A stretch of 64,000 nt of DNA from Ascidia mentula (taxonomy: Eukaryota > Chordata > Ascidiacea > Phlebobranchia > Ascidiidae), in NCBI GenBank assembly GCA_947561715.1, contig OX387197.1, positions 19,824,266 through 19,888,265 of the forward strand. Reading direction: 5' to 3'. Shown piece after piece: positions 1 to 64,000 of this stretch (its first letter is position 1; the number at the start of each line of letters is the position of its first letter). Below the pieces are notes generated by a model. That model saw only the letters and a program-made list of their open reading frames with translations, was not told where the DNA came from and did no database searches. Both the position numbers and the translations under genes were made by a program.

Positions 1-235
1 ATCCGGTTACCAAGGCAGTCGCTGTGAAAATGAGGGTAAGCATAGTTAAAAGTCCGCCTACTTGTGCTTATTTTGCTCCGTGGTAACAATACTGTATTCC
101 TATATTCCAGTGGGATCCAACAATGCATGGAAGATAGCAGTGGGAGTTGTCTGTGGTGTTCTGCTTTTAGCTTCAATTGCATTTTTGGTAGTTTGGCACA
201 AAAAGAAAAAGGTCGGACATTACAGTGGAATTTAA
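1..235 (+). CDS. Gene A, 3' end: EGF tail, transmembrane helix and short cytoplasmic tail of a MUC4-like membrane protein
   Basis: Two exons of a gene that enters from the left. Exon 1-35 encodes the end of an EGF domain (SGYQGSRCENE) and stops in phase 1 before GTAAGC. Exon 111-235 follows a pyrimidine-rich CCAG acceptor and encodes a membrane-proximal [11 protein letters not shown], a hydrophobic helix of about 23 residues, a basic stop-transfer HKKKK and the C-terminus VGHYSGI before TAA at 233-235. The arrangement matches the last two exons of gene B (24632-24672 and 24742-24872), which share the WKIAVGVV motif at the same phase-1 junction, so gene A is an upstream tandem paralogue of the same orientation. 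The cytoplasmic tail is too short for an enzymatic domain. Everything upstream lies outside the window. Confidence 0.85.
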
Positions 236-428
236 AACAAAGTTTCTGGGTTGCTGTAATCAATACCATTTATCATAGCGTTAGCGAAAACTGTATTAGT
301 TCCATATGTTAGTATATATATTTATTCACATGTTTCATAAAAAAATGTTTTCATCTGGGACATTATTGCACCTTCGCATTTGCATGGACTTTGACTGTTT
401 TTGCTCAAAAGTTCGTCTGTTGTAAAAA

Positions 429-434
429 AATAAA
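429..434 (+). promoter_or_regulatory. Possible polyadenylation signal of gene A
   Basis: An AATAAA hexamer about 195 bp after the gene A stop codon. It is the first good hexamer downstream. It lies in a short A-run, so it could be chance. Confidence 0.4.
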
Positions 435-599
435 CAGACATTCTGTATGTGTAATGTATTTGTCTAAGCCAAAAAACACACGCAACCCACGCCTTTGCAA
501 CAGTCAAGGGGTATTCTGCGTTCACTTGACGCCACTTTTAAGATGCTGCAATTAAAAAAGAGGATATCCAGAAAAGTAATTTGAGTTTGCAATACAGAT

Positions 600-1150
600 T
601 TAATAAAGATTGGATTGCAAGTTTATATATAAACTTGAACTGTGCACGCGATAAAGTCATAGCAACCATACAAGGGATTCGCGTCCAAAAAGGACTTGTT
701 TGCAAAGGAAAGGCGCCTTTTGTTGAAGATGACGATTTGTTTCAAATACAGGTTACGTTACCACAAATGTCAGAGTGGAAAAATATTGAATCATAAATGC
801 TTTCAACACATGAACAACCTGTCCCAAAAACGGTTTTATTATTACAAAACCAAATAAGACCAATAAGGTCGAAACAGCGGCTATCTGTCTGCAGCTCTCA
901 AATAAGACCAATAAGGTCGAAACAGCGGCTATCTGTCTGCAGCTCACATTAATAAAAATCCGTTTGTTGCACTTGTTGTGCTTTTGTCTGATGAAAAGCT
1001 ACTAAAACAGTTTTACAATGTTTTCCATTCCTGCGCATTAGCCTCGCTGACAGCTCTCGCACGACTGAAGCGAGGCGTAATAATATTTGGCGTCACGCAA
1101 CAATAATCTCGCTTTCACAAGATTGAACAAAAAGAGATGAACAAAAGACA
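600..1150. repeat. Dispersed repeat family, copy 1 (gene A-gene B spacer)
   Basis: This part of the spacer aligns by eye in pieces with the long intron of gene B. The AAGGCGCC-containing stretch near 710-780 resembles 3431-3510, and 851-1140 resembles about 4118-4380 (shared GGTCGAAACAGCGG, GTTTTCCATTC, CAACAATAATCTC). No terminal repeats or coding capacity are visible. Family unknown: an old non-autonomous element or SINE-like unit. Confidence 0.5.
851..946. repeat. Perfect 48-bp tandem duplication
   Basis: Two adjoining 48-bp copies (851-898 and 899-946) that begin CAAATAAGACCAATAAGGTC are essentially identical. A diverged single copy of the same motif occurs at about 4118-4165 inside gene B intron 8, so this local doubling arose within a dispersed repeat. 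Confidence 0.85.
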
Positions 1151-1173
1151 AGTCGGGTCTTGCTCGAAATCGT

Positions 1174-1316
1174 GCCATGCCGCCGAAGTTCCCTAATTGT
1201 TCCCAATATTTTCCTACCTTTTGTAATTTTCAACTTTTCAAAAGTAGCAACCCTTTCAGAGCAAATTTCTACAATCGCGCCATACCGCCGAAGTTCCCTA
1301 ATTGTTCCCAATATTT
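1174..1316. repeat. Direct repeat of about 38 bp, two copies 105 bp apart
   Basis: Copies at about 1174-1211 and 1279-1316 share GCCGAAGTTCCCTAATTG and its flanks with one or two mismatches. They lie between copy 1 of the dispersed repeat and the gene B start. The ORFs that cross them on both strands look like chance. Confidence 0.6.
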
Positions 1317-1730
1317 GTTTTCAGTCACCGCATTCTCTGTGTTGTTTGAGGTGGAAAATTGCCTGATGGTGTTTTTCCAGCAGCCTTTATCATGTAAGTT
1401 CGTGTCAGAACATGTTCTTTTGTCTGATCCAAGCGGGTATTTTCCTGTTGAATCGAAAGGACTCGCAAATAAACGAAAGTTTCTTGGAACTGCGCAATTG
1501 TTTTCGAGTTTAACTAACGTAGAAAGCCTATCCCTCGCAACAAACTTGCAGCATTGCGGCCTGGTAGCTATGTGTGAATAATACCCAGGACTGGACTTGA
1601 TGCATTTATGAAATTTCGATGACAATCAGTCAAACGTAATATTATAAATAAATTGGTGGAGGAGGAAGTATTTTGAGCCGAAACAATAGGTGTACTTTAA
1701 CCTAAACTAACGTGTTATTACTTGTTCTAC

Positions 1731-1732
1731 AG
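1731..1732 (+). promoter_or_regulatory. Acceptor-like AG upstream of the gene B start codon (possible trans-splice or 5'-UTR acceptor)
   Basis: The sequence CTTGTTCTACAG ends at 1732, 68 bp before the gene B ATG, with a branch-point-like CTAAC about 25 bp further up. No TATA box is visible nearby. Tunicates add a spliced leader to many mRNAs at such unpaired acceptors. This could equally be the end of an ordinary 5'-UTR intron. Confidence 0.3.
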
Positions 1733-1799
1733 TTACTAACTGCATTGTGATTTTAAGTTTGAAATACAAAGTAGGAAGAAATTTTCCTGCAGAAGGAAA

Positions 1800-4700
1800 A
1801 TGGAAGCTTTGGAATTCGTTTTTGTGCTATTACTTTGCACTGGCCTCACGTCAGGACAAAATGGTAAGCAAAATTACAAAAGGTAGGAAACCCTTTCTTT
1901 AATCATGAATAAATGTGGTTTCTGGCCTAATAAAAAAGCTTTATAGTCCCACCATGATATCATATTTACCAATCTGGCATCTATACGTGGTATATAACTT
2001 AGTCATGTCTCGTATCTAAAAATTTTCGCGTGAACAGAACATCATATAATAAATAACTGTTTTGTTCTGTCCATAGCCGAAACAGTCACCAACACAACTA
2101 AAGAAAACACTCGTCGCAGTAAGTGCACTCTTTTTAATTAACTAACCTTGTTTCAGATATTTTTGACAAACCATTCAATATAGAACAAAAAAATAAATTA
2201 GCGCAAAAATATAAATCAATCACAAATCTGTTGCCACAGGAAGGCCTCACAAAACTTCGTTCATTCATATTAACCTTCGATGTTTCTTAAAACTTGATTT
2301 TACTCAGTTGCCAGAAAAACCGAAGTTATTCTGGGGCGACTGAATTCATCGGATTTGACAAGGAGATTGCTTGATTTCTATCCCTACCAATACGACGATT
2401 ATTCTTTGCCAATGTACAGAATCAGAAATGGCGGGGATACCATATTTGCACATTGGTTGCATCCTAATGGAAATGAGGTATGTGTTTGAACACGGATTTC
2501 GTTACCGTTCTTATTCAGTATTTTTAGGTTCGGTTTAGTGTTGAAGATGTTGAAGGAAATATGGCGGCTTACAATCACACTTACAAGTACGCTATTTGAC
2601 ACCACGTGACAAAAAAGTTAGCGTGACAGTAATTCTGCAACAATTGCAATATTATCAAGACCTTATTAGCAATATGTATTGAATGAGTATTTATAATTTC
2701 ATAGCCTTTAACTTGAAACGGGACCCAGAAAATATGGTTAAATTGGGTTTTGTTGTTACAGCGGGTCCGACTATTCGTTTTCAACTCTGGCCATCCATCC
2801 GTTTACTGGTTTCTTTTACATCAATTCGACCACAAGCAGGCGGTACACGATTAATGTAAGTGCTGCAGTAAAACCAATTCTGACAGCGTTCATTCTTATT
2901 GTAGTGAAAGAAAGTATAACTTGCTCAACTCTTTGTAACACATTTCACAAAAATAAAAAGTATATTTTGATCAGGTGTATTCAACACTTGGCGGAAACAG
3001 TAGAAGTTTATTGGACTTTGCTGGTTCCGTAAAATATGGAGAGTACATTTTGTCTTATGGAGGAGTTCAGGTTTTCGATGGACTGGCACCGAGCGTGTGT
3101 CAAGTATATTTTTATGTAGCTAAGGTAATATATAAGTTTTATGGCACCTTTATAACAAAAAAGATCATGATCTGTAGGTTACATGTTTGATTCTGTATAA
3201 ATGTGCATTATATACATTAAAGTGCATTTGACACGGTCATGGCAACTTTGCGTAAAACTAAAAGTACATCTATAACAAACATATATCCAAAGTTTTTCGG
3301 TTCTACGTCAATTCAAAAATGTAGTAAACTGCACGAAAAGTAGCGGCGACCAAAAATCGCAAACCTTTTTTGCTGTGGCGAAATTGACATCACACAAGGC
3401 GCTAACGACAAAAAAAAATGCATTGTTAACATGAGAGAAGGCGCCTTTGTTTGCAGATATTGAACAGTTTCAAACGTAGGAGAATCCACAGATTACTGTA
3501 CCCCAAAGGTCAGGACAAGGTTTTACGTCATACAAAAATATGTCACTGTGACGTCACCAACCAAAAGCTTATTTATCCCTGATTATCGGAAGACCAAAGG
3601 GTATAGCAACGACGACACTTCTGTGCACTAAGATAAGACGGGGATGGTGCGTTTCTTTGCTCATTGACATTACATGACGTAATTTTGGGTGTGATGTCAT
3701 AACTTTAACCTCACCTTTGCGTTGATATTAATATGATGATTCCAACATTTCGCGTTCCAAACTATAATGCGAAAAATACATTAGTGGTTGATTGTGGGGA
3801 TTAATCAAATCGTTTAAACGATAATAATTATGACGCGAACTCGTAGGCAACGCTACAGCCAGACAAAAATTGGTACTGTGACAGACTAACAGTGCTGTTT
3901 TGCATAATCAACTAATTTGGTCGGTTTTTCTCGGCGGTCTTTGCCTGCCTCAAAATTCAATTACGTCTATCTTTTGCTGTGAGTAAACAAAACGACAATG
4001 CTTAATTGACGCTTTGTCTCTGTCATGTTTTCAAAAGTTCATGCATCACGTTAGCGATCATAGAGCTTTAACAACAAGAACACTCTGTACCAGTTACTGC
4101 TTTATCATTACGCAACTAAATAAGACTTAATAGGTCGAAACAGCGGTCATCTGTCTGTAGCTCAAATTAACATAAAAATCCGATTGTTCACTTGCCCTGT
4201 TTAATGCAAAACTATACAAAACCAGTTTTTTTGCACATATATACTAAACCAGTTTTATCATGTTTTCCATTCTTACGCATAAGGCTTCTGCCAGCACTCG
4301 TACAGCTAAAGCGCCTTCTATGACGTCATGCAACAATAATCTCCCTTTTGCACGATTTCGTTTGCAACGGAAACGCACCTTTGATCAGCTGTGTGCAGAA
4401 ACCAGACGACCATCTCTTAGTTTAATTATTAATATGTTTTATTTTTTCGTGTTACATGCACTTTAAATACTCCAGAACCAGAGTGGCATCGATTTTGTCT
4501 CTTGGCTACCGTCAGCAAACCTTCCTTACCTGACCAGCGAAGCCTACTTGGATGGGATTGCTGAGGACGTTGTATTCGGTTACACTTTGCTTTCAACGTA
4601 TGTGTTTTTTGAAATAGCAAAGTGGTCAAACAAGAGTCGTTATAATCTCAGTGAGATAATTGCCAAACAAGATTGTTTCGTCCGTATTGCCACTCGATTC

Positions 4701-7700
4701 AGGGCCAGTTCTGCAAACCAAATTTGACACGTTTGAAATTTCTTGCTGTGGTGACATTTTTTTAGATCTTTCTGATGGCGCATGTATGACCCTTTCTTTT
4801 AAAGCGCATCTTCCAAGTACGTCACTGACTCCAACCCTTGTTGCTATATAGTTGGTAGATGTTTATGACAAGAAAGTCGATAATAACTTGTAGATGCGTT
4901 AAAAAATCATAATCCTGCATTAATACTTGTCGAAACCATTGCAACATTTTTCATTTCTGTATTGGGGTACTTGAATCTACTTAACTGCAGAAAATACACA
5001 ATGTTTGTAGTTTACTGGTCATTATTAGCTGAATTGTTTCTACTTATACATCCATACTTTTACAGCTTTGACCCTGGTCGTGAAATTACGCAAAATCAAC
5101 TTGACGATACGATGATGGACATGTTGGTAACCGTTACTAAAGGCTTTGGTGAGCTTAACCTACAACCCCATTAGTAGCGGCAAAATATCCAGTGTAAAAT
5201 AGATGGAATTATTTTCTGTTTTAACGTTAAAAGCGTTTGATGTGTTTGATAAATGTTTAAATTATTATTAAATAGTATTTGCACTTACGAATCTAAAAAC
5301 ATACTTGTCAACGAATTTGAGAATTTGATAGTCTTTGAGAGTTTTCTTCTCCAATAGAGATAAACATATTATACTTTGAGTTTTTATTTTTACACTTATA
5401 TATATTTTCAAATTTACCTCTATTTTGGACAGAAACAAATAGCAGTACTTATCTCAGGATCCCAAACCCTAAACGTAAGTGTTTTGCATGCGAAAAATGA
5501 AAAAAAAGGGTATTTGAGTTTTAAATACTTTTTTTTACAGTTGCAAGAGAGACAGAAGTTTTGCTAAATCGAATCAAGATGCTAAACTTAACAAAGGATT
5601 TGCCAGATTTTTATCGGTATATTTACAACGATGCCAGTCCTGTTAACAAGATTAATCATGGGGGAGATAATATGTATTCCAAAGGAAACTGGGTAAGAAG
5701 ATATCGCCACCACGAAGAAATTTATTTACTCGTATTTTTGTAATACAGATCCAATTTGCCTCAAATAATGAAACCAGTTTTGCGGAGTACAACAAAACCT
5801 ACAGGTGTGTAGAAAAAAACTAAATCAGTTAAGAATTCAGTTCCATTTGTTGACTTTTTGCACAACAGCGGTGACGACTACACATTTTCCACTCTGGCGA
5901 CCCACCCTTTTGTCGCTCTTTTTTACATCAACTCAACTGCTCCGAAGTATCGGAATTTCGCCATTGAGGTGCAAATAAAACCCCTGTATAATATCAGTCT
6001 AACCTATTGTTGCAAAGTTTGAACCAAAATTCGATACTTACGTTTGATCAGGTGTCAACCAACAACAGAGGCGGAAGATTCGATCGCTTCTCTGGTTTGG
6101 TTTCAAACAAATATAACACAATCACTTTTGAGGGAGTACAAAATTTCGAAAGATATGCTCCTACTGTATGTGAAGTCTTTTTCTACATCGCACAGGTAAA
6201 CTATAACTTCAAACGATTTTGCTCAACAAACAAAATGAGACAAATGGTTTTGGCTTTATAATTTAATTGCGGACTTTTCTGACCACTATGAGAAAATTCA
6301 CCATGTTTTAGAACCAAAGTAACCAAACTGTTGTGCTCAATATAAAAGCGCGAACAGAGTGGTGGCAACCTAATCGAAACGAGGCTATCTTGAATGGTTA
6401 CATAAAGGATGCTGTATTTGGATACATCTTATTGTCTACGTAAGTGTGCATGTAATTATTATGCGTAAAGTAGGGGTGCTAATAAAACTATTGGAATCAT
6501 TTCTTTTAGACATGCTCCTGGTCGAAAAATTACCCAGTTGCAGTTAGAAAGAACAATGCTTGGTGTTCTTAACACACTAACTGGTTACGGTAAGTACAGG
6601 AATATTTACTATCCTGTTTCTCTCGAGATTGGATTATGAGCTAATACTATATTTTGAAGAAAAAACTTCTGCATCACTTGACCAAACTCACAGTCACATT
6701 TCGATTTGTCGAGTTCGCAACTTTAGCACGCGATGGTCTTTTACTTAAAGAATTTATTTAGGTTAACAAGAGAATACAATTTGCGATAACTTTCAGATTA
6801 CGCATTACGCATTAATATTTTTTTATGACGCAATATGTTAAAATGTCAAACAAAAGCCTATGATACTCGGTGTTTCCAGGCGGTTACCAATCAACTACTG
6901 ACAGGGCACGACGGTGCTTAATTTCAAAAAAAAAATTATAGAGGTACACCAATCTGACGAACACTACTTTTACTTTCGGTTTTTGTTTGCAGTATATTTT
7001 TTATTTTTTTTATTTTTATCGGTTTTGTTAGCGCGCGAACACTACACCAAACCTCCAAATGGCAGGGATGTGCGAGTGAAAAGAGTTTGGGAATCACCCT
7101 TGTACAATATATCAACATATTTACGCCACAGTACATTGTCTATCAAGTTGATTCAAATATTTTCGATTAAGAAAACGATTACCACATCATCTAAACGCCT
7201 TTCGAGTTGTTAACAGCGTTATTGTTTTTTATTTTTAGAAACAGCAGCAACTTCTCTAATCACAGACAAAACAAGTATGGACTTGTAGTTAAGTTCACAT
7301 GATAAAATACTTTTACCCAAAAATTTCATTTTTGCAGTACATTCCTATGGTTTATCATAATCACGAGCGTGTATATTATGGCGCCTTGTGCTTGACATAA
7401 TTTCTAAGAAAAGTGCTTCTGCCATAACACTGTTACTGCATTTAGTTACAGGCAAAACTCAAGTCATAATGCAGTCGATAATGTCATCGAATTTGACCAA
7501 GCACATACAAGATTTTCATCGATATATTTACGACGATAGAATATCACCAATGACCAAAATCCAGCATGGAGGAGATAACATGTACAATGGTGGAAACAAT
7601 GTAACATCAGATGGGTTAATAAAATCAAAAACACAAAATAATCTATCTCGTTTACCACAGGTTCTATTCGGTGTAAACAACGAACTTATATTTGCTGAAT

Positions 7701-10700
7701 ACAATCGCACCTACAGGTACGTTGTGGGGAACTGTGCTATTTATGCATGCTTGCCCTTATATCACTGGTTTTGTCGTCCATCGTAATATTAATATACACC
7801 TTTATTCGCAGTGGTTTAGATTACTCATTTACAACGATGGCGATTCATCCTTTTGTTGCATTTTTTTACATTAACACAACCGGAAACACAAGCAGAAGTT
7901 ACACAATTGAGGTAATTGCATCGCGTCCCTTTTGCATTAATTCATAACGATTGTATTTAACTGTGCTTGTTCGACTACAACAATATTGATACCTTCAGGC
8001 TAAGAACTGCCAATCATAATGACAGAAAAGCTGTTAATTACGCTTTGTACGATTGCTGTATGCGGTCGGGCTACATGCTCTTACGCATCTTGGCAGTCCT
8101 TTGGTATTTTACCCTATTTAAATGATCTTTTGCGTAGTTGTTGTCAAGAGGCAGTCCGGGTGTCATTCAAGAATTTTCCGGATCGGTTTCAATTGGTGAT
8201 TATGTGCTGACATATAAAGGATCTCAAAATTTTGGCAGTTTTACACCAAGTGCATGTGAAGTGTTTTTTGTTATTGATCAGGTAATTTGATTCCGAGACT
8301 TTTTCAAATAACAAACAACAAATAGCAGAAACGGTATTTTCGCTCAATTTTTTTTAGAGTATTCAACACAGTTTCACTTTTACTGCTCCTAACACAGGAG
8401 GCATTCGACGAAGCACGGCCACAGTTCGTGGGAATCCAAGAAACATAGTTTTCGGTTACACTCTGTTGTCCACGTAGGGTCCTTTTGTCCAGCCTTATAT
8501 AACTACTTTCTCAATTTACAGCAAATGTTCAACGGACGTAAAAGTATACGTGGTGTAAAAAAAAGACTTATTACTCTCATGCCAACAACATTGTGGTTTA
8601 TTTTAGTTTATTTTTAGAATAAAACCGGGCCGAGACATAACGCTGAAACAAATCGAAAAGACAATGTTTGACATGCTGGCCACCATCACCACTAACAATG
8701 GTAAGACATTTTGTCATTATTGTAAACCAAATCGTGGTAATAGTCAGAAACACAAGTATTGTGTTGCGTTTCATAATAGATTGTAAGCACTTACATTTAA
8801 ACAACATATTTATGCACAGAAACAGCTGTTCCAAGTTACATAGAAATAGAAAATGGTAAGTAGAATATTTCGAACTAACCTAATTTTAAGACATAATTGC
8901 AAAAGATCCAAAACTTGTTTTTACAGCTTCAGCAGACATTCAACAAATAATAAATCGAGTTAAGAATGCAAATTTGACAAGACATGTAAAAGATTTTTAT
9001 CGCTATCGTTATGACGACACAAGTTTTCCGACAAACGGAATTGCAATCGGAGGGGACAACATGCATTACCAAGGAAATTATGTAACAATATATATTTGTG
9101 TTGGTGACATACATTATCATGTACTATGAAAATATTTTTTTAGGTAAGTTTTGTTGCTGAAAACGAAGGACTTTTGACATCATACAATCAAACATACAGG
9201 CAAGATAGGTTTAAATTTTGCTCGACAAAACAATGCTTTAAATCAAGTCACGTGCATTTTTGTCGCAGGGGTTCTGGATACAGTTTTTCAACTGTTGCTA
9301 TTCATCCCTATGTTGCATTCTTTCACATAAACAGTACAGACCAATCAAACCAAACCTTCACCATAAAGGTTATTGTTGTATTTAAACCTTGTAATCGTTT
9401 CGTAAACAACAAAGAAATTAAAAAAAAAACTTACAGATTAACAGCAAAACATAGTTCGTGAGGTTTTTTTTATTTAAGGGGTGGTCCAATCCACAAAGCA
9501 ACAGACACATATCCACTTTTGGCGGCTCAGTAAAACGCGGAAATGAAATATTGACCTTCGAAGTTTATCAAATCTTTAGCGGATTTGTGCCGAGTATATG
9601 TGAAGTTTATTTTTACATTACGAAGGTACAAAAGTGAGTGACCAAGATTGAAATGTAGGTTGTTAACCAAGTTGTTTTGTATTGATTGTATAGGAAGAAA
9701 ATGAGGTTCATTTCCAGCTTCTGTATCAAAATCACTATTTTCACCGATATCGCGAAGCTCTGCTGCAAGGAAACATCACAAATGCTCTTCTTGGTTACAC
9801 TTTGCTATCAACGTTGGTTACAGCTTTTAATAAGCCTTTAGCGAACACATTAATTTATAATATTTTATTACAACAAAAAATTGATTGACACAAAAAAAGA
9901 TTTTTTTTTATTTATGCAACATAACACAACATCTGTGTATTATTAGAGTCGTGCCAGGACGCGAAGTTACCCCAAACCAAGTAGCTGATATTATGCTTGA
10001 TGTCTTAATAACAATGACAAGCAATGGTAAAATTTAAAAAATATTAAAATTCCCGAAGAAATATTAAAGGTTTAATTTACACTTTTTTTGTAGAAACGCT
10101 ACCACCCATCGAAAGCCAGGATGCAGACAGTTAGTACAATCGTATACAAGCAAAATGCTCTAATTTCAAGTAAATGTGATTGGTCAATTTTAGTTTACCG
10201 GCAAACAACACAAGTTCTGGATCGTCTTAAATCAACAAATATAACAAAAAACTTGAAAGATTTTTATCGGTATCGCTACGATGACTATGAAAATCTCATT
10301 AACCACATTTCTAATGGTGGCAACAATCTGTACAACTACGGGGGAAATTACGTGAGTGCAACAACGTATAGATGCTCATATTTTGCTAAATTTTATTTTT
10401 TATTTCAGGTGACCTTTTATGGAAATGGGGAGAGTGCTATTGCTGAATATAACCGAACATATAGGTATGATTGGGCATCGCAAAAACTAAAGATTTATTT
10501 CCAATTATTTTTAGCGGCCCTGGGTTTATGTTTTCCACCCTTCCAATATATCCATTTTTGGCCCTCTTTTACATCAATTCAACGAATCAAAAACATGAGT
10601 CATACTGGATAAAAGTAAGTATAAACATGGAAACGATTGATAATGTTTTGCAATGAATGTCTTTTAATTTCATAAGTATATGGTCGGTTACAAAATGTTT

Positions 10701-13700
10701 GTTTAATGGCGACGAAAATGAGCTCAAAGGAAGACACATTCAAGTTTATGTTGCATAGAAACCAAAATAAGTATCTGCATAGTAGTCGTTTAAGTTTTGT
10801 CTAATTATCACTTTTTCTCCCAGAGTCAATTTCTACACGATTTTACTTAAAACAGCTTAGTTACGGTTATAAAAACATGTATTCAATCGGAAACAAATAT
10901 ATGTACAAGTAGAAGACAATGTTGATTTCATTTTATGATATCAACCCTATTTGTATTTGTATTGTAACAGGTGACATCGAGACCGGAGTACTACCATAGA
11001 AGTTTTTACACCTTCGATGGAATCGTATCAAACCATGATTATGTACTGCACTACAAAGGGCACCAAGATTTTAACAGAAACGCTCCGAGTTTGTGTGAAG
11101 TTTATTACTACATTTCAAAGGCTAGTAATTTTCTGTTATTTTAGTCGCATACTCGTTCTTAGTCTCTGTGTGTTTATAATTCCATGTGTAGTAAACCTCC
11201 GTTATTTCGGTTTCGGTTAATCCGGTTCTACGACTCTTTCTGTACAGAACATAACAGAAAACGAGTTTACATTTGAATGGTCGAGCCAAAACTACTACTA
11301 CTACGGGAGTAGCGAGGCTCATCTGTATGGAAACATCAGCAACACCTTTTTTGGCTACATGTTGTTGTCAACGTAAGCAAAATGATTTAATAAACTTTCA
11401 CATGGATGTTTTAAATGTCAGTAAATCGTGGGGGCGTTGTGGCACAATATTTTACTTTCCACAGGTTTGATCCTGGTCGTGAAATTTTGCATCTTCAACT
11501 TGAATCCACAATGCTAAAATTGCTATCGACACTGACTGAAGGTGGTAAACGGTTACACTTTCATTTCAAATAATTTTTTTTCAAATTTCTGTGTTACAGA
11601 CACTTCATCTCCTAATCAAACACAAAGGGCCACAGGTAAGTGACTTCTCATTTTCACTGTCTTATTTCGTAAATAATGCATTTGCTCCAAGTTATTAAAC
11701 AAACCTTTTTCAGTTGCCAACCAAACAGAGATTCTTGTTGACCGACTTAAATCATCAAACCTGACAACAAACATAACAGATTTCTACCGCTACACATACG
11801 ACGATCGACAATACCCAATTAATAAAGTACAAGATGGCGGATATAATATGTACGACGAAGGAAATTATGTGAGTTGAATTTCGTATGTCACGTTGCGCAT
11901 CGTATAATTGTCCATTCAAATCTCAGATTTACTTCTCGGTCGATGGAAATACAGCAATCGCTGAATACAACCAATCGTATATGTAAGTATCAAACGAAAT
12001 AATAGATAGCTGAAAGCCTTTTAATTATTAAAATACGTATATTTTTAGCTGTTCAAACTATTCGTTTTCGACGCTCGCTATGTACCCTTTTACTGCATTT
12101 TTTTACATCGACCACACTGATGCAATGAACGGAAGTTATTCCATTGAGGTACACACCTGGCCAACAGAATAAAATTATGTTTGAATTTTAGGAGAAATTA
12201 TTTTTTTTTTTAGTTTTATTTTTCTTCACGTCATAGTTTATTTTAAGGTACGTTCAGTTCTTGGATATTACTGGAGTGCCGCATACACGGAATTTGTCGG
12301 TGCAGTAACAAATGGAAAGCACTTTCTCACTTTTAGAGCTGTACAAGTCTTTGAAAGATACAATCCAAGTATCTGCGAAGTGTTTTTTTACATTACTGAG
12401 GTAAGCTCGCCGTGTAAATTTCTGAAACATAAGATAACGAACCACAACAAATGCTTCAAAAATATGATTTTTCAGAATCAGACTGGAAAAACTTTCAATG
12501 TTTCGACGACGATTCCACACTACAGAAACAGACGCACTAAAGGTGTCCTCGAAGGCAATGTCGAAAACGTAGTCTTTGGATACACCCTTTTATCTACGTA
12601 TGTAACCACGTTATAAGCGATTACGATTTAATTTACGAAACAATTATTTTCATGGCGGCGAAAATAATATTTAGGCTCGATAGAAACAATCGTCCCAGAG
12701 AGATTACTCAAACGGAAATGGAAACAACGATGGAATATTTTTTGAACGCCATAACAGGCTATGGTATGTCCATGTTCAAGTTTTATTCGAAGTGTGTTGT
12801 TTTCTTACACCGAAAGCAATTAATGTTGAAACAAGTTTTCCTATATTGGTTTAATTCTAGATCAGACAAATTGTTTGTATATTTGCAGAAGTCAATGAAG
12901 AAAATGAAGCACTAACAACAGGTATTTTAATTGTTGCGTTCATCTTTCTTAACACAACATTACTCTAAGAAATAGGTGCAGGTAGATACTTTTAAAGCTA
13001 AAAACTTTCTGGTCTAATTCCTTTGTGTAATGTTGTTAATTTGACATAAAACAGTCGAAGGCTTTCCTGGAACCAATGTCATATTGCTGAGGATTTTCAA
13101 CAAAAACGTCACAACAGCTACACGAACCTACTCCGTCCAAGTAAATGGTGGTGGAGATTCCCAGGCAACGATAGTCCATGATGTAAAAACAACGTTCATC
13201 GAAGATCTTACTCCGCTTACTTTTTACACAATAACAGTGTCGGTGCTCAATGATGGTCTTCTGCAATCCACGATTCTCCTAACAGTCAAAACAGGCATGT
13301 AGACTATAATTTAATGAATTCAACTGTTGGCAATGTTAGACCAAATTTCAACCGGAATGATCCGTTTAAAAGATGCGTTGATGCGTTGATGGCTCCAAAA
13401 AAATAACTTTCCTACGAGTACTTACTTGTATTTTGATTTAGGCATGTCTAATATTTAATGTCATTCGACCTCTATATATTTGGATACATAAAAAACTTTT
13501 TTTTTCACAAAACACATTTATGACATCATATTTTTTTCCAGCACAAATCTGTACTCTGCAATGTACGAACAGCAAATGCATCGTCTTCGGTTCCTCGAGA
13601 ACAGAATGCGTTTGTAACCCAAGTTATCAACCTCACCAGAACTTAACAAATGTATGTGTGGATATAAACGAATGTCAACAGACGCCTTCACCATGCCCAG

Positions 13701-16700
13701 CTGATGCGATATGTTCCAACACAGATGGGTCGTTTACTTGCAAATGTCGCAGAGGTCTCCAGCTTTTCGGTGAACAGTGCGTAGGTGGGTGGTGGAATGG
13801 CATAAAAAATATAACTTATGTAGAAAACATCAAATGTCGCACATATCTCCTGCATTGTTTAAATGAAAGATTTCTAGTAGTTAAAGGTTATCAGGCTACA
13901 ATATTTTCCACTGTTTCACATCTGACCAAACTATTATTGCTAAACAATTTAAGATCCACATATCTGCGAAAGGGATCCATGCAACAACAATGGGGACTGT
14001 ATTTCGAATCGCGGTACATTCTCCTGCAACTGTACAAAGTATTATTATGGTACAAGGTGCGAATATTACACAAGTCCATGTTTGAACGTCCCCTGCCAAA
14101 ATGGTGGAACTTGCATCGATTTGTCTGGAAGTTATGAATGCACTTGCACGACATCTCACACAGGTAATAAGTTTGGAACTAACAAGTGTAAGCATAGTTC
14201 GTTTGTAATGAAATTCTTTCAAGGACCTAATTGTGATTTGGATGCCGATGAATGTCAACTCGATACTCATCATTGCGATCCCAACTCAAAATGTGAAAAT
14301 ACCGTTGGAAGTTTTAAATGTATTTGCAATGAAGGATACAGGTGAGTGACGTAAAACGTTCCAAAAGATTTCCATTAACAGACTTGCAAAATTCACAGGG
14401 GAAACGGAAGAAAAAAATGTTACCGTATCCGACTGCTCCCATATGGGGAAAACGAACAAGATCAAATGCTCGAGATTGAAGACAACGTTGCTTCGCCCAC
14501 AATCAGGTACTTATAGCTGGTTTTTGAATATTGTGCTGGTTATTTTAACGCAATAACTTTCCAGGGCTTCGTACGCGATTCCTTTCGGTACAAAGAGGTT
14601 TAGGGATATGAGAGTAACCTCCAACGGTTTTATCTCCCTTGGATCTGGCGCATGGTTTGTTCAATATCTTATCCGCCCCTTCTACAACGGCTTTAATTTC
14701 TTTGACGTCTCTGTAATTGCACCATTCTGGGACGACTTTCATCCTAACATTAATAACAATGGGCGTGTTTATTATCAGGTACGTGATAGCTAGATTTTTA
14801 TTGTGTTTTATTTTGGCATTTCAGAAATATTTTACGATTTGCTGTTGAACTATTCGGAAAAAAATATAATACGTAACTCATATTACTTCAGGTTTATGAC
14901 AAGGGGTCAGAAACTTTGACAAACAAAAGCGAGGTTGTGGTCCATCAGGTTGCCAATCGCATAAACCATTACTATAAGCGCGATGACTTCGAGCCTTTGT
15001 TTGTATTAAAAGTCACATGGAGCGAAGTGGTTGTTTTTGATGAATACTACAACCGCAAATATGTTAGTGAATGACTAAATGATTTTCAGATTCAGAATTT
15101 TGCTCTCTGTTATATAATTAAAATATAATTCACCAACAGCCAAGCACATTCCAAGCGATCGTAGCGAGCGATGGGACGGACACTTATCTTATCTACAACT
15201 ACAAAGAAGACGCCATGTTATGGAATACACGAAAGAGATATTACTGGGGTAATCGGGCGTTGATTGGATACAACTTTGGATTAGGACAAGATTATATCGA
15301 GGCACAAGGAGATTACAGACCAGATCACCGAAATCAGACTGCAGGTAAGGCGGGGACTTGAGCTTGTGTTTACAGACTTGATAATTCAGGTTGTGTTTGA
15401 TAAGCAATAACAAAGAATGTATTGGCATTAACATTCTATGTGGATTTATTTATATGCACATCTCACGCAGGCGGACCAATCGGCCAATACTATTACCACG
15501 TAGCGAGCGGAGTTACAGACGAACAGAAAGCTGCAGCCACAACAGGTTGCTTGAAATGGGTGCTACGTGAACTCAATGATCCATGGGTACCTGATTTTGA
15601 GCCGTGCCCGTGCAACAGTCTGCAAGCCCGAATCGATCGCAGGTTCACGTGGTCGGTAGACGCTGAATTATACTTGAATTCAGTCTTTGACCAGGATCGA
15701 CCGGGACATTATCTGACAGCCAATGTAGATGAATGGACGTACGATGAAGGTAAATAAAACAAACTTCTTATGTATGTTCCCTCACTCCTGGATTTTGAAT
15801 TCGCTGAATTTCAGTTTTTTACGTAATTACAACCCTTTTTGGAAATTAAGTATAATATTTCTGAGGCACCGTTTATCGAGCACTTTTTTAAAAGTTGTAT
15901 CTATACGTTACGCCTGACGCGTGATTATTGTTGCCTTAAAAGATTTCCAACCTATACCAAGCTGCAGACAATGCATAGTGTTTCGAGTAATAAAAATCAT
16001 CATTAGAATGCTTTCTCGGAACGCACTATAGCCTGATCAAAACCCAAATTTTCCTACCTACTCATCAAACGACGTATCTAACCACAATTTAATATAATTT
16101 CTTTTGTAGTCGGTTTATCAAACTGCTACCAACCACGACTCAACAGCGGTCCAAGATGTTGTTACTCTCCACGCACCAGCTCATTTTCACGGTTCTGGGG
16201 TTGGTTGAGTCTCAGTCCCATCATATCGGGACCATTTTCAAGTAGATACGAGCGCGATCAGATTCCGATTTTTGAAAGGAATGCAAGTTGGTCTTGGGTT
16301 CGTCACAGAGACGAGGAGCTGTTTTACACGCAGTACAACAAGTCATTGGGTAGGTTTACGTACGTAGAAGTTTTCTTGGCTCGCATATTCAAACTAGTTA
16401 CATTACAACGTAAAAGTAGTACTTTCTTTCATTTCTTAGATTTTCATTTCCCTAAAATAATATCAAAGTTATTTTTATTAGAAAACGATCTCATTCCAAG
16501 AAGACAATGCTGTGTAGAGAGCAATGACGAAATTCTATGTGATTTGTACCAAGCACTACGACCGCCAGCCACTTGTTCCGGTTACATTCCGAGACGTATT
16601 TGTAAGTCATCTTTATTTGCAATACCAAAATTTAAAACATCAAAAAAGTTTTATTTCATGCTTATTTTAGCTTTTTTCTGGGGCGATCCCCACATTACAA

Positions 16701-19700
16701 CAAACGACGAGGTTACGTACAGTTTTAACGGATTGGGAGAGTATCATATGTTGTACGCTCCCGGTGTATTCTCCCTGCAAGCTCGCACCAAGAAGGCCAA
16801 GAAAGAAGATATGACCGAATCGGACGCAACTGTTTTTACCGCTTTTGCAGCAAAGGACCTTGCAACCGACACTTCTGGAACGGTAGACAATCCTATGATA
16901 CAAATTGTTTTGTTTACACTAATACTTTTGTGCAATTTGTAATCACAATCAGTTTTTGTACAGCATTTTGACAAATCCTTAACTTTGTGACCGACTGGTT
17001 GACACTTTAGAAATATTTAGGTTCAGTTTGAGGTTGACTTTTCGAGCGCAATTGGGGATGAAGTGATCGTGAAGGTAAATGGCGCTCTTGTGGAAAACAT
17101 AACAGACAGTAAGTTGCGCAATTCGGTTCAACGTATAACATTTGGAGCAATATAACCGCTTTTTAGCTGAAACAGTCGTGGAAGAAGTGAGTTTAACCTC
17201 CGCAAACGGAACTTACACCGCGACATTTCCCTCGTCGAATTCACTTTCTATAACATCCACCAACTTTCTCCTTACCATGCAGTTCACAGGAGACACAGCT
17301 ACACTGCAAAACTATTCACAGGGACTGATGGGTGAGTCATATCATTATCGATCTGGGGAGCACATAACACACAATATTTTTGCAGGTTACTGGGATGGAA
17401 TAAAAGAAAACGACTTCTTAATGAGAAACGGAACCACCCTTGATTGGATGACGCTGCAACCAACCGAAAATCAGGATATCTTAAACAACACATTGAATGA
17501 AAGAAGCATTTTCTCTTTTGGGCAAACATGTAACTACAATTTGTTTGTAAAATATGCAGCCATAAAATCTTTAAAATGTAACAAAAGCTGTTGAGCTGTA
17601 ATTACGTTTTGTATAACGTTGTATCTTCTATGCAGGGAAGTTGTTTAACGAAAGTGAAAGCTTCTTTAACTACACCGGTGAAACTGGCGACACATTCCAA
17701 GATCACAATCCCACATTAGCATCCGAACCTCCGTTCCTCGAAGATCTTGTGGCCGAACAACGAGGATTCTCTCACTTTGAGGGGATTCAGGCGAACTGTA
17801 CAACCAACAATGTACTTTCTACTACTTGTCTCTACGACGTGTTGATGACAAACCGAAGTGAAATCGGAGAAAACACCAAAGCAGAATCCGAGAGTTCGTC
17901 CACCATCACAGAAACTAATGGCAAGTTGTTGTTTTTTGTCCAAACTAGACTTATTTGACCAACTCCGAGCATTCAAAGAAAACAGAAAACACTTTTTAGC
18001 CAACTCTCTGCCCAACGTCACAATATCACCATCACCGTATATTTCCGTTATCAACGGCAAAAACACCCTGGTGACTGGAATAAGCGAAGAAGCTACTTTC
18101 AAAATTGAAGCCACTGACAGCGATGGACATAACGTGACGTTCAGAATCGCAATGGAAAATTCTATTAGTGGCCCTACTGTGAATAACAGTAAGTAGATAA
18201 ACGTGTATAATTTCAATTTTTTTTACATTCATATTTTTAATGCTAAATTAAGAACCATTCGAAAAGCCCGCAAAAGGCCGTTTTCATCTAAAATAAAAAA
18301 AAAAAATCTTACTTTTTCAGTAACCGGCGTTTTCTCTTGGACACCAACAAGTGACCACATAATTGCAAACACCACAAACATGACACTGACCGCAATCGCC
18401 ACTGATTCTCTGGGCGGTGAAACTATCATGAGGATCAATGTCAAACTCTGCCACTGTTTAAACAATGGAACTTGTGTGGTCGACAGTCCTATAGTAGGAA
18501 ATGAAAACTACCAGGTGAAAACGGACTGACATTTGAGTAAAAAGAACCGTTTTCCTCAATTGACTATTTTTGTAATAAGATGGACGATTTTATATGCTCA
18601 TTACATTGGAATTTTCCACACAACGCAGAAAAGGTTTATTTACAAGGGGGCATAAACAGATAATTTGAAAATAAATCGAAATAGGCTACAACATAACCAT
18701 CAAGGTTATAGGGTTAAAGTTGGGCTGATGTGGGTAAAGTTATATCAGTAATAAAACTGATGTAAACAAACGTTCTTATAAGTTGAATAAAAAAACCTGT
18801 GCCACGACCGGGTCTTTCTATCAGGTCAATTAAATCCCAAGTGTAACTGAGAATAAAGAAAGAGGGTGATTGTCTGTGAGGAAATCATCTTCATACTGGC
18901 ACCTGACTCCAAAAACATACATATCCTTTATTGTTTGACACTGTCCATGTCATTCATAATTATATTTATTGTTTTTGTGCGCGATAACTTTGTGCTCAAC
19001 AAAAATCATTTCATTTGTGTTTGTATCTGTTAAAATATAATCCCATGTTTTGTCAAATAGTTTGAACAACGCAATCATTTTTTTTCAAGATCGTTGACTG
19101 TAACTGCACTGAGGCTTACACCGGTTCTAATTGTTCCGAGGATAGAAACGGTTGCCTTTTATCAGCCTGTTTCACCAACGTCACATGTACAGATGTTCCA
19201 GCTCCAGGAGTTGGTGAAAGTTGCGGGGATTGTCCGGAAGGAACAACAGGTAAAGCATGTTTTTAGGTTATTCTGCAGAATATTTTATAACGATATTAAT
19301 GTCCAAATTAGTACGCTACATTTAAAAAGTTTGGAAAGGCTTAAAGTTTTTGATCTGTGCGGCACGGTTAGGTGATGGACGAAACTGTACGAATATTGAC
19401 ATGTGCGATTTGAACCCATGTGAACATATGTGCGAGTCCATCTACAACGGCTTTATATGTTCTTGTAATGACGGATATGTTTTGGAGAACACAACACAAT
19501 GTCGTGATGTGGATGAATGCACCGGCGATCCTTGCACTATGGTCCAACACTCACACTGTGTGAATACGATTGGAAACTACAGGTGAGATAATTGAATCAT
19601 TTTTTCATTTAGGTACTTTTTTATAACGCGTTAATGCTATTAAAGTTTGTAATTCAACATGCATGAGAACAATATTTTTCATACAGTTGTGTGTGCAACA

Positions 19701-22700
19701 ATGGGTTTACGAGCAACACTTCGGAGGTTTGTCAAAACATCGACGAATGTACGACTGGCTTTCACAACTGTTCTCTCAATTCAACTTCTTGCCAGGACCT
19801 CCCTGGTTCGTTTACATGTCCATGTCTACCAAACTTTATGAGGTATGTTTACTTCATTGATGTTTTGGTTCTTCAACTTACCATCGTACTCTCAGAAATG
19901 CCACTGATGGGAAGGAGACTTCTTGTGTGGATTTGGACGAGTGCGAGCAAGGATTACACAACTGCGATAATCAGACAGAAATATGCGTCAATGAAGCTCC
20001 TTTATTTAGTTGCATTTGCAAGTAAGCTTAAATAGTACTTTCAGTATATTTTGGAAGCGTTGCTTTATGTTGTTGCGTTATGAAATATGATAGGAAAACT
20101 ATGTCAAAATTTTTACAAATTAAAAAATGTTTACAATAGAGACGGTTTTAAAACTGAGAACGAAATTTGTGTTGACATCGAAGAATGTTCGGACACAAAC
20201 CTAAATACGTGTGACAACAATACTTCGAGTTGCGTTGAAACAAACGGTGGATATTACTGCAAGTGTTTGGCCGGTTATCAAACCAACAACATGGTAATAT
20301 TGGGTTTTAAAATGAGATAATGAAAAATTGTTTGTCTACAAAAGATTTTTAAAGCATCAACTTTATCAGCACATGAAAATGGTCATACATACGAGGACCA
20401 ATAAATTTGTCTTGATTTAGACTTGCATCGACATTGATGAATGTTTGAATAAAACTATTTACTGTCCGCTGAAATCTATATGCGACAACTGGGAAGGTGG
20501 CTATAACTGTTCCTGTCGGGATGGATACGAGATGAATGCGGACGGTGTAAGTTTTGTTGTTGAATCGTAAAAAATCTGTACGACCAATATTTACAATTTT
20601 CACAGACTTGCGTCGATGTAGACGAGTGCCTAAAAAACTCCAGTATATGTCCAAATGAATTGCATTGCTACAACACGGAGGGAGCATACAACTGTTCATG
20701 TTTAACTGGATACCATCTGTTATTGAATGGAGTAAGTGTGATTTGATGTTGTATGAGAAAATATATTAATTGACGTAGTTTATTGTGCGTAACTAATAAA
20801 TTCACATTATTGTGTAGACTTGCGTAGACGAAGACGAGTGCCACGATTCCAACCCCTGTCCAGAGGGAGCCTCGTGCCTGAATCATGTGGGTGGTTACAG
20901 TTGTTTTTGCCCCATCGGGTACCTGTTTCTTGAAAACGGAGTAAGTATAGTAAAGTAAGACTACTCGTAAGAATAGATTTCCTGAATTTATAGCGCAATA
21001 ACATATAAATTTAAAAAAAACAAAAAAAAATTTTGGTGGTCAAAAGCTAAAGCACTACAATATTTTTTTCTATTATACGCAGACGTGCACTGACATGGAC
21101 GAATGTGAAAATGAGACAGTTTGTCCTGGAGAAATGATCTGCAACAACACACATGGAAGTTATACTTGCTTGTGTCCGTCAGGGTACCATAGAGCTGAGG
21201 ACAGGGCAAGTATTTTTGAAAATGCGTGACAAGTGTTTTGGGGCATTCGATTTTATTTTAAATTAAACTTACACAACGGAACGTAACCACATGTTTTTAA
21301 GTGTGTTCTGTTTGGGTGTATTCAGACATGCATTGACATTGATGAGTGTTTGAATGAAACTACTTCACCGGGTGATGATGTTTGTCCCACTGGACAACTA
21401 TGTGTCAACGTTGATGGCAGCTATTATTGTTCCTGTCCCGCGGGATATCAAATATCCGAAGACGGGGTGAGGTTTTGATGGTTGACTTAATGAAATATGT
21501 GTAATGTTTGAAAATTAAATTTTTTGTTATGCAGACTTGTAACAATACGAACGTTTGTTTTGAACACAATTGTCCAGCTGAATATTCGTGTTTGGAAGTT
21601 GACAGCAATGAAGTGTGTCGATGTCAAGATGTGAACGGATGTTTATGTAACTTTTCTTGATACAAACTCTTTTTTTTAGTTGCCTAGTAAATTTTGTAAA
21701 AAGTTAAAAACGTCAAAACCACCAGATTTTTCTGAGCATTTGCTGGAGTTTTTTCCTTCAACGTCAATTAACCTGACCTTTACTATAAACTATTTTCTTC
21801 TTTGACAGTAAACCCCCGATTAACCCCCGTTTCCGTGTTGCAAGCGGGCACTGACAAAATTGAAGTTTTGATAGACAGTGGCGCACTTTACCAAGAATAC
21901 GAGGTTAATTTAGTTTATTTATCAGTATACTGCCAACATTAACACGTGCATGTTTACACTGACAGGTGCGAGCAGTTGATGGAAATGGCACAATAAAGAG
22001 TGTTATCAGCATAGGAACCGTTGCGGTTGTAAGGGATCTGATGCCAAATACAAAATATTTAATAAGTGCGAGGGTCAGAAAGCTAAAAACTTTGGGTTAC
22101 ATTTTTGACCGTTTGAACTTCAGCAAACCGGTTCCGGTAACTACAGGTAATTTGTCTTCTTTCAACCCTTGCTTTCAATTTCAATGCTTGTTCTTGGCTT
22201 TGTCTTAGTGTTGAAAATAAACATATTTTTATAGATACAATCAAGCTTGCAATGGAGGTGACTTTAGTTGGTCAAAATTACACCGTTGAACTAAATAACA
22301 TCGATTCTCCCTACTCAATTGCTCTGCGTCGTCAATACGAAAGTGAATTTACTGCAGGGCTAAAATCCGTAATGGGGAACGTCACTACGCAGTTTCTGAA
22401 TGTTTCGTTTATAGCCTTCAGGTAAGTCATGAAACAAGCATGTCAGTCAGGAGATCACAAGTGGGGCGTTTGTTGGGGCGTTGATGTGCTGACAATGTTG
22501 GGAGAAAAGCCTATTTGAGTACCTGTGGTCAAAAGATAAGTCTTTCTCAACTTGTCTGTTGACCACTTTCGATGCATTCTTGAGACAACAAAAATTCTTA
22601 TTACAGTATTATCAACTGCAATTTAGTGTTATTATAATTATGGGCCAAAAAGTCACATTACTAAGTCAATGACGCACAAACAAGCACGCCAATGTAAAAT

Positions 22701-24872
22701 TAGCCTCGGCGATCCGTATCACATATTGTTGGACTTCAACCGAATCAAATCACATATTGTGCAGAAATGGCAGTGTTGTAGCTTCGGCTAGGGGATCGCT
22801 TAATACGAACAATGCAAGATTTGCATCTGCAGACGTTGATGGATCAGGCCTAAATGCATCATTGTTTGAAAATCTTGCAACAAGTATGTTTTTGTACTAA
22901 CAAATAAAATCGATTTCACACACAGAGTATTGTAGTTATGTCATATACATCGTCGCCAAACATATTGGCAAAGCTCCATACGCTCTGGTGTAAATAGTTG
23001 TTTATTTTGTCAGTAAAATCCATCCCTCCGAGCCCAGCAAACTTGCGCGTCACCAACATTACAACCTCTTCAATCACTTTTGGATTTGAGAGCGTGCCTG
23101 GTTCATTGTTGTATGAACTGGAACGTAAGTTCTAAACATAAACATTGTCTACTAAAGTTAGTTAGTATGCGTTAAAGAACAAACTCAAAAAGTCACCTTT
23201 GATTGCAGTGACCTGTCCAGGAAATAGAGTGATTAAAATTGTTAGTACCACAGTCATCACCATAGACGGTTTACCGTCAAACGAAGTGTGCTCAGGGCGG
23301 GTGAGGACACTGGCTATCGTCAACGGATCAAATTCTAGAGCATTCTCGGATTTCAGCAACTCACTCGTCGCATCCACGTGTAATAACATGTGCTTTTAAA
23401 AAAAATGTTTTTCAATGAAACAATTTATTTTCAATTTGGCATATAGAGATGCTTCTTATTCTTCATGTTTTGTAACATAGTTTTGTTTAGCGCCTTCTGT
23501 CACTCCACTTGGGATTGCATCAATCACGATAAATTCTCTCGTCGTTTCGATCGCTTCCATATCCCGCGCCACCAGTTATCACGTGACGGCTGAAGGAATT
23601 ATTCCGGTTCACGCCCAACCATCATCAAGTAGTGCAATCAACTTCACCATAACAGGCCTCAGTCAAGCAACAACGTACGATTTTTTGGTAACGGTTGTTA
23701 CCAATGATGTACTAGGAATGGAACGAAATGGAACTGGAAGGGTTACTGCGACTACAGCTGGTTAGCAATACAAAATTACTTTAATTACTTTGAACTAGAC
23801 AGTGTTAAAAACAGCAAATTCTGTGTAAATGCTCGTGCTCATTTTTTTCAGTGGTGTCCATGAAAGTCCTTTGAATTCCTCCTCAAAAAACGAAAACTGT
23901 TCTGATAATTATCTGCGCAAAAAAGCCATAATAGTCAATGAGAGCTTCGACCTGTAAGGTCTCACCAGTGCAGCTGGTGACCGTGGCACATGCTATAGCT
24001 GTTAGACTACTGTTCTGATAATGTTTCATATTGTCTGGCGGACAATTCAAAGCAAATATGTGCGGATTTTTAGGCGATTATCCTAATAAATTTAAATGCC
24101 CTTGTGCAGACTTCGATGAATGCATGGAAACCCCGAGTGTCTGTCCACAAGGTGCAACGTGTAACAATACCTTTGGCAGTTTCGAGTGCATGTGCGGAAA
24201 AGGCTTTCATCACAATTTAACAACCAACAGCTGTGTCGGTGAGTGACTACTTTGTCAAATGTTTCACTTTTCAAAACTTTGTTTGCAGTTGTACCGTATG
24301 ACGAATTGCGGTTTTTCTGTTTTACCACAAAGCACATTATCCCTGAGATAAAATAACGATTTCAGTTTTTTGTAGGATTTTGCTCAATGAACTTGGATTA
24401 CTGTAAATATGGTGGGACGTGCTTCCAAGATTCATCCGGACTTCCTGTTTGCAAGTAAGTTGAACATAGTCGCTTGAAACCCATTGGCGCAACGCTATGG
24501 GTGCTTTTCCAGTAATCAATAATAACAAGGCAACCTTAACACATTTTGTACTTGTTGTTGCACTTAAGCAATCACTAGCCGGATTAGGTTAAATCAAATT
24601 TATGCTAAAGAAAGTGTATGTTGATTTGTAGATGTGCGTCTGGCTACCAGGGTGAGCGCTGTGAAAAAGCTGGTAAGTCGTGCAACGATAAAGAAATGAT
24701 GGGATGTTTTCTTAGATAATAACTTGTTTACCTTAACATAGATACTCCCGATAATTCTTGGAAGATTGCTGTTGGTGTTGTGGGAGGAATTATGCTTGTT
24801 GTTCTTATTGTCGCCGTGGTTGTGATGTCATACAAAAGAAATCAGAGAAGCGAGAAGTATCGTAGCGTTTAG
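1800..24872 (+). CDS. Gene B: complete MUC4-like type I membrane protein with six copies of an unfamiliar module
   Basis: A complete spliced gene of about 84 exons. Exon 1800-1863 encodes a signal peptide ([15 protein letters not shown]...) and ends in phase 1. Exon 2077-2118 is a short Thr/Asn-rich spacer. Six tandem modules follow (2308-12763), then an FN3-like exon (13055-13294), EGFs (13542-14341), NIDO (14399-15344), AMOP (15471-16601), VWD with GDPH and the region after it (16671-19249), EGFs (19372-21646), FN3 (21809-22146), SEA (22235-22883), two FN3 (23014-23760), EGFs (24110-24672), and a transmembrane exon (24742-24872) ending in TAG. NIDO-AMOP-VWD in this order is the hallmark of MUC4-like adhesive mucins, so a cell-surface adhesion or barrier role is likely. 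Every junction used keeps frame, with no stop or frameshift in the exons traced. Five introns appear to use GC donors. Boundaries are read by eye from splice sites and comparison with gene C. Confidence 0.85.
2308..5148 (+). repeat. Gene B module B1 (novel six-exon module)
   Basis: Exons a 2308-2477, b 2528-2586, c 2762-2855, d 2975-3124, e 4476-4597 and f 5066-5148. Motifs in order: [72 protein letters not shown]. The GG-N-M-Y-GN motif of exon a is altered here ([10 protein letters not shown] then GNE). Intron d-e is the longest in the gene B array (1.35 kb) and carries repeat sequence. The linker to B2 is exon 5433-5474. Confidence 0.85.
3226..4390. repeat. Dispersed repeat family, copy 2 (gene B intron 3125-4475)
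   Basis: Most of this 1.35-kb intron resembles the other two repeat sites. Its left part (CGGTCATGGCAACTTTGCG at about 3235) recurs at about 62338, and its right part (4118-4380) recurs at 851-1140. The other module introns are much shorter, so an insertion in an ancestral short intron fits. I see no coding sequence or clear terminal inverted repeats. Confidence 0.55.
5541..6589 (+). repeat. Gene B module B2
   Basis: Exons a 5541-5692, b 5749-5804, c 5869-5968, d 6052-6195, e 6312-6439, f 6510-6589: the most compact module, about 1.05 kb. Exon a reads [16 protein letters not shown] then [11 protein letters not shown]. Exon d keeps the single cysteine ([12 protein letters not shown]) and exon f reads [13 protein letters not shown]. 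The following 6590-7238 is intron without recognisable content. The linker to B3 is 7239-7274. Confidence 0.85.
7452..8700 (+). repeat. Gene B module B3
   Basis: Exons a 7452-7600, b 7661-7716, c 7812-7911, d 8138-8281, e 8358-8473, f 8618-8700. Exon a carries [16 protein letters not shown] and [11 protein letters not shown]; exon b ends AEYNRTY; exon d reads [16 protein letters not shown] and [10 protein letters not shown]; exon f [13 protein letters not shown]. The linker to B4 is 8820-8855. Confidence 0.85.
8927..10026 (+). repeat. Gene B module B4, with a GC-AG intron
   Basis: Exons a 8927-9081, b 9144-9199, c 9269-9368, d 9479-9625, e 9695-9812, f 9947-10026. Exon b ends at the usual TACAG but the intron starts GCAAGA instead of GT. 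Exon d starts after a TTTAAG acceptor and reads [17 protein letters not shown], ending [12 protein letters not shown]. Linker to B5: 10094-10129. Confidence 0.8.
10194..11544 (+). repeat. Gene B module B5, with a probable GC-AG intron
   Basis: Exons a 10194-10351, b 10409-10464, c 10515-10614, d 10971-11120, e 11248-11372, f 11465-11544. Exon a has [12 protein letters not shown]; exon c ends YWIK. Exon d ends [12 protein letters not shown] followed by GCTAGT, so the phase-0 junction shared by all other modules needs a GC donor here. Exon e has a run of four Tyr. Linker to B6: 11600-11635. Confidence 0.8.
11714..12763 (+). repeat. Gene B module B6 (last module of gene B)
   Basis: Exons a 11714-11868, b 11927-11982, c 12049-12148, d 12248-12400, e 12476-12597, f 12675-12763. 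Motifs: [69 protein letters not shown]. Exon 12889-12921 links it to the FN3-like domain, showing that every module ends with its own linker exon. Confidence 0.85.
13055..13294 (+). other. Gene B FN3-like domain after the module array
   Basis: One phase 1-1 exon of 240 bp. The translation has the alternating strands of a fibronectin type III domain, with [18 protein letters not shown] near the end and LLTVKT as last strand. The gene C counterpart is 53003-53242. The exon ends ACAG followed by GCATGT, a GC donor, where gene C has GTATGT. Confidence 0.65.
13542..14341 (+). other. Gene B EGF cluster before NIDO
   Basis: Three exons: 13542-13784 (an EGF-like domain and a calcium-binding EGF starting [12 protein letters not shown]), 13954-14163 (two plain EGFs, [12 protein letters not shown] and [12 protein letters not shown]) and 14224-14341 ([12 protein letters not shown]). 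The same three-exon set occurs in gene C at 53340-54226. DxxEC starts mark Ca-binding EGFs. Confidence 0.85.
14399..15344 (+). other. Gene B NIDO domain
   Basis: Exons 14399-14506, 14565-14778, 14892-15062 and 15140-15344 encode a nidogen-type NIDO domain: [57 protein letters not shown] occurs in nidogen, tectorin, SUSD2 and MUC4. Gene C has the same four exons at 54284-55388. Confidence 0.9.
15471..16601 (+). other. Gene B AMOP domain region
   Basis: Exons 15471-15749, 16110-16349 and 16482-16601. The core is [20 protein letters not shown] then [13 protein letters not shown]; cysteine-rich NCYQP, RCCY and [10 protein letters not shown] parts follow. AMOP sits between NIDO and VWD in MUC4 and SUSD2, as here, and is thought to act in adhesion. 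Confidence 0.85.
16671..19249 (+). other. Gene B VWD domain with GDPH and MUC4-type region after it
   Basis: Exons 16671-16906, 17021-17108, 17167-17331, 17385-17529, 17636-17920, 18000-18188, 18321-18513 and 19090-19249. The VWD starts [10 protein letters not shown], with GDPH codons at 16682-16693, then a strand-rich stretch, [20 protein letters not shown], a phenylalanine-rich SFFNYTGE region and a CxCLNNGTC EGF-like end. Exon 17636-17920 ends before a GC donor (GCAAGT). GDPH is the known acid-labile cleavage site in MUC4-type VWD domains. From about 16692 to 17894 the DNA, introns included, is nearly identical to gene C. Confidence 0.9.
19372..21646 (+). other. Gene B EGF and calcium-binding EGF array
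   Basis: Ten exons: 19372-19582, 19687-19842, 19896-20021, 20140-20293, 20421-20546, 20606-20731, 20818-20940, 21083-21205, 21326-21466 and 21535-21646. Repeated DxDEC starts mark calcium-binding EGFs. The five exons from 20421 to 21466 are phase 0-0 units whose introns fall just before the last cysteine of each EGF (NG or DG, intron, TCxDxDEC). The exon ending at 21205 has a GC donor. The last exon ([12 protein letters not shown]) is atypical, with no DxDEC. Confidence 0.85.
21809..22146 (+). other. Gene B FN3-like domain split over two exons
   Basis: Exons 21809-21903 and 21966-22146. [18 protein letters not shown] opens and [17 protein letters not shown] followed by VPVTT closes, the usual C-terminal pattern of FN3. 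The gene C counterpart is 63295-63389 plus 63445-63625. Confidence 0.7.
22235..22883 (+). other. Gene B SEA domain with GSVVA motif
   Basis: Exons 22235-22421 and 22765-22883. The first encodes [17 protein letters not shown] and a helix ending [10 protein letters not shown]; the second begins [13 protein letters not shown] domains of membrane mucins autocleave at G/SVVV inside a hairpin, and GS here falls at 22769-22774, so cleavage is plausible. The intron interrupts just before the motif. Gene C reads GSTVA. Confidence 0.75.
23014..23760 (+). other. Gene B two FN3 domains between SEA and the last EGFs
   Basis: The first FN3 is split over 23014-23124 ([21 protein letters not shown]) and 23209-23378; the second is one exon, 23491-23760 ([18 protein letters not shown], then [18 protein letters not shown]). 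The following 23761-24109 is intron without recognisable content. Confidence 0.75.
24110..24872 (+). other. Gene B terminal EGFs, transmembrane helix and tail
   Basis: Exon 24110-24238 is a calcium-binding EGF ([12 protein letters not shown]). Exons 24376-24454 and 24632-24672 form a plain EGF (YCKYGGTC, then [10 protein letters not shown]). Exon 24742-24872 encodes [12 protein letters not shown], a hydrophobic helix of about 22 residues ending VVVMSY, and the basic tail [12 protein letters not shown] before TAG (870-872 of the 24-kb block). The short tail argues against intracellular signalling domains. Confidence 0.88.
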
Positions 24873-24899
24873 TTAGTCTTAGCCATTGTGACATATCCT

Positions 24900-24905
24900 A
24901 ATAAA
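24900..24905 (+). promoter_or_regulatory. Polyadenylation signal of gene B
   Basis: AATAAA lies 28 bp after the gene B stop codon, so the 3' UTR is very short if this site is used. A second AATAAA at about 25280 is an alternative. Confidence 0.6.
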
Positions 24906-25815
24906 CATAGCTCTAATCGTTTTTGCACGAGCTACTGTTGTAGTGACTTGTAACGTATAATTATAACCATCTTGGCATTCACCACGTTTACAAATGTCAT
25001 CCATCCATTTTCCGGACGTATGTTCATGTGCAAATCATCACAAGTTTTCAATTTGTTGCCACAACTGACTGAATTAAGAATACGTTATTTTAAAAATGTA
25101 CGACCAAATTATACGTGATTAGCTTTACAGTATACGAGGCTACTTATACATGTGCATATATGTTTTTGGCAAGGGAAACTGAGAAGACCGATTCCAACAT
25201 GCTTTAAACTATTGTATTCACACTCTTTTTAATCTAGTTTGTAAGTTGTTCAGACAAAATTACTTTGCACGAAAAGTTCAATAAAATTTACGCTTCGACA
25301 ACCCTGAGGAACTTTGCTGTCTCTCCACAATATATGTTAGATAGACAAGTATGTATATAGGCAAGACGATAAAATAGCGGGAGAGTAAATGAAATGACCA
25401 AAAAGTCACACGTTTGCCAGGATAGTGACCAATTGCAGTTAGGTATAGTAACCACTATTTACCCCACTAAAAGTGGCCCTGCAAAAGCATACAGTAGCAA
25501 ACTATGTTACATGAAGCGATAATGAATAACACAAGAAAAAACTGACTAAATTCATCATGCATGACTAAATTAGGTTTATCTGTTGATCTGCATTTTTCTT
25601 TGAAACCATTGAGTTGTAACGAACGTTGTAAGGATACACGGTCGGAGTTGCGCAACAACAATGGGTTCGAAATTTCTTCTAAACTTCAAACGCCTGGACG
25701 CACAATGACGCACGGTACGCATATGCAGCGGTGTTTACTGGTTTTACGCGTCAAACCAGTGGCCAACATCCTAAGCCATATGTGATTTGATTCCGCTAAC
25801 ATAAACGAGAACGGG
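24906..25815. other. Gene B-gene C spacer, first part: no gene seen
   Basis: AT-rich sequence with short ORFs only and no splice-linked domain, RNA gene or repeat that I can recognise. Confidence 0.5.
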
Positions 25816-25816
25816 T

Positions 25817-25824
25817 ATAAAAAA
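25817..25824 (+). promoter_or_regulatory. Possible TATA box before a small ORF
   Basis: GGGTATAAAAAAGGCG places a good TATA box about 50 bp before an ATG at 25869. It has no counterpart in front of the second copy of the duplicated segment. Confidence 0.35.
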
Positions 25825-25868
25825 GGCGTACGTTCTCTTTCAAATATTTAGTCACCAAACCAGACAAA

Positions 25869-26102
25869 ATGTATATCTTAGAAGTCATCATGTTAGTTTT
25901 AGGAACGTTTTTGAGCAGGCAGAAAAGACGTAAATCCCTAACAATTACCTGGCGTAGTTTACCAAAATTCTCTAAAGCTCTTGAACCGTGGTCGACAAAG
26001 GCAGCACGTAGACGGGCGCCACCGAAAGTTAATGGAACCGAAACCAGACACACGTGGATGGAGTTTCTAGAGAATTCTTGTGCCGATGTTTGTCAATGCT
26101 AA
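25869..26102 (+). CDS. Small ORF of 77 residues behind a TATA box, unknown
   Basis: Starts MYILEVIMLVLGTFLS, which could be a weak signal peptide, and continues as a basic segment (KRRK, AARRR) ending CADVCQC before TAA. From about 25905 it lies in copy 1 of the 1.8-kb tandem duplication. The matching stretch of copy 2 (27963-28160) does not keep this frame open. I do not recognise the product. It may be a young gene, the first exon of a spliced gene, or chance. Confidence 0.25.
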   Translation: MYILEVIMLVLGTFLSRQKRRKSLTITWRSLPKFSKALEPWSTKAARRRAPPKVNGTETRHTWMEFLENSCADVCQC

Positions 26103-27695
26103 ACGTTGTTATTACTCGTTTGGAGTTAACAAACACTATCTACAATACAAACCAAAGGTATTGACTTTCTGGTAATTGTCAATCAGAGTAAGTTGCAAGT
26201 ATCGCAAACCCATTTACATATGCAAAACCAAAACAAAACATGAAGGGGACCAAAACATTCAACTGCTACAAAGCGAGCAGGAATACTCAGAAATGTGCAT
26301 GCTGGCATTTGCCTCATTAATAAACGCTGGTAAAACAAAAATGAGAAATAAGACCTTAATGCTGAGCGTCGCGTTTTCAGTCAAAACCACCAACCTGAAC
26401 GAACAGGTCCACAAAAAGCCCCAAGTACGTATCAGTGGTTCTAGTGTTTGGAGCATGGAGATTTTAGAGGGGACAATTGTCTACGCGTCTACGGACAAGC
26501 ATATACAGAGTCAGAGGTACAGACGTAGCGTAGTTCGTCGCAATCGTGCACGGTGAAATCACAGCCAGCCTAGCTTTTAGATCTGTTTTCTGCGATTTAC
26601 GAATCAATATTATTTGGGATACAATTTGCGAAATGTTTTAGATAGACAGTTGTGTCTGCATTGCAAAACTAAACTGATACCACACACTCGATTTCCATGC
26701 TTTATGGTCAAATTCGCTAACGATAATCATAAATTATAACTCGTGGTCGATAAAACCTGCCAACTTGAAGGCAAACGCCCAGAAGAAAAAGGCGCAAGTG
26801 TTCTTCAGTGAGGTGCATCGCAAATATTCACCTCCCATGAAAAATTACAGTTTAGTAAATGCGCTTCTAAGTCCTTTGGGATTTATGAAACCAGCGCATT
26901 TATGCCAATTGTACAAAAAAAACGGTACCTCACCCCAATTATTACAATGGGGGAATTTGCCTCGGCCGTTAAAAATAACCTGGAAATTTATTCTTTGTGG
27001 AAAACATGTGTATGCCGTGACATGTTGTTCCAGAGTAAGGTGTTGTGCGATCGGAGTTAGGGAACTTTTGTGTACGAAGACTGTATGTAATTTTCTACAC
27101 AAAAACAGGAAATCTGTGAAAGGAAATTATACGCATCGCAGCTTCACGATATTGAGACTCAAACAAAAGGTAGGATCCGAAGAAGACAAAATCGACATGT
27201 TCAATTGAGTTGCAATCAAGCGTGTTGGGAATCCGATACTTTGAAGGAAAATAAGATTTCGAGATGCCCTTGAATATGTTTTAAAATAGTTGAATCATCA
27301 CAAACTTTGCTGTGAGATTCAGTGGGCGTATCAACAAACATTAAAATATAGCTTAAGTGAGATGGAGCCGGTCAGCATTGCAAATAAATCAGACGAAACA
27401 AGCACAATGTTTTCCAAGCGCTCAGAAAAGTTTTAAAACTGAAGTTGATTGTTAGATCTAAAACGATTATGAAACGACTGAATTGCAACTGGTGTGGTAA
27501 ACACATTTGGGTTGTAGTTGCACAACGTTAAGGTCGTGAACTTAACCGCTGATCGTGAGACAGGATCACCGAAACTCGCACGAAAATTGGTGGGGTTTGA
27601 CCCAAAACTAGCAGTCGTTTTCTTTTAAATTTTAACTTTCATATAAGTATCAGTAAAACTGACAAAATTTATCTTAGATATATGTGGCATGTTTC
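25905..27695. repeat. Tandem segmental duplication, copy 1
   Basis: About 1.8 kb that aligns collinearly with 27960-29806. Matching landmarks: GAACCGAAACCAGACACAC at about 26036 and 28098, CAATACAAACCAAAGG at about 26142 and 28195, ACCACACACTCGATT at about 26679 and 28760, CAATCAAGCGTGTTG at about 27211 and 29401, CCCAAAACTAGC at about 27601 and 29738. Divergence is substantial, with small indels, so the duplication is not recent. Confidence 0.85.
26765..27208 (+). CDS. ORF of 147 residues in copy 1, unknown; doubtful
   Basis: A basic, cysteine-containing ORF with CCSRVRCC near residue 85. Its C-terminal half stays open in the same frame in copy 2 (29138-29416: CGNRVYVVI, RVRCC, NRKS, RSFT are shared), while its N-terminal half is interrupted there. 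There is no signal peptide, known motif or splice support. Partial frame retention could be chance. Confidence 0.2.
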   Translation: MKANAQKKKAQVFFSEVHRKYSPPMKNYSLVNALLSPLGFMKPAHLCQLYKKNGTSPQLLQWGNLPRPLKITWKFILCGKHVYAVTCCSRVRCCAIGVRELLCTKTVCNFLHKNRKSVKGNYTHRSFTILRLKQKVGSEEDKIDMFN

Positions 27696-27959
27696 AATAC
27701 GTATTTACCAGACAGTGGTTTTCAGTACAATTTAATGTTGTAGTATGTGCAGCTGAAAGTAGGATGTAAAAATGTAGATTTTAAGCAGGGAAAATATATT
27801 CGCATTGAAACATTTCAAAATTGACTAAATGCGAAAATCAACAAAATCGTATAATCAATTCAATCCAATTGCAGGGATCACAGGACAACAAGATTTTAGA
27901 CACAAACAAAAAACTACCTCAACAATGTGGTCAGATTTTTCGTATATCTGAGAAGTTTA

Positions 27960-29806
27960 AGAATTGTTTTCTAGCAAAAAGTAATGACGAAATTCCTTAA
28001 TAGTTACCTGGCGTGGTTTACCGAAATTGGCGAAAGTCATTGAACCGCGCCGTGGTCGACAGCACGTAGAAGAATCGGGCGCCAACTGTCGTTGATAGAA
28101 CCGAAACCAGACACACATGGATAGGATTTTTCGAGAATTCTTGTGCTGATGATTGTAGTTATTACTCGTTTGGAGTTTCACAAATATTACGTCCACAATA
28201 CAAACCAAAGGCATTGACTTTGTGTGTATTGTCTGTAATAGTAAATAACAAGTAGCGCAAACCCATTCACAAATGTAAAAAAACGTGAAGGTGACCCAAA
28301 AATATTCAACTGCTACGAAGCGAGGAGGAAAACCCAAAAATCTGCAAGCTAACTTCTTTTTATCATCAAAAGTCGGTAAAACAATAAAAATAAGACCTAA
28401 TGCAGAGCGTCGCGTTTAGGGCAGTGGGTACGTGATTTAGCTCAGCCGTAAAGTCAATACCACCAACCTGAACGGTTAGGTCCATGAAAAAAGGCACAAG
28501 CACGCATCAGTGGTGCTGATGTGAGGAGATTTTAGACGGGACAATAGTCTACGCGTCCACGGAAAATATGTATTATATATTATCTTCATAATACTGGCGC
28601 AGAAGTGACATAGGACAGCGCAACCGTGCACGGTGCAACTACTGCCAGTCGTGCTTTTTGGATCTGTATGCTGCGATTTACGAATCAATATTATTTGTGA
28701 TACATTTTGCGAAATGTTTTAGATTAAAAGTTTTGTCTGCATTGCAAAACTAAACTAATACCACACACTCGATTCCCATGCTTTAGGATCAAAGTCGCTA
28801 ACGATAATCATAAACGTGTGTGATAAAACCTGCCAACTTGAACGTAAACGCCCAAAAGAAAAAGGCGCAGGTGTTCTTCAAATTCAAAACCATTGCTAAA
28901 ACAGTTGGGCCTACAAAGGGCCTAACTTAATTCAAAATTGCAGTTGAATAGATGCGCTTACGTATGAGCACTTTGGGATTAATAGAACCAGTGTATTTAT
29001 TCCATTTGTACAAAAAAATGGTACCTCGGCCCAATTATTACAATGCGCATAAATATGCGAAGCCCAAATATATGCAAACATTAAATACAGTTTTGTCGCA
29101 TTTTATGCAACTGAATATAGGATTTCAATGAAAGAATTTGGCTTGGTCGTCACATGCAAAATACGCCTGGAAAATTAACCTTTGTGGAAACCGTGTGTAT
29201 GTGGTGATATGTTCTCCTAGAGTAAGGTGTTGTACAATCGAAGTTAGGAGGCTTTCCTGCTCAAACAGTCCATTCAATGTCCTATACATAAACAGGAAAT
29301 CCTTTAAAATAATTTATCAGTGTCGCAGCTTCACGATGTTAAAACTAAAAAAAGGTTTGAACCAGCAAAGCAGACAAAGTCGACCCGTTCAATTCAATTG
29401 CAATCAAGCGTGTTGAGAGGCCGATGTGAAGTAGAATTACATTTCCAGTTGGCCTTAGAATAGGTTTCCAAATAGTCCTAACACAACAAAAAAATGTCAG
29501 ATCGAATGGGTGTATTAACAAATATAAATATGTAGTTTAGGTAAAATTGAACCAGACAACATTGTAATTAAATCAGACAAAGGTAGCAAAGTTTTCCAAG
29601 CGTTCAAGAAAGTTTTAAAACTGATGTTGGCTATATGTAAAACGATTTTGATACTACTGAATTGCAACCGGTGTGGTAAACATACTTGGGTGAGACCGGA
29701 TTAAAGAAACGTGCACGAAGGCGGTTGGGGTTTCGCCCAAAACTAGCTGCCGTTTACGCTTTATTTCAAGTTTGATATAAGTATCAAATATATGTCGCAT
29801 GTTTTG
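27960..29806. repeat. Tandem segmental duplication, copy 2
   Basis: Second copy of the 25905-27695 segment. It carries extra sequence relative to copy 1, for example around 28418-28450 and 29045-29135. The ORF counterparts of 25869-26102 and 26176-26556 are broken here, so if copy 1 ever held a gene, copy 2 is degenerate. Confidence 0.8.
29138..29416 (+). CDS. ORF of 92 residues in copy 2, paralogous to the end of 26765-27208; doubtful
   Basis: Shares spaced residues with the copy 1 ORF (C-G-x-x-VY, RVRCC, NRKS, RSFT-x-L-x-LK) at the same positions, then ends within QACWE-like sequence at a stop. Kept only because the frame is open in both copies. No function is assigned. Confidence 0.15.
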   Translation: MAWSSHAKYAWKINLCGNRVYVVICSPRVRCCTIEVRRLSCSNSPFNVLYINRKSFKIIYQCRSFTMLKLKKGLNQQSRQSRPVQFNCNQAC

Positions 29807-30012
29807 ACATTTAAAACTCGCTGGTCGCGGGGTTGAGAACGGTTGAATGCAAAAGACTGTTATTAACACATTATTACAACGAGGGTAATAATATTTATTC
29901 GCCGCATTATGCTATTCCTTCAGCTGTAAAATACATGAAATACCTGTTTTAAATTTGGCCACTTATAACAACAGAGCTCTGGTCACGTGCTGATCATGAA
30001 TGCTTTAGCGGA

Positions 30013-30279
30013 GTGAAAATAAACACGGACTGTTTATCAACCATTTTGTGTTTTATTTTCTTTGTAAGCAATCTACTATGCCAAACTTGCCTTGTTAAAG
30101 GAGTTATACGTGGAGAAACATCTCAAAAGAGCAAAATATTGCGATATTATCCAATCAAAGCAACAATACCACCAATACTTTCTTTAAAAGCTTTTCCTAA
30201 TATGAAATATGTGCAGACAATATTGCAGAGAGCATTTGGTTCGCCAACAACTGTATTTAACTGCCATTGCGTTAACTGA
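30013..30279 (+). CDS. Small ORF of 88 residues with a hydrophobic start; doubtful
   Basis: Begins MKINTDCLSTILCFIFFVSN, which reads as a plausible signal peptide, and ends NCHCVN before a stop. A CACGTG E-box lies about 27 bp before the ATG (29985-29990). No homologue is recognised and no splice partner is visible. Confidence 0.15.
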   Translation: MKINTDCLSTILCFIFFVSNLLCQTCLVKGVIRGETSQKSKILRYYPIKATIPPILSLKAFPNMKYVQTILQRAFGSPTTVFNCHCVN

Positions 30280-30530
30280 TTGAAAAGGTAAAATTTTGGA
30301 ATTATTTGTAAAAAACTGCAGTATCTTGAGATCAGCGGACAAACGCAAATAAACGTTTCCAACGCTTGGTTTGGAAGCAGTCAACCATAACCCGTACTTT
30401 TGGAACGGGGAGCAAACGAATTCCATAGAAAGTTGTTGAAAACTGTGTGAGTAAGTTTAAGTTTGAGCCGGTGATGGGAGTAGGCGCATCACCAAGATCA
30501 CGAGTTGTTTTCGTGTTAAGTCGTGCATGA

Positions 30531-30834
30531 ACAACTGTCTAGGAAAAAACACTTTCCAGTGTTTTATCATCACCGTGTTTTTATTTTATTTTTTTCTGTG
30601 TCCTTATCTTTTCCGTGGTTTCTCAACGCTTCCACCCGTTGCTTGTGGCAGGTTTTTAGTTGTGTAAAGGGCGTGTTGTGAGGTAGTGGAGAGCCTTTAC
30701 TTTATTTTGTTTGAACCTAATTCTTAATTTGCTTTTAAAGACACTGATGATGCTTTTAACAAAGCGAATATATATGTCTAATTAAAGAAGACTGAAAGAT
30801 TTTTACCTGAAACGAAAGTTTCCTAGACAGTTGT
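30531..30834. mobile_element. Possible MITE of about 304 bp with 16-bp terminal inverted repeats
   Basis: ACAACTGTCTAGGAAA at 30531-30546 and its exact reverse complement at 30819-30834 bound 304 bp without coding capacity. I see no clear target-site duplication, so a chance inverted pair or an old element with decayed flanks remains possible. Confidence 0.4.
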
Positions 30835-31545
30835 TATATATATAATAAGGTGGAAATCTTCAGGGCCAAATTGCAACAGAATGGGAAATGATTCCCAGAA
30901 TCAATTCTCAAGTCGTGTGTGTTGTGATAAGTCACTGTTATATATTGAACTAAATTAAATCTGAGATAACTGACACGAATCACGAACATCGTATAGAAAT
31001 CGGAGAAGCAAAACTAAAAAGGCTGTAAACATATATCACGCCACCATTGCATGTTTCAAAGTTAGACATGAAGTTATCGTTTTTTACTGCAGTCGCTTCA
31101 CATATCCTTGAAAAAAGATTTCAAATCATTCTTTTGTATTTCTACTGAAGTGAAGTGTATTGTTTCTACTAACCTGTATAATTGATCACAAGACATTTGC
31201 CAGTCTTATGGTTTGTTGGTTACATTACTAAAGAGTTAAACAATTGCCGAAGCGAAGGAAGGCTCTGAGAATTTTTACAGAAAAGGCAGTCGCTTTTCTG
31301 GCTGCAAACCGGCAATAACCTTACGCTGAGATCCCGCGTCGATAAAGCCTGGTAAGACCAGAATCGTGAGATCAAACTCACCGGTAGCTTAATTTTTCAG
31401 ATCTCGCTCCGACTTGTTCGGAAAATGTGGCTGATCCAGCTTGGTGCTGGGCTGCGAATCCTGAAAACCTGACAATCTTTAGAATTAACGTTACTTCCAA
31501 ATTTTCTTCTAAAAATTCGACACAATTTTGTTTTTTCTTTTTAAC

Positions 31546-31547
31546 AG
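31546..31547 (+). promoter_or_regulatory. Acceptor-like AG upstream of the gene C start codon
   Basis: A long T-rich tract ending TTTTTAACAG lies 42 bp before the gene C ATG, a layout like the one before gene B (1731-1732). It could be a spliced-leader acceptor or the end of a 5'-UTR intron. Confidence 0.35.
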
Positions 31548-31589
31548 GGCTGTACATTGGCGTTAAGCAAGGCGCCCTGGCAGGTTAGG

Positions 31590-34500
31590 ATGATTTTTTT
31601 ATTGCGAATTGCAGCCCTTTTGCTTGTGTGTGACAGAATTACACATGGACAAACTGGTAAGTTATTTTTTAGTGTATAAAATAGTAATAACCGAGCTTTC
31701 ATTACAAACAACTGAAATCATTCTTTTGTCAGAAATACGTATCAATGTAAAACGTGAGTTGGAAAATGTTATGGGAAGATTTTTATGTTGAACCTTTTAT
31801 TGTTAGTTGCCAACAAAACAGAAGTTCTGCTTCAGCGACTGAGGGCAGCAGATTTAACAACAGCGATTGGCGACTTTTATTCCTACCGGTATGACAATTC
31901 ATTGCCTCCAATTAATTCAATTAATGACGGCGGTGGCGACATGTATGATGGTGGAAATCAAGTAAGTATTAAACACGTACAACAAAAGACTTTTTGATTT
32001 AAACTGATATTTTTATTAGGTGTATTTCACTGCTGATGGAATTCGAGTGCATGCCGAATACGATCTAACATATGAGTAAGTTTCATTGCGTTTAGAGATT
32101 CAGAAAATTGTAACGTGTTTTTGTATTGTTAAAATCGAGGCAAAATGTTGAAAATTTTTTTGTATTAGCCGTTCTGACTACTCGTTTTCATCGTTAGCCA
32201 TCTACCCATTCACAGCGTTTTTCTACATCAACTCAACCAACGCTACAAGCGACAGTTACTCTATTGAGGTAAAGTGAACCAAGTCGGCGTTGAACTGTGT
32301 ACGGATAAGCTCGATGGCGCGGGACAAAAATAATCCAGGAGACTTTTGTAAATTTTTATCATGCAATGGAAGTTTTTGGAAAAAGTTTAAAAGAGATTTC
32401 AGTCTCCCATCACTCTAAACAAATTGTAACAATGTGGCAAAAAAAAGTTAGATATCGCTGTCCTCGATTAAGCACCAATAAAATATGAAATAATGTTCTG
32501 TTTTCGAAAATGGTGTTTGGTCGATCACTGTTATTATAGTCGGTTAAAACGCGTTGGTGATTGCGATTGTCCGAAAGAAATACGAGGAAATAAGATTGAT
32601 TCTGCAACTTTTGCTTAATGTTTGAGCACAAAACGAAATATATCGATGGCTTGTTATTTACGTATTATTCCAAGTGCTTTTAGGTTGTTTCCAACTTGGG
32701 TGCTGACGGCAGGGGGAATTTTCAAGAGTTTTCCGGCAATGTGACAATTGGAGTTTACGTACTGTCTTACAAGGGGGTTCAAGTCTTTGGTGCAACTGAC
32801 CCAAGTGTGTGTGAAGTATATTTCTACATTGCACAGGTAAGCCAAATGTTCAAAAATGACATTATTAAAAATGTCATTTTTATGTTTATTAAATTGGTCG
32901 ATTCGCAGAGGCAGACTGGACTCGAGTTTTCTTTTTCGTTTCCAACACGACACACCCTCAGCTGGCAAAATGTCGCATCTCTAAGAGGAGACACCAATGA
33001 CGTTGTTTTCGGATACACACTTTTATCAACGTAGGTCAAGACATTTCTTTTAGGAGGGATCAAATTTGTCCAACCATATCTTTTACCCAAAGTCGAATCC
33101 AACAGAAGCCTTAAATATCAAATTAGTAAATGCCCAAGTCACCCTTCACAGATTTACCGCAAAAAAAAAAAAATATACAGCCACGCGACGAAGAACGCTT
33201 ATTTGAGTAAAATAAAAAACTCACCGCTCTATATTTTCGGATTTCAGCCGCCAATCTTATTAAAATGTGACATTAACCAAATCTTGTTGAAAAATAATAT
33301 CCTGAGGAGAATAATGCTGAAACCCTCTATCGCCCTCTGTGTGTCGACTGCGCTATTTTAGTTAATTTGACTAAAGTGAGAGGGGCGTAATGGACCACCG
33401 TGTTAATACATAACTAGGCTAATATTTCGCTGCTTTGCCTTTCAGTGTTCTAATGAAGTGGTTTTAAACCGGGTGTTTGCACAGAGCGTTGTCTACTGGA
33501 GATCCAAGGAAATTTCTAACGAGTGTTTTTTAATTTTTAAATCTCGACTTTCAAGAAATATTTGCGAAATTTGCAACAAACCTGGAAACACGCCGAATTA
33601 CAGTTGTTCGCTACAACCTTGGTACACGACAAACAAATCCGCAATGTGACGTGAAGCTCGGACTGAATCTCAGCGGTTTAGATCCATTGTTGTAATGTGT
33701 TCATTTACCATTACCGAGTCACATACTGTCTCATCTACAGATTTAAGTGCCAAAACGGTTTATCATCTGAAAAGGAATTCTGAATCATTTTCTTTTTAAT
33801 TTTCAGCGAGATTCCAGGTCGTGAAATTACGAAATGCGAACTTGATGCAACAATGTTTAACATGTTGGAAACCATGACCGATGAAGGTAAGGACGTTTTG
33901 CAGTATTGTTTTGAATTTTGTGCTCTACTTATTGCTTTAGGTTCACGTAATTTAATGTACTGTGTAGTGACTTTGGATTGAACTAAATTTTATTTCTATT
34001 CAATTTTATTGTGCATTAATGAAATTGTATGCAAAATAAAATGTCATGGGTACCGATAAAACCGTACGGGTTGTGGAGTAAGGTGCCTATTTTTATGGTG
34101 ATATCCTCACCAAAAATCACCGTCTAACGCGGGATCGCAATAAGTCGCATTACGCGATAAAAATACATGAGCTATATTAGTTTTGGCATAAACCAACGAA
34201 CTCAAACATTATCTTGACTTGATTTGATCATGTCTTCGTAACTTGCAATAAATACTTTTTCAGAGCTAGACGTCAACGCATCAATGGATCCTCAAAGTAA
34301 GAAAAGCATTTTGCATAACTGAATCACTTACAAACATGTAATCTCAATGCAGTTGCCGTGGAAACGAATGCAACATTGACGCGGCTGAAATCCTTTGATC
34401 CCACAAAACAAATAATAAACTTTTACCGCTATCGCTACGACGATTTAACCTCACCAGTCAACATGATTATTGATGGGGGCGGTAACATGTACAACGATGG

Positions 34501-37500
34501 AAACAGTGTAAGTTGTATGGATTGCAATGCGAAAAACTGTGCGTATTAAAAATTCTAACGTCAGGTGAGCTTCAGCGTCGATGGTGAATGTTTCTCGGCC
34601 ACCGGATACAACATCACTTACAAGTAGGTGATGTAATTACGCTACGGAAAAAAGGCGCGTTTTTGCGCTGCGCGATAACAGACAAAGCTATAAGTTACAA
34701 TCACATTTGATATCTGCTTTTTTTTCTTGGAGGCCTGTAAGTTTGACCTGCGTTCTTGCAGAATCTGAAGCTTTCGTGGCCGAAGAGATTTGCGTTATAT
34801 ACCCACCATAAAAGGAATCAAAAACAAAACATTCGACATAGTGTATGACTAACATTTAAACAATGCAATCACGTGACGTTCATTGAAGGATGCGCTCCTA
34901 TATATCGTACAAATTACTGACACATTTTTGACAATTTGTCAAGAGGTGTTTGGCAAATTGCAAACACTCTTCATTAGCAATCCTGCGCAAAATTAGGTAA
35001 TTCGTAAATGTTAGTGGCATCACTTAGATTTGGATGATGTAAAAGTCAACCACGGCGATCATGTTTTAACACGATATGTTTTAGTGGATCAGACTACACG
35101 TTCACCACTCTTGCCATTCACCCCTTCACTGCGTTCTTCTATATAAACTCCACCAGCAATTTCAGCAAATCATACACAGTGAAGGTACGCATCACGTTAC
35201 TACCTGTTTAGTATTTCATCAAATGAAAAACAAATAAAAATTTCTTTGCAGTGTTGTACATGTTATGTTAAGAACGTCTTTTCAAAAAAAGAAATCATGC
35301 ACATTAGCCATCTTGTTGTTGTTTTGCAGGTTCGGTCTGATATCGGTAGCTTCAGTCAAACACAGACTTTTAACGGCTTAATTTCCAACGATGGTTACGT
35401 GTTGTACTTTAGAGGAATCCAATATTTCGGTAGCTTTGCACCATCAGTGTGTGAAGTATTTTTCTACATAGCAAAGGTAAAAAGTACATAGGTCCAGTTT
35501 TAATGTTAATTTAAAAGAGTGTTTCTTTACAGAACAACAGTGGATTGGAGTTTTCGTTCAGCAACATCCAGGACCGCGAAAGCGAATCTGTGCTAACTGG
35601 AATTCCCCGAAACGTCGTGTCGGGTTATACCTTGCTTTCCAAGTAAGTTCAGTTTTATTGCATTTTCCAGAGGTATTTGTGGCAGAGGAATGCAATACGT
35701 GTGTAGTTATTACGTCATTTTACTCTTTTCGGTTATGTTTTATTGCGCTACAGTCGTGGTGCAAAATTTCTTGGAAAGATTTTGTGTTTAAGAAGATTTC
35801 GTTTATAACACTTAACATTTAAAGTCATTAGAATTATTGCGAAAATATTTTGATGATATTGCCTGTTTGGCTTTTTTCATTTCGCCTTCAATGTCAGTTA
35901 TTTATCAGAAATATTGCGAAACCTTTCTTTATATATCCAGGTCTCCAGGCAGTGAAATAACGAAATGCGAACTTGATGCGACAATGTTCAACATGTTAGC
36001 ATCTATAACGGCTGCCGGTAAGAACCTAGTTGTGCTGTAGCGTTGATTTGCAGCAGCCACAATTTAATTGGTTGTCATCGCAAGGACCATCATTGGTTTG
36101 GTCCTATTATTGTTTGTCTTGTATGAATTTCCCAGATGCTTATTTGTATAGTAACGGTTACCTGTACAAATGTTCAGATCAGCTTGTTTTATATGTGCAA
36201 AAAAGCCATAATATTGGAAAGCTGAAGACAGTGCGTGTACACACCTTGTCTGCAGCTTGGTTTTCTTCTGTTGAAAGTCCAATTTTAACGATTACATGCA
36301 CATCCACCTATAAACTCAACGTTATCTATGAATTGCGTAGTAGCAGTGCAAGACTTAAAATATTTGTATTTTTTTGTAGAAAAAGGTTTCAACGCATCTG
36401 TGGATCCTCAAAGTAAGAAAATTATATTGCATGACTGTTTTATTTTTGCAATAATTAAATCTGAATGCAGCTGTCGTTGAAACGAATGTTACATTAACCC
36501 GACTGAAATCCTTTGACCTGACAAGACATTTGAAGAACTTTTACCGCTATCGCTACGACGATTACTTTTCTCCTGTCAACAGCATTGTTGATGGGGGTGG
36601 TAACATGTACGATGTTGGAAATATTGTGAGTTAAATGACGTACACACAACACAAAAGAATTGAACATATTATAATAAAACTGTTAATTTCAGGTGAGCTT
36701 CAGCGCGAATGGTGAATGTTTTCCTGCCCTTGAATACAACGTCACATACAAGTAGGTGCTCAACTTGAGATGTTTGGATAACAGGATAAAGTGCGTTTTT
36801 TGATGCTGTGTTTAAACTATTGGGTATAAGCTAACAGCAAAACTGGCAAAATAACGTTGTCCTAAAGTATGTTGGTCTGTTTTCAGGTCTTTTCTACAGC
36901 CAAATGGGAAAATATATTACATTCATTCTCATAACAATATTTAAAAATAGAGCAAGCAATATCCCTGATGCACATTGAAGGTTTTGCTTAATTATTTTAC
37001 ACGCTTCTATATTTTCGAACACTAGTCCGTTCCTACTGACAGTTTTTTAGTCTGTCTGAAGGTTTTATCTACATTCCAGCACAATTCATTTACACTTTAT
37101 TCTAGTTTTAGATAGTTGCCATGATAGTTGCCAAACCTAGATAAGGTGATCATTTGGGATTGATTCCAAATTGGTATTTATATTTTTAGCGGTTCAGACT
37201 ACACGTTTTCTACGCTTGCCATTCACCCTTTCACTGCATTCTTCTACATAAACTCCACCAGCAATTACAGCAAGTCATACTCAATAAAAGTACGTATTTG
37301 ATTTGTATCTAATAAGCCTATAGCGCATTTTGAGCATTTTATATGACTAATATGCTTTACTCTGAATTATGAATCTGACGTTCTTCTGGTGAAAAACAAC
37401 AAATATACACCTTTTGTTTAAAAAAGATTGTATTTTCTGACGTTTTGCCTGTAGGCTACGTACGACTAGGCTTCTTCAGAGAATAAAACAAACACAGTAG

Positions 37501-40500
37501 CGAACCCACGGGCAGAAATTAAGCGACGAAAAAGTACAAAATGGCACAACAGCTAAAACACAGCGGGACATAAATAAATGGACAACATCACTTACGGGTC
37601 AAACGGCCACACATGGGAAACGAAAGTCAAGAATCGTTACGGGCGAAATTGCGGAACACGGGCGATAGTACTTTTCCATCATTACGATTTAACACATTAG
37701 GTAGCGAATTAATGTAATAATTTTCCACAACCGACCCTTTTGCAAAAATTGTTTCTTGTTTCAATATTTTTGCTTCCTTCCAATTGATACGGTTGTCGGT
37801 GTCAAGAATGTGGGTACATATAGCAGATTTATTGGGTTCCATATTGCGTATTGAAACAAGAAACAATTTTGGCAAAGCAGTTACCTGATGTGTTAAATCG
37901 TAATGATGGAAAAGTACTATCGCCCGAGTACCGCAATTTTATAATCTTTTTTACATATTGTGATGTACTATTGTAACATTTTTACGAAACAAAAATTTAA
38001 AAAATTTTATTCGTAGGCCCACAGGCTAAATTATCGCTGTTTTACAGGTTCAGTCTGATATCGGTATCTTCAGTGAAACACGGACGTTTGACGCCTCAGT
38101 TTCCTATGAAGGTTACGTGTTGCACTTTAGAGGAATCCAATATTTCGGCAACTTCGCACCAGGAGTGTGTGAAGTATTTTTCTTCATTGCACCGGTAAAG
38201 AAACTGCGTACGGTTCAAGTTTAGATATTATTTTGAAAACAAGTTTCTTAACAGAACAACAGTGGATTGGAGTTTTCGTTCAGCAACATCCAAGACCGCG
38301 AAAGCGAATCTGTTCTTACTGGAATTCCCAAAAATGTCGTGTCGGGTTATACCTTGCTCTCCACGTAAGTTGATTTTTATTGCATCACAGTTAAGAGTCA
38401 GGAACAAAGCCTTAAATTTCCATACGCTACAATATGGGTGCAATAGCTCCATTCCTTCAAATAATTTTTAAACAGATATCTGCGTTGGGGGCGTTCAATC
38501 TCGCCGAACCAGTTGAAAGATACAATGCTTGACTTGCTAATCGCAGTGACGAAAGGTAAAAAAAAACAGCTTTTAAATACTACTTATATGTGATTATTCT
38601 TCGGATATAGGCCTATCATGCAACAGTTTCACTCAACCAAACATCTTCTTACCAAAAGAATTATGTGTTCTTTGTTGTAGTATAAATTTTTTTGTGCATA
38701 TGATTGATTATTTGCCACATTTCAGGTGTTCAGATTCCGGACGAGGCATTTCAGCAGGACCCAAAAGGTTCGTAAAATTGCGCGATTTCTGTGTGAACCA
38801 AATGTTTGCACAACATACGCACTTCTGAACTTATAAAATTGCGAAAGTAGGGTTAAACCTGGACAATTGCAAGTTTAAAATTTCTTAGATTAATAAAAAA
38901 AAACAAAAAGTCGTCAAAGTTTCGAAAGGCAGTTTGGCAGTTTAATCCCTGTAATAGTACGTGATTTAGCGTTGGTGCTCTACCTGTTTTGAATGCCCTG
39001 ATGGGTCGGCTTGTTATTGCTGGTTCACAAGTACATACATATAAATATGATGTCTTATGCCATTTTCTTGTACATACAATTTCAATTTTGTAAATCACAT
39101 ATATATTTTCTTCAGTTGCAAGCGAAACAAAACTTCTCTTGGAGCGACTGCGATCTGCAAATATCTCGAGCCATTTGCCTGATTTCCATGAAATTGTTTA
39201 CGATGATAACTCCGAACCAATCAATCAAATCATCCGTGGAGGATTTTATCCTAACTATTTGTTTTTAGAAGGAAATTTTGTAAGATAGCAAGAAAACGCC
39301 AATTAATTTAACTAACAACCTATTTATTTTAGGTATATTTTGATGTCAACGGGGATGGTTGCTTTGTTGAATATGATAAAATATACAAGTAAGTGCAACG
39401 AAAATACATAACTTCATAGGATCACATCCATCTAGCAAAATATTATCTTAGACGAATAAATGTTCTTTTATGATAAACCATTTTCAAAAAGCACTCGCAA
39501 ATTAAATTTATAACAGATAGAACTTGAGATAAAAGAAAGAAATATAAGGAAGAAACACATCATTCTGCCTGCTTTCTCAGATATGCCTTAAATTAAACAG
39601 AGTTTGTCAAATAACTTACCAACCAAACATCTTGTTAGCGCCACAAACGCATCTACTTGAATCACATGATCAGTAGATAGACTATATGTAGCAAAATATT
39701 GTGGATATTTGATGAAAGTTGATGTTTTAAAATTGATTATAAATATGCATGCAGCGGTACGGACTATTCTTTTTCGACCCTTACTATTCAACCATTCACC
39801 GCTGTTTTATACGTCAACACGACTGATATTGCATTGAGGAGTTACACTATCGAGGTATAGTGCAAAACCAAGATTTTTGTATTTGCTAGAACTTGCTTAT
39901 GGTTATTAATATATGAAGATAAAATACGAAAAAAAGTACCAAAATGAACTTATAGCCATTATTTTTAAAGGTGTGGTCGACTATTTATTCATACCAGAGA
40001 TCAACCAATTTCTCTGGAACTGTATCATACAAGGAATACGTTGTCGTATACAAAGGTGTCCAATATATTGAAGGACAATTCCCAACAGTGTGTAAAGTAC
40101 TTTTTCTTTTGACTCAGGTAAGTGCTATCTCGATAAATGCAAAATAAGAAACCTTTATAGATCGAATAAAACAGATCGTCAATTTTAATGAAACAGCTAA
40201 AACTTGAATAAAATTTAAATATGGTCAGGACAGACACTTAAATTTAAAATAAAACACATAGTGGTAAAACAAAATTGAAGAGCTGCAAATCTACATGACA
40301 TAACCACAATAGAAATGTAAGTTTTTTTTTCATGGTGGCGATTTTACTTTTCAGGGGCAAGGTGAATACGACTTCACATTTGAGGTGGTGCACCAGAGAT
40401 ATGTCAATGCTACATTTTACGGAAACTCGTCAAACTTTGTTTTCGGTTACGTTTTATTATCCAAGTAGGCAGAGAAATTTGACTGATAAGTAGCCATGTG

Positions 40501-43500
40501 AAACATAAGTTTAACTGCTTTTATCAATTAATGTTCAATTACTTGGTAATACTTTACTAACGTCTTATACCTACCCTTATCGTATGTATCTTTTAGCACG
40601 AATCCCGGTCACGAGTTTACATCTTTCCAATTAAAAACCACGATGTCCAAGCTGATGATGACAATCGTTGATGGTGAGCTTACACTCTTTTACACGATTT
40701 TTGTAAACAAAATTTCAAGTCATTGAGACATTTTAAATACATCCACATGAAATGACTTAATTAAACATTAACAATGTGGGTGGAAGCAAAGGTTTAGGGG
40801 GTGAAAGGTCAAGACAAAACTTTAACGAATTTGGAATTCGTTTAGGGCGACTACACCTTACGGAATACCAGATTATTTTGCAGATTCAACCTGAAACCAA
40901 ATAGTTTTTGTGTCACCCTCAAAATTTAAAGTCATTTTTGCATATTTATTTCATACTTTACTTTTTTGCCAGGTACCGTTTATCCAGAACCACAACCTAA
41001 TCCACAAAGTAAGTCAATTTATTATAATCACTAAATAAACATTTCAACGGTATTTCGTATAAGATATATTCCTGATAAAAATCCTAACGTCATTAAAGTA
41101 ATTGACAAACATAACTTTTCCATTCATCATTATAACACAAAACATCAAATATTAGTGGGCAACGATCTCCACGTAATACTGGAACGTTTTGCATCCTCAA
41201 ATTTGAGAAACCATTTCAAAGACTTTTATGACTATCTTTATGACGATACTACTGTTCCGATAAACATGATTAGGAATGGTGGCAACAATATATTCAATGA
41301 AGGAAACATAGTAAGTGTACATGTGTATTTATACATACTTGAAATAGCAACCTATAAAATGTAGATTTACTGGTACGTGAATGGAGATGGCCAACTTGCC
41401 GAATACAACAAAACCTACAAGTAAGCGCAGTTGCAATTATAATACTATTATTCCTGTAATTGTCACTAACATATATTCAGTGGATTCGACTATGCATTTT
41501 CAACACTTGCAACGCATCCATTTGTTGCACTACTGCTCACAAATAGCACCACTAACGAGACAAGGACATATACGATTGAGGTGACTAATAATTCTGGTTT
41601 TTGCAACACAAAATAAAAATATCAAAAAAAAGTTTTTAAAAAAACATAGCTTGGTAAAGAAAGTGCATACAGGCTTTATTTAACTGAACTATGCTCTATT
41701 GTTTTGCTATAGTCGTGGTCAAGACTTTACACATATGGTATGAGAACGACATTTTCCGGTTCAATTTCCAATGAAAATTTCAAGTTGTCGTTCGATGCTG
41801 TTCATTACTATCAAACCTATTACCCTACTGTGTGCAAACTCTTCTTTTTTGTGACGCAGGTACTTCAATTTCTGCTTAAAAGTACCAAAATTGTACAATT
41901 TATTTGCGAATATTTTACAGATAAAAGTCTGTTAGAGTTCACCATATTTAGATTTACCTACTCTTTTTTTGTTTAGAAACAAAATGACTTTAACTTCACA
42001 TTGTTTGAGAGGTACAGTAGGTACAGACAAAGCATAGCTTCCTTTAGTGGCAATTCTTCGTTCGCCGTGTTCGGATACACATTGATTTCGACGTAAGTTG
42101 TAATGTGGCCTGATTAAGCTAATATCATTTTTCACAAATTGATAAACCGCAAAAGTTCGTGTCGCCACTCCTATTCCTTTTCACAGAACGTTCCCAAGTT
42201 TTGCAATTACTCAGTCCCAAGTGGAAGCTACAATGAATCGTATTCTCCACGCCATAACGAAAAGTGTGTTGGTTTTATCCAAACATAACGTGGTTTTGTA
42301 TTGTGTGGGGTGTAATTAGCAACAAAACAATTCTTAAAATGATTCAAAATAATTAGTATTTCGTTTTGCAGGTACTGCTGACACCGAGGAATCACAAGCC
42401 CAAAACAGTTAGTACCTTTTTGTAGTCGCTTTAAAACTCCTGAATCAATAGTAGTCAGCGGCTTTGCCTCTGTGCCGTTTCCTTGATTATAAAACTCCTT
42501 TAGCAGCTTGACATGGGTTAGAACACAATAAAATTTGCAAGAAAGGGTATCTTTTTATGTTTTTCTCAGAAATTCTAAACCGTTGTGGAACGTCATAAAC
42601 ACCATTGCACACGTATGCATAATTACAAATTTAATTTATAGTTGGTACGGAGACCAATGCGCTTTTGGAGAATTTAAGGTCTGTGGATTTAACCAGGCGA
42701 ATCCTAGACTTCAATCACTACGATTATGATGATCATTCTCATCCCATCAACATGATATCTAACGGAGGCGTGCTGTTTAGTAATGGAGGAAATCTGGTAA
42801 TGTTTTCAAAATTAAATGCTCAACTGGAGATCGAAATATCTGATTTTTACTTAGGTTCATTATACTGCAAACGGTGATGGCGGAAATGTTGAATACAATC
42901 AAACCTACAAGTAATACAATATCCAATGATTTTATTTTGCACTATTTTAGTATTTTGTGGACAGCATAAATCTCCTTAGCAATCTTAGATTAAGGCAATC
43001 GCAAATATGGGCTAATGCTTGGTTATTAATAAATGCAGTGGCTCCGACTACACATTTTCAACAGTGGCCGGATATCCGTTTTTTGCTGTGTTGTACACCA
43101 ACACAACATATAGTAAGGACACAGCATACAGCATCTCGGTAACATATTATTTTAATTTTTCACATTCTTTTTATACTGTTGCCTTATTTCATTCAATAAA
43201 ATTACAGGATCGTAATGTGCAGCTACATTTGTTGAATTGCTTGGTAAATATTTATAATTCTTTTGTAAATAAATAATCAACAATAAACGCTTTGTGCGGT
43301 TCTTCGAGGTTGGTTTAGTGCTGAAATGGAACAAAGTGGCTCTTCATGCTGGTTAACCTTTGAACTAGGCTATTTATAAATAAGACATAAATAAGCAACT
43401 AAATATGAAAGAATATTACTATTGTGGTCACGCAGGTATGGTCACGCATTAGAACGTACCGATTACGTACCTCTTTTTCCGGGTCTGTGTCAAACGAGTT

Positions 43501-46500
43501 CTACAAAGTGTCATTTGAAGCGGTTCAATATTCATATGAAGGAATCAGCCCAACAGTCTGCCAAGTGTTTTTCTGCATTGGGCCGGTAAAACATTTTATT
43601 TTAATATCTTGCACAAGTAAATTATAATCATGTACACTGTTGTTTTAGATCGAAAATAACCAAACATTTGCTTTAACTTCAACAACTAGAGTGTTTGGCA
43701 GTTACCAAAGTATTGAAGCGAACCTTAATGGAAACAACACATTTACCATGCTTGGTTACCTGTTATTATCCTCGTAAGTAAGAACACTTGCGTATTGTTA
43801 TTTTATGCTCAGCGTAATCATAAATGCAGTACACATACTATTCAAAACGGAAATATTAAAGGAAGTCTGTAATACTTTAAATAGGAACGCCATTACAATT
43901 ATAGGCTATATACTAAATTTTTCAAATTAGAAATGGCCTAGTTTTAAATCTACTATATTCTCTTTTCAACAAATAGTGATAACAATAAGAAAGACATGGA
44001 TAAACAACAGTCAACATTCTTAGACTGGACTTTGTAAATGTTCTTATGCTATACGACTTTAGAGCAATTTCCATGAAACACCTTTCTTGTTTTTACTAGA
44101 TCGTATCCTGGGCATGTGGTGACAACGGATCAAGTTGAGGCGACTTTGCAAGATATTTTGGACACTGTAATGGAAAAGGGTGCGGATTTCCATTTGTTTA
44201 AAACAGTGTATTATGTATAATGATGCTAGCGTTGACCAATGAACCTGACCCAGCTAGCGCGTTAAGTGATCGAAAACAGATATGGACTTCTTGTCATTAT
44301 TCAAGTTGTTCGTTTCACTTACGTTTGTTTGACTTGATGGCTTCTGCTGTATTTTATGCATGAATTTTATATCAAAGTTTGTACGGTTATCGTACAAGCT
44401 AAGCTTCACATGACAGATTTCTGCGAAAATACCACAAATATATCTAACGATGTATCTTATACTTTTTAGCTTTACCTGGACGATCCTTGGAACCACGTAG
44501 TAAGTGTTTTTTGTATACGGGATATGTATTATTTCAATGAGTTAATAAGTTTGTCACGTTCTACATTACTGCATTTTTTCCTTTTCATATTTTAGTTTTT
44601 TGCGAAAGTGAATCTCTTTTGAACCGCATTGCTCGTTCTGACTTAACGAGTCACATGGTGGACTTTAATCATTACGAATATGATGACACCAATCAACCGA
44701 TGAGGTCAATCGCTAATGGAGGAAACAACATGTTTAACGATGGAAACCGCGTAAGGATTTTAACTGCTTTTCACATGCCCAATTCTCATTGGTTTGAATT
44801 CCAAAAAACAGGTTTATATTTTGGCAAATGGAACTGGGGGATTTGCTGAATACAACCGAACATACAAGTCAGTAAAAATGTTGTTAATGTGTAATGTGAA
44901 ATTAACACATGCTGTACGAATGTTATGTTATATTGTTTAGTGGATCTGACTACACGTTCACAACATTAGCAACTTATCCATTCACTGCGATTTTGTACAC
45001 AAACACAACTCTACCTAAAAACAGGACTTGGACAATCGAGGTTGAATTTGATTCCGTTGTTAAGTATTTTGTATGAAATATTTGTGGTACTACCACAAGT
45101 TCATTACAAGTCTTTTAGGCAACGTATTGTTTGATCAACAGGCTTTTTTACTTACTATAACCAAGCAAAAACTAATTAAAGAACACATTGTTTCAGGTTT
45201 GGTCACGATTACAATATTCCTGGACAACTAGCACCTTTGGCGGAGTGATATCCAGCGGAGAATACGTGTTATCATACCGGGCAGTAAATTATCGGCAAAG
45301 TTACATCTCTTATAGTTACAATTACCAAACCATATGTAAGGTCTTTTTCTACATTTCAAGACAGGTGAATTTGTAACTTATAAATGAATGCACTCTCTCT
45401 CAGTGCAAAAACGCATGTCATAACATGTTATGAAACAATTAGGATGTTGCAACCAAATACCATACGTTGTTTATAAACGAAGTGGTTGTTTTACGCTGTG
45501 CAGCGTAATCTCTAATCAGAAAAACGTTATCTTTTTTTTCCGATAACTTAGCTTTTAACAGAATGAAAGTACCTTCGAGTTTACATTTACGCATCAAAGT
45601 TTGTGGTGGGACAGCAGACGAAGTCAAACCATAGGAAAAATAAGTGGAAATGCAACATATCTTGTGTTTGGTTACACCCTAATCTCTACGTAAGCAACTA
45701 AGAATTATAGATATGGACGTTTTTTTAGCGCAAAAAAGCATCATTCTAGCATTTGTGAAGCTATTATTGGAAAAAATTTTGCACCAAAATAAATAAATAA
45801 GGCAGACCAGATTTTTTAATTTTCATCATATTTCAATGTAACAAATGCATATTTCTTTTTCAGTCAATGGTACGTTGTGACAAACCAACAAGTCGAAGGT
45901 ACAATGAGAATCTTACTAAATGCGGCAACAGGCGGTGAGTACCAAATTCGTTGCCTAAAGCTGTGCATAAAGTTGCATAGAGATCGCAATTAACATGTAA
46001 TCATGTCGAAAATTTTGTTTTAAATAAACCGAATTTTTCTGGTCTTCTCCAATTACGGATAAAGATATTTCCTCATTCATGTAGAACCATGTTTTAGTGA
46101 AATAAATATTAATTACAACCACTGACCGGCCTACCAAAGTGTGGCAGATAAATGCACAAAAAACTAAATAACAAATGCGAGGACCACGTAAGTTAATGAA
46201 GAACTCTGCATAGCTTTTTGATTGGACAACCTGATTTCAAAGCTGCGTGCGTGAAGTGTTTTTATTTCTGTTCGGATCGATTGCAAATGCGGTGCCGTTC
46301 CGCGACTCGGCAGTTCTAGTAAAAAAGTATATAACGTAGTAACTTCGAAAAACCCTCGACTAAATAGTCGCAACTATATGTCGCAACAGTGAATCTATGT
46401 TCAATGAAATGCGACTTGAAAATACTGGGACTAAAACAACAATTTTAAAAGTAGGGTATACTGCAACATGTTTACATAATAAATGCACTTGCGCGCATCT

Positions 46501-49500
46501 TGAAAACAATATACAGCTGTAGTTTTTTCAAATAAATAAATCTTCTTTTGGTTATCGGGTCGCACAGTTTTTAAAAACGACAACCTTCGCATTCCATAAT
46601 TTCGGTTGCACACACCCAGTGTAAATATTTTCGTTTGTTGCAGAAGCTCTTCCCACGCCACAACCAACCGACCCACGCAGTGAGTAAAGCTTAAACACAT
46701 GAATTTTTAAGAACTAAATAACTTTAGTGAGATTTGTATCTTTTGCACGCAAGTTCAATTCTGCAACAACTGTGTATGTTTGATTATTTTTTCTAGTCGC
46801 TCTAGAGATGGAAGAAGTTTTGGAAAACATCAGATCGGCCGATTTAACGAAGAACATTGTGGATTTCCACAATTATACATATGACGATTTGGATCCTCCC
46901 ATAAATAGAATATCTAGAGGAGGAAATATGTTTAACGACGGAAACTACGTAGGAACACTTTTTTGTTACACTTATATAGAAACCTAAATAACATTTTTGT
47001 AAAGGTTTATTTCCATGCAAATGACATTGGTGGTGTCGCTGAATACAACCGGACGTACAGGTCAGCGCCTGCATGCTATACTAAGCAGCATGATGAATTA
47101 AGTTGCACAGTTTTTAAAACAATTAGTACCTTTCAATTCATTTGTAACCTTGTTTGTGAATGTTTTCACTTTTTCAGTGGTTCTGACTTCGCGTTTTCAA
47201 CGCTGCCAATTCATCCCTTTGTCTCTATTATGTACACCAACACCACTTATAGTAAAAACACAACGTACAGCATCGAGGTAAACGATGTTTTAGATTCAAA
47301 GTTGTAAAAGCGTTGCGGTAACGTTTTCTCTGTTAATAGCTTTGTACGAAGGCTACAAAATTAAGTATAATTGTCATGTCAATGTTTAGACCAGTGGTTC
47401 CCAAAGTAGGCGCCAGCGCCCCCCTAGGGGCGTTGGCAATCGTATAGGGGCGCTGGAGACTGAATGGGCGATTGGGGGGCGCTTGGTGACATGGCAAATT
47501 TTCTCTTATAGCCTGAGTCAGTGTTTGCCAACCGGTGGTACGTTTACCACTTGTGGTATGCGACCGCATTCCAGATGGTACGAGAGTGCCTTTCCGTAAC
47601 TATCTTAGCTCTTACTTGGTGGAACGTGCGTTCAGCGCATTAACCACTCTTTTAGAAAACAGAATTCGTCTTGATATCGACAGTTGAGGAGACTTGCGAC
47701 TGTTTTTGTCCGACATGAAACCTGACATTGAGAAATTGGTGTTATTGCACCAACCTCACCCATCGCATTAATTGACAAGCAACAAATAAATTCGTTGTGT
47801 TTTTTGTCTGTTCTGGTTGTCGTCGTTAAATGACTAAGGTGTTTGGGGGCGGTACAGAAAAAAAGTTTGAGAAACACTGGTTTAAACTGTATGAAGGTAT
47901 ATAGTTAGCGCCAAAGTTTTAATGTCTGGTAGAACTAAAATTGTGTCTGATCAACAAGGTGTGGTCGCGGTTATTAAGCTACGGAATAAGAAGCACTTTC
48001 TCTGGGTCGGTATCAAACAACAACTACTTGTCAAGATTTGAAGTCGTCCAATATTCTCAACGCCGATACTACCAGTCCGTGTGCAAAGTTTTCTTCTGTA
48101 TATCTCGACGCGTAAGTTTTTACTAACTAATCATGGAAGTATTAAATGACCTCTACTTTCACTATCGTCAAAATAGATATCATCAAACATTTCTTCATTA
48201 CGCTAAGCCATTTAAAATTGTTTCCATTTAAAAAAAATAAATTTTACGAAAATTTCCGTTATATCAACGTGATTTATTTACAGAACGAAACTGAACCAGA
48301 GTTCACTTTCACAGAACAATACCATAGTAATAATTATAGACAAAATAAAGCAAACCTTAATGGAAACACAACGTTTGCCGTGTTGGGTTACGTTTTGCTG
48401 TCGACGTAAGTTCCATTTGCTAATTATAATGTAACACCTTATTATTCATAATTAGTTAAATGCAACGTTTGTGTAGTTTGAAAGGCAAACATATTTTTTA
48501 GCTTTATTAAATGGAGCACAAGTGTTGTTTCAAATCATTGATATTAAAATTTTAACCTACACAAAATTTTAGAATAACGCCAAGTCGCACCATCACGCAA
48601 CTTCAGGTCGAGTCGACAACGTTAGCTATACTCAATGCCATAACAAACGGTAAGCAATGAATACATGCATGAATTATTTTGGAAATTTTGGTTTTTCAAT
48701 GCCAATTATTTTAATAAGGGCCTATGGTTATATTTTAAAACACAATCAGTTTCCAATCCGACTGTTTGTTACTAATAAACATTGGTCCGGATTTAAAGTG
48801 CTTAAGGGGTTAAAGGTCTACAATTGGGTAACTTTAACATGCCCCTAACTTTTAAAGTAGGTCAGCTTAAACAAAAGAAGATAGGGCCATTGCTGGGCCG
48901 CTAAAATTTTTTTGACAATTTGGGACAACGTGGTGCAAATTTGGTTTAGTAAATTTGGCTTTTCTTTGACTATATCAAACCTGGCATTTTTTCAACAGCT
49001 TTTATTTTATTTGTTTGTGTGTTTGTGTTTTGTTCGTTGGTATGGGAAAAGTTGGTGCGAACTAAAACAAATTTAGCAATAACAGCAGCCTGCAAACGTT
49101 GGTATGGTATACTGGCATATAAATGACAATTATTTCATGCATGTTTTTAGAACGTGTTGCTGACGCACAGCCACCAAACACAGAAGGTAGGTGTTTTGTG
49201 ATTTTGTTTGGATACTGCCATGTGCGTGAAAAAAATTAAGTAAAAAGGCACACTTATGCCATGGAGTGTTTTTTTCAAGTTATGACGGGTGCTTTGGATA
49301 GCATTGAATCTTTAAATGTGATAAGACATCTGCCGGATTACCACCGCTATCTTTACGATGATTACGCCCAACCAATCAATATGATAACGGATGGAGGCGA
49401 TAACATGTACAATGATGGAAACTTGGTAATAAACTTTACACATTATTTCACAAATTGCTGCTTATAGTTTTATGCTATTTTGTCCATAGGTAATCTATGA

Positions 49501-52500
49501 TGCAAACGGAGATGGTGGTCTTGTTGAATACAACAAAACATACAGGTTTTTATGCCTTAAAGGACAACTAACGTTGTTGTATTTTTGTAATTTTGTGATA
49601 TTTATGTTTTGTACGAATTTTGTATGTATATCCTTTAATTTTTTGTTACGCTATCTTGAAATTTGTCGAATCTTCCAGCGGTTCCGGCTATTTGTTTTCA
49701 ACCCGCGCCACTCATCCATTTTTAGCACTTATGTACATTAACGGAAGTGACCAATCACTTAGGAATTACACCATTCAGGTAAGGTGTCCAATCTTACAAA
49801 AACTTCCCTCGAGAAACGTTGATGTTTTGTATTATTCATCATTTTCAAGTTGTTAATTAAGTTGTGTATCATAAACTACTGAGGCAAAACCCTAAAGCCG
49901 ACATAAAACTTTTTTGACAAAATTATAGGTGTGGTCAATCGTCGGCAGTTATCAACGGGAAATGACCTTCTTTGGGTCAGTTTTTATTGATGACCATGCA
50001 TTATACTTTCGAGGAAGACAATTCTTTAACGGGTTTGCCCCAAGTATTTGCAATGTCTTCTTCCATGTTTCCAATGTATGTTATTTCTTATTTCAATGTA
50101 ATGTTTCCTTAAACTTAATAATACAAGCTAAATGATCACAAATTAGATATCGTAGTGAAATATAAACGACAGGATTAAAAAGCGTGGTATTAAATACACA
50201 GTTTTGTACATTTTTACCGCATTGCCATGAATCAGAAGACAACCGATTTTCATCGTTTTTTCAGAATCAGAGCGGTAGCAGTTTGACATTTCAAACAGGA
50301 TATTATTACTACCGAAGCGATGTCGCTGTCCTTACCACAAACGAATCAAACACTTTCTTCGGTCATATTCTGCTTTCCACGTAAGTTACTATCATGGGAC
50401 GAGCGCATGGAGCAAGGCTGAAACAAGGCCAAATCGTTGTGACGCATTAATTGCATTAAGTAGGAAAGCATTAATTGATTGATAATAACAAACAATGCTT
50501 TACACATACTGTTCGGTTGGTGCTCTATATTGGTGCTTTAAGGCAGTGCTTCCCAATATTTTTTGGCTCATGACACCTCACAAAATACGCAGAGACTTCT
50601 TGGCGCCCTTTGAGGACCAAAGAACGTCCGTATTGAAATATTACCACAAATATAATAAAATTTCAATATCAAGTGCATGGAGATAACCTGAAATCTACAA
50701 TTGCGTTTTGTTACAAAAAAGGGGGTTCACGGCAATTCGGTTTGGAATAACTGTCTTAAAGTATATAGTATTTTTAAATAAACCTGCCAAAGTAATTTCA
50801 TGTGCTTTAAGTTGGGACCGTGGTCGAGAAATTACGCAGCTCCAACTAGAAAATACAATGCGTGATGTATTGCAAGCTATTGTCAACGGTAAGTTTTTTA
50901 AATGCAATCGGATAAGCATTTCTAATCTTAATGTTTCGTGTATTCATTCGCTTTTCGGTATATTTTTCACCCAATCATGGAAGTTCTGTTTGTAAGTTTT
51001 AAGTTTTGCTTTAGATATCAACCTATCAAAATATTATTTTTGATTAATAGAGATGAGAAACGCAAATATGCATTCTACATGATGTTTAAAGATATTCATG
51101 TTTGTGTTTTTTTGTAGGTGCAATAGATCCAATACCACCACCGAATCCCGAAGGTAATTTGTTAGTTGTCGTACACATGGCAATATGTGTAATAAATGTG
51201 TTGAAATTCTAGTTGTCGAAGTGGCAGAATGTTTGCGGGTGGGAATAGAGACGCTCAACTTAACAGGGCACGTCGCAAATTCCTATCAATATGTTTATGA
51301 TGATCGGTCGTATCCGATTAATTCCATTGTTGACGGAGGAATTAATATGTACGATGAAGGAAATATTGTACGTATAGTAACTGCAAGTAAGCTGCTCAAA
51401 TTTTAATGTTTTTTGGTTGTTTTGTGCAAAGGTGAGGTTTAACGGAAATGGAGAAAGCGCTTCTGCCGAATACAACAAAACTTACTAGTATGTATAAGAA
51501 CTACTATATATTTCATAAGAGTATGTTTTTTAACAGTAATTTTCCTTTGGACCCGTGGGACCTGCTTCTAACTAGTAGGATGTATTTATTAAAACTGTTA
51601 AAAACATTGGGCCCTTGACACAACAATACTTCGCGTGATTGCCACACATACATTCTCTCGCTTGACTATAAGATCTGTCATAGAAATCGCACGTAACCGT
51701 CAGAGGCGATTAAGTGTTATGACGATAAAAATAATAGTACTTATCGCTTGAGAACAAGTTTTGTGTTTTAAGTGGAAAAGACTTTTCATTTACAACGTTG
51801 GCTCTTCATCCTTTTGCCTCATTCCTTTATATTGGTCGGAATGCTCCCACAAACGGGAACTATTCTATTGAGGTTACAAATCTTATTCTTACTGTAAGCA
51901 TTTAAATTTACATGTTTTGAGATCACCAGGTGTTATCAAGACTAGGGTACTATTACTATTACGGAAGGATTGCGGATGAATTTTCGGGCTCTGTGTCAAA
52001 TGGGGCTTTTGTGCTCAACTTTAAAGGAAATCAAGTTTACGACATGTATACCCCAAGCATTTGTGAGGTCTTTTTTGTAGTCTCACAGGTAAAGGCGCGA
52101 TATTTTTGTCTTGAAACGCGTCTTGACATATGTTTTTAACAAAATATTTCACCATGAAATTTACATTACATTGAATATGTAATCTAAACTTGAATAAATT
52201 TCAATTTTCAGAATTCAACTGATTTGGATTTTGAGGTTTCCTCGTCAAATGGATATTATTATTATAGAGACCATAACAACATTGCCACTCTTTCAGGAGA
52301 TGCTCAAAACAGCTTGTTAGGGCACGTCCTGCTTTCCACGTATGTTTCTTCAGAAATAATGGTGGCGAAATAGAAGTGTCGACAAATTTAGATATTACAA
52401 TGAAGGAGTTTTGGCTGAAATATGTAAACGAACTTAATTTTATATTTTGTGCGCAAATTTTCGGTTCCTTAAAATTTTTAAACTGAGAATTAACTTTCCC

Positions 52501-55500
52501 TACTCAGACTGGAAAGCAATGTAGAATTCTCCAGTTACTGATCGTGATAAATCTTCAGTCATGTGCTAATGTTGTTTAGTGCAGTGCTAACTGTATAACT
52601 TTCTGTCTAGCTACCCAGTACGCGTAATTACGCTTGATGAACTGGAGACTACAATGCTGATGATGTTGAACAGTGTATCTGAAAATGGTGCGTCTCTAAA
52701 ACCAATTATTCACTATTACAAATGTTCAAGCAACTGTAAAAAATTTTTAAACCACAATGACCTGGACATCGGATTGTATACAAATTTGCAATATATTAGA
52801 AAGTGTCATTAACACATTAAAAGAAATTGTTTGATTATTTGTACATGTATACTTTTCTTAGGTTTGGGAGAAAAAGAAATCGTTTCCACAAAAGGTGACT
52901 AAAATTTTGCTTTTTTTACATTTGCAACCAAGAATAAATCATCAATGAAAAATCAGTGGAAGTTAGACAAATAATCATAACGAAATTTTTCTCTTTTTGC
53001 AGTGGAAGCGTTTCCCGGAAGTTCGGTTATTTATTTGAACATAATCAGATTGAACGTCAGTATGGCTACACGCACGTACTCCATTGATATTATGGGACTT
53101 AGTCAGTTTTGGACGATTACAGCCTTTGACGTGGAATTCTTGTTGATAACTGGCCTAAGTCCCGAAGTTACTTACGAACTAGTCGTTTCGGTTTTAAACG
53201 ATGGCCTGCTGGAAGCGTCGATAACTCTTATAGTAACTACAAGTATGTTACGTTGCTATAAATACACAATGCAGGCGAAACGTAGTTCCCATTTAAGTGA
53301 TATTCTACCGTTAAAGCTAACAAAAAACTTGTTGTGCAGCCAAATTCTGTACTCTATCGTGTACAAACGGCCACTGCATCGCCTTTTCATCATCAAGGAC
53401 GGAATGCGTATGTAACAGCGGCTACGCAGCTCATCCAATCCTGCCCAATCTTTGTTTGGACGTAAACGAATGCCAAGACATACCTTCACCATGCCCAGTA
53501 AACTCGACATGTTCAAACAGAGGTGGATCATACACTTGTCGATGCCCAAGTGGCTTACAACTATTTGGAGACCAGTGTGTAGGTCAGTAGTTTGCTTCAC
53601 CTTTTTAGTGCTGCAACACTAAAAATCATATCACAAGCAAGAAAATTGATCTACCTTAAACACCTTCCATCCATTTTAGTTCAAGTCAGCGTACATGTCC
53701 GAATAACGTATTATTTAGGCTCAAACATCTGCGACCAGGAACCATGCAATAACAATGGAACGTGTCTTTCTCTTCAAGGAAGATTTTCTTGCGATTGTCG
53801 TGAAAATTTTTTCGGTTCCAGATGTGAGCATTACACAACTCCCTGCTTAAATGAACCTTGTGAAAATGGCGGAACCTGCGTCGATACGTTTGGAGGTTAT
53901 AGGTGCAATTGTCCAGCCAACTATCAAGGTTAAACAAAGAAACCATTTGTGCAATTGTATTTTAGCTTTATAGTTGAGGTGTGCATCCAGCACAGTTGCA
54001 AGTAAAATAATTGTGAGGACAAAATGTTTTTTTCCTGATCTGCACAACCGAAAAAAGATTGTTTACTGGTGTGATTGCCATGTTAGTTTTGTTTTTTGGT
54101 TGATTAAGGAACAAACTGCCAAGATGACGCAAACGAGTGTCAACTCAATACGTTTGATTGCGACGAAAATTCCCACTGCGAAAATACGTTGGGTTCCTAT
54201 AACTGCATTTGTAACGACGGATACAGGTTTGCTTGACAAAGTAATCTTTAAATCTCCTTTGTCTATATATCATTATATTGCAGAGGAAATGGAAGGAAAA
54301 AGTGCTACTTTATTAGACTACTTCCGTATGGGCCGGACGAAGGCGACGAGTTGTTAAAAGTCGGAGACGACGTGGCTTCGCCAACGATTAGGTAGAACGT
54401 CGGTACATTTTGTTATTTTATTACAACAAAACATTGTGTTAAGGTCGTTCTTCAACATTCCTTTCCGCTTCAAGAGGTTCAGAGCTATGCATGTCACATC
54501 AAATGGTTTGATATCTCTTGGTATTGATTCTTGGTTTGTCAAATATCTTTACCGTCCACCATACAATGGATTCGGTATTTACGATATCGAAATTATTGCT
54601 CCTTTCTGGGACGACTTTCATCCGAGTAAAAACAACAATGGACGTGTTTATTATCAGGTATTTTTTTTATTTCAAATACAACCATTGGGTAAACTGATTA
54701 CTTTTGCACTAAAAAGAAACGAAAACCCAGCTGGGTTAAATATTAAAACACTTCTTGTTGTGTAAACCTAAGAACGTTAAACATTGTGCAGGTTTATGAC
54801 CAAGGAACAGTCACTTTGACGAATAGGAGTGTGACTGTGGTAAATGAGGTTGCAAGTCGCATCAACACGCATTTTCAGAGGGACGACTTTGAACCACTGT
54901 TTGTGTTGAAAGCTACGTGGAGTGAGGTTGTGATGTACAACGAGTTCTACAACCGCAATTATGTAAGTGAAGGCTAATTCCATTGGGCTGCAAATGCTAA
55001 ATGACATTCACCATTTTATTGGCAGGATTTTACTGATATATTTCTTGTAACACACGTTGTTGATATGACATACCTTGGAACAAAAACAATTCATACATGT
55101 ATACATAGTGTTAATGCAAATTCATTCCAAAGAGCAACAAATGATGTTTGCCCTATTCACAGGATAATATTTGTATATTTCAGCCTAGTACATTCCAAGC
55201 GATCATAGCGAGCGATGGGACCGACACCTACCTTATCTACAACTACAAGGAAGACGCCATGTTGTGGGATACACGGAAGAGATATCATTGGGGAAACCGG
55301 GCATTAATTGGGTACAGGTTTGCCCTGGGTCACGAATACATTGAAACACAGGGAGATTACAGGCCTGACCACCGCAATCAAACAGCAGGTTCGCTATTTC
55401 TGTGGGCATTCACATAGCTGCAATATTTTTTTCTGCTCATGGCGCATGTTTTGCATAATTTGATTTAAGTTTACAGACCATAAAAATGAAATTAGGTGAA

Positions 55501-58500
55501 GAAGAAATAATTGTGCTTCGACAATATGTCGTCAAGGTAATAAATGGAAAACATTTTCGTTATAGGTGGCCCAACAGGCCAGTATTATTATCAAGTTGCA
55601 CAAGGCCGTGACAACGAAGCAGCAGCAAGGAGAGGATGTCGAAAGTGGGCTTTGCGAGACGTAAGAGATCCATGGAAACCGGAAGAAGAGCCCTGTCCGT
55701 GCAATAGTCTTCAGGCGCGAATTGACAGAAGGTTCACATGGTCTGTGGACGTGGAGCTCTACGTGAACTCTCTCCGCGACAGATACTTACCCGATTATTT
55801 TCGAACAGCAAGTTTCGAGGAATGGGGATATGAAGATGGTGAGATGTTTTTCTGCTATTTTTATTGGTTATGTTATTTGCATACATACTACATTGGTAGA
55901 GAAAATGTCAAAAATGACTATAGGAATCAGCCTCTACAGGTCGGTGACCGGCGAAACTGTCTTTACGAATCAATATATTATATTCCTGAGACTCCAAAAG
56001 GAGTAAAGAACGATCAGGAATACAATTACATTGGTTCAAACTTTTTTCAAATTGCTTTTTCAAGTTTACCATCAACTATATCATACAATTATAACTACAT
56101 TTTCTAATATTACCATTGTGTTTGTGTGAAAAACTAAAAGGCTAAGCTACGTCTATTAATTTAACCCAACATCCCAAGTTTTGACATACACATGCACAAC
56201 AGGAAGTAATATCTATATAATATAATGTACCATTTGTTTTGCAGTCGGTTTGTACAACTGCTACCAACCTCGTGTCAATACGGGCCCAAGGTGTTGCTAC
56301 GCACTTCGTGGCACTTCATTTTCACGGCTTTGGGGGTGGTGGAGTCAAGCTCCACTCATATCAGGCCCGTTTGCTAGTCGATACGAGCGCAGTCAGATTC
56401 CAATATTTGAACGAAACCCACGTTGGTCTTGGGTTTCCACGAGAAGCAGAGAGTTATTTGAAGCCCAATACAACCGCTCGTTGGGTGAGTTTCAATTCAC
56501 TCCAATATTTCAAATAATCACCAAAAATTTTCACATTTCAACACAATCACTGTGTGTCCCTAAAGTAAATTACAACTCCCATGCAATATGTTCCAAAACC
56601 ACATCGACATTCTCATATTAGAAAACGACCTCATTCCTCGAAGGCAGTGTTGCGTTGAGAGCAACGATCCATTCCTCTGCAGTTTGTATCAGGCTCAACG
56701 ACAACCAGCCACTTGTATCGGTTACATTCCCAGAAGGGTTGGTAAGTATATTCTATGTCCTCTTATTATCAGGAAAGAAAATAGGAAAAAGGCAATATTT
56801 TTCACTCCCTAAGCTTTCTTTTGGGGCGATCCTCATATTACAACAAACGACGGGGTTACGTACAGTTTTAACGGATTGGGAGAATATCATATGTTGTACG
56901 CTCCCGGTGTATTCTCCCTGCAAGCTCGCACCAAGAAGGCCAAGAAAGAAGATATGACCGAATCGGACGCAACTGTTTTCACCGCTTTTGCAGCAAAGGA
57001 CCTTGTAACCGACACTTCTGGAACGGTAGACAATCCTATGATACAAATTGTTTTGTTTACACTAATACTTTTGTGCAATTTGTTATCACAATCAGTTTTT
57101 GTACAGCATTTTGGCAAATCCTTAACTTTCTGACCGGCTGGTTAACGCTTCACAAATATTTAGGTTCAGTTTGAGGTTGACTTTTCGAGCGCAATTGGGG
57201 ATGAAGTGATCGTAAAGGTAAATGGCGCTGTTGTGGAAAACATAACAGACAGTAAGTTGCGCGATTCAGTTCAACGTATAACATTTGGAGCAATATAACC
57301 GCTTTTTTAGCTGAAACACTCGTGGAAGAAGTGAGTTTAACCGCCGCAAACGGAACTTACACCGCGACATTTCCCTCGTCGAATTCACTTTCGATAACAT
57401 CCACCAACTTTCTCCTTACCATGCAGTTCACAGGAGACACAGCTACACTGCAAAACTATTCACAGGGACTGATGGGTGAGTCATATCATTATCGATCTGG
57501 GGAGCACATAACACACAATTTATTTGCAGGTTACTGGGATGGAATACAAGAAAACGACTTCTTAATGAGAAACGGAACCACCCTTGATTGGATGACGCTG
57601 CAACCAACCGAAAATCAGGATATTTTAAACAACACATTGAATGAAAGAAGCATTTTCTCTTTTGGGCAAACATGTAACTACTACTTATTTGTAAATTATA
57701 CAGCCATAAAAACTTTGAAATGTAACAAAAGCTGTTGAGCTCTTATTACGGTTTGCATAACGCTGTATCTTCTATGCAGGGAAGTTATTTAACGAAAGTG
57801 AAAGCTTCTTTAACTACACCGGTGAAACTGGCGACACATTCCAAGATCACAATCCCACATCAGCATCCGAACCTCCGTTCCTCGAAGATCTTGTGGCCGA
57901 ACAACGAGGATCATCTCACTTTGAGGGGATTCGGGCGAACTGTACAACCAACAATGTACTTTCTACTACTTGTCTCTACGACGTGTTGACGACAAACCGA
58001 AGTGAAATCGGAGAAAACACCAAAGCAGAATCCGAGAGCAGCGCGGAAATAACCGAAACCAATGGTTCGTCTTATCATGTCTCCAACTTATGTTGCGAAC
58101 TTGTAAAACTTTTCGAATAAGATAAAACGCAACCAACTTTAAGAAATATTTTACAATTTTCCGGAAAAACATTCTACATACTTTTCTGTTGTTTTAAAGC
58201 CAATGCCTTACCTGTTATTACTATCGCTCCGTCACCTATGATTGCTGTGATGGACAACAAAACCACATTATTGGCCCGAATAAACACATTGAACACCTTC
58301 ACTGTCGAAGCAAGCGATGCTGATGGACATGAAGTTACATTTAGTCTGGATGAAAATGACTTGATCGGTGGAATGTTCATTGAAAATTGTAAGAGTATTT
58401 AATTCTGATTTCTATTGTTATCGACAAAAAGGTTACAAGCGATCGTCTGATATAGAAGTGGAAAATAAAAAGTACCTTGACAAGATAAGATCAGTGAAAA

Positions 58501-61500
58501 TATCTGTAACTGAATATGAGAACAAGGATACTAATCATACAAACTCAACTCGTACTTAATTTGAAAAATATAATTATATTTGGGAATAGGTATATTCCGA
58601 CCAATATCTCAACCTTCCTGTATCCTTAATAAAAGTTTAAAAAAAAATCAAAATAAAGATTTTTTAAAATTTGGGTATCATAACACAGTACGTCAAACCA
58701 ATTTTAGTAACCGGCGTTATGACGTGGACACCATCAGACCGTCACGTGATTACAAACGTCACTAACATGACCTCAATTGTGATCGCCACCGATTCCCTTG
58801 GAGGTGAAACTGTCATGGTCATCAACGTGAAACTGTGCAACTGTTTAAACAACGCAACTTGCCTCTTTGACAATCCGGCCGTGGGGAACGAGAACTATCA
58901 GGTTCCTTTATAGAAAAAAGTGCAAATTTATAACAATAATATCATACCATGTAATGTACAATAGCTTCAAAACATATAAAATGTGTTTTTATTTTTGAAG
59001 ATGGTTAACTGCGAATGCACTGAGGCTTACACCGGTTCTAATTGTTCTGAGGATAGAAACGGTTGCCTTTTATCAGCCTGTTTCACCAACGTCACATGTA
59101 CAGATGTTCCAGCTCCAGGAGTTGGTGAAACTTGTGGGGATTGTCCAGAAGGAACAACAGGTAATGTAAATCACATCGTCGTTAAAAATTTGAACAACCC
59201 TCATGTGGTCGGCCTCAAAAAACATTTCTGATTATGTTGGGGACCTGACGTATTTATTTAATAATTGTAAATTAGGAAAAAAAAATATTTTGACTTTGTG
59301 TAACTGTTAACTGTTCGCAAACGTACTGAACGGTGAGGTTTTATTTGTACGGCCCTGCAAGGTGACGGACGAAACTGTACAAATATTGATATGTGCGATT
59401 CCAATCCATGTGAACATATGTGCGAGTCAATCTACAACGGCTTTATATGTTCTTGTAATGACGGATACGTGTTGGAGAACACAACACAATGTCGTGATGT
59501 GGATGAATGTACCGGAGATCCTTGCACTATGATCCGACACTCCCGTTGTGTAAATACGATTGGAAATTACAGGTGAGATAATTCCTTCAATTATGTTTTT
59601 GAAATTTGGGTATATTTTTGAAACCCCCTATGTTCATTAAAGTTTGTAAATTTAATAAATAAAGAACATTCATGAGGTACATAGTATTTTTATATGGTAA
59701 TATAACAAGCATTTCGTCATAAAGTTGTGTGTGCAACAATGGGTTTACGAGCAACACTTCGGGGAATTGTCAAAACATCGACGAATGCACGACTGCAGCT
59801 CACAACTGTTCTCTCGGGTCGACCAGTTGTCAGGATGTACCAGGATCGTTTGTATGTCTATGTTTACCAAATTTTATCAGGTAGCTGTTCTGAATTGTCA
59901 TTGTTGTTTCTTGAACTTACCATCGTACAATTAGAAACGCCACTGGGGAGGAGACTTCTTGCGTGGATTTGGACGAGTGCGAGCAAGGATTGCACACTTG
60001 CGATAATCAGACAGAAATATGCGTCAATGAAGCTCCTTTATTCAGTTGCATTTGCAAGTACGTCTTCGTTTGTACGATTTCATTTCTAAAATTTAATTTT
60101 TAACAACAACAAATTGCGTATAACAAGAAAAAATTGGTATACGTTTATTGAATTGCAAACATTTGACCAAATCATGGCCATCATATCGCAAGTAAAACTC
60201 AACCTTTTGTTCAAACAGAGCCGGATTTCAGGAAATATCGGGTACCTGCGTTGACGTAGAAGAGTGTTCGGATTCCAACTTGAACACTTGCGACAACAAC
60301 ACTTCACTGTGCGTGGAAATGGAAGGAGGATACAATTGCACATGTTTCGCTGGTTATGAAATGGCATTTGATGGAGTGAGTGGAATTTAATGGAAAGCAA
60401 AATGCTACACGAAAACCATTCCTAATAAGGCTTTTGACTCGCTTCGCACAGATTACTAACACATGTTGTTAACACTATTACAGACTTCGCCATCAGAAAC
60501 AGAAAATATTTGTCATTCTTTCTTTCGTTAAACTAATGGTTTATTTGCAGACTTGCAACGATATTGACGAATGCTTAACTGAAGATATTTGTCCGTCCAC
60601 CTCGCTATGTTCTAATTTCAACGGCGGATACCAGTGTACGTGTGCACCAGGTTTCCACATAGCACCAAATGACGTAAGTGTATCGGAAATTACAAAACTA
60701 ATCTATATTTTCAACGAACGTAAAAACTTGTTTACATTTATCTTAATATATGTTGCAGACATGTAGAGATACTGACGAATGCATGGGTGGTATCACTTGT
60801 CCAGGAGGTTTATCTTGCTTTAATACTGAGGGTAGCTTCGAGTGTGCGTGTCCTATGGGATTCGAAATGAATGCTAACGGCGTAAGTTGGCAATGTGGCA
60901 ATTTATCCTATCCGTAAAATCCACATAAAAAATATTTAAGTTAGGTTTACGGAATCATCATAACTTTAACCGGTTTGTTACTCTAGACGTGCTTCGACAT
61001 GGACGAATGTCTTAACACAGATGTCTGCCCACCTGGTGCAGTTTGTTCAAATTTTGTTGGAGGCTACAACTGTACGTGTTTGGAAGGACATCGTGTGGTC
61101 GATAACGGAGTGAGTAGCAAAACATACAATAAGACTTTCGCCTGATATTGCTACCAACTAATATTTTAAACATGTACTATTTGTCTCAGTTTCAAAAAAA
61201 GTTTATTGATAATACTGTGAATAAATATAATATTCTGTGGAACCAAATGCAGACATGTGAAGACATTGATGAATGCCTTAATATTACTTCGTGCCCGATG
61301 GGTGTGAGTTGTTTCAACTTCCCTGGTGGCTACAACTGCTCTTGCCCCCAAGGTTTCCATACAGCTACAAACTTGGTGAGTTTCAACAAAGGCCAGCAAA
61401 TTCATGTAGATGTGTTTGACCATATGTACGTCCTTTGCACTAAATTGCTGGTTTTAATGTATCTATGTGACTACTTTGTTTCAAGATGCCTTCCTTTTAA

Positions 61501-64000
61501 TATGCCTTCCTTTTAATAGACGTGCGAAGACATAGACGAATGTTTGAATGTCGGTACATGCCCAACCAGATCATCTTGCATGAACTTTGACGGAAGCTTT
61601 GAATGTGTGTGCGATTCAGGACATGAGATGACTGCAGATGGTGTAAGTGTTTTTTAGAGTAAGTTGCAAGAAAATGCGACCTTCTCAAAATGACATTAGG
61701 CTGGCGTGAAAAAGGTTACGGTTGTTATGCGCTCTGATCTTGTGTTAAATAGGCCAGGTTTTCACATCTACAAGGCTTTTTTTTTGTTATTTTTAAAACG
61801 CTTTGTTTAGACATGCAAGGACATCAATGAGTGTCAGGACAACAGCACTTGTCCAACAGGATTAAAATGCCTTAACTCTCAAGGGAGCTTCAGTTGTGTG
61901 TGTTTTGACGGCTATCAAATATCATCCAATGTTGTAAGTTTTTTTGAACATCTACCTTTCTTCCACAAATACGTTTTCAGTGCTGTTGCGAATGCGCAAT
62001 CTGGCCCGGTATTACACAATATTCGTATTAGGAAGAGCGCGAACCGTAGTTAGGAACAATTTTTATTTATCTTCCTGAATTGGTATTGCGCAAGTACATT
62101 CGAAAGGATTTTGCAGAAAAAATATTCGTAAAGATAAGACCATGCTTAACTGTTTAGAAACGCATGTTCGATAGGCTCTCAGCAAATATGGCTGCGTTTT
62201 AATTGCTGCACATACATAACCACATTAAAAAAAACAGACCCTTGCATAGTGACATGTTATAACGGCAACCACGCACTTACTCATAGATGCGTAAACACAC
62301 ATTTTGTCTTATCAACCAGCGTAATGCGCATGTGAAACGGTCATGGCAACTTTGCGTAAAATTGATAGTACATTTATGACAATCATATTTTACTTTCGAG
62401 CGACAGATTGGATAAGGCATACTATTATAGTTCATATTTATGGCGTCCATAGGGTTTGATCCGTCCTGAATGGACAGCGTAGAATGGCAAAAGCTCCTGT
62501 ATATTCCCGGTTATTCTCTTTGCGAAGTAACTGCACAATCGCACATATTCCCATTGGTGCAAAATACCGCCTTAGTTCAAGTGCCGCAAATACCACTTAA
62601 TCCCTTGTTAACTAAAAAGTTTTCATAGTATCGGATTATGTTGGGATGGTTCAAAACCTTCTTTAAAAATTGAACTTCGTTGCGTGAACTTGCACATTCT
62701 TAAGCAGAAAGATCTTCCATGGAAATTTCAATATGAGTCACAAAGCCAATGCTTTGTTCGTCGCAAAAACTTTTCAAACAATTTCGTATTTTTGCGTGCA
62801 GCCCGCCGATCAAACCTCACGTCACGTCATGCAATAATGCTCACAAAGCGCCGCCCTGTACATGCGCCCATCACGCGTTCATCACGTTGACTCCATTATC
62901 TCGGCCGTAAATGTACCCCTTGACATAGTTTACCGTTATTTATCATCTCTGTACAAACCGTCATCCGCACTGAAAATGGAAATGATTTCGAAAGAAAATA
63001 ATTTAACATTTATCATAAAATTGATGTCGAATTTCATTGTCATTGTTTTATTAGACTTGCACCGATATTGATGAATGTTCGAATACGGAGATCTGCCCTC
63101 CACAGTCGTTCTGTATCAACACTATTGGTTCTTATGTCTGCCAATGTTTTCCTGGAGTTGATTGTATACGTAAGAAAATTTATTTGCTTCCTTATTGTGG
63201 TTCCATAGATAGGATTCAAACTAGGATTTCTCGATATAAAACAGGAATCATTTTTGTATATAAACCCAAATAAAAAAAAATTTTATTTTCGCAGTCAATC
63301 CTCTATCGGTTCCTCCCAACGTACTGCAAGTTTCCACAGATTCATTGACAATCGTTACAGACGCTCGTCGTTTCTACGGAGAATACGAGGTACCTTGACG
63401 ATAAACAACAAATCGAAAAAACGTTTGAAAACGTTTTTGTAAAGGTGTTGGTGATTGAAGCCGATGGAAATGAACAAAGCATTATCACCACCGAGATCAT
63501 CGCGACAATCACTAACTTGAAACCAAATACGAATTACTCGTTGGGCACAAGAGTTCGGAAGCTAAAAAATTCATCCTACGTTTACAGGAAATCAGAATTT
63601 AGTAACTTTGTTGCTGTGACCACAGGTAAGTTGGGCTGTTGGAATAGCTGACGTACAATCTAGACAATCCAGACTGTTACCATCTAGACATTACATACTT
63701 TTGATTTCAGATGCAATAAAAGTGGCTTTTTCGTTAAACTTGCTCAATGAAGCGTATGGTGTTGAGCTGGAGGATATTACATCAGTCCGCTCCCGTCAAT
63801 TACGCGATCGATACGAGCCTGAGTTGACTGCGGCGCTAAAGGCTGTACTGGGAAATGTTACATTAGATTTACTGGACGTAAACATCACTGCCTTCAGGTA
63901 ACGATTGCTACTTTAAAGACTGTTATTCTCGTCCATGCGCCTTATTTACGCTTCTACAGGAATGGAAGTACTGTTGCGTCGTGTGTTGGAACGCTCAATA
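31590..64000 (+). CDS. Gene C: MUC4-like membrane protein with ten copies of the novel module, cut by the right edge
   Basis: About 106 exons are in view. Exon 31590-31656 encodes a signal peptide ([15 protein letters not shown]...), exon 31733-31753 is a seven-codon spacer, then come ten modules (31807-52687), an FN3-like exon (53003-53242), EGFs (53340-54226), NIDO (54284-55388), AMOP (55566-56741), VWD and following region (56814-59160), EGFs (59362-63169), FN3 (63295-63625) and SEA (63711 onward). Domain order, intron phases and sequence follow gene B; the differences are four more modules and one more repeated calcium-binding EGF exon. Missing at the edge, by analogy with gene B, are the rest of SEA, two FN3, EGFs and the transmembrane exon. 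All exons traced keep frame. Role inferred: secretory-pathway, cell-surface adhesion or barrier mucin. Confidence 0.85.
31807..33886 (+). repeat. Gene C module C1
   Basis: Exons a 31807-31961, b 32020-32075, c 32169-32268, d 32684-32836, e 32909-33030, f 33807-33886. Motifs: [69 protein letters not shown]. Exon f has an extra cysteine shared only with C2. Introns 32269-32683 and 33031-33806 hold nothing recognisable apart from an A-run near 33160. Linker: 34264-34296. Confidence 0.85.
34353..36017 (+). repeat. Gene C module C2
   Basis: Exons a 34353-34507, b 34565-34623, c 35085-35184, d 35330-35476, e 35533-35642, f 35941-36017. Exon e is nearly the same at DNA level as that of C3, and exons a-d are also close, so C2 and C3 are a recent pair. 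Exon b carries GECFSA, an extra cysteine. Intron 34624-35084 holds nothing recognisable. Linker: 36380-36412. Confidence 0.85.
36471..38555 (+). repeat. Gene C module C3
   Basis: Exons a 36471-36625, b 36693-36751, c 37190-37289, d 38048-38194, e 38255-38364, f 38476-38555. Exon b has GECFPA as in C2. Exon f has drifted ([17 protein letters not shown]), unlike that of C2, so the C2/C3 duplication may not have covered exon f or was followed by change there. Intron c-d holds the Penelope-like fragment. Linker: 38726-38767. Confidence 0.85.
37436..37939 (-). mobile_element. Penelope-like retroelement fragment in gene C intron c-d of module C3
   Basis: Minus-strand translation at 37627-37875 gives the C-terminal part of a Penelope-type GIY-YIG endonuclease region ([20 protein letters not shown], then [16 protein letters not shown]). 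The 3' tail toward 37436 has the CTGAAGAAGCCT-like and AAACGTCA-like end common in this family. 37646-37697 and 37888-37939 form a 52-bp inverted pair (about 50 matches), and 37747-37766 is also mirrored, so the fragment includes an inverted copy of its own part. Reverse transcriptase is absent. It is an old, truncated, inactive copy. Confidence 0.75.
39116..40673 (+). repeat. Gene C module C4
   Basis: Exons a 39116-39279, b 39333-39388, c 39755-39854, d 39971-40117, e 40354-40464, f 40597-40673. Exon a is longer, with an insertion between GG and GN ([12 protein letters not shown]), and exon b carries GDGCFVEY. Exon d reads [12 protein letters not shown]. Exon f has lost the GREIT pattern ([13 protein letters not shown]). 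Linker 40973-41008 is proline-rich (PEPQPNPQ). Confidence 0.8.
41156..42263 (+). repeat. Gene C module C5
   Basis: Exons a 41156-41310, b 41365-41420, c 41481-41580, d 41713-41859, e 41977-42092, f 42187-42263. Exon d begins [20 protein letters not shown], the start of a WSR subfamily that runs C5-C8. Exon a: [11 protein letters not shown]. Linker: 42372-42407. Confidence 0.8.
42642..44179 (+). repeat. Gene C module C6
   Basis: Exons a 42642-42796, b 42855-42910, c 43039-43138, d 43436-43585, e 43649-43773, f 44100-44179. Exon c has [13 protein letters not shown], shared with C8. Exon d is of the WSR type ([19 protein letters not shown]). In exon a the asparagine-methionine-tyrosine core is replaced by [11 protein letters not shown]. 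Linker: 44470-44499. Confidence 0.8.
44596..45934 (+). repeat. Gene C module C7
   Basis: Exons a 44596-44750, b 44812-44868, c 44941-45040, d 45197-45364, e 45562-45689, f 45864-45934. Exon d is the longest of its kind, with a tyrosine-rich insertion ([10 protein letters not shown]) before [10 protein letters not shown]. Exon a starts with an extra cysteine (IFCESE). The following intron 45935-46643 has no recognised content. Linker: 46644-46679. Confidence 0.8.
46797..48649 (+). repeat. Gene C module C8
   Basis: Exons a 46797-46948, b 47005-47060, c 47178-47277, d 47959-48111, e 48284-48405, f 48573-48649. Exon a lacks one residue in the glycine motif ([11 protein letters not shown]). Exon c ([13 protein letters not shown]) and exon d ([19 protein letters not shown]) are closest to C6 and C5. 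Intron c-d holds an hAT element. Linker 49151-49186; intron 48650-49150 has nothing recognisable. Confidence 0.8.
47392..47879 (+). mobile_element. hAT-family DNA transposon remnant, 488 bp, with target-site duplications
   Basis: The ends CAGTGGTTCCCAAAG and CTTTTTTT...GAGAAACACTG are hAT-type imperfect inverted repeats. Flanking octamers GTTTAGAC (47384-47391) and GTTTAAAC (47880-47887) match at 7 of 8 bases, the target-site size of hAT. Plus-strand 47613-47771 encodes the C-terminus of an hAT transposase ([20 protein letters not shown], one stop, then [16 protein letters not shown] and HPSH), like the dimerisation region of ZBED/SCAND3-type proteins. The rest of the transposase is missing: an internally deleted, non-autonomous copy inside the gene C intron. 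Confidence 0.85.
49280..50888 (+). repeat. Gene C module C9
   Basis: Exons a 49280-49425, b 49490-49544, c 49679-49778, d 49929-50075, e 50265-50380, f 50812-50888. Exon a: [11 protein letters not shown]; exon b ends VEYNKTY; exon d [17 protein letters not shown] and [12 protein letters not shown]; exon f keeps [13 protein letters not shown]. Intron e-f holds a MITE. Linker: 51118-51153 ([10 protein letters not shown]). Confidence 0.82.
50544..50753. mobile_element. Probable hAT-type MITE of 210 bp
   Basis: Starts CAGTGCTTCCCAA and ends TTTGGAATAACTG, an imperfect inverted pair of hAT style. The flanks CTTTAAGG and TCTTAAAG agree only partly (5 of 8). It has no coding sequence and lies in intron e-f of module C9. 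Confidence 0.45.
51213..52687 (+). repeat. Gene C module C10 (last module)
   Basis: Exons a 51213-51367, b 51432-51487, c 51773-51872, d 51930-52088, e 52212-52339, f 52611-52687. Exon a: [11 protein letters not shown]; exon d [16 protein letters not shown] and [12 protein letters not shown]. Exon c differs most ([14 protein letters not shown]). The linker 52862-52894 leads to the FN3-like exon at 53003, as in gene B. Confidence 0.82.
53003..53242 (+). other. Gene C FN3-like domain
   Basis: Single phase 1-1 exon of 240 bp, the same length as its gene B partner. It shares TRTYS, the glycine-x-S pattern and [13 protein letters not shown]. It ends with a normal GTATGT donor where gene B has GCATGT. 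Confidence 0.65.
53340..54226 (+). other. Gene C EGF cluster before NIDO
   Basis: Exons 53340-53582 (EGF-like plus [12 protein letters not shown]), 53719-53928 ([12 protein letters not shown] and [12 protein letters not shown]) and 54109-54226 ([12 protein letters not shown]), one-to-one with gene B 13542-14341. Confidence 0.85.
54284..55388 (+). other. Gene C NIDO domain
   Basis: Exons 54284-54391, 54444-54657, 54792-54962 and 55184-55388. [29 protein letters not shown] and [18 protein letters not shown] match the gene B NIDO, with ordinary divergence in exons and unrelated introns. Confidence 0.9.
55566..56741 (+). other. Gene C AMOP domain region
   Basis: Exons 55566-55838, 56245-56484 and 56622-56741. 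The core reads [20 protein letters not shown] and [13 protein letters not shown], then [10 protein letters not shown]. Same exon structure as gene B. Confidence 0.85.
56814..59160 (+). other. Gene C VWD domain with GDPH and following region
   Basis: Exons 56814-57049, 57164-57251, 57311-57475, 57530-57673, 57780-58064, 58200-58388, 58708-58901 and 59001-59160. GDPH codons are at 56825-56836. From about 56835 to 58038 the sequence follows gene B base for base apart from scattered changes, introns included, while the sequence on either side diverges sharply. The donor after 58064 is GT, unlike the GC of gene B. Confidence 0.9.
59362..63169 (+). other. Gene C EGF and calcium-binding EGF array
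   Basis: Eleven exons: 59362-59572, 59725-59880, 59935-60057, 60219-60375, 60551-60673, 60759-60881, 60987-61109, 61253-61375, 61520-61642, 61811-61933 and 63055-63169. The six from 60551 to 61933 are phase 0-0 exons of exactly 123 bp, each starting TCxDxDEC or TCxDxNEC. Gene B has five such exons. The last ([14 protein letters not shown]) follows an intron of 1.1 kb with repeat sequence. Confidence 0.87.
61934..63054. repeat. Long intron with dispersed repeat family, copy 3
   Basis: Near 62335-62400 the intron matches the left part of gene B copy 2 (CGGTCATGGCAACTTTGCG). Near 62820-62850 a CACGTCATGCAATAATG stretch resembles the right part. The remainder has short ORFs only, which I regard as noise. 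Confidence 0.45.
63295..63625 (+). other. Gene C FN3-like domain split over two exons
   Basis: Exons 63295-63389 ([18 protein letters not shown]) and 63445-63625 ([17 protein letters not shown], ending VAVTT). Exon lengths and intron phase equal gene B 21809-22146. Confidence 0.7.
63711..64000 (+). other. Gene C SEA domain, cut by the window edge
   Basis: Exon 63711-63898 ([15 protein letters not shown], then [12 protein letters not shown]) and the start of the next at 63960 ([13 protein letters not shown]). GS codons are at 63964-63969. The hairpin motif is GSTVA rather than GSVVA as in gene B, so self-cleavage is less certain. Confidence 0.75.

Follow-up and report, generated by a model that had tools for sequence, protein, structure and literature searches.

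The closest described counterparts of the two genes analysed here are the MUC4-type membrane mucins, which combine NIDO, AMOP and VWD domains. Both genes lie on the forward strand of a 64,000-nucleotide stretch (hereafter the window) of chromosome 1 of the ascidian Ascidia mentula (PMC11109543). They share with these mucins the NIDO and VWD domains of gene 2 and the hydrophobic C-terminal segment of gene 1, but differ in that the outer region is here a tandem array of an unnamed module. Gene 1 opens with a signal-peptide-like first exon of 21 aa (1800–1863, ATG at 1800, phase 1 out), carries a NIDO domain in four exons 3′ of its modules (14399–15344) and closes with a coding piece at 24723–24869 (exon start approximate), where a 20-aa hydrophobic segment followed by a short tail, recognised by hydropathy only, would form a C-terminal transmembrane helix. 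Gene 2 opens with a probable signal peptide of 23 aa (31590–31658, exon end approximate) and has, behind its modules, a NIDO domain in four exons (54284–55388; 93.9 bits to PF06119 when spliced, Pfam cut-off 25), AMOP-like cysteine-rich exons (55566–56737, ends approximate) and a VWD-like region (56819–57700, end approximate) whose first 43 residues reach 26.2 bits to PF00094 (cut-off 22.9) over profile positions 4–48 of 156 only; the gene continues past the end of the window. The AMOP-like exons, when chained, had no Pfam match at E 0.1, and their cysteine pattern may fit AMOP. Because gene 1 begins and ends in this way, the modules would lie at the membrane-distal end, where the original prediction had placed them, and they do precede the NIDO and VWD domains, far from the hydrophobic segment of gene 1. 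Searches of open PMC papers found nothing on a NIDO domain with AMOP in ascidians, nor on Ciona MUC4 with nidogen.

The predicted total of 16 modules in two genes was recovered in full, six in gene 1 and ten in gene 2, by an exon scan for open-frame AG..GT pairs that took copies 1 and 2 as seeds. All six exon types, a to f, occur 16 times each and invariably in the order a-b-c-d-e-f, and the splicing of each module across these exons is inferred from the genomic sequence. Gene 1 carries copies 1–6 (2308–12763): copy 1 at 2308–5148 (exons 2308–2477, 2528–2586, 2762–2855, 2975–3124, 4476–4597 and 5066–5148), copy 2 at 5541–6589 (5541–5692, 5749–5804, 5869–5968, 6052–6195, 6312–6439 and 6510–6589), copy 3 at 7446–8700, copy 4 at 8927–10026, copy 5 at 10194–11544 and copy 6 at 11714–12763. 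Gene 2 carries copies 7–16 (31807–52687): copy 7 at 31807–33886 (31807–31961, 32020–32075, 32169–32268, 32684–32836, 32909–33030 and 33807–33886), copy 8 at 34353–36017, copy 9 at 36471–38555, copy 10 at 39116–40673, copy 11 at 41156–42263, copy 12 at 42642–44179, copy 13 at 44596–45934, copy 14 at 46797–48649, copy 15 at 49280–50888 and copy 16 at 51213–52687. All 96 module exons have AG acceptors, with 94 GT donors and two GC donors, the latter after exon b of copy 4 (end 9199) and exon d of copy 5 (end 11120); both of these ends, together with the end of exon f of copy 3 (8700) and the start of exon a of copy 15 (49280), were set by hand. Exon phases are identical in every copy (1 |a| 0 |b| 2 |c| 0 |d| 0 |e| 2 |f| 1), with phase 1 at both outer ends, and the module is therefore symmetric (1-1). 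The spliced copies are stop-free, 213–225 aa long and share 32–73% identity between pairs (median 41%), and the conserved marks listed in the original prediction reappear in their consensus. As a chance control, the scan made no exon calls on the module-free strand of all five other fetched loci (L029−, L030−, L031−, L032+ and L033+).

The count of 16 holds for the window, but the surrounding 264 kb, which the original prediction did not see, contains 47 module starts, and divergent copies occur on five further contigs. On the plus strand of this neighbourhood the same scan returned 41 ordered copies, among them the 16 of the window, and five plus-strand genes carry 6, 6, 10, 11 and 8 module starts. 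Exon a was recovered for all 47 neighbourhood copies and exon d for 46; the table of complete copies holds 40 of the 47, one having been removed by a 6 kb span limit and six having one exon absent from the scan. A tandem gene cluster with such unequal numbers of module starts could encode receptors for immunity or self-recognition, with modules that differ from one individual to the next, but we think this improbable, as dN/dS was below 1 in all nine syntenic module pairs (0.17–0.54; the pairs are paralogues of one genome, and a tenth, mispaired, was excluded from the range).

The module matched none of the named families searched, in line with the original prediction. No sound match was found in Pfam (all 16 window copies, two modules from other ascidian loci, three bacterial domains and one viral protein), NCBIfam (all 16 copies, two bacterial domains and one viral protein), PHROGs (one window copy, two other-locus modules, one bacterial domain and two viral proteins) or PDB sequences (the 16-copy profile, one other-locus module and one bacterial domain). 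We set aside several weak matches: six Pfam families, each in one of the 16 copies (best E 0.0013); Lmo2445-like_C in Pfam, below its cut-off, with the bacterial domain and viral protein queries (0.022); four NCBIfam families, again each in a single copy (best 0.005); phrog_7782, of unknown function, with the window copy and other-locus module queries (0.011); a fatty-acid-binding protein in the PDB with the 16-copy profile (0.056); and antibody chains in the PDB with the other-locus module (0.088 and above). Open PMC papers gave no match for the module's motif letters or fold terms. The NIDO domain (PF06119) sits in the same extracellular protein, and by eye the module can be aligned with it at two pairs of motifs and a phase-0 intron, so that the module might be a divergent NIDO derivative; this is very improbable, however, since profile comparison with the NIDO domains of the cluster gave 0.1–0.4% probability (0.1% for the 16 copies), the hhalign score of 15.4 is close to the mean of 60 column shuffles (14.6) and below their maximum (21.2; the NIDO profile is shallow, with five sequences), and none of the 16 copies has a Pfam NIDO match. 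With profile similarity absent by both hhalign and Pfam, we disfavour a NIDO derivation.

The original prediction of an undescribed module stands as far as the lack of a named family goes, but it overlooked relatives in bacteria and phages, which our scans placed at 27 loci in bacteria and 16 on viral contigs. By record title, the bacterial relatives come from at least six phyla. The domain shared by bacteria and phages, whose motif in the bacterial form is DGGxDMYDxGN ... NxGADGxG ... DPSxN, was found in loci L034–L076 and L077–L111. A profile built from 20 bacterial domains alone found window copy 7 at E 6.8e-14; with it, seven of the window's 16 copies fell below 1e-3 and ten below 0.1, and none of 3000 shuffled copies reached 1e-3; a profile of seven viral-contig domains placed 6 of 16 below 1e-3, again with 0/3000 shuffles. 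Window open reading frames also fell below 1e-3, seven with the bacterial and ten with the viral profile; these are expected to be frames that contain module exons. Profile–profile comparison of the bacterial domains with the 16 window copies gave 95.9% probability (E 5.9e-9, 194 columns), with a score of 63.0 vs. 19.1 for the best of 40 column shuffles, and that of the phage domains with the window copies gave 97.1% (E 5.6e-11). In the other direction, within the fetched open reading frames, one viral frame (L061) is matched in its C-terminal half by a profile built from nothing but the 16 window copies (i-E 1.3e-6). This half lies outside the patterns used for fetching, yet is spanned by the tblastn match to a different ascidian module that confirmed the locus. 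The phage relatives are drawn from IMG/VR contigs and three BFVD models; INPHARED phages had no tblastn match with one viral or one ascidian query. Pfam found HYDIN-like Ig domains in three, TSP3 repeats in one and HYR in one of five bacterial frames, and a lectin-like domain in one and a sub-threshold collagen match in one of three viral frames; close to one viral copy there is a tail-spike-like gene. These results support a reading in which each module represents an unnamed ~200-residue domain that is also found in large multidomain bacterial proteins and in phage proteins, and the window module is therefore one branch of a wider family. That it is unnamed in every library searched might suggest an ascidian-only invention, but this is refuted by the bacterial and viral relatives, which match over nearly its full length, and is scarcely credible.

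Structure prediction bears out the claimed beta-rich fold for both a window copy and a bacterial domain. The AlphaFold2 model of window copy 2 has 11 strands (pLDDT 70) and a model of a bacterial domain has 10 strands (pLDDT 94.8), and the two, compared by element order and with four window copies in the alignment behind the bacterial model, show nearly the same helix-strands-helix sequence. The family fold is thus predicted to be a beta sandwich flanked by one helix at the N terminus and another at the C terminus. Both models weakly resemble domains of sugar enzymes (GH65, GH94, GH116 and PL17) and galactose-mutarotase-like proteins, which we take to be of the beta-supersandwich class; the match is barely above background, with 4–12% identity among the matches listed.

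The window copies are like the bacterial and phage domain in profile over most of its length, in the order of secondary structure and in both terminal helices, but unlike it in two respects. The Asn after DPSx, present in all 32 bacterial rows, is replaced by Cys, which the viral rows share (7/7), and all but one of the 16 window copies have an eroded set of the five conserved Asp. All five occur together in 29/32 bacterial, 7/7 viral and 3/3 other-locus ascidian rows; in the window, copy 7 alone has the full set and ten copies have none, yet the motif glycines are retained in all 16. Since the profile and fold comparisons both connect the window copies to the bacterial domain, we read the missing Asp as a loss within the family. 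With the set lost in 15 of 16 copies, most copies may be spacers and not the contact surface proposed in the original prediction. In a rival reading, the copies would be mainly a glycosylated spacer or shield, forming a rod to lift and shelter the cell surface without a specific ligand: each window copy has 4–8 N-glycosylation sequons (YNxT in 15/16), the acidic set is largely gone while the glycines stay, and NIDO and VWD domains stand behind the modules. Sequons alone are a weak argument, however, because bacterial copies, which have no such need of glycosylation, average 3.5 and the three other-locus ascidian modules have 2–5; purifying selection on nine syntenic copies and the five ancestral Asp of copy 7 also speak against this reading, which we consider plausible but less likely than not.

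We instead favour, with a probability of about 0.5, a multivalent adhesive ectodomain built from an unnamed domain common to bacteria and phages, whose ancestral site has mostly been lost. The arrays would form long, multivalent, glycosylated adhesive ectodomains on the outer end of MUC4-like (NIDO, VWD) membrane proteins. The ancestral domain would bind a ligand. A glycan is the likeliest one, and the five conserved Asp, contributed by three loops, may hold a metal ion that takes part. In the MUC4-like branch the scaffold would have been retained as the acidic set went from most copies, such that where the outermost copy still carries it, as copy 7 of gene 2 does, this copy may perform the ancestral binding, and the remaining copies may space it outwards or have acquired other partners. 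A bolder and unlikely extension is that phage fibres, bacterial surface proteins and the membrane mucins of an animal all use a single undescribed domain, which binds glycans with the help of a metal. Tandem duplication in the animal would then have released most copies from the ancestral site, and in some genes binding would be left to the outermost copy, with the inner copies a glycosylated rod or turned to new partners. The domain occurs in phages, bacteria and, in many copies, an animal, yet none of the family libraries searched lists it, so that naming it would annotate bacterial and phage proteins of unknown kind together. Within a single gene, copies that keep the Asp neighbour copies that have lost them, which offers a natural test of the role of the conserved site.

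The module is an unnamed domain with bacterial and phage relatives, which in the ascidian has multiplied at the tips of MUC4-like proteins. The original prediction of 16 copies in two genes was borne out: within the window (G000:C1:19,824,266-19,888,265 in the genome searched), copies 1-6 of gene 1 and 7-16 of gene 2 each comprise six exons (a-f), whose order and phases are identical throughout. The copies range from 213 to 225 aa, share 14 invariant columns including GG, GN, P89, F122 and C149 (copy 1 numbering), and each carries 4-8 N-glycosylation sequons and 1-3 cysteines. Bacterial contamination was rejected as the source of the module genes, as it fails to account for their introns and for a contig of chromosome size. 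All 16 copies gave no consistent match in Pfam and NCBIfam, no family name was obtained from PHROGs queried with one window copy or from PDB sequences queried with the 16-copy profile, and the bacterial and viral relatives tried in family libraries were likewise without a name.

Genome contigs were scanned with A3, an alignment of three ascidian modules from other loci and window copy 7; 105 stretches fitted a pattern and 27 of these encoded a relative, with record titles including Roseibacillus, Fulvivirga and Microseira, and bin titles including Bacteroidetes, Verrucomicrobia, Acidobacteriota, Phycisphaerae, Zixibacteriota and Neomarinimicrobiota. An IMG/VR scan found a relative in 16 of 81 stretches, and one with the cross-kingdom alignment in 35 of 64, on contigs partly overlapping the first set. 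As A3 includes a window copy and was used for both fetching and confirmation, the common N-terminal motif of the relatives is built in by design. Three kinds of homology test were used: bacteria-only and phage-only profiles against the window copies and 3000 shuffles, profile-profile comparison with column shuffles, and detection of the C-terminal half by the 16-copy profile. The three agree with each other, and we regard homology of the module to the bacterial and phage domains as nearly certain (probability about 0.97). Lone copies are often diverged beyond recognition, since the bacterial profile scored 6 of the 16 single window copies at E > 0.1. In a tree of 63 rows selected from 84, the 32 bacterial, 7 viral and 24 ascidian rows formed three groups (support 100/97, 98/98 and 100/98) with long branches between them, the midpoint root being for display only; eukaryotes are represented by this ascidian alone, so the tree fits descent and transfer alike.

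Pfam searches of eight full open-reading frames encoding relatives found, among the five bacterial ones, HYDIN-like Ig domains in three, TSP3 and leucine-rich repeats in one and HYR in one, with a sub-threshold T9SS sorting match in one of the five. The three viral frames gave a lectin-like domain in one, a sub-threshold collagen-repeat match in another and no Pfam match in the third. Among ten open-reading frames flanking the viral copies of three contigs, metabolic, nucleotide, glycosyltransferase or polymerase families account for seven, a further one is tail-spike-like, and the remaining two had no family match. This domain content and these flanking genes make a role at the surface or in fibres plausible for the relatives. 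In several viral copies (loci L071/L082, L085, L089/L090, L095, L098 and L103) profile positions ~61-209 precede ~3-79, an arrangement suggestive of either circular permutation of the domain or a pair of incomplete tandem copies; two others (L102, L104) carry ~370 residues between positions 35 and 36.

An exon scan of 264 kb around the window found five plus-strand genes with 6, 6, 10, 11 and 8 module starts, the window genes being second and third and gene C the fourth. A minus-strand stretch adds 6, for a total of 47 starts, 41 of which had all six exons recovered. The same scan made no exon call on the module-free strands of five other fetched loci. Seven NIDO domains lie at 19.79 to 20.01 Mb, one incomplete in the sequence fetched. 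Window positions 1-234 hold the end of another, upstream membrane gene, seen as a hydrophobic segment followed by a short tail; the tandem cluster thus extends further. Within an intron of copy 1, a stretch of ~92 bases (window 3217-3308) shares 92-96% identity with at least 39 other genomic places (40 of 534 candidates scored).

A set of five aspartates, of which DGGxDMYD contributes three and GAD and DPS one each, occurs complete in 29/32 bacterial, 7/7 viral and 3/3 other-locus ascidian rows, and may form a metal site. All five are kept in one window copy, two in three copies, one in two and none in ten, individual letters being uncertain in the GAD loop, where eroded copies align poorly; the three glycines and final asparagine of the motif are present in 16/16. 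In the tree, the copies with the acidic residues retained sit close to the base of the group formed by the cluster, at steps individually without strong support. When exon-d pieces were read without alignment, three among the 41 on the plus strand contained GADG, each belonging to a gene's first copy. On the minus strand all 5 pieces found contained it, and the stretch they come from (G000:C1:19,755,000-19,766,000, six module starts) adjoins MUC4-like genes that have mostly lost it. This first-copy pattern is worth about two independent cases, since two plus-strand genes, window gene 1 among them, do not follow it and gene 2 is related to gene C by recent duplication (nine syntenic module pairs, 91-96% identical as protein). 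Between these duplicates dN/dS is 0.17-0.54 for the nine module pairs and 0.23 for three NIDO exons combined; the syntenic copies look to be under constraint. An adhesive mechanism stands at even odds.

Whole-genome searches covered 195.8 Mb in 79 contigs; the published description gives the Ascidia mentula assembly kaAscMent1.1 as 197.0 Mb in 95 scaffolds (PMC11109543). With copy 7 as query (150 of 307 candidates scored, so that counts are at least values), the matches listed include C1 at 18.5, 19.75-19.96 and 23.03-23.12 Mb, C2 at 5.2 and 12.0-12.4 Mb, and contigs C67, C70, C71 and C72. With a C2 module as query, 88 matches were listed, mostly on C2. One module at L032 (C2) has six exons with phases as in the window copies, and a module near it shares 58% identity with it and 33% with copy 7. 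Divergent modules form another large group at G000:C2:11.97-12.36 Mb (L030, L031); the two that were read are separated by ~8 kb, and each gene may hold just one. On the reverse strand of another ascidian locus (L033), the open-reading frame at 2860-3132 encodes a module with exons a and b apparently fused, with no intron.
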